A DNA stretch of 49,774 bases from Cytauxzoon felis (Eukaryota; Apicomplexa; Aconoidasida; Piroplasmida; Theileriidae): positions 1 through 49,774 of the forward strand of contig JAIQCW010000322.1 of assembly GCA_020283715.1 (NCBI GenBank), read 5' to 3'. Made by a program: the position numbers and the translations under genes. Shown piece by piece: positions 1 through 49,774 of the stretch (the stretch's first letter is position 1; every line of letters starts with the position of its first letter). The notes below the pieces were generated by a model. The model was not told the DNA's origin and made no database searches. It worked only from the letters and a program-made list of their open reading frames with translations.

Positions 1-1995
1 TCTCTAAAGGCATCAGGGAAGGAGTTGATAAAGGAGATAGAGAAGGTTCTGTTAAGCGACAGTGAAAATATAATAGAAGATGTAAAATTGTTAAAGGAAT
101 ATACACATCAAGTCTTGTGGTTTTTACTCTCTTATGTAGCAGTGGAGGAATATATTTTAGTTTGCAACTGGCTTTGTAAACTTAAAGAGTATTTGTGTGA
201 AATTATTAAATGTGTGAAGAAGCAGGATAGTACTCAGAGTACACAGTGTTGCGAACATTTAAATGATACGCAGAATAAGGAGAATTGTATATGTAGGATA
301 TTATGTAACATCATATGTCTACTTATAAAATTTATAAAGAGGTTACATACTCATAAGAGGGAGATTATTTTAAGGAAGGATACTACGACCCCTGCTGATT
401 CTAAATGTACTTGTAGTTGTACTAAAGCCGATGGAAACTGCAAAAGATGCACATGTGTTAAGAAGGATAGTATTGGAGTGATATCTGAAGGTTTTACGGT
501 ATCTACGAAATCTTTAGATAATATAAGGTCGACGATTCTCATATTTTATGGTATGGAGAAGATAATTAAAAAGTATGAAAAATTAGGTTGTAAGAATGGT
601 AAATGCGCGTGTAAGGATATGTCTGGAGAGTATACAGAATGTCTATCGTTATTTTCAGTATGTTATAATATTCTGGTGGATCTTTCTTCAATGAAGGATG
701 GTACTCTACCCGCAGCTGTCATGTGGTTATCCAATTGCTTGAAGTTTATTGATAAGGTGGAGGCAAAGAAATGTGATGTGAAAACCTTAGATACAAATTA
801 TCATACTCGTACAACGAATTATGAATGTCTTTCTAATATAAATGTGTGCTGCGTTACCGAGTTGGCTAATAACTATAAGGGGATGATTGGAGCGGCTAAT
901 GGTTTGAATGGAGTTAAAGGTGAAGAAGCGGTAAAAAATAATGTAGCGAATTGTAATGGCCTTCAATCATGTAATACAACTTCTGAAGCTTCAAGTACAG
1001 AATGTAATTGCAATGATAAAAGCTGCGAATGTTCACCTACTGCGGATCCTAATGAAAGTGTCTTCAAGGATTTATGCAAAATGATGTGTTGTAACCAAGA
1101 GAATGGAAGCAATTGTGGTTGTAGTAGTACTTCTGGAAAGAATTGTAATTCCATATCCACATTTTGTAAGGAAGTAGACAAATTTATGAAATTAGTAAAA
1201 GAGGTTAAGAAAAATGGAGCACCTGCACAAGAATCTACATCTACTCCCACTCCTCCAACATGTGAATGCAAGGAAAAGAATTGCGAATATTGTAAAACAT
1301 GTCGCTTCATCAGACTCGTTGAGGAGTATACGAAGGAGTTGAATGGGAATAAAGAATGTGAATGCAAAGATTTTGTCGATAAAATTTTTGGTCAATTTTC
1401 AATTATTATAAAGACACCCTTTAGACTTTTTGGAATAGATTGGGCATGTCCATGTTGTAAATATAACTACGAAAATTGTTTAAAGGATATAAATAGTCAT
1501 TGTGGAATCTCCAAGATTATGAAAGACTGGTTTTGTTGCGACGGTTGCAAATGTATAGGGGTGGGCACCGCGAAGAGAGCCAAAAGACAAGATGAAAATT
1601 CCGAAAATTCGAACCATACGGATAAATTATGTAAATGCTTAGTGGAAGTATTTAAAAAAGTGGCACAAGCGTTAGGGATATGTAAAAATGGTGATAATCA
1701 GAAATGTCCTTGTTCTTGTTCTTGTGCTTCCGATTCCACTTCCAATTCCTGCAGTTGTTTGAAGCAGTGTTGTGAATCCGATACTTGTAAATGTACTTGT
1801 AAGAAGGAAGCTTCTTCGGGTTCTACTACTTTACCTCTCCACACATTACACACTGCACACCGTCATTCACGTATCACTGTAATTACATTAATACCTCACA
1901 CTCTCATAGTGTTAATAAAAAATTTCCAACATTACATAGTGCTCCAATACACATTTACCCATAAAACTAACTGCATCTATAAATTACTCATATAA
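1..1995 (+). CDS. Cys-rich antigen-like protein, 5'-partial
   Basis: The reading frame is already open at base 1, so the true start lies to the left. It continues to a stop at 1993-1995, giving about 664 visible residues. The composition is striking: repeated Cys clusters of CxC, CxxC and CC type (around residues 130-150, 195-205, 330-345, 355-375, 415-430 and 545-615) separate helical, Lys/Leu-rich stretches. No membrane segment or GPI signal is obvious. The last 55 or so residues lose all Cys pattern and look like translated non-coding DNA. A GTAAGA at about 1798 may be a splice donor leading to an exon I could not place, so the real C-terminus is uncertain. Cys-rich multigene surface antigens of the VESA kind are known in Babesia and this resembles them in style only; I do not recognise a specific family. 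It faces the FAINT gene tail to tail. Confidence 0.5.
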   Translation, partial: SLKASGKELIKEIEKVLLSDSENIIEDVKLLKEYTHQVLWFLLSYVAVEEYILVCNWLCKLKEYLCEIIKCVKKQDSTQSTQCCEHLNDTQNKENCICRILCNIICLLIKFIKRLHTHKREIILRKDTTTPADSKCTCSCTKADGNCKRCTCVKKDSIGVISEGFTVSTKSLDNIRSTILIFYGMEKIIKKYEKLGCKNGKCACKDMSGEYTECLSLFSVCYNILVDLSSMKDGTLPAAVMWLSNCLKFIDKVEAKKCDVKTLDTNYHTRTTNYECLSNINVCCVTELANNYKGMIGAANGLNGVKGEEAVKNNVANCNGLQSCNTTSEASSTECNCNDKSCECSPTADPNESVFKDLCKMMCCNQENGSNCGCSSTSGKNCNSISTFCKEVDKFMKLVKEVKKNGAPAQESTSTPTPPTCECKEKNCEYCKTCRFIRLVEEYTKELNGNKECECKDFVDKIFGQFSIIIKTPFRLFGIDWACPCCKYNYENCLKDINSHCGISKIMKDWFCCDGCKCIGVGTAKRAKRQDENSENSNHTDKLCKCLVEVFKKVAQALGICKNGDNQKCPCSCSCASDSTSNSCSCLKQCCESDTCKCTCKKEASSGSTTLPLHTLHTAHRHSRITVITLIPHTLIVLIKNFQHYIVLQYTFTHKTNCIYKLLI

Positions 1996-2373
1996 TAATT
2001 CATACGTTGTACGCTTCTACTCTTATACCCAATGTCCAACTCAATACGTCTTGTCTTCCACCTTCCATTGTCTTGCAGACAGCTTTCCTATTTAGTTCAC
2101 CCTCCGCTTCCCTGAGATCAGCTTCGGGTTCCACTCGAGGTTACATCCATAACTCTACCTCCATCTACACTTCCGCCACGATCTCTGGGAGTGGCTATAC
2201 TCTGTAGAGATAGGTAATTAGAAGAAGCCTCCACGGCGAGTGGAAAAGATGGACCTCAATTGAAGAACTGACGGCAGAACCTCTGTTCGAGTACAAATAG
2301 AAGTAAATGTATTCATCTGGTGAATTTAGTGACATTAAATTTATATATTTAATATTATAGTGTTGAAATTAAT
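1996..2373. other. Convergent intergenic region with hairpin-module cluster
   Basis: This spacer lies between the stops of the Cys-rich gene and the FAINT gene. Most of it (about 2055-2290) is the mosaic hairpin repeat described separately. The remaining 80 bases next to the FAINT stop are AT-rich and show no further gene. Confidence 0.7.
2055..2290 (-). repeat. Mosaic hairpin-module cluster 1
   Basis: On the minus strand it reads in the family sense. Recognisable modules are GTCTTGCAGACAGC, the GAGATCAGCT module, CCACGATCTCTGGGAGTGG, CTCTGTAGAGATAGGTAATT, and CCACGGCGAGTGG followed by a CCTCAATTG junction. It is intergenic. Confidence 0.85.
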
Positions 2374-5292
2374 CTAATCTTTATCGCCAATTATTGTATT
2401 AAATTTATTTTCGGAGATGCTTCTCCATTTTTTTCCACGTTTCTCCATAAATATACTTCCCGATCCCATGCATATTTCAATGACTTGATACTCTTTGATT
2501 GGATCATAGTGCATAGAAACAAATGAACTGTAAATTTCTGGATTATTTGAATGCCATATTGTCGTTGAACCCTCTAAAATTTTAAAAAATGCATACCTCT
2601 CTCTTGGTATAAATCTATAAATCACAGCGTCTCCATCATTCTCAACATCTACTGAATATAAATTATCAGATAACGACTCTAATATATCTACAGCTACACT
2701 TATTGGATGACCCTTGTCCTTCTTCTCATCCTCTTCACTTGAATCATCTGCCCTGCCCAACTTCTTCCTTGTCTTTTTCTTCTTCTTAATCCTCGACATG
2801 TCCTTTGGCTTCGCACCCAAATCCATAGTAGGCGCACCTAATGTTGATGGATGCATAGGAGGCGGTTGTGGAGGAGTAGAAGGAACTGATGCAGAACCAA
2901 CCACATCACTTACATCCGAAGCCATTACACCCCCCTTACCAATAGAACCCAAAGTCCTGTCAACTTCACCTTCACCTCCACCTGAGGTCGTCCTGCCGTC
3001 AGCTCTTCCTTTTACTTCCCCCTCCGCTTCACGTAGATCAGCTGCGGGTGTTCCACTCGAGGTTACATCCTCACTTCCGGCATTGGCAGGTATATTGCCA
3101 TACGTCACGTGATCCGTCCTCCCACCAGAGGTCACATCTCCACCTCTGACACCCTCTACAGTATAATAATTCGCATCACTCGGCTTTTGATTGGATTTAT
3201 TATCATAATTAACATAATCAGAAGCTGCGACCGCTTGCTCTTCATATTTACGCGGATCGATTGCAACTGCCGCTTCAGCACCCTCAGCACCTCCAGACGC
3301 TTCAGTCGGCCTAGATAGCAAATCATATGTTCCAGTCTCAGTTTTAAATCGAGTACTACTAACATGTTTATCATCCCCATCTTCTTTCAAGGATGGAGTT
3401 GACGATCTCTTGCGTAAATCAAGCTTGGGATGAGACCTCTTTGGTCCACCCTTCTTCTTATAATGATCCGGCCTAGGCTCAAATATCCCCGAAGTTATAT
3501 CAAGATCAGGCAATGAATCTGTGTACGAGGCTGAAGATTGCGTTAGACGCCGTCTGTCAGGACTATCTCTACTCATTAACATCGCCAATGCTCTATTCTC
3601 TTCTCTTGCCATATGATCTCTAATCAAACGATGATAATTTCTAATATCCGGTATTATATTCTTACCACTTCGAAGTTTACTATATAAACCACGAGCCATA
3701 AATGGTAACACAGGTAACCAATAACTATCCCATTGACAATGATACTCGAAATCATTTTCATTTTCACCCTGCACTGATATACCAAGCAATAAAATATTAC
3801 CACCGAATACAACACTAGTTACATTGTTACACATCTTTTCTCCATAGCCAGACCATAATAATCTCTTCTTTCCATCCGTCACAATATCAATACAATGCCC
3901 ACTGATAGGTTTATAATCATATCTAGTAGCATCACCACACATTGTAGATTTAATTTCAATACCTTGACTCCCACTAAAATGACTAACATCAACTGTACAA
4001 CACTTATATCCAGTTGAAGATGGCTCAAGAGAGATATTCTCAGTAGAAAAGTGTGAACTTTGTTCCGTATCTGGATATAATGTTGAAGATTCTGATGTAT
4101 CTTTAGAAGTTGGTCGTGTAGTATCAGATGATCTATTTTGTTGTGATGGTCTACGTGTAAAATCAATTTCTTCATATATAGCTTCCTCTTCAATAACATT
4201 AGATGGTCTAGATTCACTAGTTCTAGGTTGTTGTGTAACAACATTTCCATTTTCATATGAATTAAAATCATTCCTATGTCGATTATGTTGTTGTTCATAT
4301 ACATTAGCATCTCTAGCATCTTCTGGTCTTCCTCTAGTTAATATTAAATTATCTTGTGGTACAAGTACATTTTCTACATGTATAATTTCAACATCAGGAT
4401 CATTATATGGATCAGATGTACCATTTTCATCTGTTGGAAAGAATTCAAAATCATTAGAAATATCATGTGGAGTAAATGGTTCTGGTAATCTACTACGTGA
4501 AATATTATGCATAGTAACACTAAAATAACGTATATTAACAAGTTTCCATTCATCACCAAATTTTTGATAATTAGCTTTATAATTATAAATTGGTGTATTT
4601 ACATCAAATGCAACAAATATTAATGATAGATCAATAAATGTTGTTACATAAAATACATGATTTGTACCTCCAAATGGATCATACCATATAACATTATTAC
4701 CCTCTACTACTTTTGTTATCCTTTTATTTTTATTCTTTACTTTAAATTCATGTGTCAACATACGCCTTTGAAAATGTGAATCAAAATTAATATCATTAGT
4801 CTCTTGTAAATTTGTTACATCAACTGTAATATGATGCGGCTTATCAAAATTTACCTTTGATTCATCATATGTACCATTTTCTAATAAAATTTTAAATTTA
4901 TTAAATTGTTTAGATTTAATTTCATGCCATTGACCTCTAACATTAATAAATTGACGATTTTTTGGAGATAATACACCTCTTTGTGTTAATTTAAATAATA
5001 CTAATTTTTCGGTGTCACGTATAAAATATGCAGCCACTTCCGCATACATATGATTTAATAATCTTTTACGTCTCCATACTGCTCTATCACCATATACTAT
5101 AGAATGTACTTTACAATCTGGATCTATTGAAAATAATTTCTTATATCTATACCCTTTTGAACTTGTTGTTATTTTATATAATTGAGATGATGTATCATTA
5201 CTCAAATCAACTACTATCTTTCTAATACAATAAACATATTTTATAAATGTTAATATATATACCGATATTATTGTACAAAGTATTATCCTCAT
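2374..5292 (-). CDS. Secreted protein with four FAINT-like domains
   Basis: The 972-residue protein has a hydrophobic N-terminus (about residues 2-22, ending ...YCIRK) that fits a signal peptide. It holds four FAINT (DUF529)-like blocks, each with a beta-rich core, a VxxGDxxIW-like strand and a final W: about residues 27-135, 150-260, 430-530 and 885-965. The last one (TTIWHSNN ... FMEKRGKKWRSI) is the clearest. Between them are low-complexity acidic, Ser- and Pro-rich linkers with basic runs (KKKKKTRKK, about residue 855). FAINT proteins are known in Theileria as secreted, often host-exposed proteins of unknown biochemical role. The linker at about residues 705-785 is encoded by a hairpin-module cluster, inserted in frame. 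No introns are needed. Role in the host cell is inference from the family. Confidence 0.8.
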   Translation of the reverse strand: MRIILCTIISVYILTFIKYVYCIRKIVVDLSNDTSSQLYKITTSSKGYRYKKLFSIDPDCKVHSIVYGDRAVWRRKRLLNHMYAEVAAYFIRDTEKLVLFKLTQRGVLSPKNRQFINVRGQWHEIKSKQFNKFKILLENGTYDESKVNFDKPHHITVDVTNLQETNDINFDSHFQRRMLTHEFKVKNKNKRITKVVEGNNVIWYDPFGGTNHVFYVTTFIDLSLIFVAFDVNTPIYNYKANYQKFGDEWKLVNIRYFSVTMHNISRSRLPEPFTPHDISNDFEFFPTDENGTSDPYNDPDVEIIHVENVLVPQDNLILTRGRPEDARDANVYEQQHNRHRNDFNSYENGNVVTQQPRTSESRPSNVIEEEAIYEEIDFTRRPSQQNRSSDTTRPTSKDTSESSTLYPDTEQSSHFSTENISLEPSSTGYKCCTVDVSHFSGSQGIEIKSTMCGDATRYDYKPISGHCIDIVTDGKKRLLWSGYGEKMCNNVTSVVFGGNILLLGISVQGENENDFEYHCQWDSYWLPVLPFMARGLYSKLRSGKNIIPDIRNYHRLIRDHMAREENRALAMLMSRDSPDRRRLTQSSASYTDSLPDLDITSGIFEPRPDHYKKKGGPKRSHPKLDLRKRSSTPSLKEDGDDKHVSSTRFKTETGTYDLLSRPTEASGGAEGAEAAVAIDPRKYEEQAVAASDYVNYDNKSNQKPSDANYYTVEGVRGGDVTSGGRTDHVTYGNIPANAGSEDVTSSGTPAADLREAEGEVKGRADGRTTSGGGEGEVDRTLGSIGKGGVMASDVSDVVGSASVPSTPPQPPPMHPSTLGAPTMDLGAKPKDMSRIKKKKKTRKKLGRADDSSEEDEKKDKGHPISVAVDILESLSDNLYSVDVENDGDAVIYRFIPRERYAFFKILEGSTTIWHSNNPEIYSSFVSMHYDPIKEYQVIEICMGSGSIFMEKRGKKWRSISENKFNTIIGDKD
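2930..3150 (-). repeat. In-frame hairpin-module cluster 2 (FAINT gene)
   Basis: This cluster lies inside the FAINT exon and encodes the linker with the signatures DVTSSGTPAADLREAEGEV and GRADGRTTSGG. Modules seen are the ACCTCAGGTGG junction, GCTGACGGCAGG and AGCTGATCTACGTGAAGCGG. It carries no stop in the host frame and is in family-sense orientation. Confidence 0.8.
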
Positions 5293-6061
5293 TACTACTA
5301 CATTTAATATACACTAGTAATATATATATACATGTCTAATTATTATCTATCATTGTATATAGAATATTCATAACCTTATTATCATATTATAATTAATTTA
5401 TATCATGCATAATACTCAATGCATCCTTTTTTTCAATTCTATTCATACATAATGAAGAATGGGGACATTATTCTAGATCCATATAGAAAAACTTGTCCAA
5501 ATTATCATCTCAATTATACATACCTACATCAACTAAACTAGAAAATACATTTATATAATAAATAATAAATTAACAATACATTGTACCAAATATTATTATA
5601 CAAATCAATCAATGACATCAAATGCATGTAGATCCCACTCCACCCGAGGTTACATCCACCGTTCCATTTGCTGTTTCACTTGAGGTTACAACCTTGTCTT
5701 CGTCTTGCAGACGGCCTCCTCTCTTTACTTCCCCCTCCGCTTCCCTGAGATCAGCTGCGGGTTTTCCACTTGAGGTTAGATCCAATACATCCTTAGCACC
5801 ATCTTCCATCATTCCCATGATGGATGATCCATCACTACCTTCACCACGATCTCTGGGAGTGGCTATACTCTTTAGAGATAGGTAATTAGAAGAAGCCTCC
5901 ACGGCGAGTGGAAGAGGTGAAGGTAGTGATTGGACCTCAAATGGAAGACACGTCGTGTAGACAACGCCTCAGTTGTTCCACTCCTTCAGCTCACTCGTTA
6001 CGCTCGTTCGACCTCAGTCATACTTCCTTCGGCAATCGTTTCACTCCTTCGTTTTCATTCA
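5293..6061. other. Intergenic region between FAINT and Derlin genes
   Basis: Bases 5293-5615 are AT-rich and form the upstream region of the FAINT gene. They contain one short ATG frame of 29 codons (from about 5452) that I cannot support as a gene. Bases 5620-6060 are hairpin-module repeat, including a GAAGGAGTGAAACG-type stretch (reverse strand) that touches the Derlin stop. Confidence 0.6.
5620..6060 (-). repeat. Mosaic hairpin-module cluster 3
   Basis: This is one of the most complete clusters. In minus-strand order it has the SSNYLS module, CCACTCCCAGAGATCGTGG, the CATCATGGGAATGATG hairpin, the DLTSSGKP junction, ADLREAEGEV, and several ACCTCRRGTGG junctions. Its left-hand tail (plus strand 5965-6060) is the separate CTTCGTTTCACTCC-rich module. 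It is entirely intergenic, yet its family frame is open for about 94 codons. Confidence 0.85.
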
Positions 6062-7099
6062 TTAAAATGACAATTCATTGGTGAATTTCTTATAGATCCC
6101 CTTGACAAGGGTTGATTGGAATGGGATTTTGAATGGATATAGTGTATTTTTGTGTGAAAGGAGGTAAAAGTAGAGATATGCGAGTACAATGGCGGCGAAA
6201 TCTCCTCTGGCGGCATCTTTATATAAGAGATGATTTTGTAGCATAAAAAAGTAGGGGATATATTCAGCTGGTATAGAAAATACATCAAAACAATTAACTA
6301 ATGTACCTTCATTTAATCTACTCCAATAATAAAGTATAAATGTATGTAAATGATATGATAATGATTCATATACTTTATAATCCCCATAAATTTTATAATC
6401 AATTACCCCATATAATGATAATGTTATCATACCATATATTAACATTTCTAAAAATTTATCAGGTTGTGTACAATATGCAATCTCAACTGATGACATATAT
6501 ACAGCTATAGATTGACACATTAATAAATGTGATAACCATAATTGACCAAATAAAAAATATGGGGTAAACAAACGCCAAATTTCCCCATTAATTATACGAT
6601 TATAATCAAAGAGTAGAAATTCAAAAGGATAATTATCATTAATAATTAATGATGTTAATGCAATTAATGTAGATGAAAATAAATAAAACATTGTAATTGG
6701 TGGTATCCTAAATAATGATTGTATTACACGTGATAAAATCCAATGTTCATTAGCATCAATTACACCACGTAATTTATCACCAAAATTATTATATAAACCA
6801 GGCAACATACTATAATCCAATCTTTTTAATGCCAAATTATTACCACTAGACCTCCTTGTCATGTAAACACCATTACCATATCTTAATGAATCATAACCCT
6901 TCACGTTACAAGTTTTAGTACATGATACGACATTACATGATGTATATATGAAGAAGAAGATGAGGAATAAGAAGAAGGAGATATTGTATGATTTGTATAC
7001 ATGAAAAAAAGTACAATGATGATGATGATGGAATGTAGAAGAAATTTTAAATTTGAATTGATTTATACACCTTTTATTCATCATTACAGAGGAGAACAT
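6062..7099 (-). CDS. Derlin (Der1-like) with N-terminal leader
   Basis: The C-terminal 220 residues form a multi-pass Der1/Derlin domain: a PPITMFYLFSS start, hydrophobic segments, the characteristic IWRLFTPYFLFGQ motif, and a later GDFAAIVLAYLYFYLL segment in the place of the family's GHxYYFL region. Derlins move misfolded proteins out of the ER. Apicomplexans also have a second set in the apicoplast periphery that imports proteins. Here about 110 residues precede the domain, with a hydrophobic run (SFFLFLIFFFIY) about 40-58 residues from the first Met and basic sequence after it, as in a bipartite plastid leader, so the apicoplast paralogue is a reasonable guess. The frame stays open 5' of 7099, but that part is hairpin repeat and the metalloprotease 3' end, so I start at the first Met after the repeat (7099; alternatives 7084 and 7081). 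Confidence 0.75.
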   Translation of the reverse strand: MFSSVMMNKRCINQFKFKISSTFHHHHHCTFFHVYKSYNISFFLFLIFFFIYTSCNVVSCTKTCNVKGYDSLRYGNGVYMTRRSSGNNLALKRLDYSMLPGLYNNFGDKLRGVIDANEHWILSRVIQSLFRIPPITMFYLFSSTLIALTSLIINDNYPFEFLLFDYNRIINGEIWRLFTPYFLFGQLWLSHLLMCQSIAVYMSSVEIAYCTQPDKFLEMLIYGMITLSLYGVIDYKIYGDYKVYESLSYHLHTFILYYWSRLNEGTLVNCFDVFSIPAEYIPYFFMLQNHLLYKDAARGDFAAIVLAYLYFYLLSHKNTLYPFKIPFQSTLVKGIYKKFTNELSF

Positions 7100-7616
7100 G
7101 TAGTCATATCTTATACCTGAAGATAGAAGACATTGTTCTCCATCTGCCGTCCCACTCGCCTCCACCTGAGGTCCATCTTTTCCATTGCATGGAGCTTTCC
7201 ACTCGAGGTCTATCCTGCCGTCAGCTCTTCCATTTACTTCCCCTTCCAGCTCCCGTAGATCGCTTCCAGGTATTCCACATTCACTTGAGGTTACATTATT
7301 ATCTTCACGTTCTTCCGGGTAGAATTTCCTGTTCCTCGGGGTTGACACTTTATTTGTTCTTCCGGGTTGAATTCTTGTTCTTAGGGGTTTAACATCTATG
7401 TTCTTCCTGGTTGGAAAATTATGTTCTTCCTCATTAACTTCGCCACGATCTCCGGGAGTGGCATTACTGTTTACGGGGAGATAATTGGAAGAAGCCTCCA
7501 CGGCGGGTGGAGAAGACGATGTTGGACCGTTGGTAGATGTAACCTCAGGTGGACTGGACTGTACCATATTCATAATAGTCTTCCTTGTATGGGTAAATCT
7601 TCTACAAAACAATTTA
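7100..7616 (-). repeat. Mosaic hairpin-module cluster 4 (intergenic)
   Basis: This fills the spacer between the metalloprotease stop and the Derlin start. Modules include CCATTGCATGG, GCTGACGGCAGG, the GATCTACGGGAGCTGG module, CCACTCCCGGAGATCGTGG and CCGTAAACAG. It also contains an unusual triplicated stretch around 7310-7420 built on TTCTTCCGGGT / TTCCTCGGGGT, three related copies in a row. The family frame is open through it into the Derlin frame. Confidence 0.8.
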
Positions 7617-10600
7617 TTAGCTTCTTCCGGTAACATAGACACGTTCGGTGAGTGATGTATCCATTTCATTTCCTGCATAATCTTCAGCTTTAATATTTGA
7701 TAAATGCCAAACACCTGGTATTGATCCCTTTGGTAATACATGCAAATGCTTAATCAATTGCCAATCATTAACCTCCTTCCAAACAGGATATAATAATACA
7801 TTTGCACCAAATGGATCACGTAACTTCATAGATAAAGCCGATATACCACTAGAATCACGAATCTCAAATGATATCTCAACCTAAAGATAATTTGAAATAT
7901 ATAAATTAAAAAACATCAACTGAAATAAAGTGAAAGCCCACAGAAGGTCCCAACGAAGGTTATACAACCTCTCCACTTGAGGTCCAGACCACCATCCTCT
8001 ACTCGGCGCTCCACCTGAGGTCAATCCTGCCGTCAGCTCTTCTATTTACTTCCCCCTCTGCTTCCCTGAGATCAGCTACGGGTTTTCCACTTGAGGTCTA
8101 ATCCCCTGTAACTCCACCTTTACTTCAGTACGATCTCCGGGAGTGGCTTTACTCTTTAGAGATGAATAATTGGAAGAAGGCTCCACGCCGAGTGGAAGAC
8201 AAGGTTGTAACCTCAGGTGGAGAGGCTTCACGCCTAGTGGAAGAAGAGTTGGATTGGACCTCGGGTGGAGAGCTGTCTGTAGGAGAACGCGAGGTTGGAT
8301 TATAATCCATAGGACAGACAACACCTCAGTCATACTTCCTTCGGACTCAGTCACTTCGTTCCTTCGTTACACTATCTTCCTTCAACTTACGACAGTTTCT
8401 CCATTCGGTGAGTTACGGTTGGTTGGATGGCTTGTTACTTTAACGTTTTTAATTTCGGGTGGATTATTATCAACGTTGGTTTCGGTACTGGTATAGTGTA
8501 CAAATGGGCCTTTATTACTGGGCCATTGTAACAATTGTGTATTACCAGCAGCGTCGTAAATTGTAATTTGTGTAAGATAATAATCACCAGTACGTGCAGC
8601 TTTACTCAAGGGGATATTTAACGCTATTCTAAAACAATTAAAATTACCACTTGAAGATTCTATACGACTTAGACCATTATAATACTGTTTTTCCCTTTCA
8701 AATTTAAATAAATTATAAACAATTGATTTATTAATCGAATTTATTCCATTAGACACTTCACATTCACTAGATGGAACCTTTAAACTACCACTCCACACAT
8801 CACCACGCCATGAATCACCCTTTATATAATCACTCGTATTATCACGACCAGAATATGCAAATAATGAATGCTGATTACTCGCATTACCATTCACCGATGC
8901 ATACGCCGTATTCTTGTCCTTCAACTCACCATCATCCACCAATAACCAACTCACCCTTATCGCACTCGATCCTATAAATGAATGAAGATAATGAAGCGAA
9001 GGAGTGTAACGACTGAGACAACGAGTGTAACGAGTGACGAAGGAAGTATGAGCGAGTCCGATGGAGCCTGCGACTGAGGTGTTGTCTACACGTGTCTTCC
9101 ACCTGAAATTACAACAACCTCGCGTTCTCTTGCAGAGAGCTCTTCACATGAGGTTACAACCACCGTTGGTCTTGCAGACAGCTTCCTCTATTTACTTCCC
9201 CCTTCGCTTCCCTGAGATCAGCTACGGGTTTTCCACTTGAGGTTACATCCAACACATCCTTAGCACCATCTTCCATCATTCCCATGATGGATGATCCATC
9301 ACTACCTTCACCACGATCTCCGGGAGTGGCTCTACTCTTTAGAGGGAGGTAATTAAAAGAGCTCCATGCAATGGCAATACGAGGTGGAGTATAGGATGGT
9401 GGATGTAACCTCAGGTGGAGTAGACAACATCTCAGTCATTACATTCCTTCGACAGTCGTTTCACTCCTTCGCTTCGTTCCTTCATCGCTTCGCTCTTCGG
9501 TCAACTTACTGGATCCTTGTATGATTTTCATGGCGATGGATGTTGTGATACTTTTGGGATCTTGGAAATCTTCGGCGCCGTTATTGATCCAGACACGTAG
9601 TCCGAAATCGCTGGTTCCTACAAATCGTTCTAATCCTTTATCATCTTTGATGATAATTTGATCGCTGGTCCATACTCCACGTTTTTTGTATTGATTCATT
9701 GTCACTTGTCCATTGAATTCATGGCTACATTTGAGGGCTTTGAGTGAGACATCGATGAATGTACCAGCATCTGAAAAGAGTCTAAATCGTATAGATGTAG
9801 CACAAGATCCGGGTCCAGAATTGAATAATTTGAATACAAATTTCACCCTTTTGGCATCATTTATTCTTCCTTCTACAATTACATCAACTTGTGATAAACG
9901 TCCTGGATAAAGATAATCTGGATTACCAAGATTAATAACTTTAAATTCATGTGATGCTTTGATAATATAATGTCCACCACCCATTAATTCATTTTTAATG
10001 AATTCATATTTTTTAGGTGCTCTAGATTGTAATAATCTAGGATTTAATACATAATCTGCTAAACTTGATGCAAAATCTTCTGATGGATTTTTTTGATGAG
10101 AATATGCAGATACAAATTCTGTTTGTTGTCTAGTAGACCAACCATCTGGATCTTTAGGGTCTTTAAACCATCCACCAATATTAGACCATTTTTGACGTAC
10201 ATCATTATTTAATGTATTATAATCAATAAAATGTCCAATTTCATGTAGAATTAAATTTGTTACATCTGGATAATTATAAAAACCAGATTCCATAAATTCA
10301 ATATAAGAATCTATACCTTTACCTTTTGGATATGCAATTGCAGGTGCTGTAGGTTCTTGTGGATTTACCATACCATCTAATCTTCTAAGAAAATATTTTA
10401 AACCATCAACTTTATGTAATCCATTAGGATATTCATGCCATGATGTAGCAATTTCAATTAATTCTTCTGGATGTTTAAACCAAGATTGATAATGATTACT
10501 AGGATATGATGTTAATTGTTTACCAGCTTTAATTAAATGTTCTAATTCAAATGGTTCTAATATATCAACATTATGTATCTCTTTAAATAATCTTTTTAAA

Positions 10601-12093
10601 TGTGTTGGTCTATGTAAACATAATGCACGTATAACAGCTTTAAATAATCTTCTAGAAAAATAAAAACCATTCTTCTTCTTATCTATAGCCATCTTTGTAG
10701 CAAATTTAAATGTATCACGTGATATCTTTACAACTTGATCATATTTCGAATCTACATTACCATCTTTATTATTACCTTCAAATGTTGTAATCTCTACATC
10801 TTGTGGATATAATGGACCATCTACTAATATCCATTTCTGATTCTTATTTGATATCAAATGTGAATTCTTAAACCAATCAAAATTCATAACAACAGATAAT
10901 AAACGACTTGAATATTCACTACCCCAAACTCCATGCAATTCTATACCAAATAATAATTTCAATTTCGCTGCTGCATCTGATGCATCCAAATGAGATTCTA
11001 CTGATAAATTATTAGCATTTATTAATGATGCCTCATCATTAGGTACAATATTTATAGTCTCTACACCAAATTGTGATGTATTTTGTAATTTCCAACTATA
11101 TTTATATATAGAATCATCATTACCAGAATCCTCAACAGTTAATATACTAGTATAATTCGAATTCACAAATGGACATTCACTCCTCTTACATGGTATAGAT
11201 ACACGCTGAACACCAGGTAAAAAATATCCAGTACCCTCTGTCTTTATATAAAAATTACCACGAGGTACCGAAAATATAAACTTTGGTGAATCAATAGTAA
11301 CACGATTCTCAATCAACATATCATATCTATTACCATATGTAGTACCAATCATCACAGTCAATGGCTTATCAACCACCAAACCCTTTACAGTACCCGATAT
11401 ACCTAAAATATATTCATGAATCATACATTTACATTAACTCTCCACATGAGGTCCAATCCAACTCTGTTCCTCTTCCACCTGAGGTTACAACCACTGTTCC
11501 ACTCGCCGTGGAGGCTTCTCCCAATTACCTATCTCTAAAGAGTAATGCCACTCCCGGAGATCGTGGCGAAGGTGTAGTCATTGGACCTCGAGTGGAACCC
11601 GTAGCTGATCTCTGGGAAGCGGAGGGGGAAATAAATAGAGAAGGCCGCCACGGCGAGTGGAAATATGGTGGACTAGAGATAGTGATTGTACCTCAAGTAT
11701 GACAGTAAGTACACTCCTTCAGATATATTGCGTTTATTGGGTGGTGTAAAACATACTGTATTTAGCGGATTTGTTTGAAAGGTTGACAGAGTCATGATTG
11801 ACACCGATTGATGTGGGTGCGTTATGTAGAAATGAGAATGTTGCAATACCATTCAAACCGAGTATGGGTGTTGGTACAAAGTATGATCCTAATTCTACAA
11901 AGCTTAATTCATTTTTATCGAATGGTCCATTGAGTTTTTGTTCAATTGGTATACCATTTTGAAATTCTATGATGTTTGATGTTGATAGATGTTGTTATGA
12001 TGACATGGACATACTTGTAGAAAGTTTTATAGAATTAGAGATGTCAATGACTATAGAAACCCATAGAACTATTAAGAACAGTTGAGTATACAT
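7617..12093 (-). CDS. Secreted HEXXH zinc metalloprotease, five exons
   Basis: I rebuilt this as complement(join(7617..7880, 8391..8971, 9510..11402, 11757..11966, 12015..12093)), 1008 residues. All four introns are GT-AG, phases agree, and the total is divisible by three. Exon 1 gives a clear signal peptide (MYTQLFLIVLWVSIVIDIS). The zinc site HEIGH lies at about residues 483-487. A downstream NPSEDFASSLADY about 55 residues later supplies the probable third ligand Glu, an arrangement like the ATLF-type gluzincin fold. Beta-rich segments follow, including DAAGN-type repeats (ITIYDAAGN, EDYAGNE), likely Ig- or cadherin-like. Substrate is unknown; a role outside the parasite or in the secretory pathway is inferred. 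The ATG at 11424 is not the start: it lies inside intron 2. Introns 2, 3 and 4 (354, 538, 510 nt) carry hairpin modules, while intron 1 is a plain 48 nt. Confidence 0.8.
7955..8385 (-). repeat. Hairpin-module cluster 5, metalloprotease intron 4
   Basis: It occupies nearly all of intron 7881-8390. Modules include ACCTCAAGTGG, GCTGACGGCAGG, CCACTCCCGGAGATCG, CTCTAAAGAG, and two CCACTAGGCGTGG/CCACTCGGCGTGG copies. The intron starts GTAAGTTGA and soon enters the GAAGGAACGAAG module. Confidence 0.85.
8985..9505 (-). repeat. Hairpin-module cluster 6, metalloprotease intron 3
   Basis: It fills intron 8972-9509. It includes the CATCATGGGAATGATG hairpin, CCACTCCCGGAGATCGTGG, CTCTAAAGAGTAGAGCC, CCATTGCATGG and CTCTGCAAGAG. 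Both intron ends carry the GAAGGAACGAAG / GAAGGAGTG-type module, in opposite orientations. Confidence 0.85.
11430..11715 (+). repeat. Hairpin-module cluster 7, metalloprotease intron 2 (antisense)
   Basis: It lies inside intron 11403-11756 and runs in family-sense orientation on the plus strand, that is, antisense to its host gene. Modules: CCACCTGAGGT, CCACTCGCCGTGGAGG, CTCTAAAGAG, CCACTCCCGGAGATCGTGG, AGCTGATCTCTGGGAAGCGG, CCACGGCGAGTGG. Antisense placement is seen only in non-coding sites. Confidence 0.85.
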
Positions 12094-12977
12094 GATGTGT
12101 AGTTGTATTAATGTATTGATTAATCTGTAATTTTATACTGTGTTATATAATTTTTATATTGAAAATTCTATTTATATATGAGATTATACTCTGTATTTCT
12201 ATCATTAAAGTACATTAATGACTCTATACTAACCATTTTAGTATAGAATTACCAAAAAATATTACATGTTACACCTTGAATCATCTACCACCTTAATCAG
12301 CTGATACATGCATCATCTCAAGCATTAAACAGAAGATTTTTTTATATCGTATCCATAATAAGATTATCTACCCGGAAGAACAGAACTCTATCCGAGGTCC
12401 AATCAACCTTTCTTCATCTTGCAAACAGCTCTCCACCTGAGGTCAATCCTGCCGTCAGCTCTTCCACCTGATGTCGTCTTGCAGACAGCTTCTCTATTTA
12501 CTTCCCCCTCCGCTTCCTTGAGATCAGCTGCGGGTTCCACTTTAGGTCTAGTACTACTCTTCATTCCATCTACACCTCCATCTTCGCCACGATCTCTGGG
12601 AGTGGCTATACTCTTTAGAGATATGTAATTGGAAGAGCTGTCTGCAAGACGACCTCAGGTGGAGTAGTGATCATTTCAGTTGTGATATTCATTCTATATG
12701 TAAAATTTTATTAAATGAGCTATTTCATTGATTTAAGATAATTATAAATGAGATGATTCTACATGATTCATATAAATGTGTTTGAATTTTATCATCTTTA
12801 TGACATCATGTCCTCATCCCACCTTTGTAAATGACTAGATGATATAATTTAAGAAATATAATAAAATTATGTATAAATTAGTAATTTTAATATTTTAAAT
12901 GACTAATATTAAATTAAATTGTGGAATTTTCATGAGATATTTAAATTTTATAATAATTGTCAAGACGCTCATATGAG
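12094..12977. promoter_or_regulatory. Divergent upstream region, metalloprotease / Cgr1-like gene
   Basis: This is the shared 5' region of two divergent genes, so both promoters should lie here. Bases 12094-12360 and 12680-12977 are AT-rich without a recognisable element, and 12370-12680 is a hairpin-module cluster. No ORF in it can be supported. Confidence 0.4.
12370..12680 (-). repeat. Mosaic hairpin-module cluster 8
   Basis: It begins with a CTACCCGGAAGAACAGA stretch shared with the 7310-7420 and 49610 regions. Then come CTTGCAAACAGCT, CCACCTGAGGT, the CTGCCGTCAG hairpin, GTCTTGCAGACAGC, GAGATCAGCTGCGGG, CCACGATCTCTGGGAGTGG and CTCTTTAGAGATATGTAATT. It sits between two divergent promoters. 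Confidence 0.85.
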
Positions 12978-13426
12978 ATGACAAGCTTGGATCCACAGTT
13001 GATGATAAAGGGTAAAACGGTATCTGGCCGTGTATGGAAGAGTAAATCATCACCAATAAGATCTGTATTAGAGAAGAATAATAAAAAATTAACAGAAGAT
13101 AAAATTAAAGAAAAATGGATGAAATCGCAACAATTAAAAAAATCTATGAAAGAATTAACAAATGAATGCAGAGAATTAATAGAAAAAGAACGTGAAAAAC
13201 GTAAAAATCATAACAAACAAATCAAACTAAAGAGATTACGTAAACAAGAAAATGAAATCAAATCCGCCGGAAATGTCGTTGTAGTTACTCCAGGTTAGTA
13301 AATTATTTACCAATCCTCATATATAATATAGCCAAAGCATCAAAAATGACCAAGAAGACCAGAAAAAAACTCACAAAAATGACTCCAGAAATGATCAATA
13401 TGATACTCAAAAACAGAAGGAAATAA
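12978..13426 (+). CDS. Cgr1-like rRNA-processing protein
   Basis: Join(12978..13293, 13332..13426) gives 136 residues, with a 38-nt GT-AG intron in phase 1. The protein is almost wholly basic and helical. After a VSGRVWKSKSSP motif comes a long Lys/Glu-rich helix (KEREKRKNHNKQIKLKRLRKQENE), and the C-terminus is Lys-rich (KKTRKKLTKM). GRxWK followed by a charged coiled coil and a basic tail is the pattern of Cgr1/CCDC86, a small nucleolar factor used in making the large ribosomal subunit. I chose the ATG at 12978; the frame is open a few codons further 5' but without another ATG. The next genes run in the same direction, and Nop4, three genes along, works in the same process, which may be coincidence. 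Confidence 0.65.
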
Positions 13427-13437
13427 ATATAAACGAA

Positions 13438-13560
13438 TCACCTCCACCCGAGGTCCAATCCGACTCACTTAGTCCTGCCGTCAGCTTCTTTAATTACTTC
13501 CCCCTCCGCTTCCCTGAGATCAGCTACGGGTATTCCACTTGAGGTCCAATCACTAACTTC
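13438..13560 (-). repeat. Hairpin-module cluster 9a
   Basis: A short cluster: CCACCCGAGGT, CTGCCGTCAG, the TCCCTGAGATCAGCTACGGG module and CCACTTGAGGT. It forms the left flank of type B copy 1. Its end GTATTCCACTTGAGGT is matched, inverted, on the other side. Confidence 0.8.
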
Positions 13561-13784
13561 ATTTTCAACCCAGATTTTTGATGGAAATCCTGAATTTCTG
13601 GGGAAACTCACGACGATATCTCAATGACTATTTGATGAATTTCTAATCTCAATACCTCAATGAAGAGGACTTGATGATTCAATTTAATATTCTGATCTTC
13701 ACTTCATTTCAATTTATATTGATTGAGATATCCTCACTTACGTGAAATTCGTCACTTTAGTCATATCTCGTCGAGATTAGAATT
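13561..13784 (+). repeat. Type B dispersed repeat, copy 1
   Basis: About 220 AT-rich bases that recur, roughly three quarters identical by eye, at 44660-44899. Shared landmarks in order: CTGAATTTCT, GGAAACT, GATATCT, TGAAGAGGA, TTGATGATT, CAATTTATATT, CTCGTCGAGATTA. It is flanked by hairpin modules in inverted orientation (ADLRE-type on minus at left, plus at right), so the whole looks like a unit with inverted ends. No ORF. Confidence 0.75.
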
Positions 13785-13910
13785 AACCTCAAGTGGAATA
13801 CCTGTAAGCGATCTACGGGAGCTGGAGGGGGAAATAAATAGAGAAGGCCTCCACGGCGAGTGGAAGAAGAGTTGTACTGTAACCTCAGGTGGAAGGGTGA
13901 GTGGAAAGAC
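13785..13910 (+). repeat. Hairpin-module cluster 9b
   Basis: Right flank of type B copy 1: ACCTCAAGTGGAATACC, AGCGATCTACGGGAGCTGG, CCACGGCGAGTGG and ACCTCAGGTGG. The first motif is the inverted complement of the end of cluster 9a. Confidence 0.8.
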
Positions 13911-14093
13911 TTCGAATGTGATCTAATTACAATACAACGATGAAGAAACTTCAATGCAGTTAATAACACTATACTACTGTTTAATTTATTAGTTTATTAA
14001 TTTTTACAGTTTATATTTTTACTATTGTATGATTGGGTAATATTGTGATTATATTTAGTTTAAATATTTTATTGATAAATATTATAATTGAAA

Positions 14094-14411
14094 ATGTCCA
14101 CATTGTGGCGTAAAATTCAGGTAATTTTATAATGTATAAATAATTATATTTTTATAGATTCCATGTAAATTTAATATATTTAAATTTGAGAAGGTATATA
14201 GAGAGTGTAATATAAATGAGATTGATAAATTGAAATCATTACAACCAATTACATTTCTAGAGGTAATATTAATATATTATAACATCAAATAAATAAATTT
14301 ATTTCAATATTATAGGTAGAGATACCTAATGGTATACCAATAGATACATCATTAAATATAAATACACCAGATCCATATTTAGAACGTAATATAGAACAAA
14401 AAAATGGATAA
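14094..14411 (+). CDS. Small conserved-looking protein, three exons, unknown
   Basis: Join(14094..14120, 14158..14262, 14316..14411) gives 75 residues. Both introns are short (37 and 53 nt), GT-AG, and the total length is a multiple of three. The protein starts MSTLWRKIQ and has a central charged region and a PNGIPIDTSLNINTPDPYLE segment near its end. It has no signal peptide and no membrane segment. I do not recognise the family. Its last 8 bases overlap the ATG chosen for the Nop4-like gene (14404), which is unusual for a nuclear eukaryotic gene. It could mean a dicistronic-like arrangement, a different start for Nop4, or an error in one model. Two well-formed short introns that keep the frame are the best evidence that it is real. 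Confidence 0.6.
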
Positions 14412-16844
14412 AGATAAAAAAATAAAATTATTATTTACAAATATAAATAATAATTTAAATGAATTTATAAGATTAATAAATAATAATAAATCTAAATTAG
14501 GTAATTATAATAAAATAAAAATAAAAAATAATAAATTAATATTAACATTAATAAATAAAAAATTAGCAGATAATTATTTTAATTATTATAATAATTATAA
14601 ATTTAATAATATAAATATTAATGTAAAATATTATGAATATAATAATAATAATAATATAAATAAATATAAATATTTAATACTTAATAATATACCAGATAAA
14701 TATAATAAAAATGATATTATAAATAGTCTTAATAATATTATTAATATTAAATTTAAAAATTTAATAAAAATTAATAATAATCAATGGAAATTATTATTTA
14801 ATAATATTTCTGATTGTATTAAAGCTAATTCTATATTAAATTATAATAAATTAATATTTAAAAATAATGAATTTATTATTTTAAATACTAATTTATTAGA
14901 TTATGGTAAAAATATTAAAAAAAGTTCTAGAATTTTTGTTAGAAATATACCTTTTAATAAAGAATATGAAATCTATCAATTATTCCATAAATTCGATCCT
15001 AATGCTACCATACATATACCCAAAAATACTAAAGGTTATGCATTTGTACAATTCACCAATAAATCAATCGCCAATCATACCATCAAATCACTCAATGGTA
15101 CCAAATTCCATGGAAGAAAATTACAATTAACACCCTCACTACCCAACAATCTCTACAAACATCATATCAAAAATATCAACAACATTGATGATAACACACC
15201 CGAGGTTACAGCTACGTATGAACCCACTCGGCGTGGGGCCTCTCCACTTGAGGTCAGTCCTGCCGTCAGCTCTTCCAATTCACTCCCCGTAAACGGTAAT
15301 GCCACTCCCGGAGATCGTGGCGATAAACCCGTAGCTGATCTCAGGGAAGCGGAGGGTAAGGTAAATAAGAAGGCCACCACGGCGAGTGGAAAGGATAGTA
15401 TGATTGTAACCACAGGTGGAACGGCGAGTGGAGAAGAGTGTGAATTGATAGATCGTACGATATTTGTGAGGAATTTGAGTTATGAGACATCTGAGGATGA
15501 TTTATGTTGTTATTTTTCTGAGTATGGTGAGATAATATCATGTAAGATATGTAAGGATGAATATGGTGTATCTAAAGCTACTGCATTTATATTATTTAAA
15601 TTGAAGGAAGATTATGATAGGGTTAGTTAATAGTATTATTATAAAATTTATTTATATAAATAGGTATTAGATATTGAGAAATTATCATTAGAAAGGGATG
15701 AATGTTTTAATAAAGATGTTGTTAATCATAAAAAAATTAAATATAAATCTATTGCTGGTTTAGGATTTACATTAAATGGTCGTCGATTAATTATAACCCC
15801 AGCTTTAAATAAAAATGATGCACAACAATTTAAAAAAATTAATAAAAATAAATTAAAAGATGATAATAATAATCATAAAAAACGATTAGATCTATTAATG
15901 ATTGGTATACTCGATCAAAACTCTACACAATTCAAAAAACTCAGTAATAAAGAACAAAAACTTATCATTAATACACTCGAAGATAAACTTGAAAAAATCA
16001 AAAATCCAAACATGTTCATCAATCCTAAACGTACGTTACAACACATTAACAATACAACACTCCACCTGAGGTTACATCCACCGTAGGTCGTCCTGCAGAC
16101 AGCTCTCCACCTGAGGTTACATCCACCTCTCCTTCCACTCGCCGTGGAGGCTCCTCCAATTAGATATCTCTAAAGAGTAGAGCCATTCCCGGAGATCGTG
16201 GCGGAGGTGAAGGTAGTGAGGATGTAACCTCAAGTGGAAAACCCGTAGCTGATCTATGGGAAGCGGAGGGGGAAGTAAAGAGAGGAGGCCGTCTGCAAGA
16301 CCAACGGTGGTTGTAACCTCAGGTGGAGTGGATTGGACCTCGACTGGAATTTTGATTGATTATATATGATATAATAGGTATATGTGTTCGTAATTTACCA
16401 CCGACTGTGACTGGTAATGATTTGAGGGGTATAATAGTGGGTCATTATAAGGAGTGTGGTTTATTGGATGTGTTAAAGACAAGGAATAGGGGTATAGTGA
16501 GGGTGACTATGTTAAATGATGAGTCTAGAAAGGTTAAAGTTGGTGATGGTATGATGAGGAAGAAGAAACCATTTGCATTTATTGAGTTTACAACACATGA
16601 ATTAGCTTTAAAGGCGTTGCTATTATTGGCAAATAATTCGAAATTATTCAATCGTTTATTATTAGCTGAATTTGCTATTGAAGATAGCAGAGCACTTTAT
16701 ATCCAAAAGAAGAAGAAGGAACAATTAAAAAAAGATGGTAAAATAATAAAAAAGAAACATCGTAAATATAGTCGAGGACAAAGACAACGTTTAAAACGAA
16801 GAAAACTCAAACAAGAAAATAACACAACACAAACAAACAACTAA
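14404..16844 (+). CDS. Nop4/RBM28-like protein, four RRMs
   Basis: Join(14404..15621, 15664..16030, 16378..16844) gives 683 residues, all junctions GT-AG and in phase. Four RNA-recognition motifs can be traced: a divergent AT-biased one at about residues 90-160 (LILNNIP), one at 176-245 (RIFVRNIPF, GYAFVQF), one at 350-430 (TIFVRNLSY, ATAFILF) and one at about 530-620 (RICVRNLPPTV, KPFAFIEF). A basic tail (KKKHRKYSRGQRQRLKRRK) follows. The NPNMF segment just before the last RRM and the tail match the Nop4/RBM28 layout, a nucleolar factor of 60S ribosome maturation. Residues about 264-345, between the second and third RRM, are encoded by a hairpin-module cluster in frame. Intron 2 (347 nt) holds another, while intron 1 is a plain 42 nt. 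Confidence 0.8.
15198..15435 (+). repeat. In-frame hairpin-module cluster 10 (Nop4 exon 1)
   Basis: It encodes the linker between RRM2 and RRM3: TRRGASPLEVSPAVSSSN, then NGNATPGDRG, then ADLREAEGKVNKKATTASG. Its stem variants are CCCACTCGGCGTGGGG and CCGTAAACGG. There is no stop in about 80 codons, and length keeps the downstream RRMs in frame. Confidence 0.85.
16060..16350 (+). repeat. Hairpin-module cluster 11, Nop4 intron 2
   Basis: It fills most of intron 16031-16377, in host sense. Modules: CCACCTGAGGT (twice), GTCCTGCAGACAGC, CCACTCGCCGTGGAGG, CTCTAAAGAG, CCATTCCCGGAGATCGTGG, AGCTGATCTATGGGAAGCGG and GTCTGCAAGAC. In this copy SSN is followed by a stop (AATTAGATATC), so it could not be translated in the family frame. 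Confidence 0.85.
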
Positions 16845-16904
16845 AATATTATCATAATTTATACCTTACATTAATACCAATGATATTTCTTGTCTTCAGT
16901 TCCA

Positions 16905-17045
16905 CTCGCCTCCACTTGAGGTCGTTCCACTCGAGGTTCCACCTAAGGTCCAATCCAACTCTCTTGGTCTTGCAGACAGCTTCCTTATTTACCTATCTCT
17001 AAAGAGTATAGCCACTCCCAGAGATCGTGGCGATGGGGTAATAGG
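16905..17045 (+). repeat. Hairpin-module cluster 12
   Basis: Short cluster with several junction motifs (CCACTTGAGGT, CCACTCGAGGT), GTCTTGCAGACAGC, CTCTAAAGAG and CCACTCCCAGAGATCGTGG, running straight into type A copy 1. Confidence 0.8.
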
Positions 17046-17049
17046 GGGT

Positions 17050-17345
17050 TGTCGGGATAAAAAACACCATTTCCACTACAATACTAATGTCAATTGAAGA
17101 TATATCCATATCTATAACATATACATATATATTAATATAATTGAAGGATGATATATAGTTCTATGATGATAGTTATGTATTAATATAAATAATTATTATA
17201 ATATATATACTATATAAGTACTAACATGAACTGTAATATACTACCTATATAAGATAGTAGTAGATATATATAAATAATTATACATCAATAAATTATATAA
17301 ACACTATACTTCAGTTATAATTAATAAAATAAATTATAAAATTGA
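17050..17345 (+). repeat. Type A dispersed repeat, copy 1
   Basis: It opens with CGGGATAAAAAACACCATTT and continues for about 290 AT-rich bases. The same opening and the same order of landmarks (GATATATCCAT, AATTGAAGG, TATTAATATAAATAAT, ATATATACTATATAA, CTACTAACATGA-like, ACTTCAGTT) recur at 26545-26835. Both copies sit in tail-to-tail intergenic regions next to hairpin modules. Confidence 0.75.
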
Positions 17346-17434
17346 AAATTTATCAAATTAAAAATGATATTATATCATGTGATTTTACAAAAACTCGTTT
17401 TATTCCAGGTAAACTGATGGAATCTACTACTACT

Positions 17435-17845
17435 CACTTCTCCACCTGAAGTCCAGTACTACTCACTTCCACTCGCCGTGGAGGCCTTCTCTATTTACTT
17501 CCCCTTCCAGCTCCCGTAGATCGCTTCCAGGTTTTACACTTCCACCTGAGGTTCAATCCAACACATCCTTAGCACCATCTTCCATCATTCCCATGATGGA
17601 TGATCCATCCATACCTTCTCCACGATCGCCGGGAGTGGCTTTACTCTTTAGAGATAGATAATTAGAAGAGGGCTCCACGCCTAGTGGAAAAGAGGTGGTT
17701 GTAACCTCAAGTGGAGAGCTGTCTGCAAGACGAAGAGAAGGTGGTGAAGAAGGTAATGAGGACGTGACCTCAAGTGGAGAGCTGACGGCAGGAGAACGCG
17801 AGGCTGTAACCTCAAGTGGAGTGGATTGACCTTCGGTTGGAGTTA
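17435..17845 (-). repeat. Mosaic hairpin-module cluster 13
   Basis: Rich cluster: CCACTCGCCGTGG, the CTCCCGTAGATCG module, the CATCATTCCCATGATG hairpin, CCACGATCGCCGGGAGTGG, CTCTTTAGAGATAGATAATT, CCACGCCTAGTGG, GTCTGCAAGAC and GCTGACGGCAGG. It starts right after the Eps15-like stop. Confidence 0.85.
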
Positions 17846-17852
17846 TCTTCAT

Positions 17853-19526
17853 TTATATTGGGAATTCGGATCCGACTTTGATACCGTTGTTTGTTACTCT
17901 GATACCTTTAGCGTCATGTTGTGTATTATTATGTAATTGTATTTCATTTTTATTAAGTGTGGTACAATCATCATTATTGTTATCATCATTGAGTTTGAAG
18001 AGTTCATTTGCGACTTTGATTTTATCTTCTAGTATATTGATACGTTTAGCTTTAGCATTTGATATTTTGGTTTGTTCATGTTCGATAGATCTGAGCATAG
18101 TTTTAGTAGCGGTTTCAGATTGTGATAATGATTCTTTAATATTATTATTTTTTTGTAATAATATATTTTTTTCTCTTTTTAATTGTTCTAAATGATTCAT
18201 TAATTCAGCTAATTCACGTTCTTCAATACGTAATAATAGATTATCTTCTTCTAATTTTTTAATATAATCTTTTCTAGATTGTTGTAATGTATTTAATTCA
18301 TTATTATTATTATCAATAATATTAATCATTGAATTATTTTGTAATTTTAATTCATTAATTGTATTATTTAATTCATTATATTGTTCTTGTATTAATTTTA
18401 ATTTTTGTTCCATTAATAATTTTTTTCTATTTAATACATCAGTATCCCCACATATATTACGATATTCTTTAGTAATTTCTTCTAATTTATTATATTGTTC
18501 TTTTAATTTTTTTTCCAATTGTATACATTCACCTTTTAATGACATTAATGATTCATTATTATATAAACTTGTTTCTTTCATACGTTTTATTAATAATTCT
18601 GATAGATATAATAAATCTTGTGATGATAATTTCATTAAATCACTTGATGTAAATTTAAATGATTTATTACCACCATTCATCAATTGGAAGTTATTTGAAA
18701 CCACAGCATTATTGTTGTGTGATAAAACTCCATTATTATCATTTGACATCATCACAGCATTGTTGTGTGATAATACCCCATTATCGTCATTTGACATCAT
18801 CAGACGATGATCACTTCCTCCATCCCCATTCCTTCCATCATTAAATTTCTGTAATTCCAGAGGTAGATTGATAGGTGGTGTAAGATTATATTCTTTACAT
18901 ATAGAAATTAATTTTTGCATGATACAAAATTCTTTAAATGATAATTTACCATCACAATCTAAATCAGATAAATTCCATAATTTCATTAAATAATCTTGTG
19001 AAAAATAACCTAAATCAAGATAATAATTTTTAGCACAATTACCATCGATATAACCATTAATATTAACATCTAAACAATCAAATTGATATTTATATTTATT
19101 AATATCATCTTGTGTAATATTATATGAAGGTATAATAATATTATAATTATCTGATTTATTATTAATAGATATATCAAATTTTGGTAATGAATCTGGTATT
19201 ATTAAATATAATTTTAATTCTTCAATAATATCTAATGTTAAATTATTACCATTTGTAATATAATCTATACCATTACATTGTACATGTGCTATTAATCTAC
19301 AACAAATACAAAAACCATAATAATCTAATTCACCTGTATCATTAGGATCACCTATACCCCAAAATATATATAATATATCACTTGGTAAACCTGATGATTG
19401 AAATAAATTACCAGCTACATTACCACTAGCTAAACCACAACCTTTATCATCACATTCTATAAATAAACGTGTATATAATTCATTCTCTTCACGACTTAAT
19501 CTTAATTTCGATACAGTATTTATCAT
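17853..19526 (-). CDS. Eps15-like protein with two EH domains
   Basis: The 557-residue single-exon protein has two EH domains, about residues 8-95 and 135-225. The second has the typical LWNLSDLDCDGKLSFKEF calcium-loop and W pattern; the first has the IFWGIGDPNDTGELDYYGF version. A long coiled coil (about 300-525, Glu/Lys/Leu/Asn rich) follows. Eps15-type proteins are endocytic scaffolds that bind NPF motifs. In Plasmodium an Eps15-like protein belongs to the Kelch13 uptake ring, so an endocytic role is likely by family. Between the EH domains and the coiled coil is a near-tandem duplication of MMSND(D/N)NGVLSHNN (residues about 240-275). C-terminal NPF or ubiquitin-binding motifs were not seen. 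It shares its 5' region with the GFAT gene. Confidence 0.8.
   Translation of the reverse strand: MINTVSKLRLSREENELYTRLFIECDDKGCGLASGNVAGNLFQSSGLPSDILYIFWGIGDPNDTGELDYYGFCICCRLIAHVQCNGIDYITNGNNLTLDIIEELKLYLIIPDSLPKFDISINNKSDNYNIIIPSYNITQDDINKYKYQFDCLDVNINGYIDGNCAKNYYLDLGYFSQDYLMKLWNLSDLDCDGKLSFKEFCIMQKLISICKEYNLTPPINLPLELQKFNDGRNGDGGSDHRLMMSNDDNGVLSHNNAVMMSNDNNGVLSHNNNAVVSNNFQLMNGGNKSFKFTSSDLMKLSSQDLLYLSELLIKRMKETSLYNNESLMSLKGECIQLEKKLKEQYNKLEEITKEYRNICGDTDVLNRKKLLMEQKLKLIQEQYNELNNTINELKLQNNSMINIIDNNNNELNTLQQSRKDYIKKLEEDNLLLRIEERELAELMNHLEQLKREKNILLQKNNNIKESLSQSETATKTMLRSIEHEQTKISNAKAKRINILEDKIKVANELFKLNDDNNNDDCTTLNKNEIQLHNNTQHDAKGIRVTNNGIKVGSEFPI
18690..18800 (-). repeat. Tandem coding repeat in Eps15-like gene
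   Basis: Two and a half copies of a unit of about 50 bases encode MMSNDxNGVLSHNN-type peptide. It is not GC-rich and not a hairpin module, so it is an ordinary local duplication. Confidence 0.7.
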
Positions 19527-20179
19527 TATGATTATTATATTCGAAATTTAATTCAAAGAAGGATTTTTTTTCCCAAATATTTATACATTCATAAATATTA
19601 AATGCTATAACATCAAATATAAATTATCATATACAAATTCAACATATAATATTATAAAAATAATTATCAATTAAAATAAATTCAAGTACATGGGGGATCA
19701 TGCCATTCATATTTCGACCACCCTCTATAAAAATTATTTAACTTAATATATACACGATCAAGTACGTACACTTGTATATCCTGTTTAATTCATCTTGTAT
19801 TAATGTAATTTGTTTGTATGATATTTCTAATTAAATTTCAATTGTATTTAAATTCACTTTTATTAAATAAGGCTTAATATTAAAAAAAATTTTTTATTTA
19901 TTTTCAAGCCTTTTATATTATTATTATAGAAATCTATTTAAATTATTAATTATCTTGACTTCAAATTTAATCTAGTCGGATTTTGTTACGTATTTTACGT
20001 TGTTTGTATTGGATTCCACACCCGTATATGTCCAATTTTATAAATTTGAACCCTTTTGTATATTATTATACATCAAATTCACTTTTCAACCTAATTAAAA
20101 GGAAGGAGGTTATCAATATTCATTCAATCAAGCTACTCATCCACCATAATAAATCCCATTTTCATGCTCAAGGAAGATA

Positions 20180-20225
20180 CTTGAAGTGAAGTTGAAGTGA
20201 AGTGAAGTTGAAGTTGAAGATACTT
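20180..20225 (+). repeat. GAAGTTGAA microsatellite
   Basis: Imperfect repeats of AAGTTGAAG / AAGTGAAG over about 45 bases upstream of the GFAT gene. Confidence 0.7.
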
Positions 20226-20319
20226 GAAATCTTCGGGTGGATATACTGAACTTAGGATATTTGTTACTTGAAGGATAGATTTTCTCACATCTTACTATTC
20301 ATCTCATATCTCAATTCTC

Positions 20320-20560
20320 ATACCACAATCTTCAAACTTCATACTTTATATCTCAAACTTCAAACCTCAACCATCAAACTTCTAATTTCAAACTTCAAAC
20401 CTCAATCGTCAAACCTCAACCTTCTCCTTCGGTCTTCGACCTTCGACAGTCGTTTCACTCCTTCATCTCAGTCACTCCGTTCCTTCGTTCCTTCAGCTCA
20501 GCTCGACCTTCAGTCTTCGACTTCCGGTCTTCAGTCTTCGGTCTTCGACCTTCGGTTAAT
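20320..20560 (+). repeat. AACTTCAAACCTCAA and TTCGGTCTTCGAC repeats
   Basis: The left half repeats CAAACTTCAAACCTCAA with drift. The right half is made of short TTCGACCTTCG / TTCGGTCTTCG units plus CAGTCGTTTCACTCCTTC. That last motif also occurs at about 6040 and 9450, linking this block to the hairpin-module clusters. Confidence 0.65.
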
Positions 20561-20624
20561 GTTAGTAAAGAGTGGTTAAATTCAGTGGAAATATCAGAAA
20601 TCTTGATATTGATTATTTAAAATT

Positions 20625-22712
20625 ATGAAGTTTAATAGTATACTAGGTTATATCCGTGATAATATATCCTTGGATGTATTATTTGATTATATAAATAGGT
20701 TAAATCCTATTTTAGGTGTAGTAGAATGTTGTGGTATAGTAGGTTATATGGGTGATGATGATACAAAAGAGATATTATTACGTGGTATAGAGATATTGAA
20801 GAATCGTGGTTATGATTCATGTGGTATATCTACTATAAATGATATTGGTGAATTATCTGTTACAAAATGTAGTAGTGTATCTACACCGGCTGATTGTTCT
20901 GATATATTAAGGAATTTGACTATGAATGGTCATAATAATTCAAGATTAGGTATTGGTCATACTAGATGGGCTACTATAGGTGGTCCTAGTGATGATAATG
21001 CACATCCTCATATAGATTTGAAAGGTAGATTATCATTAGTACATAATGGTACTGTTAGTAATATATTAGAGATATATAATGAATATTATAAACCGGCTAT
21101 AGAGAGTGGTGAGATACCTATGTTTACATTACCAGATTGTGATAGTAAAGCTATAATAACATTTATTGGTTTAGAATATGATCGTAGTGGTGATTTATTA
21201 GAATCATTTAGAAATATATTATCAAAATTAAATGGTACATGGGCATTATGTATGATATCTACTAATCATCCAAATTCTATATTTGTAGCATCAATGGATG
21301 CACCATTATTATTAGCTAGAAGTGATGATGGTAATAGTATATATGTAGGTAGTGAAGTTGGTGTATTTACAAATAAAGCTAGTGAATATATAGTATTAAA
21401 AAATGGTGATATATATGAATTAACATATGATAAAGTAAATGAATTATATAAAGAATTAGGTGTACGTAAAAGTATAATAGAAGATTATGATGATTCACCA
21501 TATCCATATATACATTGGTATATGAAAGAAGCTATGGAACAACCATGTGTAGGTAGATTAATATTAAAATATATGAAATATATAGATGGTGATAAAATAA
21601 TAAATAGTAGAATAAAATTATTAAGAAATGCATCATCTGTATTATATCAATTAAAAGATGTTAAAAGAGAATTAGAAATGTTAACAAATATAAATGAAAA
21701 AATAATACAATTTGAAATTATAGATTTTAATAATAATATTATAAAACAATTAGAAAATTGTAATAATTTATTATATGTAGCATGTGGTAGTTCTAAATAT
21801 TCATCAATGTATGTATGTAATATATTACAAAAATTTAATTTATTAAATATGATTGAGGTTGATGATTCTAGTGATTTAACTTTATATAGATATTTAAATG
21901 ATTGTATTGTTATACATGTTTCAAATTCTGGGGAAACATTAGATTGTTTATTAGCATATAAATTAATTAAATCATTAAATCCTAATTCATTAAATATTAC
22001 ACTTGTTAATACACCACATTCTACTTTATCTAGAACATGTGATGCTGTTGCTTATCTCGGTATTGGTAAAGAAATATCTGTACCATCTACTAAAGCATTT
22101 ACATCACAAATTGCTATCTTATTATTAATATCATTAACTTGTATTATTAAAAAAAATGGGGTTAATTTAGATTTATTATATAATATATATAAATCATTAT
22201 TAAATTATGGGGGTTGCTTATATAAAATGTTGAAAATGGCTAATTTATATTATAGAATAGCTAAAAGATTATTAGATGTTAAATATATATATATCATGGG
22301 TAAAGGTACTAGTTATGTAATAGCATTAGAAGGTGCATTGAAATTTAAAGAAACAGCATATATACAAGCTGAAGCTGTATTATCAGGATCTATGAAACAT
22401 GGACTATTAGCTATGATCTCATCTACAGATAATACACCAACGATTTGTATCATAACCTCAGATGATTCAGAAGTTACAATCAATTGCGCCAGACATGTCA
22501 AAAATAGAGGAAGCTATCTAATCTGCATCACAGATGCACCCGAACTCGTTAAACAACTCGCAGATGAAATCATACTACTACCAGATTGTGGAGTACTCAC
22601 AGCAGCACTCGCAATCATACCAATTCAAATCATCGCATACAATGTCGCTATACTCTCAAATCTTAACCCAGATATTCCAAGAGCACTCACCAAAGCCGTC
22701 ACCATACTCTAA
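20625..22712 (+). CDS. Glucosamine-fructose-6-phosphate aminotransferase
   Basis: The 695-residue single-exon enzyme makes glucosamine-6-phosphate from fructose-6-phosphate and glutamine, the first step to UDP-GlcNAc, which feeds GPI anchors and N-glycans. It has an N-terminal glutaminase domain (CGIVGYMG at 36-43, NRGYDSCG, HTRWATIGGPSDDNAHPH, HNGTVSN), a first SIS domain (ACGSSKYSS, SNSGETLDCLL, PSTKAFTSQ) and a second SIS domain (GKGTSYVIALEGALKFKE, HGLLAM). It ends in the family's DIPRALTKAVTIL tail. Normally the catalytic Cys is residue 2; here about 35 residues precede it, so either they are removed or another start is used, though I see no better ATG or splice. No hairpin module is inserted in it. 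The cytosol is the likely place. Confidence 0.93.
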   Translation: MKFNSILGYIRDNISLDVLFDYINRLNPILGVVECCGIVGYMGDDDTKEILLRGIEILKNRGYDSCGISTINDIGELSVTKCSSVSTPADCSDILRNLTMNGHNNSRLGIGHTRWATIGGPSDDNAHPHIDLKGRLSLVHNGTVSNILEIYNEYYKPAIESGEIPMFTLPDCDSKAIITFIGLEYDRSGDLLESFRNILSKLNGTWALCMISTNHPNSIFVASMDAPLLLARSDDGNSIYVGSEVGVFTNKASEYIVLKNGDIYELTYDKVNELYKELGVRKSIIEDYDDSPYPYIHWYMKEAMEQPCVGRLILKYMKYIDGDKIINSRIKLLRNASSVLYQLKDVKRELEMLTNINEKIIQFEIIDFNNNIIKQLENCNNLLYVACGSSKYSSMYVCNILQKFNLLNMIEVDDSSDLTLYRYLNDCIVIHVSNSGETLDCLLAYKLIKSLNPNSLNITLVNTPHSTLSRTCDAVAYLGIGKEISVPSTKAFTSQIAILLLISLTCIIKKNGVNLDLLYNIYKSLLNYGGCLYKMLKMANLYYRIAKRLLDVKYIYIMGKGTSYVIALEGALKFKETAYIQAEAVLSGSMKHGLLAMISSTDNTPTICIITSDDSEVTINCARHVKNRGSYLICITDAPELVKQLADEIILLPDCGVLTAALAIIPIQIIAYNVAILSNLNPDIPRALTKAVTIL

Positions 22713-23630
22713 ATACACAATACTAATATCATAATTTATATAAATCACCGAAGGTTATACAGCCTCTATTCGTCTCCACCTTGTCTTCCCACTCGCCGTG
22801 GAGGCCTCTTCTATTTACCTATCTCTAATGAGTAAAGCCACTCCCAGAGATCGTGGCGAAGGAGTGAAACGACTGAGATGTTGTCCATCCCACGGATTAC
22901 TCTATCTACATTCTTGTACAACTTGTACTGCCATTACATGGAGCTCTCCACTTGAAGTCCAATCCAACTCTTCATTCCACTAGGCGTGGAGCCTCTTCTA
23001 TTTACTTCCCTCTAAAGAGTATAGTCACTCCCAGAGATTTTTGATAGTGGTCCTCCCGGAGATCGGACCATTAACTATTTAGTACTGGACCTCAAGTGGA
23101 CTACCCGCAGCTGATCTCAGGGAAGCGGAGGGGGAGGTAATTGGAAGAGCTGACGGCAGGACGACCTCAGGTGGAACGGCAGTGGGAATACAAGGTTGAG
23201 ATGTAGAAGGTAGTGATATAACCTCGAGTGGATAAGAATGAATGGCAATTGATGGATGGGTGTATATTATATGATTGATATATTTGATAGGAATCTGATT
23301 GTTGTATTTTTTTAATGGTTTTCGGATTCATTAAGTTAATTATTTATAATTACCCATAGTCCATGTTGTTGAGTTAGGTATCGTTCTTGGTTACATGGCT
23401 ACGCATGAAGAATTCATCTTGATAATTTACAATGTAAAATATTAGAGTATCAACAATAACACTATAATTTATTTCATATATGTACATTGTCATCTGTTCT
23501 TTGTTGTCAGTAAATTTACTTGTTATTTATTAATTTTGCATCAATTAAACCGAAATTCACTAGTTTATGGTTAATATGATGCTATTACTATGTAACATGA
23601 TATTATAAAATTCATAGAATTTAAAAGAGG
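22713..23630. other. Intergenic region, GFAT / FAINT-hydrolase
   Basis: Bases 22755-23235 are a hairpin-module cluster. Bases 23240-23630 are ordinary AT-rich upstream sequence of the next gene, with nothing recognisable in them. Confidence 0.7.
22755..23235 (+). repeat. Mosaic hairpin-module cluster 14
   Basis: Two sub-clusters. Left: CCACTCGCCGTGG, CTCTAATGAG, CCACTCCCAGAGATCGTGG, CCATTACATGG, CCACTAGGCGTGG. Right: GACCTCAAGTGG, AGCTGATCTCAGGGAAGCGG, GCTGACGGCAGG, ACCTCAGGTGG. The centre (about 23030-23080) holds broken copies, including GATTTTTGATAG in place of the GATCGTGG part. Confidence 0.8.
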
Positions 23631-26225
23631 ATGAATCTCGTTTCATTCCTCATCATCATCGCATTGTGTAAATACACATCAACGGCCGGTGATGATGCGA
23701 ATAAAGTTGTAGATTTAGATGTGCGGACTAGAAAGGGAACAGATAGAGTTAAAGTAACTATTAAGGAGGAAGGTAACATAATAATATATAAGATTGAACC
23801 AAAGGGTAAATATAAAGTTGGTAAATTTGTCGATGAAGATGAGGTGATTTATGTACCTAGAGATAATGAAAAAAACAACTACCTTGAAGTTCGATGTCTT
23901 AGATCTACAGATCAACCAGTTATTGTATCATTGTGCCATTCACAAGGCTTGTTTAAGAGTGTAATTTCATACAACTACTTTCATTTCGAAGATGGTTGGA
24001 GGATAATAAGTGATCGTTTCTACAATTTCCTTGTTGAAAAGATGCAAACTTGTAAACTAATTAATAGGCGTACTGTATTTAATGAGTATAATCAACACAT
24101 TGAAGAAGTAGATAAACAAAGGGTTGAAGTTGATTTAATGAAGGAGGAAGTTGCATCCGGAATAACGAGGGAGGATGGAAGTGAAGATGGTATAGATGTA
24201 TCTGTGTATGTTGTTGATGATAATACTGTCATGTCCAAAGTAAAGAATGGAAGTGTTGAAATATGGGAAAGGGCTGGGGGTGAATATGGATGTTATAAAT
24301 TTAAAGTATATCACCTACCTCAAGGTGAGAAATTGCTTATATTAGCAGTAAAGGGTCCTGCAGGTATGAGATTGACCTTTTGTGGAAAGACATCCGATGG
24401 TAATTACGGTCAAATAAAAAGGGAGAGATTTGATAATAAGTTAAAAGAGGTTGATGCGGATGGAATAATCAATGAATTCCTAGAGTTTGTGGATGAAAAT
24501 ACTCAATTGGATGATGCTAAATCGCCTACCACTGGATCTGATGACAATGTACCACGAATCGTCAAGAATGTTGACGTGGATGTAAATGAACAGAGAGTAC
24601 GTAAGCTAGAAGCTGATGTAAGAAGACGCAGATTGGCTATTGGTGATGATGGTAAACTTGTTATGGGTTGTTTCTTTAATAAACAAGGGATTATGATTAG
24701 AACGTATGCATCAAGAGTTAAGAATCCAAAGGGACATATAATATTTGTCCATGGCATTCGTAGTCATTTCAGGTCTGATTTCTGTAGGTATAATCTTGAA
24801 TGGTATACGAAAAATGTTACAGAGTATCCAAATCCAGATGCTCTAGAATTATTTGAAAGAGAATCAAAGGATATATTCCCTGATTTGGAATCGTTAAATA
24901 AAGATGGAGAAGTCTATGAGGATCTGCTACACGGTAAAAATATTCTTGATGTAACCCCCAGATTTAAATATGAAGGAAGTTTTGTGCATGCACTCAATAA
25001 ATTTGGATACTCAGCATATGGCCTGGATTTACAGTCCCATGGATTATCTAGTGGTATAAGTAAACAAAGATCTTACGTTGATAAGTTCGATGACTTTGCA
25101 TTAGAACTCATGCAATTCACAAGTATCATAAAGAGAGGTAAATTTGATGATCCTAGTGAAGTATGGGATGAACAATTGGTCTTCAGTGATGACCGCCATG
25201 ATGGTAATAGATATTATATGCTCGGGATATCATTAGGTGGTAATATTGCAATGAAATCGCAAGTATTATTCAGCATGAATGCCAAGGCTAATATGAAATA
25301 TGTTGATAGTATGATCTGTTTAAGTACCATGCTCAATCTCGAGTATCTTTACGAAGGTATAAACCGCATTATAGTGCCCCTTGTAAGGCTATACTCAAAG
25401 ATTTCCCCAAAAGGAACACTTATATTCGAGTCAGATCGCAGATACGAAAACGGTCTCGATTTATGCATGAGATATAATGTAAGTTGATCCAAAGAATGTT
25501 GCAACTATCACCTGAGGATACCTCTACCGAAGGTCATACAACCACCGTTCCTCTTGCAGAGAGCTCTTCTCCACCTGAGGTTAGTCCTGCCGTCAGCTTC
25601 TCTAATTACCTATCTCCAAAGAGTATAGCCACTCCCGGAGATCGTGACAAATATAGGGTTTGTTTAGTATTATATGGTAACTGGGGATAATTAACCCTAT
25701 ATTCCCACAATATCCCCATAATCTTCACTTCTGTCACGATCATCATCCTGACATTATACCGAGGATGATCTACGGGAATCCGAGGGGAGGTAAATAGAAG
25801 AGGCTCCACGCCTAGTGGAACAGAGGATGTAACCTCAAGTGGCTGTCTCATTATATTCATTCGATTTCATAATTCTTCTACAGGATCCACTATATTATTC
25901 AAAGAGAACACCGTTGAAAATGATTTTTATTATGTATGATGCGACTAAAGACTTGAAGAGTAAGATGAATCATTACCCCCAAGATTTACCCACTTTATTC
26001 ATACACTCCAAAGATGACCAAGTCTGCATTGTAGATGTAAGTTGACAGCACTTCATTCCTCACACTTCCTTCCTCCAGGGTCCAAGAGAATATATGAATA
26101 CATTCTTTAAGGATAGCGATGTTGTTAAATTACACGAATTAGATGGTAAAATACACGTTATTACAAAACCATCAGATTTTCCAATAATGGAACAAGTTTT
26201 AAAAGAATGGTTTGACACACTCTAA
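23631..26225 (+). CDS. Secreted FAINT plus PST-A-type alpha/beta hydrolase
   Basis: Join(23631..25478, 25884..26036, 26079..26225) gives 715 residues, each exon a multiple of three, GT-AG introns. A signal peptide (MNLVSFLIIIALCKYTSTA) leads two FAINT-like domains, about residues 25-140 and 180-285. The C-terminal half is an alpha/beta hydrolase of the lysophospholipase / Plasmodium PST-A kind: IIFVHGIRSHFRSDF oxyanion region, GLDLQSHGLSSG, nucleophile elbow MLGISLGGNIA (Ser), IHSKDDQVC acid region, and a late KIHVITKP His. Each triad element is present, so it is likely active, perhaps on lipids outside the parasite; the substrate is unknown. The combination with FAINT domains suggests targeting by or to the host side. 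Intron 1 (405 nt) carries hairpin modules; intron 2 is 42 nt. Confidence 0.85.
25505..25855 (+). repeat. Hairpin-module cluster 15, hydrolase intron 1
   Basis: It fills intron 25479-25883 in host sense. Modules: CTCTTGCAGAGAGC, CCACCTGAGGT, CTGCCGTCAG, CTCCAAAGAG, CCACTCCCGGAGATCGTG, CCACGCCTAGTGG, ACCTCAAGTGG. It is split at 25649-25734 by a nested insertion that has its own inverted repeat. Confidence 0.85.
25640..25746. repeat. Nested palindromic insertion in cluster 15
   Basis: The module half GATCGTGAC at 25640 is followed about 85 bases later by its complement GTCACGATC. Inside that lies TATAGGGTT ... AACCCTATA with about 30 bases between, and GGGGAT ... ATCCCC. It looks like a hairpin within a hairpin, not seen elsewhere in the window. 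Confidence 0.65.
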
Positions 26226-26339
26226 ATGTAGTTTTATTTTGTAATTAATCACATCATAGGACTATTTCCTATGTAAATCACACATGTAATTTTAAAATGT
26301 AGTTTAATTGTTGTCTGTATTTATTATATGTTATCTATA

Positions 26340-26540
26340 CCCGAAGTCATTCCACCTCTTTCACCTGAGGTTACAAACACCGCTGAACTTGCAGACAGCT
26401 CTTCTGATTACCTCCCCCTTCGCTTCCCTGAGATCAGCTGCGGGTACTCCACTTCCACTTGAGGTCCATTAACTACACGTCCTTAGCACCATCTTCCATC
26501 ATTCCCATGATGGATGATCCATCACTAACTTCAATATACC
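26340..26540 (-). repeat. Hairpin-module cluster 16
   Basis: Modules: CACCTGAGGT, CTTGCAGACAGC, TCCCTGAGATCAGCTGCGGG, CCACTTGAGGT and the CATCATTCCCATGATG hairpin, then direct passage into type A copy 2. Confidence 0.8.
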
Positions 26541-26544
26541 CCAG

Positions 26545-26835
26545 AATTATCGGGATAAAAAACACCATTTCCACTACATTTTAACAGTCCATTGATGATA
26601 TATCCATTAATATAATATATACTCTTATAGTAATACAATTGAAGGTAGAAGTACAGTTGTATGATGGTATATAAGTATTAATATAAATAATATATACAAT
26701 ATATATACTATATAACTACTAACATGATGTAATGCTACTATACTAACTATATTGTACTTATAATAATAATAATTATATATACTTTAATAAATTATTAGAA
26801 TATTAAACTTCAGTTGTAAATGATTGAAGGAAGAT
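26545..26835 (+). repeat. Type A dispersed repeat, copy 2
   Basis: It shares the CGGGATAAAAAACACCATTT opening and the order of landmarks with 17050-17345, with substitutions and small indels. Like copy 1 it lies between two converging genes, with modules on its left. Confidence 0.75.
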
Positions 26836-26889
26836 AATTATTGTATTTAATTCAATTAATTTATATAATATTAGATGATAGAAATCGAC

Positions 26890-27035
26890 TGGAAACTTCT
26901 GCCACGATCTCTGGGAGTGGCTATACTCTTTAGAGATAGGTAATTGGAAGAGGCTCCACGCCTAGTGGAAGACAATGTTGTAACCTCAAGTGGAGAGCTG
27001 TCTGCAAGACGACCTTAGTTGGAATGGCGAGTTGT
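26890..27035 (-). repeat. Hairpin-module cluster 17
   Basis: CCACGATCTCTGGGAGTGG, CTCTTTAGAGATAGGTAATT, CCACGCCTAGTGG, ACCTCAAGTGG, GTCTGCAAGAC; ends about 40 bases before the giant gene's stop. Confidence 0.8.
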
Positions 27036-27073
27036 ATACAAGGATATATGTGTATATATGATAAATTATTAGA

Positions 27074-29128
27074 TTAGATGGGTAGTATGGTTGGGATATT
27101 ATTATTATTATCGAGTAGGTCATTTTGTAGTGTGAAATTTTGATGAGTGAGTGTGATTGGTTCATGTATGAATGCGTGTCCATTATATAATTGTAATTGT
27201 ATATTGATAGGTTTATTAAATTGATTGAATCCATCGATATTGATAAGATATTGTGGTTTAATAGATTTGGTCCATTTTTTGGGTATACAAGAGATGATAT
27301 TATTATTGGGTTGATTTAATGATTTTGTAGCAATTAAACCTAATGAACAATAATTATTTGGTGGTATAGGTTCCCATAATACAATTAAATTATTATTATT
27401 ATTAATATTATTTTTCCATATAAATTTAAATGAAATAGGTTTTTTAAATATAGAAATAATATTATTAATAATAAATTGATTATTATTATTATTATTAAAT
27501 ATAATTTTTAATAATTCAATATTAATATTATTATTATTAAATAATTCAAAATGATATGATAATATAATAAAATAACAATTTATATAATAATTTAATTTTT
27601 TAGGTAAATATATATTAAAATAATTATATAATATAATAGGTTTAATATTATTATAATTAATTAACCCCATTTTTATATATTTATAATTAGATTCTATATT
27701 TAATTCATTTAAATCATAATATATTAATTCTAAATCATTTAATGTAATTATACCATCACCATTTATATCTAATAATTTAAATAATAATTTAATATCATTA
27801 TTATCTGCTATCTTATTATTATAATTCATTATCTCATTCAATCTATTATAATTCAATCTATCTATACCCAATCTATTAAATAAATTCATACAACCACCAT
27901 TATCACTTATTATATATCCCAATCTCAATTTTAATAAACGTATCCTACAACCTTTATCCGATATTCCACTCAAGGTCGTCCTGCAGACAGCTCCTTTATT
28001 TACCTCACCTCGACTCCCATAGATCGTCTCGGATATTTCGCCACGATCTCCGGGAGTGGCATTACTCTTTAGAGATAGGTAATTGGAAGAGCTGACGGCA
28101 GGATGGACCTCAGGTGGAGAGCCTCCACGGCTAGTGGAAGGAGAGGTCGTACAACTTACGGTAGATGTAACTTCGAGTGGATTATAATTATAGATAAGAT
28201 ATTGTAGATTATGATAGAGTAGATCATTTGTGAGTGTTAGATTGATTGTATTATTGAATAGATATTGTAGATGATTATATGATGAGAATAATAATTTAAT
28301 ATCTTGATTAATTAATCTCATTTCACGTATATATTGATAATATTTTAATAAATCATTATTATTAATATTATAAAATATATATTTTAATAAATTTATTTGT
28401 CCAAATGTAAATTGTATTTCAGAATTTAAAAATTTTAAACATGAATTAACTAAACGTGATTGTAAACCAATTAAATTTAATAATTTATTATTATCATATA
28501 ATATTGTTCTATCAAATGGTTGAAAATTTGAACCTAAATGACGTAAACTTAATTTAATATTAGTATTATATTTATGTATATATGATCTAATTGCTTCTGC
28601 TTCATTTAATGTTACTATTATATAATATCTATTTTTATTTATACCATATAATAATCTTATATACTCTATTAATTCATTATAACTTATATCCTTATTCTTA
28701 TTATTTAATATATTCATTATATATAATGATATCAAATCACCATCATATGATATCTCAGGATCTATCGCCCTCATCATATATAATATCATCCTCATCGTTA
28801 ATAACCCATCACCCATACCCAATATCTCATAACCATCCCTTATACCACTCAATATGTAATCCGGTATACTATAATCATTAACTTCATCTCCAACTTTCCT
28901 TCCCACTGCCGTGGTGCCTCTTCCACCTGAGGTCATTCCACTAGGCGTGGTGCCCCTTCTATTTAGTTGTCCCTCCGCTTCCCATAGATCAGCTCCGGGT
29001 AGTCCACTTGAGGTCCTGTACTCATCAACACCTTTTACACCAGGTACATAATGGGGTTTATTATCTGTATTATGAGGTTTATTATCACCATAACCCCTAA
29101 TACCCCATCTTTTCCACTTGAGTTCCAA
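27074..29128 (-). CDS. Giant DUF3638-type gene, C-terminal segment (EF-hand, Vps62-like)
   Basis: About 680 codons that continue the giant gene after a single-base frame break inside 29035-29128. The segment starts without an ATG, so it is not likely a separate gene. Visible parts: a YYIIVTLNEAEAIRSYIH segment like one in other DUF3638 proteins; an EF-hand loop DINGDGIITLND; long Asn-rich stretches; and near the end LWEPIPPNNYCSLGLIAT, the signature of the Vps62/DUF946-type domain. Two module clusters are translated in frame, TSSGLPGADLWEAEGQLNRRG near the start and NPLEVTSTV...SSNYLSLKSNATPGDRG in the middle. Joining to the previous segment is my inference from frame, order and strand. A separate downstream gene is the alternative. 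Confidence 0.6.
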   Translation of the reverse strand: MELKWKRWGIRGYGDNKPHNTDNKPHYVPGVKGVDEYRTSSGLPGADLWEAEGQLNRRGTTPSGMTSGGRGTTAVGRKVGDEVNDYSIPDYILSGIRDGYEILGMGDGLLTMRMILYMMRAIDPEISYDGDLISLYIMNILNNKNKDISYNELIEYIRLLYGINKNRYYIIVTLNEAEAIRSYIHKYNTNIKLSLRHLGSNFQPFDRTILYDNNKLLNLIGLQSRLVNSCLKFLNSEIQFTFGQINLLKYIFYNINNNDLLKYYQYIREMRLINQDIKLLFSSYNHLQYLFNNTINLTLTNDLLYHNLQYLIYNYNPLEVTSTVSCTTSPSTSRGGSPPEVHPAVSSSNYLSLKSNATPGDRGEISETIYGSRGEVNKGAVCRTTLSGISDKGCRIRLLKLRLGYIISDNGGCMNLFNRLGIDRLNYNRLNEIMNYNNKIADNNDIKLLFKLLDINGDGIITLNDLELIYYDLNELNIESNYKYIKMGLINYNNIKPIILYNYFNIYLPKKLNYYINCYFIILSYHFELFNNNNINIELLKIIFNNNNNNQFIINNIISIFKKPISFKFIWKNNINNNNNLIVLWEPIPPNNYCSLGLIATKSLNQPNNNIISCIPKKWTKSIKPQYLINIDGFNQFNKPINIQLQLYNGHAFIHEPITLTHQNFTLQNDLLDNNNNIPTILPI
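27960..28195 (-). repeat. In-frame hairpin-module cluster 18
   Basis: It encodes STSRGGSPPEVHPAVSSS, SSNYLSLKSNATPGDRGE and an ETIYGSRGEVNKG variant of the ADLRE block (from CCATAGATCGTCTCGG). Stop-free, family sense equals host sense. Confidence 0.85.
28895..29030 (-). repeat. In-frame hairpin-module cluster 19a
   Basis: It encodes RTSSGLPGADLWEAEGQLNRRGTTPSG. Modules: two CCACTAGGCGTGG-like hairpins, AGCTGATCTATGGGAAGCGG, ACCTCAAGTGG. Confidence 0.8.
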
Positions 29129-32100
29129 TCTCTACTTTCTCTTCCCACTGCCGTGGTGGCTCCTCTATTTATTTCCCCCTTCGCTTCCCATAGATCAGCT
29201 ACGGGTTCCACTTGAGGTCCAGTACTACTCTTCACCTTAGCACCATCTTCCATCATTCCCATGATGGATGATCCATCACTACCTTCTCTACCGCCACGAT
29301 CTCTGGGAGTGGCTCTACCCACTTGGGATAGGTAATTGGAAGAAGGCTCCACGCCGAGTGGAACACTGGTTGTAACCTCGGGTGGAGTATTACATGGTAT
29401 AAGATCGAGTACAACGATGATATTTTTGAGTCTTCTGAATGTATGTTGTGACCATTTGATTTTATAAAAGTTTGGTGACATGAGTATATAATTAGGGAAT
29501 GGTAATGTTAATTTAAGATTATCTTTTCTATAAAGATAGAAATCTTTAGCATGTAAGAAATTTAATTGTTTAGGATCATTAATAAGTTGATTAATAGACC
29601 AATAAATAATATCCTCATCTGAACGACTATAAGAATGTTGTATAGGCATTTCATCTTCTGTTACATGTTCTTCTTCTTTAGTCTGTTCACGCATATGAGT
29701 AGCCTCTTCTTCTTCCTCTTGTAATATCTCAATCTCTTGCTGATGCTCAGCATCCATATCAAAACCATCCATATCTATCTCCAACTCCATCGATAAATAA
29801 TCACATACATCAACTACACTCGAATCCACCTGAGGTCCATCCCTACTCTTCTCTACTCCAACTCTCCTTCCACTCGCCGTGGTGGCCTTCTTATTTATTT
29901 CACCTTCGAGCTCCCAGAAATCGCTTCCAGGTATTCCACTCGAGGTCCAATCATTAATTTCATCTCTTCCACTAGGCGTGGCGCCTCTTCTATTTAGTTG
30001 TCCCTTCGCTTCCCATAGATCAGCTACGGGTTTTCCACTTGAGGTCCAATCCAACACATCCTTAGCACCATCTTCCATCATTCCCATGATGGATGATCCA
30101 TCGCCACCTTCACCACGATCTCTGGGAGTGGCTCTACTCTTTAGAGATAGGTAAATAGAAGAGCTGTCTGCAAGACCAACGGTGGTGGCGAGTGGAATAG
30201 ATGCGGATTGGACCTCAGGTGGTTCATCATCATCATCAGAGTTTTCGAGATCAGATTGAGTAGATTGGAATAGATCGAGTATGAGTTGATTATTGGTATA
30301 TTTATGTTTGATATTGATTGGTGTAGATTTGAGTATATGATTGATTTGTTGATGATTGATATGATGTAGTTTGATATAATTATTAATACGTTGTATAATT
30401 GATATTTTATTATTATTATATGAATTTGGTATTGTATAATCTTTAGATTCACGGAATAATTCTATATGTTGAGATAATGATTTATTATCTGATGATATAT
30501 TTAAATGATTTTCTATTAATAATTGAAAACTATTTTTTCTTATTGTATTATGTATACATTGTTCTAATAATATTGATGATAATTTTATTTCATTTATAAT
30601 ACCACGTATTATTAACCATTGTATACATTTATTTATTATATTCTTATCCCCAGAATCCACATTGGAACTTCCCACATCCCCATTGGAATTTTCTTCACCC
30701 CCATTTCCATTCAACCTTCCTACATCCCCATTATATTCATTGGACTTCCCCCCATAATTCCCACAATTCTGATCAGATTTGATAACTTCGAGAATTTCAA
30801 ATGGTATAATGGTATATAAGATTTGATTATAGCCGATATCTCTCATTCTCCATGCACCTTGTGAATAATCTCTAAATGTCATATTGATATTAATAGTAAT
30901 GAATGCGATAGCATATGAAGATTGTTTAATATCTTGTCCAGTAGAATGTATTTGATCATAATAAGTAAATCGTTTATTTAATGGTATACCACAATGTGTT
31001 AATAATATATTCCTCCATCTATCTCTTAATAATATCATTTGTCTATCATTATCATCTAAATAAACAACACCATCAACATGTTTTAAACCACGTATTAATA
31101 ATTCTTTAGCAACTTGTAAATTACTATAATTTGTAATCAATGCACCAGTATCTATTAATGCTAATGGTTTTAAAGGACTATTTGCAACTAAATTTAATAC
31201 ATCATCACTATCCCAACCTTTATCTAATATTAATGGACCTCTCATTGTTTTACCATCAGTTAATATAGATAATATCTTACCATCTGTACCAGGTGAATAT
31301 TTACATGACCCCATTTCTATAGGTAATAAATCTGATGGAGTACCAGAAAATCCTAAACGTATAGGAAATAACATTGAACTACCTAATTCTTGAGCAGATG
31401 CTGTCAATTGCATAACAGTATGCTCCATTGCAACTGGAAATAATACATTACATAAATAATACTCAATAACCAATGACTCGTACTTCAATAACTCATATAA
31501 TACAAACATCTGATCATCATCATATACATTCAATGCATCCAATGTCCATATCTCAAAATCATCATATACACCATCCCTAACACTCGGAGACCAAACACTA
31601 TTCTCTACACCCGATGTCTTATCCACCTTCTCTTCCCACTCGCTTCCACCTTCCTTTCCACTAGCCGTTCCACCTGAGGTCTTCCACTCGCCGTGGTGGC
31701 CTTCTCCATTTACTTCCCCCTCCGCTTCCCGTAGATCAGCTTCGGGTAATCCACTTGAGGTCCAATCCACTACACCTTCCTTTCCACTAGCCGTGGAGGC
31801 TCTCTTATTTACCTCACCTCGACTCCCATAGATCGTCTCGGATAATCCACTTGAGGTTACTTCCATATCTTCATCATCGCCACGATCTCCGGGAGTGGCA
31901 TTACCGTTTACGGGGAGGTAATTGGAAGAGGCGCCACGCCGAGTGGAAGGGAAGGTTGTAACCTCAGGTGGAGGCCGAGTGGAAGAAGAGTAGGATTGTA
32001 CTTCGAATGGATGATGTGTATTAAGGTTATATAGGTAGTGGTAGTGTTTGGTATTTCTTTTGGAACCTCTGAGTGTACCGCCTGCTGATAGTATCCATTT

Positions 32101-35100
32101 ATTATAGAGTTGGTATGTATTTTTATCTTGTGTTCTTCCTGGTTCATTATAGAATTGTTGTGCTAGATGTCTGATTGTGAGTATAAAATCTGACATTCTT
32201 AATCCTTGATATCTATATGAGAGTATTGTGAATCCTATTAATACATCTGGATGTGAGAATTCTGAATCTTTAACTGGTGTACCTTTACCTATAAATGGTA
32301 CAGCTAACATTTTACGACTTTGTGGTATATTTGGATTAATATTTAATAAATCATTTATTTGTTCTATTGATAAAACCCCATAATTCACTAAATTAGTTTT
32401 TGATAGTATATGGGGTAAAATAGATGAAATCCAATCTTTAGCAAAATTGAGTACTTGTATATTAATGATATGATTATTATAGATATTATTAATAAGATAA
32501 TTAATACAGATATCATAATTTTCATGTATAATATTATTAGTTTTAAGATATAAATAGATCCATTCAGCAATAAGTGGTTTTAATTCCCCATCATACCATT
32601 TATAAGATAATAATATAATATGGGGGAATTTAGATAAATAACAATTATTAACCCCATCATTTATAATATTTTGTATACGATTTAATAATATATATTCATT
32701 TTTATTTATTTGTTCATTAGTATTATTAAAAAATATACGTAATATATGCCATGGTAATAACCAACGTATATTTATATCATTATTATTTAAATGTATTAAT
32801 GGTATCTTATCACCTATAGGCCAATGTAATTCACTCTTTAATGGATGTAATAATATATCAATCTCATCCATTAATAATATCGAACTTGAAAATAATTCTA
32901 ATATCCTTAAACATATATCCAATTCTAATTGTATCTCTCTTTGCCTCTCATCACATGTCTTTATTGATGTTGTGGGGTTATTGTTGGGTTTTATATTAGT
33001 TTTTTTAAGACTAGTCATATTCCATACTTTAATTAATTTATCTTGTATTTGATTAACACGATTAATAAAATTATTATCATTTAAATTATCAGATTCTAAT
33101 TTATGAAATGAATAAATAACTTTTAAAAATAATGATTTTATACTAGTAGGTGTAGATATAACAATAGATCTAGTCTGTTTAGCTTGTAATAATTTCAAAT
33201 ATAATTCTGGGGTAGCCTTTTCAAATCTATTAAATTTAAATGTATAAATATTCTTATGTATAACAGCAGAAAATGTCTCCATTAATTTAACCCTAGTAAA
33301 TTCTAATAATGAATATGGACATACTTGTACAAATAATCTATCACTATCAGATAATAATAATGATAATAACGGCCCCACTACCGTAGTCTTACCCTCACCC
33401 ATTATCATCTGATGACAACAACTCTTACCCTCACCCACAGAATACATAAAACTATCCACCAACTCAACCTGACGCTTATATAATAATATACTAGATGAAA
33501 ACTCAAATAATAATAACCTAGGATCAAATGATAACATTATATCATTACCCATTGCTCTATCCACCTTTCCACCTGAGGTTACATTCCTGCCGTCAGCTCT
33601 TCTATTTACTTCCCCCTTCGCTTCCCTGAGATCAGCTTCGGGTATTCCACTTGAGGTCATGTACTCAACATCGCCACGATCTCTGGGAGTGGCTCTACTC
33701 TTTAGAGATAGGTAATTGGAAGAGGCTCCACGCCTAGTGGGAGAAGAGTTGGATTGGACCTCAAGTGGATTGGATTGGACTTCGAGTGGACAATATGTAT
33801 GAATTTTCATATAGTATCTTGCGGTATGTAAAAGTTTGTTGAGTGTATTTGTTTGTGTAGTGATTTCTGCAGCGAGTTGTTGTATATTATGATTGAGTGT
33901 GGATTTTTTAATGGTATTGATAATGATGAATAGTTGTGTGATACATTTAGTGATGATACATCTACGATTAATGAGTAGCATAATAATTGCAACAATTGAT
34001 AATATTTCATGGGGTTTTTTAATATGGGGATTTAATGTAGTTAATAATTGTTGTCCATTATTGGATACTAGGCATTGTATGAGTTGTTGTAGATTGATGA
34101 CATATTCAAGTCCTGCTAATTTGCCTAGTAGGAATGACCAGCTTTTATTATTAAATACGTCGATATGATTGGCTGTTTGTAGTACAGTTTTAATGGCTGT
34201 TTGAATAAAGTTACAGTCTGATTTATAGAGGTTGATAAGTCTGGCTTTGATTACTTGTAATTTCTTAATGATGGAGATTAACGTGTTATCATTACCGGTA
34301 ATGATATCATTATATGTGACCAATTGTTTATTAATATTAGATTTCACTTCATCTAGATAATAGTTATAATCATTAGTTAATCTCTTGACAATTTTCTTAG
34401 CTAATGGATATTTCATAACCCAATGTGAATCTATATTTATGGGGAGTTTTTTCCTCTCATGGGGATATTTATCCCCACAAGAAGAAAATAATTTTACATT
34501 ATCCCCACAATCATCAATAAGTACATTAGATAAAATTTCATTCGAGAGGCATTTAAGTATATTATTATCGATAATACAATCATCGATTTTACATGGGGTT
34601 AATTTGAAATTATTATTATTGGAGTTATATTCGACATCAACAAATAGCCAAGGTGGTAATAATTTACCTTGAGGTATGGTGGGGTTAATTTTAACATGAG
34701 AATCAATTCTTTGTTGTGAAATATCAGAACAAGGCCACATAATTTGATTATTTTCATTTAAATTTGTTAAAATTTTCTGTACTTCTGTTAAAAATTTATG
34801 TATAGGTTGTTGTATTTTAGTAAACATTGAGAATTGTTTCTTTTTCATAAGATCCTCTGGTATTTTTGGCATGAATTGTATAAGTGATTCATCATAACTT
34901 AATAATTTAATAATAGATAATACAACATTTTTAGTATTAGATTCTTTATAATAAATTAATCTTGTTAATAATGTACCCCAATTATGTATAGATTCATTTG
35001 GATATATATTTATTGGATATATACCAATTAATAATTCATATATTAATATAAAATCTATTTGTGATATACCTTTTGTTAATAATTTATCTACATGTTGTAA

Positions 35101-38100
35101 CCCCATAATACCATTTAATATATCAGGTCTTTTATATCTTAATGTTATTAAATTTATAGATGTATCTAATAATATATTTTTTTCTATTATACTTTTATCT
35201 ACTATTTCATCATAATATATAATATGGGGTTTTTTTGGTATTATAAGGTCAATATTTTTATTAATAATAGTATCTCTACCATTATTATATATACTTAATG
35301 ATGATAATATATTATAACGATTATTTAATATAGAATTATTATTAAAATATGGTTGACATATACGTAATAATTCTAATTCATCATTTATATTTAATCTACA
35401 ACCACATGATATTAATCTTAAATTAATTATATACCCCATTAATTCATTAACTAAATTCCAATTTATAAATAATTTATAATCATCAACTTTTTTATTATAA
35501 CCCAACATTGATTTAAAAAACCCAATATTTTTCTTAAATTTTGTAGTGTTATAATTTTTTATTTCTATACCAGAATTTATATATAAACCTTGTTTATTAG
35601 CAGCTAACATTAAATGTAATCTACATGCATAAGCATCAGGATGTAAATCACGTTTATTATCTAATTTTGATAATATATCCCAATATAATCTCTCTTCTAC
35701 ACCAATATTATCACCATCAAATGATATTAATTTACTTAATCTACATACCTCATCATATTCTCTATTAAAAAATCTTTGTAATAATAAATATAAACCAGAT
35801 GCAGATGTGGGGATAAATAAAAATAATTGTGATGAATGTACCCTATATATATAATGTCTACTACCAAGATCCATACAATTTAACCATTCTGTATTATAAC
35901 CATCATATAATAATTCAGGTGATGATATATCACTTAAAATACCCGATATATCAATATTATTATATGTATTTGTGGGGTGTGATGATAATTGATTAATATT
36001 AGAAGATAATTCAATACCAATATTAGGATATACCCTATATGGTTTACGTATAGTAGAAACTAATATATATAATTCACCATCCTCATTAGTTAATAATATA
36101 GAATTCTCTAAACCACGAATCAATGGATTATTCCATACACTACCATAATTTATATATAAACCATTATGCTCCTCACATATATAACGTAATCTATTACCAA
36201 CCATTACAGATCTAAATGTTAAATTCAATTTACTATACTCTATCACATCTATACCAACACCATCACTTGTCCATGCCAATATATGAGATAAATCATCCAA
36301 ACGCATCAATGTCTCCACAAATGATCGCAATGATGATAACATACCACCCGTACTCCAATCATTATCTTCTACACCTGAAGTCGTGTCTTTCCACTCGCCG
36401 TGGCGGCCTCTTCCATCCGAGGTCGTCCTTTCGTTGCCACTCGCCGTGGTGGCCTTCTTATTTAGTTGTCCCTCCGCTTCCCAGAGATCAGCTGCGGGCT
36501 CCACTTGAGGTCCAGTACTACTATTCACTCCACTTGAGGTCCAATAACTACCCTCACCATAGCCACGATCTCCGGGAGTGGCTCTACCCATTTGGGATAG
36601 GTAATTGGAGGAGCCTCCACGGCTAGTGGAAGAATAGTTGGATTGGACCTCGAGTGGAGGGGCTCTACGCCGAGTGGGATCAATGGTTGTAACCTCGAGT
36701 GGATTGAGTGGAATATGTAGATAAGATTGTAGATTGACGAGTTGTAGTGTGCTTCCATCATCATGTAGTCTATGTATATTAGCATTAGCTTCTGCATGTT
36801 GAAATAATGTTCGATCTGTATTCGTATTGATTATCAATTCTATCCATATGGTTGTTTTTTTATATTTTTCACACGTTGTTGATTTTGGATATCCTATTAT
36901 ATCTGATGATTTTATATTTTGCCAAAAATCATATTCTTCTATTAATGTATCTGGTAATAATCCTCTTAAAAACTCCTCTTGTATATACTTTTCTTTATGT
37001 ACCATCTTATCTTTATCATTTATCGACCTTATTATTATCAAACTTCCCAACATCTCACCCACGATGGAACTGGGGTTCCCCACAACAATATTGGGTTTTT
37101 TATTATGAAATGAGATATATTTGGGTAACGAGTTAGTGAATGAGATATTATTATTGGAGCAATAGCATAGTTTACGATAGTATATTCTACCATATTCGAT
37201 GATATCAAATACGAAGATGCATGGTGGATATCTTTGTACAATAATTTCTTTAGTAATTAATTTTTTATTATCATCAATATTATTACTATCTAATTCGAGT
37301 GTATTTTTTACAACAGTTTTACTTTTTGAAGAAATTTTCGATATTGTTGCTGCTGCATCAGTAATTGCACTAGAAATTGTATTTATTGTTTCTGTTGCAT
37401 TCTTTGCAAATTTTGCTAAACCTTCTTCTATTTTTGGTATATATATATCTATACAATCATTTATAATTGATAATCTACTATTATCAAATGTATCTAACCC
37501 CACATCCCCATTATTTTGCATAATAATAATATTTATTGGGCATTGTGCATATAGATGTATAAGATTACTACAAGTATCGAAATCATATTTTAATATATAT
37601 ATAGTCCATTTAGGCATATAATATAATAACCATGGATCTAATATATCATTTAACCATTTTAATTTATTATTATTATAATAATCCCCACATTTATATAATA
37701 AATGTGGTGGTAATTGATAATCACGATCATCTTTATCCCATTTAATAAGATCATAATTTCTACCAGTTAATCTTAACCAATGACGATTTTTATGTAATTG
37801 TACAGTAACACTTTGTATAGTATTTTTATTATCAACTTTACCAATTAAATTAACAAAATGGGGATAATTATTAACCCATTTGCCCAATAATTGTAAACGA
37901 TTTTTTTTAAGTGAAAATTCTGCGGTTTGAAAATTAATTTCTATATCACAATGTTGCATAACACGTAATCTTAACCAATTTTCATATATTTCTATAGGTG
38001 ATGTTTCTTGTACAATTGATTTTTTTCTTCTTAATTTTCTATAAACTTTCTTACCTAATGCTTTTGATTTATCAAATGTTTTCTTTGTATGTTCAATAAC

Positions 38101-39816
38101 TTTATCTTTAGTTTGATTATATATACCTTTAGATTCTATCTTCTTAACATCTATATTATCTTCCCCCACAATACCTGTATTAATTTGAGAATCAAAACCC
38201 CATTTTAAATCAGTAGTATCATCATCATCATCCAATTCTTCATCAACATAATAATTTTCTAATAATACATCATCTATTTCATCTTCACATATATCCATTT
38301 TAATAGAATTATTCCTCATTTGACGTTGTATAATAGAAGCACGAGTAAATCTACCCGACATTAAAGGTATAGTTAATTCTTCCCAATAATCATTATTATT
38401 ATTCTCATCATCTATTATATCTATATCACCATCAGCTAAACGTGATACATTTCTAACAAGATTATCTAATATACGACTACATTGTACCTTACTCTTTTTC
38501 CTCATATAAAATAATAACATCGATCGCACATTCTGCATTATACTAAACATCTCCATCTCTGGCATACATAATGGCTCATCAGTATCAATCTCATCATCAT
38601 TATCACCAGATATATTGTCAACCTGCCTCTCCACATTAAATTGATGATGAACAAATGTAAAAAATATCGCAGATGATAATGATAACATCATCTCATCACA
38701 TGATATCTCATCATCCAATATACTCAATGGATCCTCCAATATATTACCCGAGGTCGTCTTGACGTTGCCACTAGGCGTGGGGCCTCCTCCACCTGAGGTC
38801 GTCCTGCCGTCAGCTCTTCTATTTACTTCCCCCTCAAACTCCCGTAGATCGTTCTCGGGTTCCACCTGAGGTCCAGTACTACTCTTCAGTCCATCACTAC
38901 CTTCTCTACCGCCACGATCTCCGGGAGTGGCTCTACCCATTTGGGATAGATAATTGGAAGAGCCGTCTGCAAGACCAACGGTGGTGGTAACCTCAGGTGG
39001 AGAGCTCTCTGCAGGAGAACGCGATGTTGTAACCTCAGGTGTATAGGCTCCACGCCGAGTGGGATCAGAGTTGGATTGGACCTCGAGTGGATTAGATTCT
39101 TTATAGAGTACATGATGATAATGGTATTTGAGTAGGTATTGATAGATGAGTGCGACATGTGCCATAGATGTTGCGGCGGCATTATGATGATTATTTTTTT
39201 CAGCTTTAATAGCACGTTTTTTTAATAATTTAGCTGATTGTACAAGTAATTTATTCATATGTTTTATAAATGATATTAAATTATTATATGATTCTATATC
39301 CTTCAATAATAATCCATATGATACTGAACGCCAACCACTTAATGATACATCTAATTTATCCTCCATCCTATAACCACATCTATCACAACGAACACTCGAA
39401 GTTACATTCCTGCCGTCAGCTCTTCCACCTGAGGTCGTCCTGCCGTCAGCTCCTCTATTTACTTCCCCTTCCAGCTCCCGTGGATCGCTTCCAGGTTCCA
39501 CTCGAGGTCCAGTACTATTCCTCATTCCATCTACACCTCTACCTTCACCGCCACGATCTCCGGGAGTGGCATTACCGTTTACGGATAGGTAATTAGAAGA
39601 GCTGTCTGCAAGACCAACGGTGGTGGTAACCTCAGGTGGGTTGGATTGGACATCGTGTTGTATATCCTTCAATTTTGTGTGTATAAAGTGGTAATGTTTG
39701 ATGGTGTATGAGACATATTGGCAGATGTATACTGAGATTCTGGTAACGAATGGTAATATTTTGGCTGGATCTCCTGTATATAGAGTATGATCTCTTTCTA
39801 ATGCTAATTCTAACAT
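29035..39816 (-). CDS. Giant DUF3638/DUF3645-type gene, central segment
   Basis: A frame of about 3590 codons forming the core of the giant protein. The DUF3638 region has a nucleotide-binding-like MIMGEGKTTVVGPLL motif (about 33400), a VCPYSLL segment and LMDEIDILLHPLKSEL (about 32870). Downstream lie RQLAQQF-type helices (IRHLAQQFYNEPGR), LGFSGTPSDLLP and the late NFYKIKWSQHTFRRLKNIIVVLDLIP of this family. Helicase-like ATP use is suggested by motifs only; the family's function is poorly known. Acidic runs and Asn-rich loops expand it. Seven hairpin-module clusters are translated in frame. Sequence immediately 5' of 39816 stays in frame to about 40047 (IFEPGIWQ lies there), so 39816 is not the true start: see the N-terminal segment. 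Confidence 0.7.
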   Translation of the reverse strand: MLELALERDHTLYTGDPAKILPFVTRISVYICQYVSYTIKHYHFIHTKLKDIQHDVQSNPPEVTTTVGLADSSSNYLSVNGNATPGDRGGEGRGVDGMRNSTGPRVEPGSDPRELEGEVNRGADGRTTSGGRADGRNVTSSVRCDRCGYRMEDKLDVSLSGWRSVSYGLLLKDIESYNNLISFIKHMNKLLVQSAKLLKKRAIKAEKNNHHNAAATSMAHVALIYQYLLKYHYHHVLYKESNPLEVQSNSDPTRRGAYTPEVTTSRSPAESSPPEVTTTVGLADGSSNYLSQMGRATPGDRGGREGSDGLKSSTGPQVEPENDLREFEGEVNRRADGRTTSGGGGPTPSGNVKTTSGNILEDPLSILDDEISCDEMMLSLSSAIFFTFVHHQFNVERQVDNISGDNDDEIDTDEPLCMPEMEMFSIMQNVRSMLLFYMRKKSKVQCSRILDNLVRNVSRLADGDIDIIDDENNNNDYWEELTIPLMSGRFTRASIIQRQMRNNSIKMDICEDEIDDVLLENYYVDEELDDDDDTTDLKWGFDSQINTGIVGEDNIDVKKIESKGIYNQTKDKVIEHTKKTFDKSKALGKKVYRKLRRKKSIVQETSPIEIYENWLRLRVMQHCDIEINFQTAEFSLKKNRLQLLGKWVNNYPHFVNLIGKVDNKNTIQSVTVQLHKNRHWLRLTGRNYDLIKWDKDDRDYQLPPHLLYKCGDYYNNNKLKWLNDILDPWLLYYMPKWTIYILKYDFDTCSNLIHLYAQCPINIIIMQNNGDVGLDTFDNSRLSIINDCIDIYIPKIEEGLAKFAKNATETINTISSAITDAAATISKISSKSKTVVKNTLELDSNNIDDNKKLITKEIIVQRYPPCIFVFDIIEYGRIYYRKLCYCSNNNISFTNSLPKYISFHNKKPNIVVGNPSSIVGEMLGSLIIIRSINDKDKMVHKEKYIQEEFLRGLLPDTLIEEYDFWQNIKSSDIIGYPKSTTCEKYKKTTIWIELIINTNTDRTLFQHAEANANIHRLHDDGSTLQLVNLQSYLHIPLNPLEVTTIDPTRRRAPPLEVQSNYSSTSRGGSSNYLSQMGRATPGDRGYGEGSYWTSSGVNSSTGPQVEPAADLWEAEGQLNKKATTASGNERTTSDGRGRHGEWKDTTSGVEDNDWSTGGMLSSLRSFVETLMRLDDLSHILAWTSDGVGIDVIEYSKLNLTFRSVMVGNRLRYICEEHNGLYINYGSVWNNPLIRGLENSILLTNEDGELYILVSTIRKPYRVYPNIGIELSSNINQLSSHPTNTYNNIDISGILSDISSPELLYDGYNTEWLNCMDLGSRHYIYRVHSSQLFLFIPTSASGLYLLLQRFFNREYDEVCRLSKLISFDGDNIGVEERLYWDILSKLDNKRDLHPDAYACRLHLMLAANKQGLYINSGIEIKNYNTTKFKKNIGFFKSMLGYNKKVDDYKLFINWNLVNELMGYIINLRLISCGCRLNINDELELLRICQPYFNNNSILNNRYNILSSLSIYNNGRDTIINKNIDLIIPKKPHIIYYDEIVDKSIIEKNILLDTSINLITLRYKRPDILNGIMGLQHVDKLLTKGISQIDFILIYELLIGIYPINIYPNESIHNWGTLLTRLIYYKESNTKNVVLSIIKLLSYDESLIQFMPKIPEDLMKKKQFSMFTKIQQPIHKFLTEVQKILTNLNENNQIMWPCSDISQQRIDSHVKINPTIPQGKLLPPWLFVDVEYNSNNNNFKLTPCKIDDCIIDNNILKCLSNEILSNVLIDDCGDNVKLFSSCGDKYPHERKKLPINIDSHWVMKYPLAKKIVKRLTNDYNYYLDEVKSNINKQLVTYNDIITGNDNTLISIIKKLQVIKARLINLYKSDCNFIQTAIKTVLQTANHIDVFNNKSWSFLLGKLAGLEYVINLQQLIQCLVSNNGQQLLTTLNPHIKKPHEILSIVAIIMLLINRRCIITKCITQLFIIINTIKKSTLNHNIQQLAAEITTQTNTLNKLLHTARYYMKIHTYCPLEVQSNPLEVQSNSSPTRRGASSNYLSLKSRATPRDRGDVEYMTSSGIPEADLREAKGEVNRRADGRNVTSGGKVDRAMGNDIMLSFDPRLLLFEFSSSILLYKRQVELVDSFMYSVGEGKSCCHQMIMGEGKTTVVGPLLSLLLSDSDRLFVQVCPYSLLEFTRVKLMETFSAVIHKNIYTFKFNRFEKATPELYLKLLQAKQTRSIVISTPTSIKSLFLKVIYSFHKLESDNLNDNNFINRVNQIQDKLIKVWNMTSLKKTNIKPNNNPTTSIKTCDERQREIQLELDICLRILELFSSSILLMDEIDILLHPLKSELHWPIGDKIPLIHLNNNDINIRWLLPWHILRIFFNNTNEQINKNEYILLNRIQNIINDGVNNCYLSKFPHIILLSYKWYDGELKPLIAEWIYLYLKTNNIIHENYDICINYLINNIYNNHIINIQVLNFAKDWISSILPHILSKTNLVNYGVLSIEQINDLLNINPNIPQSRKMLAVPFIGKGTPVKDSEFSHPDVLIGFTILSYRYQGLRMSDFILTIRHLAQQFYNEPGRTQDKNTYQLYNKWILSAGGTLRGSKRNTKHYHYLYNLNTHHPFEVQSYSSSTRPPPEVTTFPSTRRGASSNYLPVNGNATPGDRGDDEDMEVTSSGLSETIYGSRGEVNKRASTASGKEGVVDWTSSGLPEADLREAEGEVNGEGHHGEWKTSGGTASGKEGGSEWEEKVDKTSGVENSVWSPSVRDGVYDDFEIWTLDALNVYDDDQMFVLYELLKYESLVIEYYLCNVLFPVAMEHTVMQLTASAQELGSSMLFPIRLGFSGTPSDLLPIEMGSCKYSPGTDGKILSILTDGKTMRGPLILDKGWDSDDVLNLVANSPLKPLALIDTGALITNYSNLQVAKELLIRGLKHVDGVVYLDDNDRQMILLRDRWRNILLTHCGIPLNKRFTYYDQIHSTGQDIKQSSYAIAFITININMTFRDYSQGAWRMRDIGYNQILYTIIPFEILEVIKSDQNCGNYGGKSNEYNGDVGRLNGNGGEENSNGDVGSSNVDSGDKNIINKCIQWLIIRGIINEIKLSSILLEQCIHNTIRKNSFQLLIENHLNISSDNKSLSQHIELFRESKDYTIPNSYNNNKISIIQRINNYIKLHHINHQQINHILKSTPINIKHKYTNNQLILDLFQSTQSDLENSDDDDEPPEVQSASIPLATTVGLADSSSIYLSLKSRATPRDRGEGGDGSSIMGMMEDGAKDVLDWTSSGKPVADLWEAKGQLNRRGATPSGRDEINDWTSSGIPGSDFWELEGEINKKATTASGRRVGVEKSRDGPQVDSSVVDVCDYLSMELEIDMDGFDMDAEHQQEIEILQEEEEEATHMREQTKEEEHVTEDEMPIQHSYSRSDEDIIYWSINQLINDPKQLNFLHAKDFYLYRKDNLKLTLPFPNYILMSPNFYKIKWSQHTFRRLKNIIVVLDLIPCNTPPEVTTSVPLGVEPSSNYLSQVGRATPRDRGGREGSDGSSIMGMMEDGAKVKSSTGPQVEPVADLWEAKGEINRGATTAVGRESRDWNSSGKDGVLGVMVIINLIIQIINPIMYLV
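29105..29395 (-). repeat. In-frame hairpin-module cluster 19b
   Basis: It encodes PLGVEPSSNYLSQVGRATPRDRGG, the GSSIMGMMEDGAK hairpin block, TGPQVEPVADLWEAKGEINRG. Its stem variant is CCCAAGTGGG instead of CTCTAAAGAG. The frame break of the giant gene lies at its 3' side. Confidence 0.8.
29825..30225 (-). repeat. In-frame hairpin-module cluster 20
   Basis: A long cluster of about 130 codons: TTVGLADSSSIYLSLKSRATPRDRGE, the SSIMGMMEDGAKDVLD hairpin, TSSGKPVADLWEAKGQLNRRG, TSSGIPGSDFWELEGEINKK, GPQV. Two ADLRE-type modules of different subtype stand in tandem. Confidence 0.85.
31595..32015 (-). repeat. In-frame hairpin-module cluster 21
   Basis: About 140 codons: STRRGASSNYLPVNGNATPGDRG, the ETIYGSRGEVNKRASTASG subtype, TSSGLPEADLREAEGEVN, GHHGEWKTSGGTASGK. 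Stem variant CCGTAAACGG. Confidence 0.85.
33565..33795 (-). repeat. In-frame hairpin-module cluster 22
   Basis: PLEVQSNPLEVQSNSSPTRR, SSNYLSLKSRATPRDRGD, TSSGIPEADLREAKGEVNRR, GRNVTSGG. It sits about 140 bases upstream of the MGEGKTT motif, so the insertion is close to a functional region. Confidence 0.85.
36370..36715 (-). repeat. In-frame hairpin-module cluster 23
   Basis: PLEVTTIDPTRRRAPPLEVQ, SSNYLSQMGRATPGDRG, VNSSTGPQVEPAADLWEAEG, QLNKKATTASG, GRHGEWKDTTSG. Stem variant CCCAAATGGG. Confidence 0.85.
38745..39095 (-). repeat. In-frame hairpin-module cluster 24
   Basis: PLEVQSNSDPTRRGAYTPEV, SPAESSPPEVTTTVGLADGS, SNYLSQMGRATPGDRGG, STGPQVEPENDLREFEGEVN, GRTTSGGG. It carries both TCTCCTGCAGAGA and GTCTTGCAGAC stem forms. 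Confidence 0.85.
39395..39665 (-). repeat. In-frame hairpin-module cluster 25
   Basis: PPEVTTTVGLADSSSNYLSV, NGNATPGDRGGEGRGVDG, TGPRVEPGSDPRELEGEVN, GADGRTTSGG. Over about 200 bases it is nearly identical to cluster 26, some 2.2 kb away in the same gene. Confidence 0.85.
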
Positions 39817-40029
39817 TTGTTCTATAGATGCTAATATACAATGATTAGAATGTTTAATTTCATTAAATAATAATCCTAATGATGTAGATAAACAATCTCT
39901 AGTTTTTAATGGTGCTATATTAGGATGGGGTTCATTATTATTATATGATTGCCATATACCTGGTTCAAATATTGATGCTATTATTACATTTTGTAATTCT
40001 ATTGATGATAATGTATGTAAATTTGCTTC

Positions 40030-40262
40030 TTCAGAAAAAAAATTGTATTATTAATGGTATTCTTATATATGGTGCTGTTAAATATTGTAATAATAATTCT
40101 GAATCACGTTTACATAATTTTCCATTATAATTTGGTAATTCTGTTAAATATAATACATCATTTTCATTCTCTATATTAAAATCTGTTGTTAAATTATATG
40201 GATTTGCCCCAGATATTGGTTGTAATGTATTTGTGGGGTTAAACCATTTAAAAATTTTTTTA
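40030..40262 (-). other. Two homopolymer frame breaks in giant gene
   Basis: Minus-strand reading between the two runs gives an open, family-like stretch (NGKLCKRDSELLLQYLTAPY) that belongs to neither flanking frame. The breaks fall exactly at an A7T5 run and a T8 run. Confidence 0.7.
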
Positions 40263-43200
40263 TAATAACTAATATTATTATTATTAATAAAATTTTATAT
40301 TTTTTTATACAATCTATTTTTATATTTTTACCAAATGATTTAACATTTATAATAGTTGTTTTATTATTTATTATATATGACCATTTTAATATAGAATCAT
40401 CTAATGAAAATCTCCCCATAATATTATTATTATTAGATAACCCCACAGATTTTGTAATAAATATAATATCTCTTAAATAATTAAATTCAGGAAACATAAT
40501 AGAAAATTCTGATGAATTACCAATATAATAATTTCTAATATTATATATATTTCTACAATAACCATATTGTAATGATATTAAATTAATAAATAATTCATCC
40601 CCATAATTCATTTCCATATTATTTTCCCAATTAAATAATATATAATTTTTATTTATATTTAATTCAATATAATAAAAATATTCTAATAATTGATTTCTAG
40701 TAATAATAAATATAGGATCTGTAATATTATAAAATGATGAATCTAATAATAAATTTGGTAATAAAAAACCAAATGGTAATATGGGGCCATCTATATTACC
40801 AGAATATATTAATGATATAATACTAGGTATATCTATAGCAATTTTTCTAATTAATGCATCTGTTATACATGCTAATTTACATAATAATATACATTTCTCA
40901 CCTATAATATATCTATTATTTATTAATGAATATGATAATATAGATATATTTCTACATAATTTATATATTAAATATAATAAATCTATCTGTAATGAATGAT
41001 CTATATCATTATCTTTCCAAAAACATTTTAACCCCATATTTAATTTATTATTTAATGATAATGGCATAGGTATTAATTCTAATATAATATATTTTATCAT
41101 TTGATATCTCCATGCATAAGTATATAATATATAATCTCTTTGATTAGATAATATAGTACTAATTTCAATACATTTCCTTAATAATTCACAAACTTTTTTA
41201 AATGAATCTACATTCATATCTATATTTGTTAATATAACAGGTAATAATAATTGTGATTTTATAGTACCTTTAGCTAATTCATTAACATTTGGTCCATCTA
41301 ATCTAAATTTACCATAATTATTAAATTCCATATTCAATTTAATATCATCAATAGAAGATAAACCATGACCCATACCCATAATATATTCAGGTATCATTAA
41401 CTTAATATTATTATATATCTTACCAATCAATAATATAATATGCTTATATAAATCATATTTATTACATATAATATTAAATTTATATGCAATGTCATCAGAT
41501 ATATTATCATCCATCATAATATTACTCAAATTAGGATATATACCATTAGTACAACCCATCAATCTACATAATCTATCAAAATAATCCATATCTAATGAAG
41601 GTTCAGCCGAGGTCTTGCCACTAGGCGTGATGCCTGATGTCGTCCTGCCGTCAGCTCTTCTATTTACTTCCCCTTCCAGCTCCCGTGGATCGCTTCCAGG
41701 TTCCACTCGAGGTCCAGTACTATTCCTCATTCCATCTACACCTCTACCTTCACCGCCACGATCTCCGGGAGTGGCATTACCGTTTACGGATAGGTAATTA
41801 GAAGAGCTGTCTGCAAGACCAACGGTGGTGGTAACATCAGGTGGAGAGTTATGTTTGACAAGTTCCCATGGATCATTATCTGATTTATTATTATCAATAG
41901 TCCAAAAATCCGGTACAGGAATATTTTCATAATCACCAACTTGCTGGTTTTTATGGGGATTATTGAAATTATCGGGTTTTTTATCCCCACTAACCCCACC
42001 TGAGGTCCAATCACTACCATCACCTGAGGTCTTTCTGTCGTTGCCACTCGCCGTGGTGGCTCTTCTATTTACTTGTCCCTTCGCTTCCCATAGATCAGCT
42101 ACGGGTATTCCACTTGAGGTTACATCATTAACTTCACCTCCATCTTCGCCACGATCTCCGGGAGTGGCATTACTCTTTAGAGATAGGTAATTTGAAGAGC
42201 TGTCTGCAGGACGAAAAGAGTTGGATTGGAACTCGAGTGGAGAGGCTCCACGCTTAGTGGGATCAGAGTTGGATTGACCTTTGGTAGAGGTAACATCGGA
42301 TGTAGTATTTGTATCATCGAGTTGTATTTCTTCGGTAGCGAGTAGTGCGAGTTTTTTGCAAGCGAATTCGATGAAAAGTAGTGTACTTTTATGTTTGAAT
42401 TGTTTACGATAATCTTGTTTATTAGAGAGTAGTTTAAGATCATCATGGACGAGTAGGCATATACTGAATTGATAGAGTATATTAACAAGACGTATATCGG
42501 ATTCATTAGATCCATAATGTTTAATAATAAGATTAATTAATGATGTTAATGATTGTATTATACTACCAGGTTTATATTCATTTAATGGTGTATCCATCCA
42601 TACACCACCAATATTATTATTTAATTCTTGTACTAATGATTTAATATCTGTTTTATCTTTACCTTCTGTAAATTGTGTAAAAGTTTCTATTAATAATTTT
42701 TTTGTATCATCTAATTTAGACATTAATGTATTTTTTTTATTAATATTTATATTTATATCATCTATATACCAATTTAATAATACACATTTTGAATTTAAAT
42801 GGGGTAATAAAACACTATAAAGTACCTCATAATTATTAATATTGGGTGAATACATTAATCTATATAATACAAACCAAAATGAACTATGTATTAATCTATC
42901 AGGAATAACACCTTTAAGTACAAGTACGGTATCCCTTTGTAAGGACCCCATTTTTATATATTTATCTACATTATATGAATGATATTTAAGACCAAGTCCA
43001 CCTGTATTAATAATAGAAAAACTATATCTAGAATCATCAGGATATTTATATATAAGATAAAATAATATATCAATAGGTGTATCATCAGTTAATGATATAC
43101 CACCAGGTAATAATAACCATTCATCACATTGTAAATCACGTATACGATTAATTAAATTAAATATATAACCATATAATAATGAATAATTACCATTATTAGC

Positions 43201-43476
43201 TAATGATATAGCATCATATAAATTTTGCCATAATGTATAATCTGTAATACTTAATAACTCTTTAATCTTTAATAAACTTTTATATACACTAGATGATATT
43301 ATATTACCACCAATCTCTAATATCTTATTCAATACACGTATAGTATACGCTATCGAATTATTCAAATCTTTAGATATAGGTAATTGAGACAATGGTATAA
43401 TACAACCACTGTTCAATGAAAAAAAATCATTACAACATTGCTCTATAAAGGCTTGATCCCTCCAAATCCACGACAT
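40189..43476 (-). CDS. Giant DUF3638-type gene, N-terminal segment
   Basis: Starts at an ATG at 43476 (MSWIWRDQAF). It has the LLLPGGISL ... YSFSIINTGGLGLKYHSYN block typical of the N-terminal part of DUF3638 proteins. The visible frame ends at 40189, but conserved family sequence (NPTNTLQPISGANPYN, LTAPYIRIPLIIQFF, then EEANLHTLSSIELQ and FEPGIWQ) continues across 40255-39817 in shifted frames. Two single-base shifts explain it: one at the A/T run at about 40249-40260, and one at the run of eight T (minus strand) at 40035-40042, where seven would restore the frame. Both are homopolymers, so sequencing error is likely. I take this, the central and the C-terminal segments as one gene of about 16.4 kb. 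Two hairpin clusters are translated in frame around residues 390-480 and 540-625. Confidence 0.7.
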   Translation of the reverse strand: MSWIWRDQAFIEQCCNDFFSLNSGCIIPLSQLPISKDLNNSIAYTIRVLNKILEIGGNIISSSVYKSLLKIKELLSITDYTLWQNLYDAISLANNGNYSLLYGYIFNLINRIRDLQCDEWLLLPGGISLTDDTPIDILFYLIYKYPDDSRYSFSIINTGGLGLKYHSYNVDKYIKMGSLQRDTVLVLKGVIPDRLIHSSFWFVLYRLMYSPNINNYEVLYSVLLPHLNSKCVLLNWYIDDINININKKNTLMSKLDDTKKLLIETFTQFTEGKDKTDIKSLVQELNNNIGGVWMDTPLNEYKPGSIIQSLTSLINLIIKHYGSNESDIRLVNILYQFSICLLVHDDLKLLSNKQDYRKQFKHKSTLLFIEFACKKLALLATEEIQLDDTNTTSDVTSTKGQSNSDPTKRGASPLEFQSNSFRPADSSSNYLSLKSNATPGDRGEDGGEVNDVTSSGIPVADLWEAKGQVNRRATTASGNDRKTSGDGSDWTSGGVSGDKKPDNFNNPHKNQQVGDYENIPVPDFWTIDNNKSDNDPWELVKHNSPPDVTTTVGLADSSSNYLSVNGNATPGDRGGEGRGVDGMRNSTGPRVEPGSDPRELEGEVNRRADGRTTSGITPSGKTSAEPSLDMDYFDRLCRLMGCTNGIYPNLSNIMMDDNISDDIAYKFNIICNKYDLYKHIILLIGKIYNNIKLMIPEYIMGMGHGLSSIDDIKLNMEFNNYGKFRLDGPNVNELAKGTIKSQLLLPVILTNIDMNVDSFKKVCELLRKCIEISTILSNQRDYILYTYAWRYQMIKYIILELIPMPLSLNNKLNMGLKCFWKDNDIDHSLQIDLLYLIYKLCRNISILSYSLINNRYIIGEKCILLCKLACITDALIRKIAIDIPSIISLIYSGNIDGPILPFGFLLPNLLLDSSFYNITDPIFIITRNQLLEYFYYIELNINKNYILFNWENNMEMNYGDELFINLISLQYGYCRNIYNIRNYYIGNSSEFSIMFPEFNYLRDIIFITKSVGLSNNNNIMGRFSLDDSILKWSYIINNKTTIINVKSFGKNIKIDCIKKYKILLIIIILVIIKKFLNGLTPQIHYNQYLGQIHII
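41605..41850 (-). repeat. In-frame hairpin-module cluster 26
   Basis: PPDVTTTVGLADSSSNYLSV, NGNATPGDRGGEGRGVDG, PRVEPGSDPRELEGEVNRRA, DGRTTSG. Near twin of cluster 25. Confidence 0.85.
41995..42310 (-). repeat. In-frame hairpin-module cluster 27
   Basis: SNSDPTKRGASPLEFQSNS, RPADSSSNYLSLKSNATPGD, TSSGIPVADLWEAKGQVNRR, ATTASGNDRKTSG. Only about 145 bases of host-like coding sequence separate it from cluster 26. Confidence 0.85.
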
Positions 43477-44152
43477 CTGAAGATAAACATTTCATATATT
43501 ATTTCTATACACAATCATTGAAATCTATTATATTATCCATACAATTATCCACAAATTACATAATCTTTAAATACAAATTTATTAAATCTAATATATTCAT
43601 TATAAAAAAAATCTACAAATATCAACAATATTATTATTCTCATCTATTACACCACCTCTAATATAACCAAGACAAAACACTACACTCCATACACATAGAC
43701 AAACATAAATCTTAATCAATATCAAATTAAACTTTTTTTTAAAATTATTATCATCATTTATATTAAAATTATATAATATAAAAATTATATTAACTTCAAT
43801 TTCATAATATGGAATCCAATGATCATATCATTTAACACCCGACCATTAACACTCCACCTGAGGTTACAGTCCTACTCTTCTTTCGTCTTGCAGACAGCTC
43901 TTCTAATTACTTCCCCCTCCGCTTCCCTGAGATCAGCTGCGGGTAGTCCGCTTGAGGTCTCCACCTGAGGTCCAATCACTAACTTCTCTTCGCCACGATC
44001 TCCGGGAGTGGCTCTACTCTTTAGAGATAGGTAATTGGAAGAGCCTCCACGGCGAGTGGACGACCTCAGGTGGATGTGAGTGGAAGGAGAGATGTGTAAG
44101 AGAAGAGTAGGATTGGACCTCAAGTGGAGTCGAGTGTAGTTGATTGATGTGA
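43477..44152. other. Intergenic region, giant gene / CCT6
   Basis: Bases 43477-43850 are AT-rich upstream sequence of the giant gene without a recognisable element; 43853-44140 is a hairpin-module cluster that ends at the CCT6 stop. Confidence 0.7.
43853..44140 (-). repeat. Mosaic hairpin-module cluster 28
   Basis: CCACCTGAGGT, GTCTTGCAGACAGC, TCCCTGAGATCAGCTGCGGG, CCACGATCTCCGGGAGTGG, CTCTTTAGAGATAGGTAATT, CCACGGCGAGTGG. Family frame is open for 80 codons although intergenic. Confidence 0.85.
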
Positions 44153-46349
44153 TTATTTATTATGCATGGATCTTCCGGCTTTGATGACTTCATCTACGAG
44201 TAGCATTTGTTGTGCGACGGTGGTAGCGATGGTGTATGTTTGTAATTTAACACTAAAGTTATCCCAAATACCTTCAGCTTCTGGTATAAGATGTTTACCA
44301 GTCTCTAAATCTATTCCTAAAGTACGTTGTGTATCTTTTTGTAAATCTAATAGCTCTAAGATAACTTCACGACCATCTAAACCAGCATTATCAGCCAAAG
44401 TTCTAGGTATCATTAATAAACTCTCTGCAAATACCAATACACCATACTTTGATTTACCCTTTACAGTATTCGCATATGACTATAAATTATTATTATAAAG
44501 ATAAACATCAACAAGAAGTACAATCACTAACTTCTACACCTGAGGTCCAATCCACCTAACGTTCTCCTGCAGAGAGCTTTTCTAATTAGCTCTCCCTCCG
44601 CTTCCCTGAGATCAGCTACGGGTAGTCCACTCGAGGTCTCCACCTGAGGTTATAATTCATATTTTCACTTCCTCATCTTCACCTCCAAAATTTGAAGGAA
44701 AATCTGAATTTCTATGGAAACTACTGAAGATATCTTAATGAATAATGGATGAAATTCTGATGTCAATAGTTCATTGAAGAGGAATTTGATGATTGTATTT
44801 AATTTTATCATCCTCACATCATTCCAATTTATATTCATTGAGCTATCCTTACTTTTGTGGATACCGTCATTTTATACGTATCTCGTCGAGATTAAGTTAT
44901 AACCTCAAGTAGAATACCTGGAAGCGATCTACGGGAGCTGGAAGGGGAAGTAAATAGAGGAGCTGTCTGCAAGACGACCTCAGGTGGAACAGCGAGTGGA
45001 GAAAATGGAGGAGTAGATATAGTAGATTGACCTCGGTGGAATAACTACATTCATTTGTGTAAACATACTTGTAGATGATTATATAGTATAATTTCGGTTG
45101 CTCCGGCACCGGGTAGTAGTTTTTTATCTTGTATGGTATTTTTGACGGCTCTGAGTGAGTCACGTATAGCATCTTTGATTTGATTGATTGAATGATCGGA
45201 TGAACCTTTGATAAGTAGTGTACAAGATAATGGATTTTTGACTTGTTCAACAAATGTGAATTTATCATCACCTAGAATTTCTTCATAAACAACACCAGCG
45301 AATCCTAGATCATTTGGTGTAAGATCATCAACAGAATTACATGGATTACCACCACAACATAATGTTAATCTTTCCATATTTCTACGTTTACAACGTCTTA
45401 ATGCAATAATACCTTCTTTAGCTAACATATCTAATGCAGGTGGATCAATACCTTTTTGATTAAATATACAGAATGTAAATTTATTATCAGATGTACAAAC
45501 TTTATTTTTAAGATCAATAATTTTTTGTACTTTTAAATCAGTAAAATTACGTTCAGAATTAACTAATAATTCACGTTTATCAACATCAGAATATAAAAAT
45601 CCTGCATGTACTTCACTTTTTTCATACTCTAATGAACAATTTAATGTTAATATATAAACATTTTCTAATCTCTTAGGCATATCAGGATGTCTAGAACCAT
45701 GATCTAATACCATACCACGTATTAATTTTGTTTCACTAGAAAATCTATGTTTCATATGTAATACTTCAATCATAAATAAATCTAATTCTTTATTAGGTCT
45801 ATATATTAATTTTATAGAATCTAATACCTCATTAGCTATATGTGATGCTAATTTTTTAGGTAATTTTGTACATGTTGATGTTCTACATACATTATATAAT
45901 AATTCCCAATCTAAATTATCTATATTTATATCTATTGATATTTTATTCATTATATCTATTATCTCTTTTAATGCTAAATCAAATCCATCACATATAAATT
46001 TTGGATGTACATTTTGATATAAAATTAAATCTTCACTATTTTTCATTAAACTAGATGAAAATAATACATTTGATGTTGTACCATCACCTGTTATCTCATC
46101 CATAGCTGCAGCCGCTCTACATAATACCATAGCTGTTGGATGTTGTATCATCATCTCTGATAATAATACACTACCATCTTTAGTTATTTTTATATTACCT
46201 GCACCATTTACTAACATTTTACATGTACCACTTGGACCTAAATTACTCTTTAATATATCAAATAAACTCTTAGCGGCATGTATATTCGTAGCTAAAGCAG
46301 CTATCGATTGTAAACTATCAGCACGTTTATTTAATATATTTACCGACAT
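44153..46349 (-). CDS. CCT6: T-complex protein 1 subunit zeta
   Basis: Complement(join(44153..44479, 45069..46349)) gives 535 residues, the usual length for a CCT subunit. It is one of eight subunits of the cytosolic TRiC/CCT ring that folds actin, tubulin and others. Visible group II chaperonin signatures: LGPSGTCKMLV, DGSVLLSEM, the ATPase GDGTTSN motif (DEITGDGTTSNVLF), and the PGAGATEI motif near the end of exon 1. VKGKSKYGVLVFAESLLMIPRTLADNAG at the start of exon 2 is the typical continuation. Zeta is the closest subunit by its N-terminal AxxLQSIAALATNIHAA pattern. The junction CTACAA|GTATGT ... TTTATAG|TCATAT restores the frame. The single intron of 589 nt holds hairpin modules and a type B repeat. 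Divergent from ATP12, with which it shares a 308-bp upstream region. Confidence 0.92.
44540..44655 (-). repeat. Hairpin-module cluster 29a, CCT6 intron
   Basis: CACCTGAGGT, CTCCTGCAGAGAGC, TCCCTGAGATCAGCTACGGG, CCACTCGAGGT, CCACCTGAGGT; left flank of type B copy 2. Confidence 0.8.
44660..44899 (+). repeat. Type B dispersed repeat, copy 2 (CCT6 intron)
   Basis: Homologous to 13561-13784 with the same orientation relative to its flanking modules (minus at left, plus at right), ending in CTCGTCGAGATTAAG. It lies fully inside the intron. Confidence 0.75.
44900..45045 (+). repeat. Hairpin-module cluster 29b, CCT6 intron
   Basis: ACCTCAAGTAGAATACC, AGCGATCTACGGGAGCTGG, GTCTGCAAGAC, ACCTCAGGTGG; right flank of type B copy 2, antisense to CCT6. 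Confidence 0.8.
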
Positions 46350-46657
46350 TTTTATTAAATATATTTAATTTATTAAATTGTCTTTAATATCAATTTCATA
46401 TAAGCATCAAGTGTACCAATAAAGTGTCTCTAATAATTTACCAATAAAAATATACACTCTATAACACATTAATTATACCATAAACCTAATATAACAATTT
46501 TATACTTGTATAGATTCACTATCGGGTTATAGAATCCTATACCAAATTTACGATCATGGAATCGGAAATTTTTTACAACTTAACATAGCAATATCTCATT
46601 GAAATATAATATTTAAAACACTTATAATTAATAATTTGTAGTTTATTTAACCCTGGA
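46350..46657. promoter_or_regulatory. Divergent upstream region, CCT6 / ATP12
   Basis: The 308 AT-rich bases between two divergent start codons must hold both promoters. I see no hairpin module and no clear motif; ACTATCGGGTTATAGAATCC at about 46519 is a local GC-richer spot. Confidence 0.4.
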
Positions 46658-47527
46658 ATGCATAAAATTTCAAGGGTATGTAGATACAGCACAAGACATC
46701 TTAATACAATCAATATTAAACGTATAAATCTAACAGATAAACCAAAATATAGCCTGTGCCGGCAAAATGTTAATATTATAGAGAGTAATAACAATTATCT
46801 ACTGCTTTTGGATGATAGAGTCTTAGCTACACCTTTAGGTAATGATTTGACTACGAGTTCAGTCAAATTAATAAATGCAATCAAATTAGAATGGGAAAAT
46901 CAAATAAATAAGTTAACATCATTTAAATGTGTACCATTAACATTATTATTATCGGAAACTTTAGATTTTATTGGTAATAATACATCTGATAAGATAAATA
47001 CACTATTAGATTTATTAGATACAGATACACTATTATTCTTCAAGGATAATGAGCATATAAATCTACCGAATTTAGATGTAATTAATGAAGATAAATTGAA
47101 AATTATAAAAGATTTAGATTTAAATACACTACAATCAACAATTATTAAACCAATTTTAGATAAATTTTCAGAAAAATTCAATATAAATAATTTAATTTTA
47201 TCTGATAACATATCAAAATGCCCTATTCAATCGCAATATACGAAATTACAAATAAGAATTGTACTACAATCATTGAAATTATATGAAATTATAGCACTAT
47301 CACATATACAAAAACATCTAAAGTCATTAATATTACCACTAATGCTTATAAAAGAATTAATTTCTATACCACATGCATTAAGAATCAGTCGTCTAGAAGA
47401 AACTTTAGAAGCATCAAGATGGGGAATAACAGACGACTTTATCTATACCGAAGATCTAATACATAAACATATACATAACTGCATCTCATTCATCTCACTC
47501 TCTAATACAAATAAACATTTTAATTGA
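46658..47527 (+). CDS. Mitochondrial F1-ATPase assembly factor Atp12
   Basis: The 289-residue single-exon protein matches the Atp12/ATPAF2 family in layout. It has an Arg/Ser-rich N-terminus (HKISRVCRYSTRHLN) fitting a mitochondrial presequence, an LLLDDRVLATPLGNDL motif, a KLINAIKLEWENQ helix, the LLDTDTLLFF motif and a C-terminal LEETLEASRWGITDDF motif. The last is the family's EExxQxxxWGxVExxHD region. Atp12 binds the F1 alpha subunit during assembly of ATP synthase in the mitochondrial matrix. Hydrophobic positions are filled with Ile, Leu and Asn in line with the AT-rich genome. No module insertion. Family call rests on these motifs and length (typical 280-330). Confidence 0.85.
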   Translation: MHKISRVCRYSTRHLNTINIKRINLTDKPKYSLCRQNVNIIESNNNYLLLLDDRVLATPLGNDLTTSSVKLINAIKLEWENQINKLTSFKCVPLTLLLSETLDFIGNNTSDKINTLLDLLDTDTLLFFKDNEHINLPNLDVINEDKLKIIKDLDLNTLQSTIIKPILDKFSEKFNINNLILSDNISKCPIQSQYTKLQIRIVLQSLKLYEIIALSHIQKHLKSLILPLMLIKELISIPHALRISRLEETLEASRWGITDDFIYTEDLIHKHIHNCISFISLSNTNKHFN

Positions 47528-48716
47528 TGTATAATACACTCCACTCGAGGTCTAGTACTACACTCCTTTCCACTCGCCGTGGAGGCTCTCTTATTTACCT
47601 CACCTCGACTCCCATGGATCGTCTCGGATTCTTCGCCACGATCTCCGGGAGTGGCTTTACTCTTTAGAGATAGGTAATTAGAAGAGCCTCCACGGCTAGT
47701 GGAAAGGAAAGTGGATTGAAGAATAGTACTGGACCTCAAGTGGACTACCCGCAGCTGATCTCAGGGAAGCGAAGGGGGAGGTAAATAGAGAAGGCCACCA
47801 CGGCGAGTGGAAAAGATGGACCTCAGGTGGAGTGTTAATGTAAATGTATGAATATCAGATTATAATCTCATAACAATTGGATTATGATAGAAATTATATT
47901 CTATTATATTATACAATCATATTAATATATTATCATTATATATATTTAATTTAACACCATATTTTAAGATTTTGTGGGGCAAAATCACGTAATTTAATTA
48001 AAATTTGAGATTGAAGATATGATTTATAATATGTTAATTGTCTTGAATAATGATTGAATAGATGATAATATGTGGTAAATGATATGTGTACCGATTATAA
48101 TGAATATAATAGTAGAGTAGTATTATAATAATATTAAATACACCACATTAATAGTAGTATGTATAATATGTTATAAGATAATAATAATAATAATGTTATA
48201 TATAATAATTATAATAATTATAGAAATAGTTTATAAATAAAATTTTAAATATTTATATAATATTAATTAATTAAAAGTAATATTAATATATAATGATATA
48301 TAAATTAGAATAATATAGAGTTGATATGCACAATATATAAAATAAATGTAATATAATATAAATGTGATATATATACACATAAATTTTATAATTTCTAATA
48401 TAATTTAATAATAACATGCAATATATATATAAATAAATATATAATGAATTATAAATATAAATAAATTATTGTATTGATATTATATTAATAGTATTGATTA
48501 TGATACATTTCAATTGATAATTAATATTAATGCAATAAAATTAATATATAATTGATAGAATGTTATTATTAAATATATTTAATTATATAAACACTACATT
48601 TAAAGATCTTAAAATAAATTATATTAAATATAATGAAATAATGAAATATTTATTGATTAATAATTATTATCATCTATCAAATTGATTTATATTATTCATT
48701 TGTATATATTTTAATA
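47528..48716. other. Intergenic region, ATP12 / small secreted protein
   Basis: Bases 47540-47835 are hairpin modules. Bases 47840-48716 are an extremely AT-rich (TA, TAA, ATAT) low-complexity stretch of nearly 900 bases in which I see no ORF, RNA or hairpin module. Confidence 0.7.
47540..47835 (-). repeat. Mosaic hairpin-module cluster 30
   Basis: Two head-to-head parts. Left in minus sense: CCACTCGCCGTGG, the CCATGGATCGTCTCGG subtype, CCACGATCTCCGGGAGTGG, CTCTTTAGAG, CCACGGCTAGTGG. Right in plus sense: ACCTCAAGTGG, AGCTGATCTCAGGGAAGCG, CCACGGCGAGTGG, ACCTCAGGTGG. Confidence 0.85.
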
Positions 48717-49226
48717 ATGCAGTATATAATAGGATTATTATTATTATTAATAATAAATTATATTAATTGTACATTATTTAATTGTATTAATTGTAATAAT
48801 GATATTATTACTGCTGAAATTGATATATTTAATACAAATACTAATGATTTATGTAAAACTATTATAATACCTTATTTAAATTATACTGTAATAGAAAATC
48901 ATATATATAAACATATTATACCATTATCATTTCTATGTAAAGGTAAAGTATTATTTATTGTACCAGAAAATCATATCTATACACAAAGTAATCTTATCAT
49001 CTATAATCTAAATAATCAACCAATACTATTAATATTAAAACGTAAACGTAAATATATATGTAAATCACGCAATATCTATTTTCGTTCATATAATAATAAT
49101 TGGTTCAAAATCGATAAAAATATGTTTAAATTTATATTAAATAAAATGAAAAAAGGTGATGAAATCAATTGCACTATCGAAGAAGAATTCAAATTTCAAA
49201 AGAAAATTCGAAAAAATAGGAAATAA
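48717..49226 (+). CDS. Small secreted protein, possibly FAINT-like
   Basis: The 169-residue protein has a strong signal peptide (MQYIIGLLLLLIINYINCT). Mature Cys occur early (FNCINCN) and at LCKT, LCKGK, YICKS and INCTI. The C-terminal half has alternating hydrophobic strands and FRSYNNNWFKIDKNMFKFIL, which recalls the last strand of a FAINT domain (aromatic, W, then Lys). That similarity is weak. The C-terminus is strongly basic (KKIRKNRK). Likely exported to the secretory pathway; function unknown. It lies after 900 bases of very AT-rich DNA and before hairpin modules. Confidence 0.65.
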   Translation: MQYIIGLLLLLIINYINCTLFNCINCNNDIITAEIDIFNTNTNDLCKTIIIPYLNYTVIENHIYKHIIPLSFLCKGKVLFIVPENHIYTQSNLIIYNLNNQPILLILKRKRKYICKSRNIYFRSYNNNWFKIDKNMFKFILNKMKKGDEINCTIEEEFKFQKKIRKNRK

Positions 49227-49284
49227 TTAACAACACCCCTAATTTAATCTACTTTCAATCATTAATATAACCACACTAGTACTA

Positions 49285-49630
49285 CAGTCAGCTCTCCACC
49301 CGAGGTTAATCTTTTCCATTGCATGGAGCTCACCACTTGAGGTCCATCCTGCCGTCAGCTTCTCTATTTACTTCCCCTTCCAGCTCCCGTAGATCGCTTC
49401 CAGGTATTCCACTTCCACCTGAGGTTACATCCAACACATCCTTAGAACCATCTTCCATCATTCCCATGATGGATGATCCATCACTACCTTCACCTTCACC
49501 ACGATCTCCGGGAGTGGCATTACCCTTCAGGGATAGGTAATTAGAAGAGCTGTCTGCAGGACGAAGAGATGTGGATTGGAAAGGAGAGTTGGATTGGACC
49601 TCAAGTGGATATCTGTTCTTCCGGGTAGAC
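49285..49630 (-). repeat. Mosaic hairpin-module cluster 31
   Basis: CCACCCGAGGT, CCATTGCATGG, CTGCCGTCAG, the CTCCCGTAGATCG module, the CATCATTCCCATGATG hairpin, CCACGATCTCCGGGAGTGG, and the stem variant CCCTTCAGGG. It ends with GTTCTTCCGGGTAGA. Confidence 0.85.
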
Positions 49631-49729
49631 AATAATGTCGAAGAATCTTCCTCGGTCCCCCTACTTTCAATTATCCATATGAAGAACATGTAATATATTA
49701 ATAATATCAGCCCATATTAACTATTTCTA

Positions 49730-49774
49730 TATGACCTCAGGTTAAAAACCCGTAGCTGATCTCAGGGAAGCGGA
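49730..49774 (+). repeat. Start of a further hairpin-module cluster (cut by edge)
   Basis: GACCTCAGGT then CCCGTAGCTGATCTCAGGGA and AAGCGGA at the very end of the window. Confidence 0.7.

What the first reader, a model, noticed from the sequence alone, without database searches (positions are those of the whole stretch)
2055..49774. A mosaic repeat family made of interchangeable mini-hairpin modules
About 31 clusters in 50 kb are built from the same small set of modules in varying order and number. Nearly every module is a short palindrome with a 2-5 base loop: ACCT-C-AGGT, CTCT-TT-AGAG, GTCT-TGC-AGAC, CTG-CCGT-CAG, CCAC-tcgcc-GTGG, CATCAT-TCCC-ATGATG, CTGA-GA-TCAG. The modules are GC-rich in a very AT-rich genome, join at CCACYTGAGGT-type boundaries, and encode no enzyme. 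I know of no named piroplasm repeat with this construction. The nearest analogies are Rickettsia palindromic elements and GC clusters or double-hairpin elements of fungal mitochondria. Spread by some hairpin-driven or trans-acting mechanism is inference.
Basis: partly seen in the sequence, partly recalled or inferred. Interest (0 to 1): 0.93.

Follow-up and report, generated by a model that had tools for sequence, protein, structure and literature searches.

The report
Gene-invading hairpin mosaics in a piroplasm
A tick-borne-parasite-like genome carries thousands of small, enzyme-less, self-complementary DNA mosaics that also sit, in frame, inside conserved protein genes, much like the palindromic selfish elements described inside bacterial and archaeal genes.

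Summary
The window is one contig of an unnamed 8.62-Mb piroplasm genome; the family spans about 11% of 200 kb sampled outside the window. Full elements are imperfect long inverted repeats: [TCCACYTGAGGT]-cap-left arm-linker-[ACCTCRRGTGGA]-right arm-cap-[ACCTCAGGTGGA]; fold z -4.3 sense, -5.5 antisense, controls -0.8. Arms hold mini-hairpins with constant loops and interchangeable complementary stems: around TCCCNNAGATC there are seven main stem types, 386 of 443 arms paired; genome-wide two matched types number 2,267 and 2,417, one mixed type 5. Caps differ between copies with near-identical flanks (42 pairs). Single arms, however, fold no better than shuffles. Copies spanned by open frames lie almost always in one orientation and frame (39 of 40, 41 of 44), and six clusters in one conserved ORF are absent from seven orthologues. 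I read this as a non-autonomous, hairpin-dependent selfish element working like Rickettsia palindromic elements. No transposase or clear target duplication was found; the copying mechanism and translation are inferred.

The parts
2070..2278 (-). element cluster (cap-left arm-junction-right arm-cap)
   Evidence: token parse
2980..3063 (-). right arm in frame inside a FAINT-domain ORF (2374-5313 -)
5640..5911 (-). element cluster with the 59-nt CATCAT-TCCC-ATGATG linker
7162..7264 (-). right arm with caps, in the ORF that ends in a Der1 domain (whether within the gene is not settled)
7973..8268 (-). element cluster
9127..9418 (-). element cluster with the 59-nt linker
11475..11660 (+). full two-arm element with matching caps
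12433..12662 (-). full element plus extra cap
13444..13545 (-). solo right arm
13786..13892 (+). solo right arm
15224..15389 (+). element in frame in the RRM-protein ORF 14395-15630
16062..16326 (+). cluster with stops, between two ORF segments that by eye belong to the same RRM gene (probable intron)
16912..17029 (+). solo left arm
17469..17819 (-). cluster with three stacked junction-cap units
22977..23231 (+). element cluster
25551..25646 (+). solo left arm
25764..25842 (+). solo right arm, GAT/ATC stem type
26422..26516 (-). right arm with linker
26903..27010 (-). solo left arm
27978..28137 (-). in-frame element in ORF 27074-29131 (Vps62/EF-hand segment collinear with the T. equi DUF3638 protein)
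28903..29014 (-). right arm near the 5' end of ORF 27074-29131
29145..29385 (-). in-frame element near the 3' end of the DUF3638 ORF (not among the six sites shown against orthologues)
29826..30222 (-). in-frame element, one left and two right arms
31670..31971 (-). in-frame element, one left and two right arms of different stem types
33569..33768 (-). in-frame simple full element (exemplar for the fold)
36391..36702 (-). in-frame element
38768..39090 (-). in-frame element with stacked caps
39409..39639 (-). in-frame element; 98.6% identical over 212 nt to 41633-41844
41644..41819 (-). in-frame element; near-identical to 39428-39639, identity ends at the junctions
41996..42212 (-). in-frame element, ORF 40189-43491
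43854..44127 (-). element cluster
44564..44650 (-). solo right arm, in the gap after the TCP-1 chaperonin ORF segment 45051-46364 (probable intron, by eye)
44923..44987 (+). solo right arm, antisense, in the same gap
47541..47830 (-). element cluster with arms in both orientations
49296..49608 (-). element cluster with the 59-nt linker
29035..40047 (-). 3670-aa open frame, orthologue of the T. equi DUF3638/DUF3645 protein, holding seven of these clusters in frame

Best explanation
A family of non-autonomous selfish palindromic elements in a piroplasm nuclear genome. The basic unit is an arm: a junction (TCCACYTGAGGT), one swappable cap hairpin, and a hairpin with the constant loop TCCCNNAGATC. 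Two arms in inverted order make a full element of about 130-360 nt that can fold back on itself. Elements spread as copies bounded by the junctions, and pieces (caps, stems, linkers, extra arms) are exchanged between copies, so most clusters are different mosaics. I think copying and exchange most likely happen by fold-back and template switching of single-stranded DNA during replication or break repair, which also copies a change in one stem side onto the other. In coding exons nearly all surviving full copies have the one orientation and frame that is free of stops, so they would be read as extra peptide; outside exons both orientations occur. Shown: architecture, compensatory stems, cap differences between near-identical neighbours, one junction-bounded near-identical pair, one-frame placement, absence of six inserts from seven orthologues. 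Inferred: mobility now, template switching, that the peptides are translated.
For: Constant loop with many complementary stems: CAC/GTG 150, GCT/AGC 134, AGC/GCT 57, GAT/ATC 19, AAC/GTT 8, GAC/GTC 5, AGT/ACT 3; 386 of 443 arms paired, wobble allowed; permutation mean 119, highest of 2,000 is 148. Genome-wide CAC..GTG 2,267 (in a longer 19-base pattern), GCT..AGC 2,417, mixed CAC..AGC 5. H1 hairpin: in 139 copies, stem positions changed on both sides 57, all complementary, on one side 10. Cap GCC-GTGGA-GGC 48 and GGC-GTGGA-GCC 36 of 97; 12 of 97 not fully paired. 42 pairs of different caps with near-identical flanks, out of 417 caps compared; in one pair the cap alone is replaced between near-identical neighbours (L033). 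Whole-element fold z -4.3 sense (28 of 33 under -2), -5.5 antisense (32 of 33), controls -0.77 (2 of 13). ORF-spanned copies: 39 of 40 left arms and 41 of 44 right arms in one sense frame. Six inserts in one conserved ORF absent from seven piroplasm orthologues. H1 pairing is as good outside ORFs (94 of 101) as inside (44 of 47), so it belongs to the element, not to the host gene.
Against: Single arms fold no better than shuffles. No occupied/empty pair from a close relative was available, so movement is not seen directly. Ends of 858 high-identity matches fall within 9 nt of a junction in 26% of cases against 12% for random inner points: enriched, but most end elsewhere. The one-frame rule is partly a stop filter: in non-ORF left arms the same frame is open in 103 of 108. 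It is not wholly one: in non-ORF right arms an antisense frame is open in 161 of 174, the sense frame in 134 of 174, yet only 3 of 44 ORF-spanned right arms are antisense; the rarity of antisense solo right arms in exons is unexplained. Third-codon-position variability gives only weak (left arm) or no (right arm) sign of selection on the peptide. The stem types are about seven related classes, partly tied to left or right arm, not hundreds of independent events.
Confidence: 0.6

Rival explanations
1. Ordinary MITEs: a DNA transposon's non-autonomous derivatives with a 12-bp terminal inverted repeat (TCCACYTGAGGT), moved by a transposase in trans; the mosaic comes later by gene conversion.
For: Terminal inverted repeats bound the units; element size 133-360 nt and fold-back structure.
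Against: No clear target duplication in 49 junction-flanked clusters (best of 16 offsets 5 against 2.2 expected for 2 nt, 3 against 0.6 for 4 nt). No hit for Y1_Tnp, rve, DDE_3, MULE or tyrosine-recombinase domains, families that rang in control genomes; these searches are six-frame and capped, so absence is not proved, and the Helitron and piggyBac searches rang nowhere and show nothing. A survey of 64 apicomplexan genomes reports no Class II transposons and dropped its MITE candidates as likely false (PMC9141347, passages). Independent caps are not usual for MITEs (general knowledge).
Confidence: 0.2
2. Introner elements: the copies are spliceosomal introns (GAG|GT at the left junction, CAG|G at the right) and never reach the protein.
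For: Junctions contain GAG|GT and CTCAG|GTGG (sequence). Some copies sit in ORF breaks that look like introns (16062-16326; 44564-44987). Introners, repeated new introns, are known in other eukaryotes (PMC9860276, search listing only).
Against: Seven clusters lie in frame and stop-free in one 3670-aa conserved ORF, and further ones in the neighbouring ORFs; introns need be neither multiples of three nor stop-free.
Confidence: 0.07
3. A domesticated functional repeat (binding site for a chromosome or RNA protein) kept by selection at each place rather than a selfish element.
For: Present in 19 of 20 sampled 10-kb stretches, with strict stem pairing in and out of ORFs.
Against: Six inserts sit inside a conserved exon at places where seven orthologues lack them; clusters are mostly different from one another.
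Confidence: 0.1
4. RNA-mediated copying: structured transcripts are reverse-transcribed into breaks.
For: Strong RNA fold of whole elements.
Against: The only reverse-transcriptase domain hit is telomerase; both strands fold; no A tail seen in the copies printed.
Confidence: 0.08

Closest known systems
Rickettsia palindromic elements (RPE-1 to RPE-3 and others), with Wolbachia and Methanocaldococcus counterparts
   Same: Short palindromic repeats inserted in frame in existing ORFs without destroying them (PMC3767692, passages; PMC2996958, passages).
   Different: Those are bacterial or archaeal and, in Rickettsia, 100-150 bp; here a eukaryotic nuclear genome, two-arm mosaics with swappable caps and compensatory stems. 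RPEs are reported to lose repeat identity with time (PMC6649704, passages).
REP palindromes of bacteria (GTAG and CGTC families) and BIME mosaics
   Same: Sub-families with alternative complementary stem residues; dimers of equal or different units (PMC3733652, passages). BIME mosaic structure is recalled, not read.
   Different: Units of 20-40 bp (abstract), named extragenic though intragenic units occur; GTAG families are associated with transposase genes, and no Y1_Tnp domain was found here.
Double-hairpin elements of fungal mitochondria; hairpin elements of sponge mitochondria
   Same: Hairpin-forming, possibly mobile repeats, GC-rich in the fungal case (PMC10085805, PMC2800124, passages).
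   Different: Organelle DNA, mostly intergenic or rRNA; in sponges stems are conserved and loops vary, the reverse of what is seen here.
Coding palindromes in nematomorph mitochondrial genes
   Same: Inverted repeats inside genes whose arms change together; template switching proposed (PMC6649704, passages).
   Different: Arms there encode conserved protein sequence in place; not a dispersed inserted family.
PARCELs
   Same: Coding repeats with dyad symmetry (PMC2996958, abstract and passages).
   Different: A tandem 25-residue repeat protein domain, not a dispersed insert.

Membership tests
Rickettsia palindromic element (works like) | palindromic | tested here: met
   whole-element fold z -4.3 and -5.5; single arms show no excess energy
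Rickettsia palindromic element (works like) | 100-150 bp | tested here: inconclusive
   solo arms about 100 nt; 44 full elements 133-360 nt, mean 251
Rickettsia palindromic element (works like) | in frame in pre-existing ORFs | tested here: met
   translation itself not tested
Rickettsia palindromic element (member of) | sequence homology to an RPE family | not tested
   no RPE sequence was fetched; different domain of life
MITE | terminal inverted repeats | tested here: met
   TCCACYTGAGGT / ACCTCRRGTGGA
MITE | target site duplication | tested here: not met
   49 flanked clusters, no clear excess of 2-4 nt direct repeats
MITE | autonomous partner or transposase in the genome | tested here: inconclusive
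   five families without a hit though controls rang, reverse transcriptase only telomerase, two families without a working control
Introner element | spliced from transcripts | not testable with these tools
   no RNA data; an open conserved frame through seven clusters speaks against
REP with RAYT | associated RAYT (Y1_Tnp) | tested here: not met
   PF01797 0 matches, control rings in 5 of 14 genomes

The most novel reading that the evidence does not exclude
A eukaryotic nuclear genome is being remodelled by an enzyme-less mobile element whose unit of replication is a set of hairpins: constant loops, freely exchanged stems and caps, spread by host DNA synthesis folding back on itself, and tolerated inside essential proteins because the element has a stop-free frame. 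About a tenth of the genome, and roughly 1,000 residues of one conserved protein, would come from it.
Probability: 0.35. Interest if true: 0.92.

Novelty: new variant of a known kind. Interest (0 to 1): 0.8.

Why it matters
The papers seen here describe dispersed palindromic inserts inside protein genes from bacteria and archaea (passages), and a survey of 64 apicomplexan genomes found no DNA transposons (passages). A compact parasite genome with thousands of such elements would make two questions testable: how proteins tolerate inserts, and how a repeat with no enzyme copies itself. The constant-loop, variable-stem pattern is a direct record of hairpin-level change.

Tried and rejected
The 26 similarity-fetched loci in it are biased towards elements; the 200 kb of C162 and C9 come from two of the longest contigs that one search had hit. 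Target duplications: none clear. Reverse transcriptase as driver: the one locus hit is telomerase, and that 3.4-kb stretch carries none of the element motifs searched. The phase between left and right arm (42 of 42 in frame in ORF copies; 46 of 85 in non-ORF copies) was rejected as evidence because the ORF class is defined by openness. The insert peptide in other species: no match at E <= 0.001 among 2,935 candidates, proteins of about 605-1,925 aa only. Empty sites: I only looked for non-element paralogy (28 listed matches of at least 60 nt, some of them element pieces without tokens); no empty-site test was run. Species name: not established; nearest is T. equi, position unresolved and on a long branch. 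Ten paper searches (open-licence papers, listings only unless said otherwise) showed no description of this family; five of them named piroplasms or apicomplexans. In one search, 16 left and 19 right arms near stretch ends were dropped.
Full report
What was given. A reader saw about 31 GC-rich clusters in an AT-rich 50-kb window, built from a few small palindromes in varying order, and proposed a hairpin-module repeat family of a piroplasm.

Setting. The giant ORF's best matches are Theileria equi, Babesia and T. orientalis proteins; a quick tree leaves the window's protein beside T. equi and Babesia, unresolved and on a long branch. FAINT domains occur in two window ORFs.

The repeat is real and widespread. 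CCACYYGAGGT is found 85 times in the window against about 0.1 expected in all 249,774 b examined; 19 of 20 other 10-kb stretches carry it, one does not. The pattern CACTCCCNNAGATCGTGGC occurs 2,267 times in the genome, its backward control 0. Window plus 200 kb (150 kb of C162, 50 kb of C9) hold 154 clusters spanning 11.6%; the window alone holds 34 spanning 14.1%, which leaves 120 clusters and about 10.9% for the 200 kb. Scaled up, that is some 5,000 clusters; this is an extrapolation from contigs already known to carry the repeat.

Architecture. In sense orientation a full element reads: TCCACYTGAGGT, a short linker, a cap hairpin, a left arm (TTCYAATTACCTAT, the H1 hairpin, GCCAC-TCCCNNAGATC-GTGGC), a variable linker, ACCTCRRGTGGA, a right arm (the TCCCNNAGATC hairpin in reverse, and a stretch complementary to TCTAATTACCT), a cap in reverse, ACCTCAGGTGGA. 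Left and right arms are related and inverted, so the whole element can fold back: z -4.28 on average in sense (28 of 33 below -2), -5.48 in antisense (32 of 33), against -0.77 for 13 GC-rich element-free controls (2 of 13). Controls were few and had lower GC (0.44 against 0.50), but z is against each sequence's own dinucleotide shuffles (25 each).

Mini-hairpins. Single 79-nt arms show no excess stability: mean z -0.45 (n=50) and 0.03 (n=50), controls -0.05 (n=80). The evidence for pairing is covariation. Around the constant loop TCCCNNAGATC (one mismatch allowed) the flanking triplets are CAC/GTG 150, GCT/AGC 134, AGC/GCT 57, GAT/ATC 19, AAC/GTT 8, GAC/GTC 5, AGT/ACT 3; 386 of 443 arms are fully paired with wobble allowed; permutations give 119 on average and at most 148 in 2,000. 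Copies are related, so these are about seven types, not hundreds of events, and type is partly tied to left or right arm. Genome-wide, GCT..AGC occurs 2,417 times and the mixed CAC..AGC 5 times. In H1, 129 of 139 copies pair perfectly; stem positions differ from CTCT-AA-AGAG on both sides 57 times, always complementary, and on one side 10 times. The types CTCT/AGAG, CCCT/AGGG, CCGT/ACGG and CCCA/TGGG are linked by single base-pair steps. The CCAC cap occurs as GCC-GTGGA-GGC (48) and GGC-GTGGA-GCC (36) of 97, with 12 not fully paired. Three caps share a TTGCA-type loop with different stems (GTC/GAC, CTC/GAG, CCA/TGG; sequence).

Interchange. Left and right caps within an element are independent: 34 of 110 the same type, 30.1 expected. 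Forty-two pairs of copies have near-identical flanks but different caps (pairs share copies, so fewer events). In one near-identical pair the cap alone is replaced between matching neighbours (L033). Among 40 pairs with at most 6 differences in 68 flank positions, H1 is identical in 21, differs by 1-2 in 4 and by 3-4 in 15; in 14 of those 15 both members are perfectly paired. The pair 41633-41844 / 39428-39639 is 98.6% identical and its identity stops at the junctions. Over 858 high-identity matches the ends lie within 9 nt of a junction in 26%, against 12% for random inner points.

Place in genes. Of 145 left arms away from stretch ends, 40 are spanned by an open frame reaching at least 120 nt past both cluster ends, 39 in one sense frame (..TPGDRG..) and 1 antisense; of 209 right arms 44 are, 41 in one sense frame and 3 antisense. 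The 3670-aa ORF 29035-40047 with its neighbours 40189-43491 and 27074-29131 is collinear with one 4,405-aa T. equi protein; eight gaps in the protein match hold 1,057 window residues against some 65 in T. equi, by the match coordinates. Element peptides lie in them; the largest gap also holds about 50 residues between two clusters that are not element. Against seven orthologues, 18 stretches of 10 or more residues are window-only and 15 of these contain element peptide; the six clusters displayed are absent from all seven, although T. orientalis and B. duncani have unrelated extra residues of their own at some of the sites. The seventh cluster of this ORF, near its end, was not shown this way. 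Other copies lie in probable introns or between genes, some antisense.

Coding signal. The one-frame rule is partly a stop filter: the sense frame is open in 103 of 108 non-ORF left arms, other frames in 2 to 32 of 108. For right arms it is not: an antisense frame is open in 161 of 174 and the sense frame in 134 of 174 non-ORF copies, yet exonic copies are nearly all sense. Across the left-to-right stretch antisense frames are open in at most 5 of 95. Peptide-level selection is weak at best: third-position entropy 0.64 against 0.37 and 0.42 in ORF left arms (0.58 against 0.45 and 0.55 outside), no excess in right arms. Stem pairing is alike in and out of ORFs (44 of 47, 94 of 101).

Mechanism. 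The elements read here encode no enzyme. In this genome no Y1_Tnp, rve, DDE_3, MULE or tyrosine-recombinase domain was hit, all families that rang in control genomes; Helitron and piggyBac searches had no working control. The only reverse-transcriptase locus hit is telomerase. Forty-nine clusters flanked by junctions show no clear target duplication. I therefore prefer spread and exchange by fold-back and template switching in host DNA synthesis; template switching is named as one possible mechanism for co-evolving palindrome arms in nematomorph mitochondria (PMC6649704, passages). That step is inference.

Comparison and novelty. It works like Rickettsia palindromic elements; membership was not tested by homology and is unlikely across domains. 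It resembles REPs in having subfamilies with alternative complementary stems (PMC3733652, passages), and fungal and sponge mitochondrial hairpin elements in make-up (passages), though in sponges stems are conserved and loops vary. The survey of 64 apicomplexan genomes reports LINE-like elements in some Babesia and in T. equi, none in C. felis, T. parva, T. annulata or T. orientalis, no Class II transposons, and MITE candidates removed (PMC9141347, passages). None of the ten paper searches listed a description of this family (open-licence papers only). I call it a new variant of a known kind.

Noticed in passing
window 9442-11433 (-): 664-aa ORF with a match to Pfam ATLF (29.6 bits, cut-off 27.4) and an HEIGH motif: a zinc-metallopeptidase-like domain.
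   Followed up: no
window 23625-25484 (+): One ORF joins a FAINT domain to a serine-aminopeptidase-type hydrolase domain.
   Followed up: no
window 1-1899 (+): Cysteine-rich open frame with no Pfam match; reminiscent by eye of piroplasm variant surface antigens (recalled).
   Followed up: partly
L040 (G000:C162:90001-100000): The only one of 20 sampled 10-kb stretches without any CCACYYGAGGT.
   Followed up: no
330-kb sample: Among paired H1 stems, ORF left arms carry types other than CTCT/AGAG far more often than other copies: 25 of 44 against 11 of 94.
   Followed up: no
non-ORF right arms, 330-kb sample: An antisense frame through right arms is open in 161 of 174 copies, yet antisense exonic right arms are rare (3 of 44).
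   Followed up: no
window 7354-7413; L048 about 8830-8960; L033: A further short repeat, ACCCGGAAGAAC / ACCCCTAAGAAC, in tandem runs inside element linkers.
   Followed up: no
flanks such as window 31650-31670: Half a CCAC cap often lies just outside the outer junction (CCACTMGCCGTT before CCACCTGAGGT), as if elements inserted into or beside older ones.
   Followed up: no
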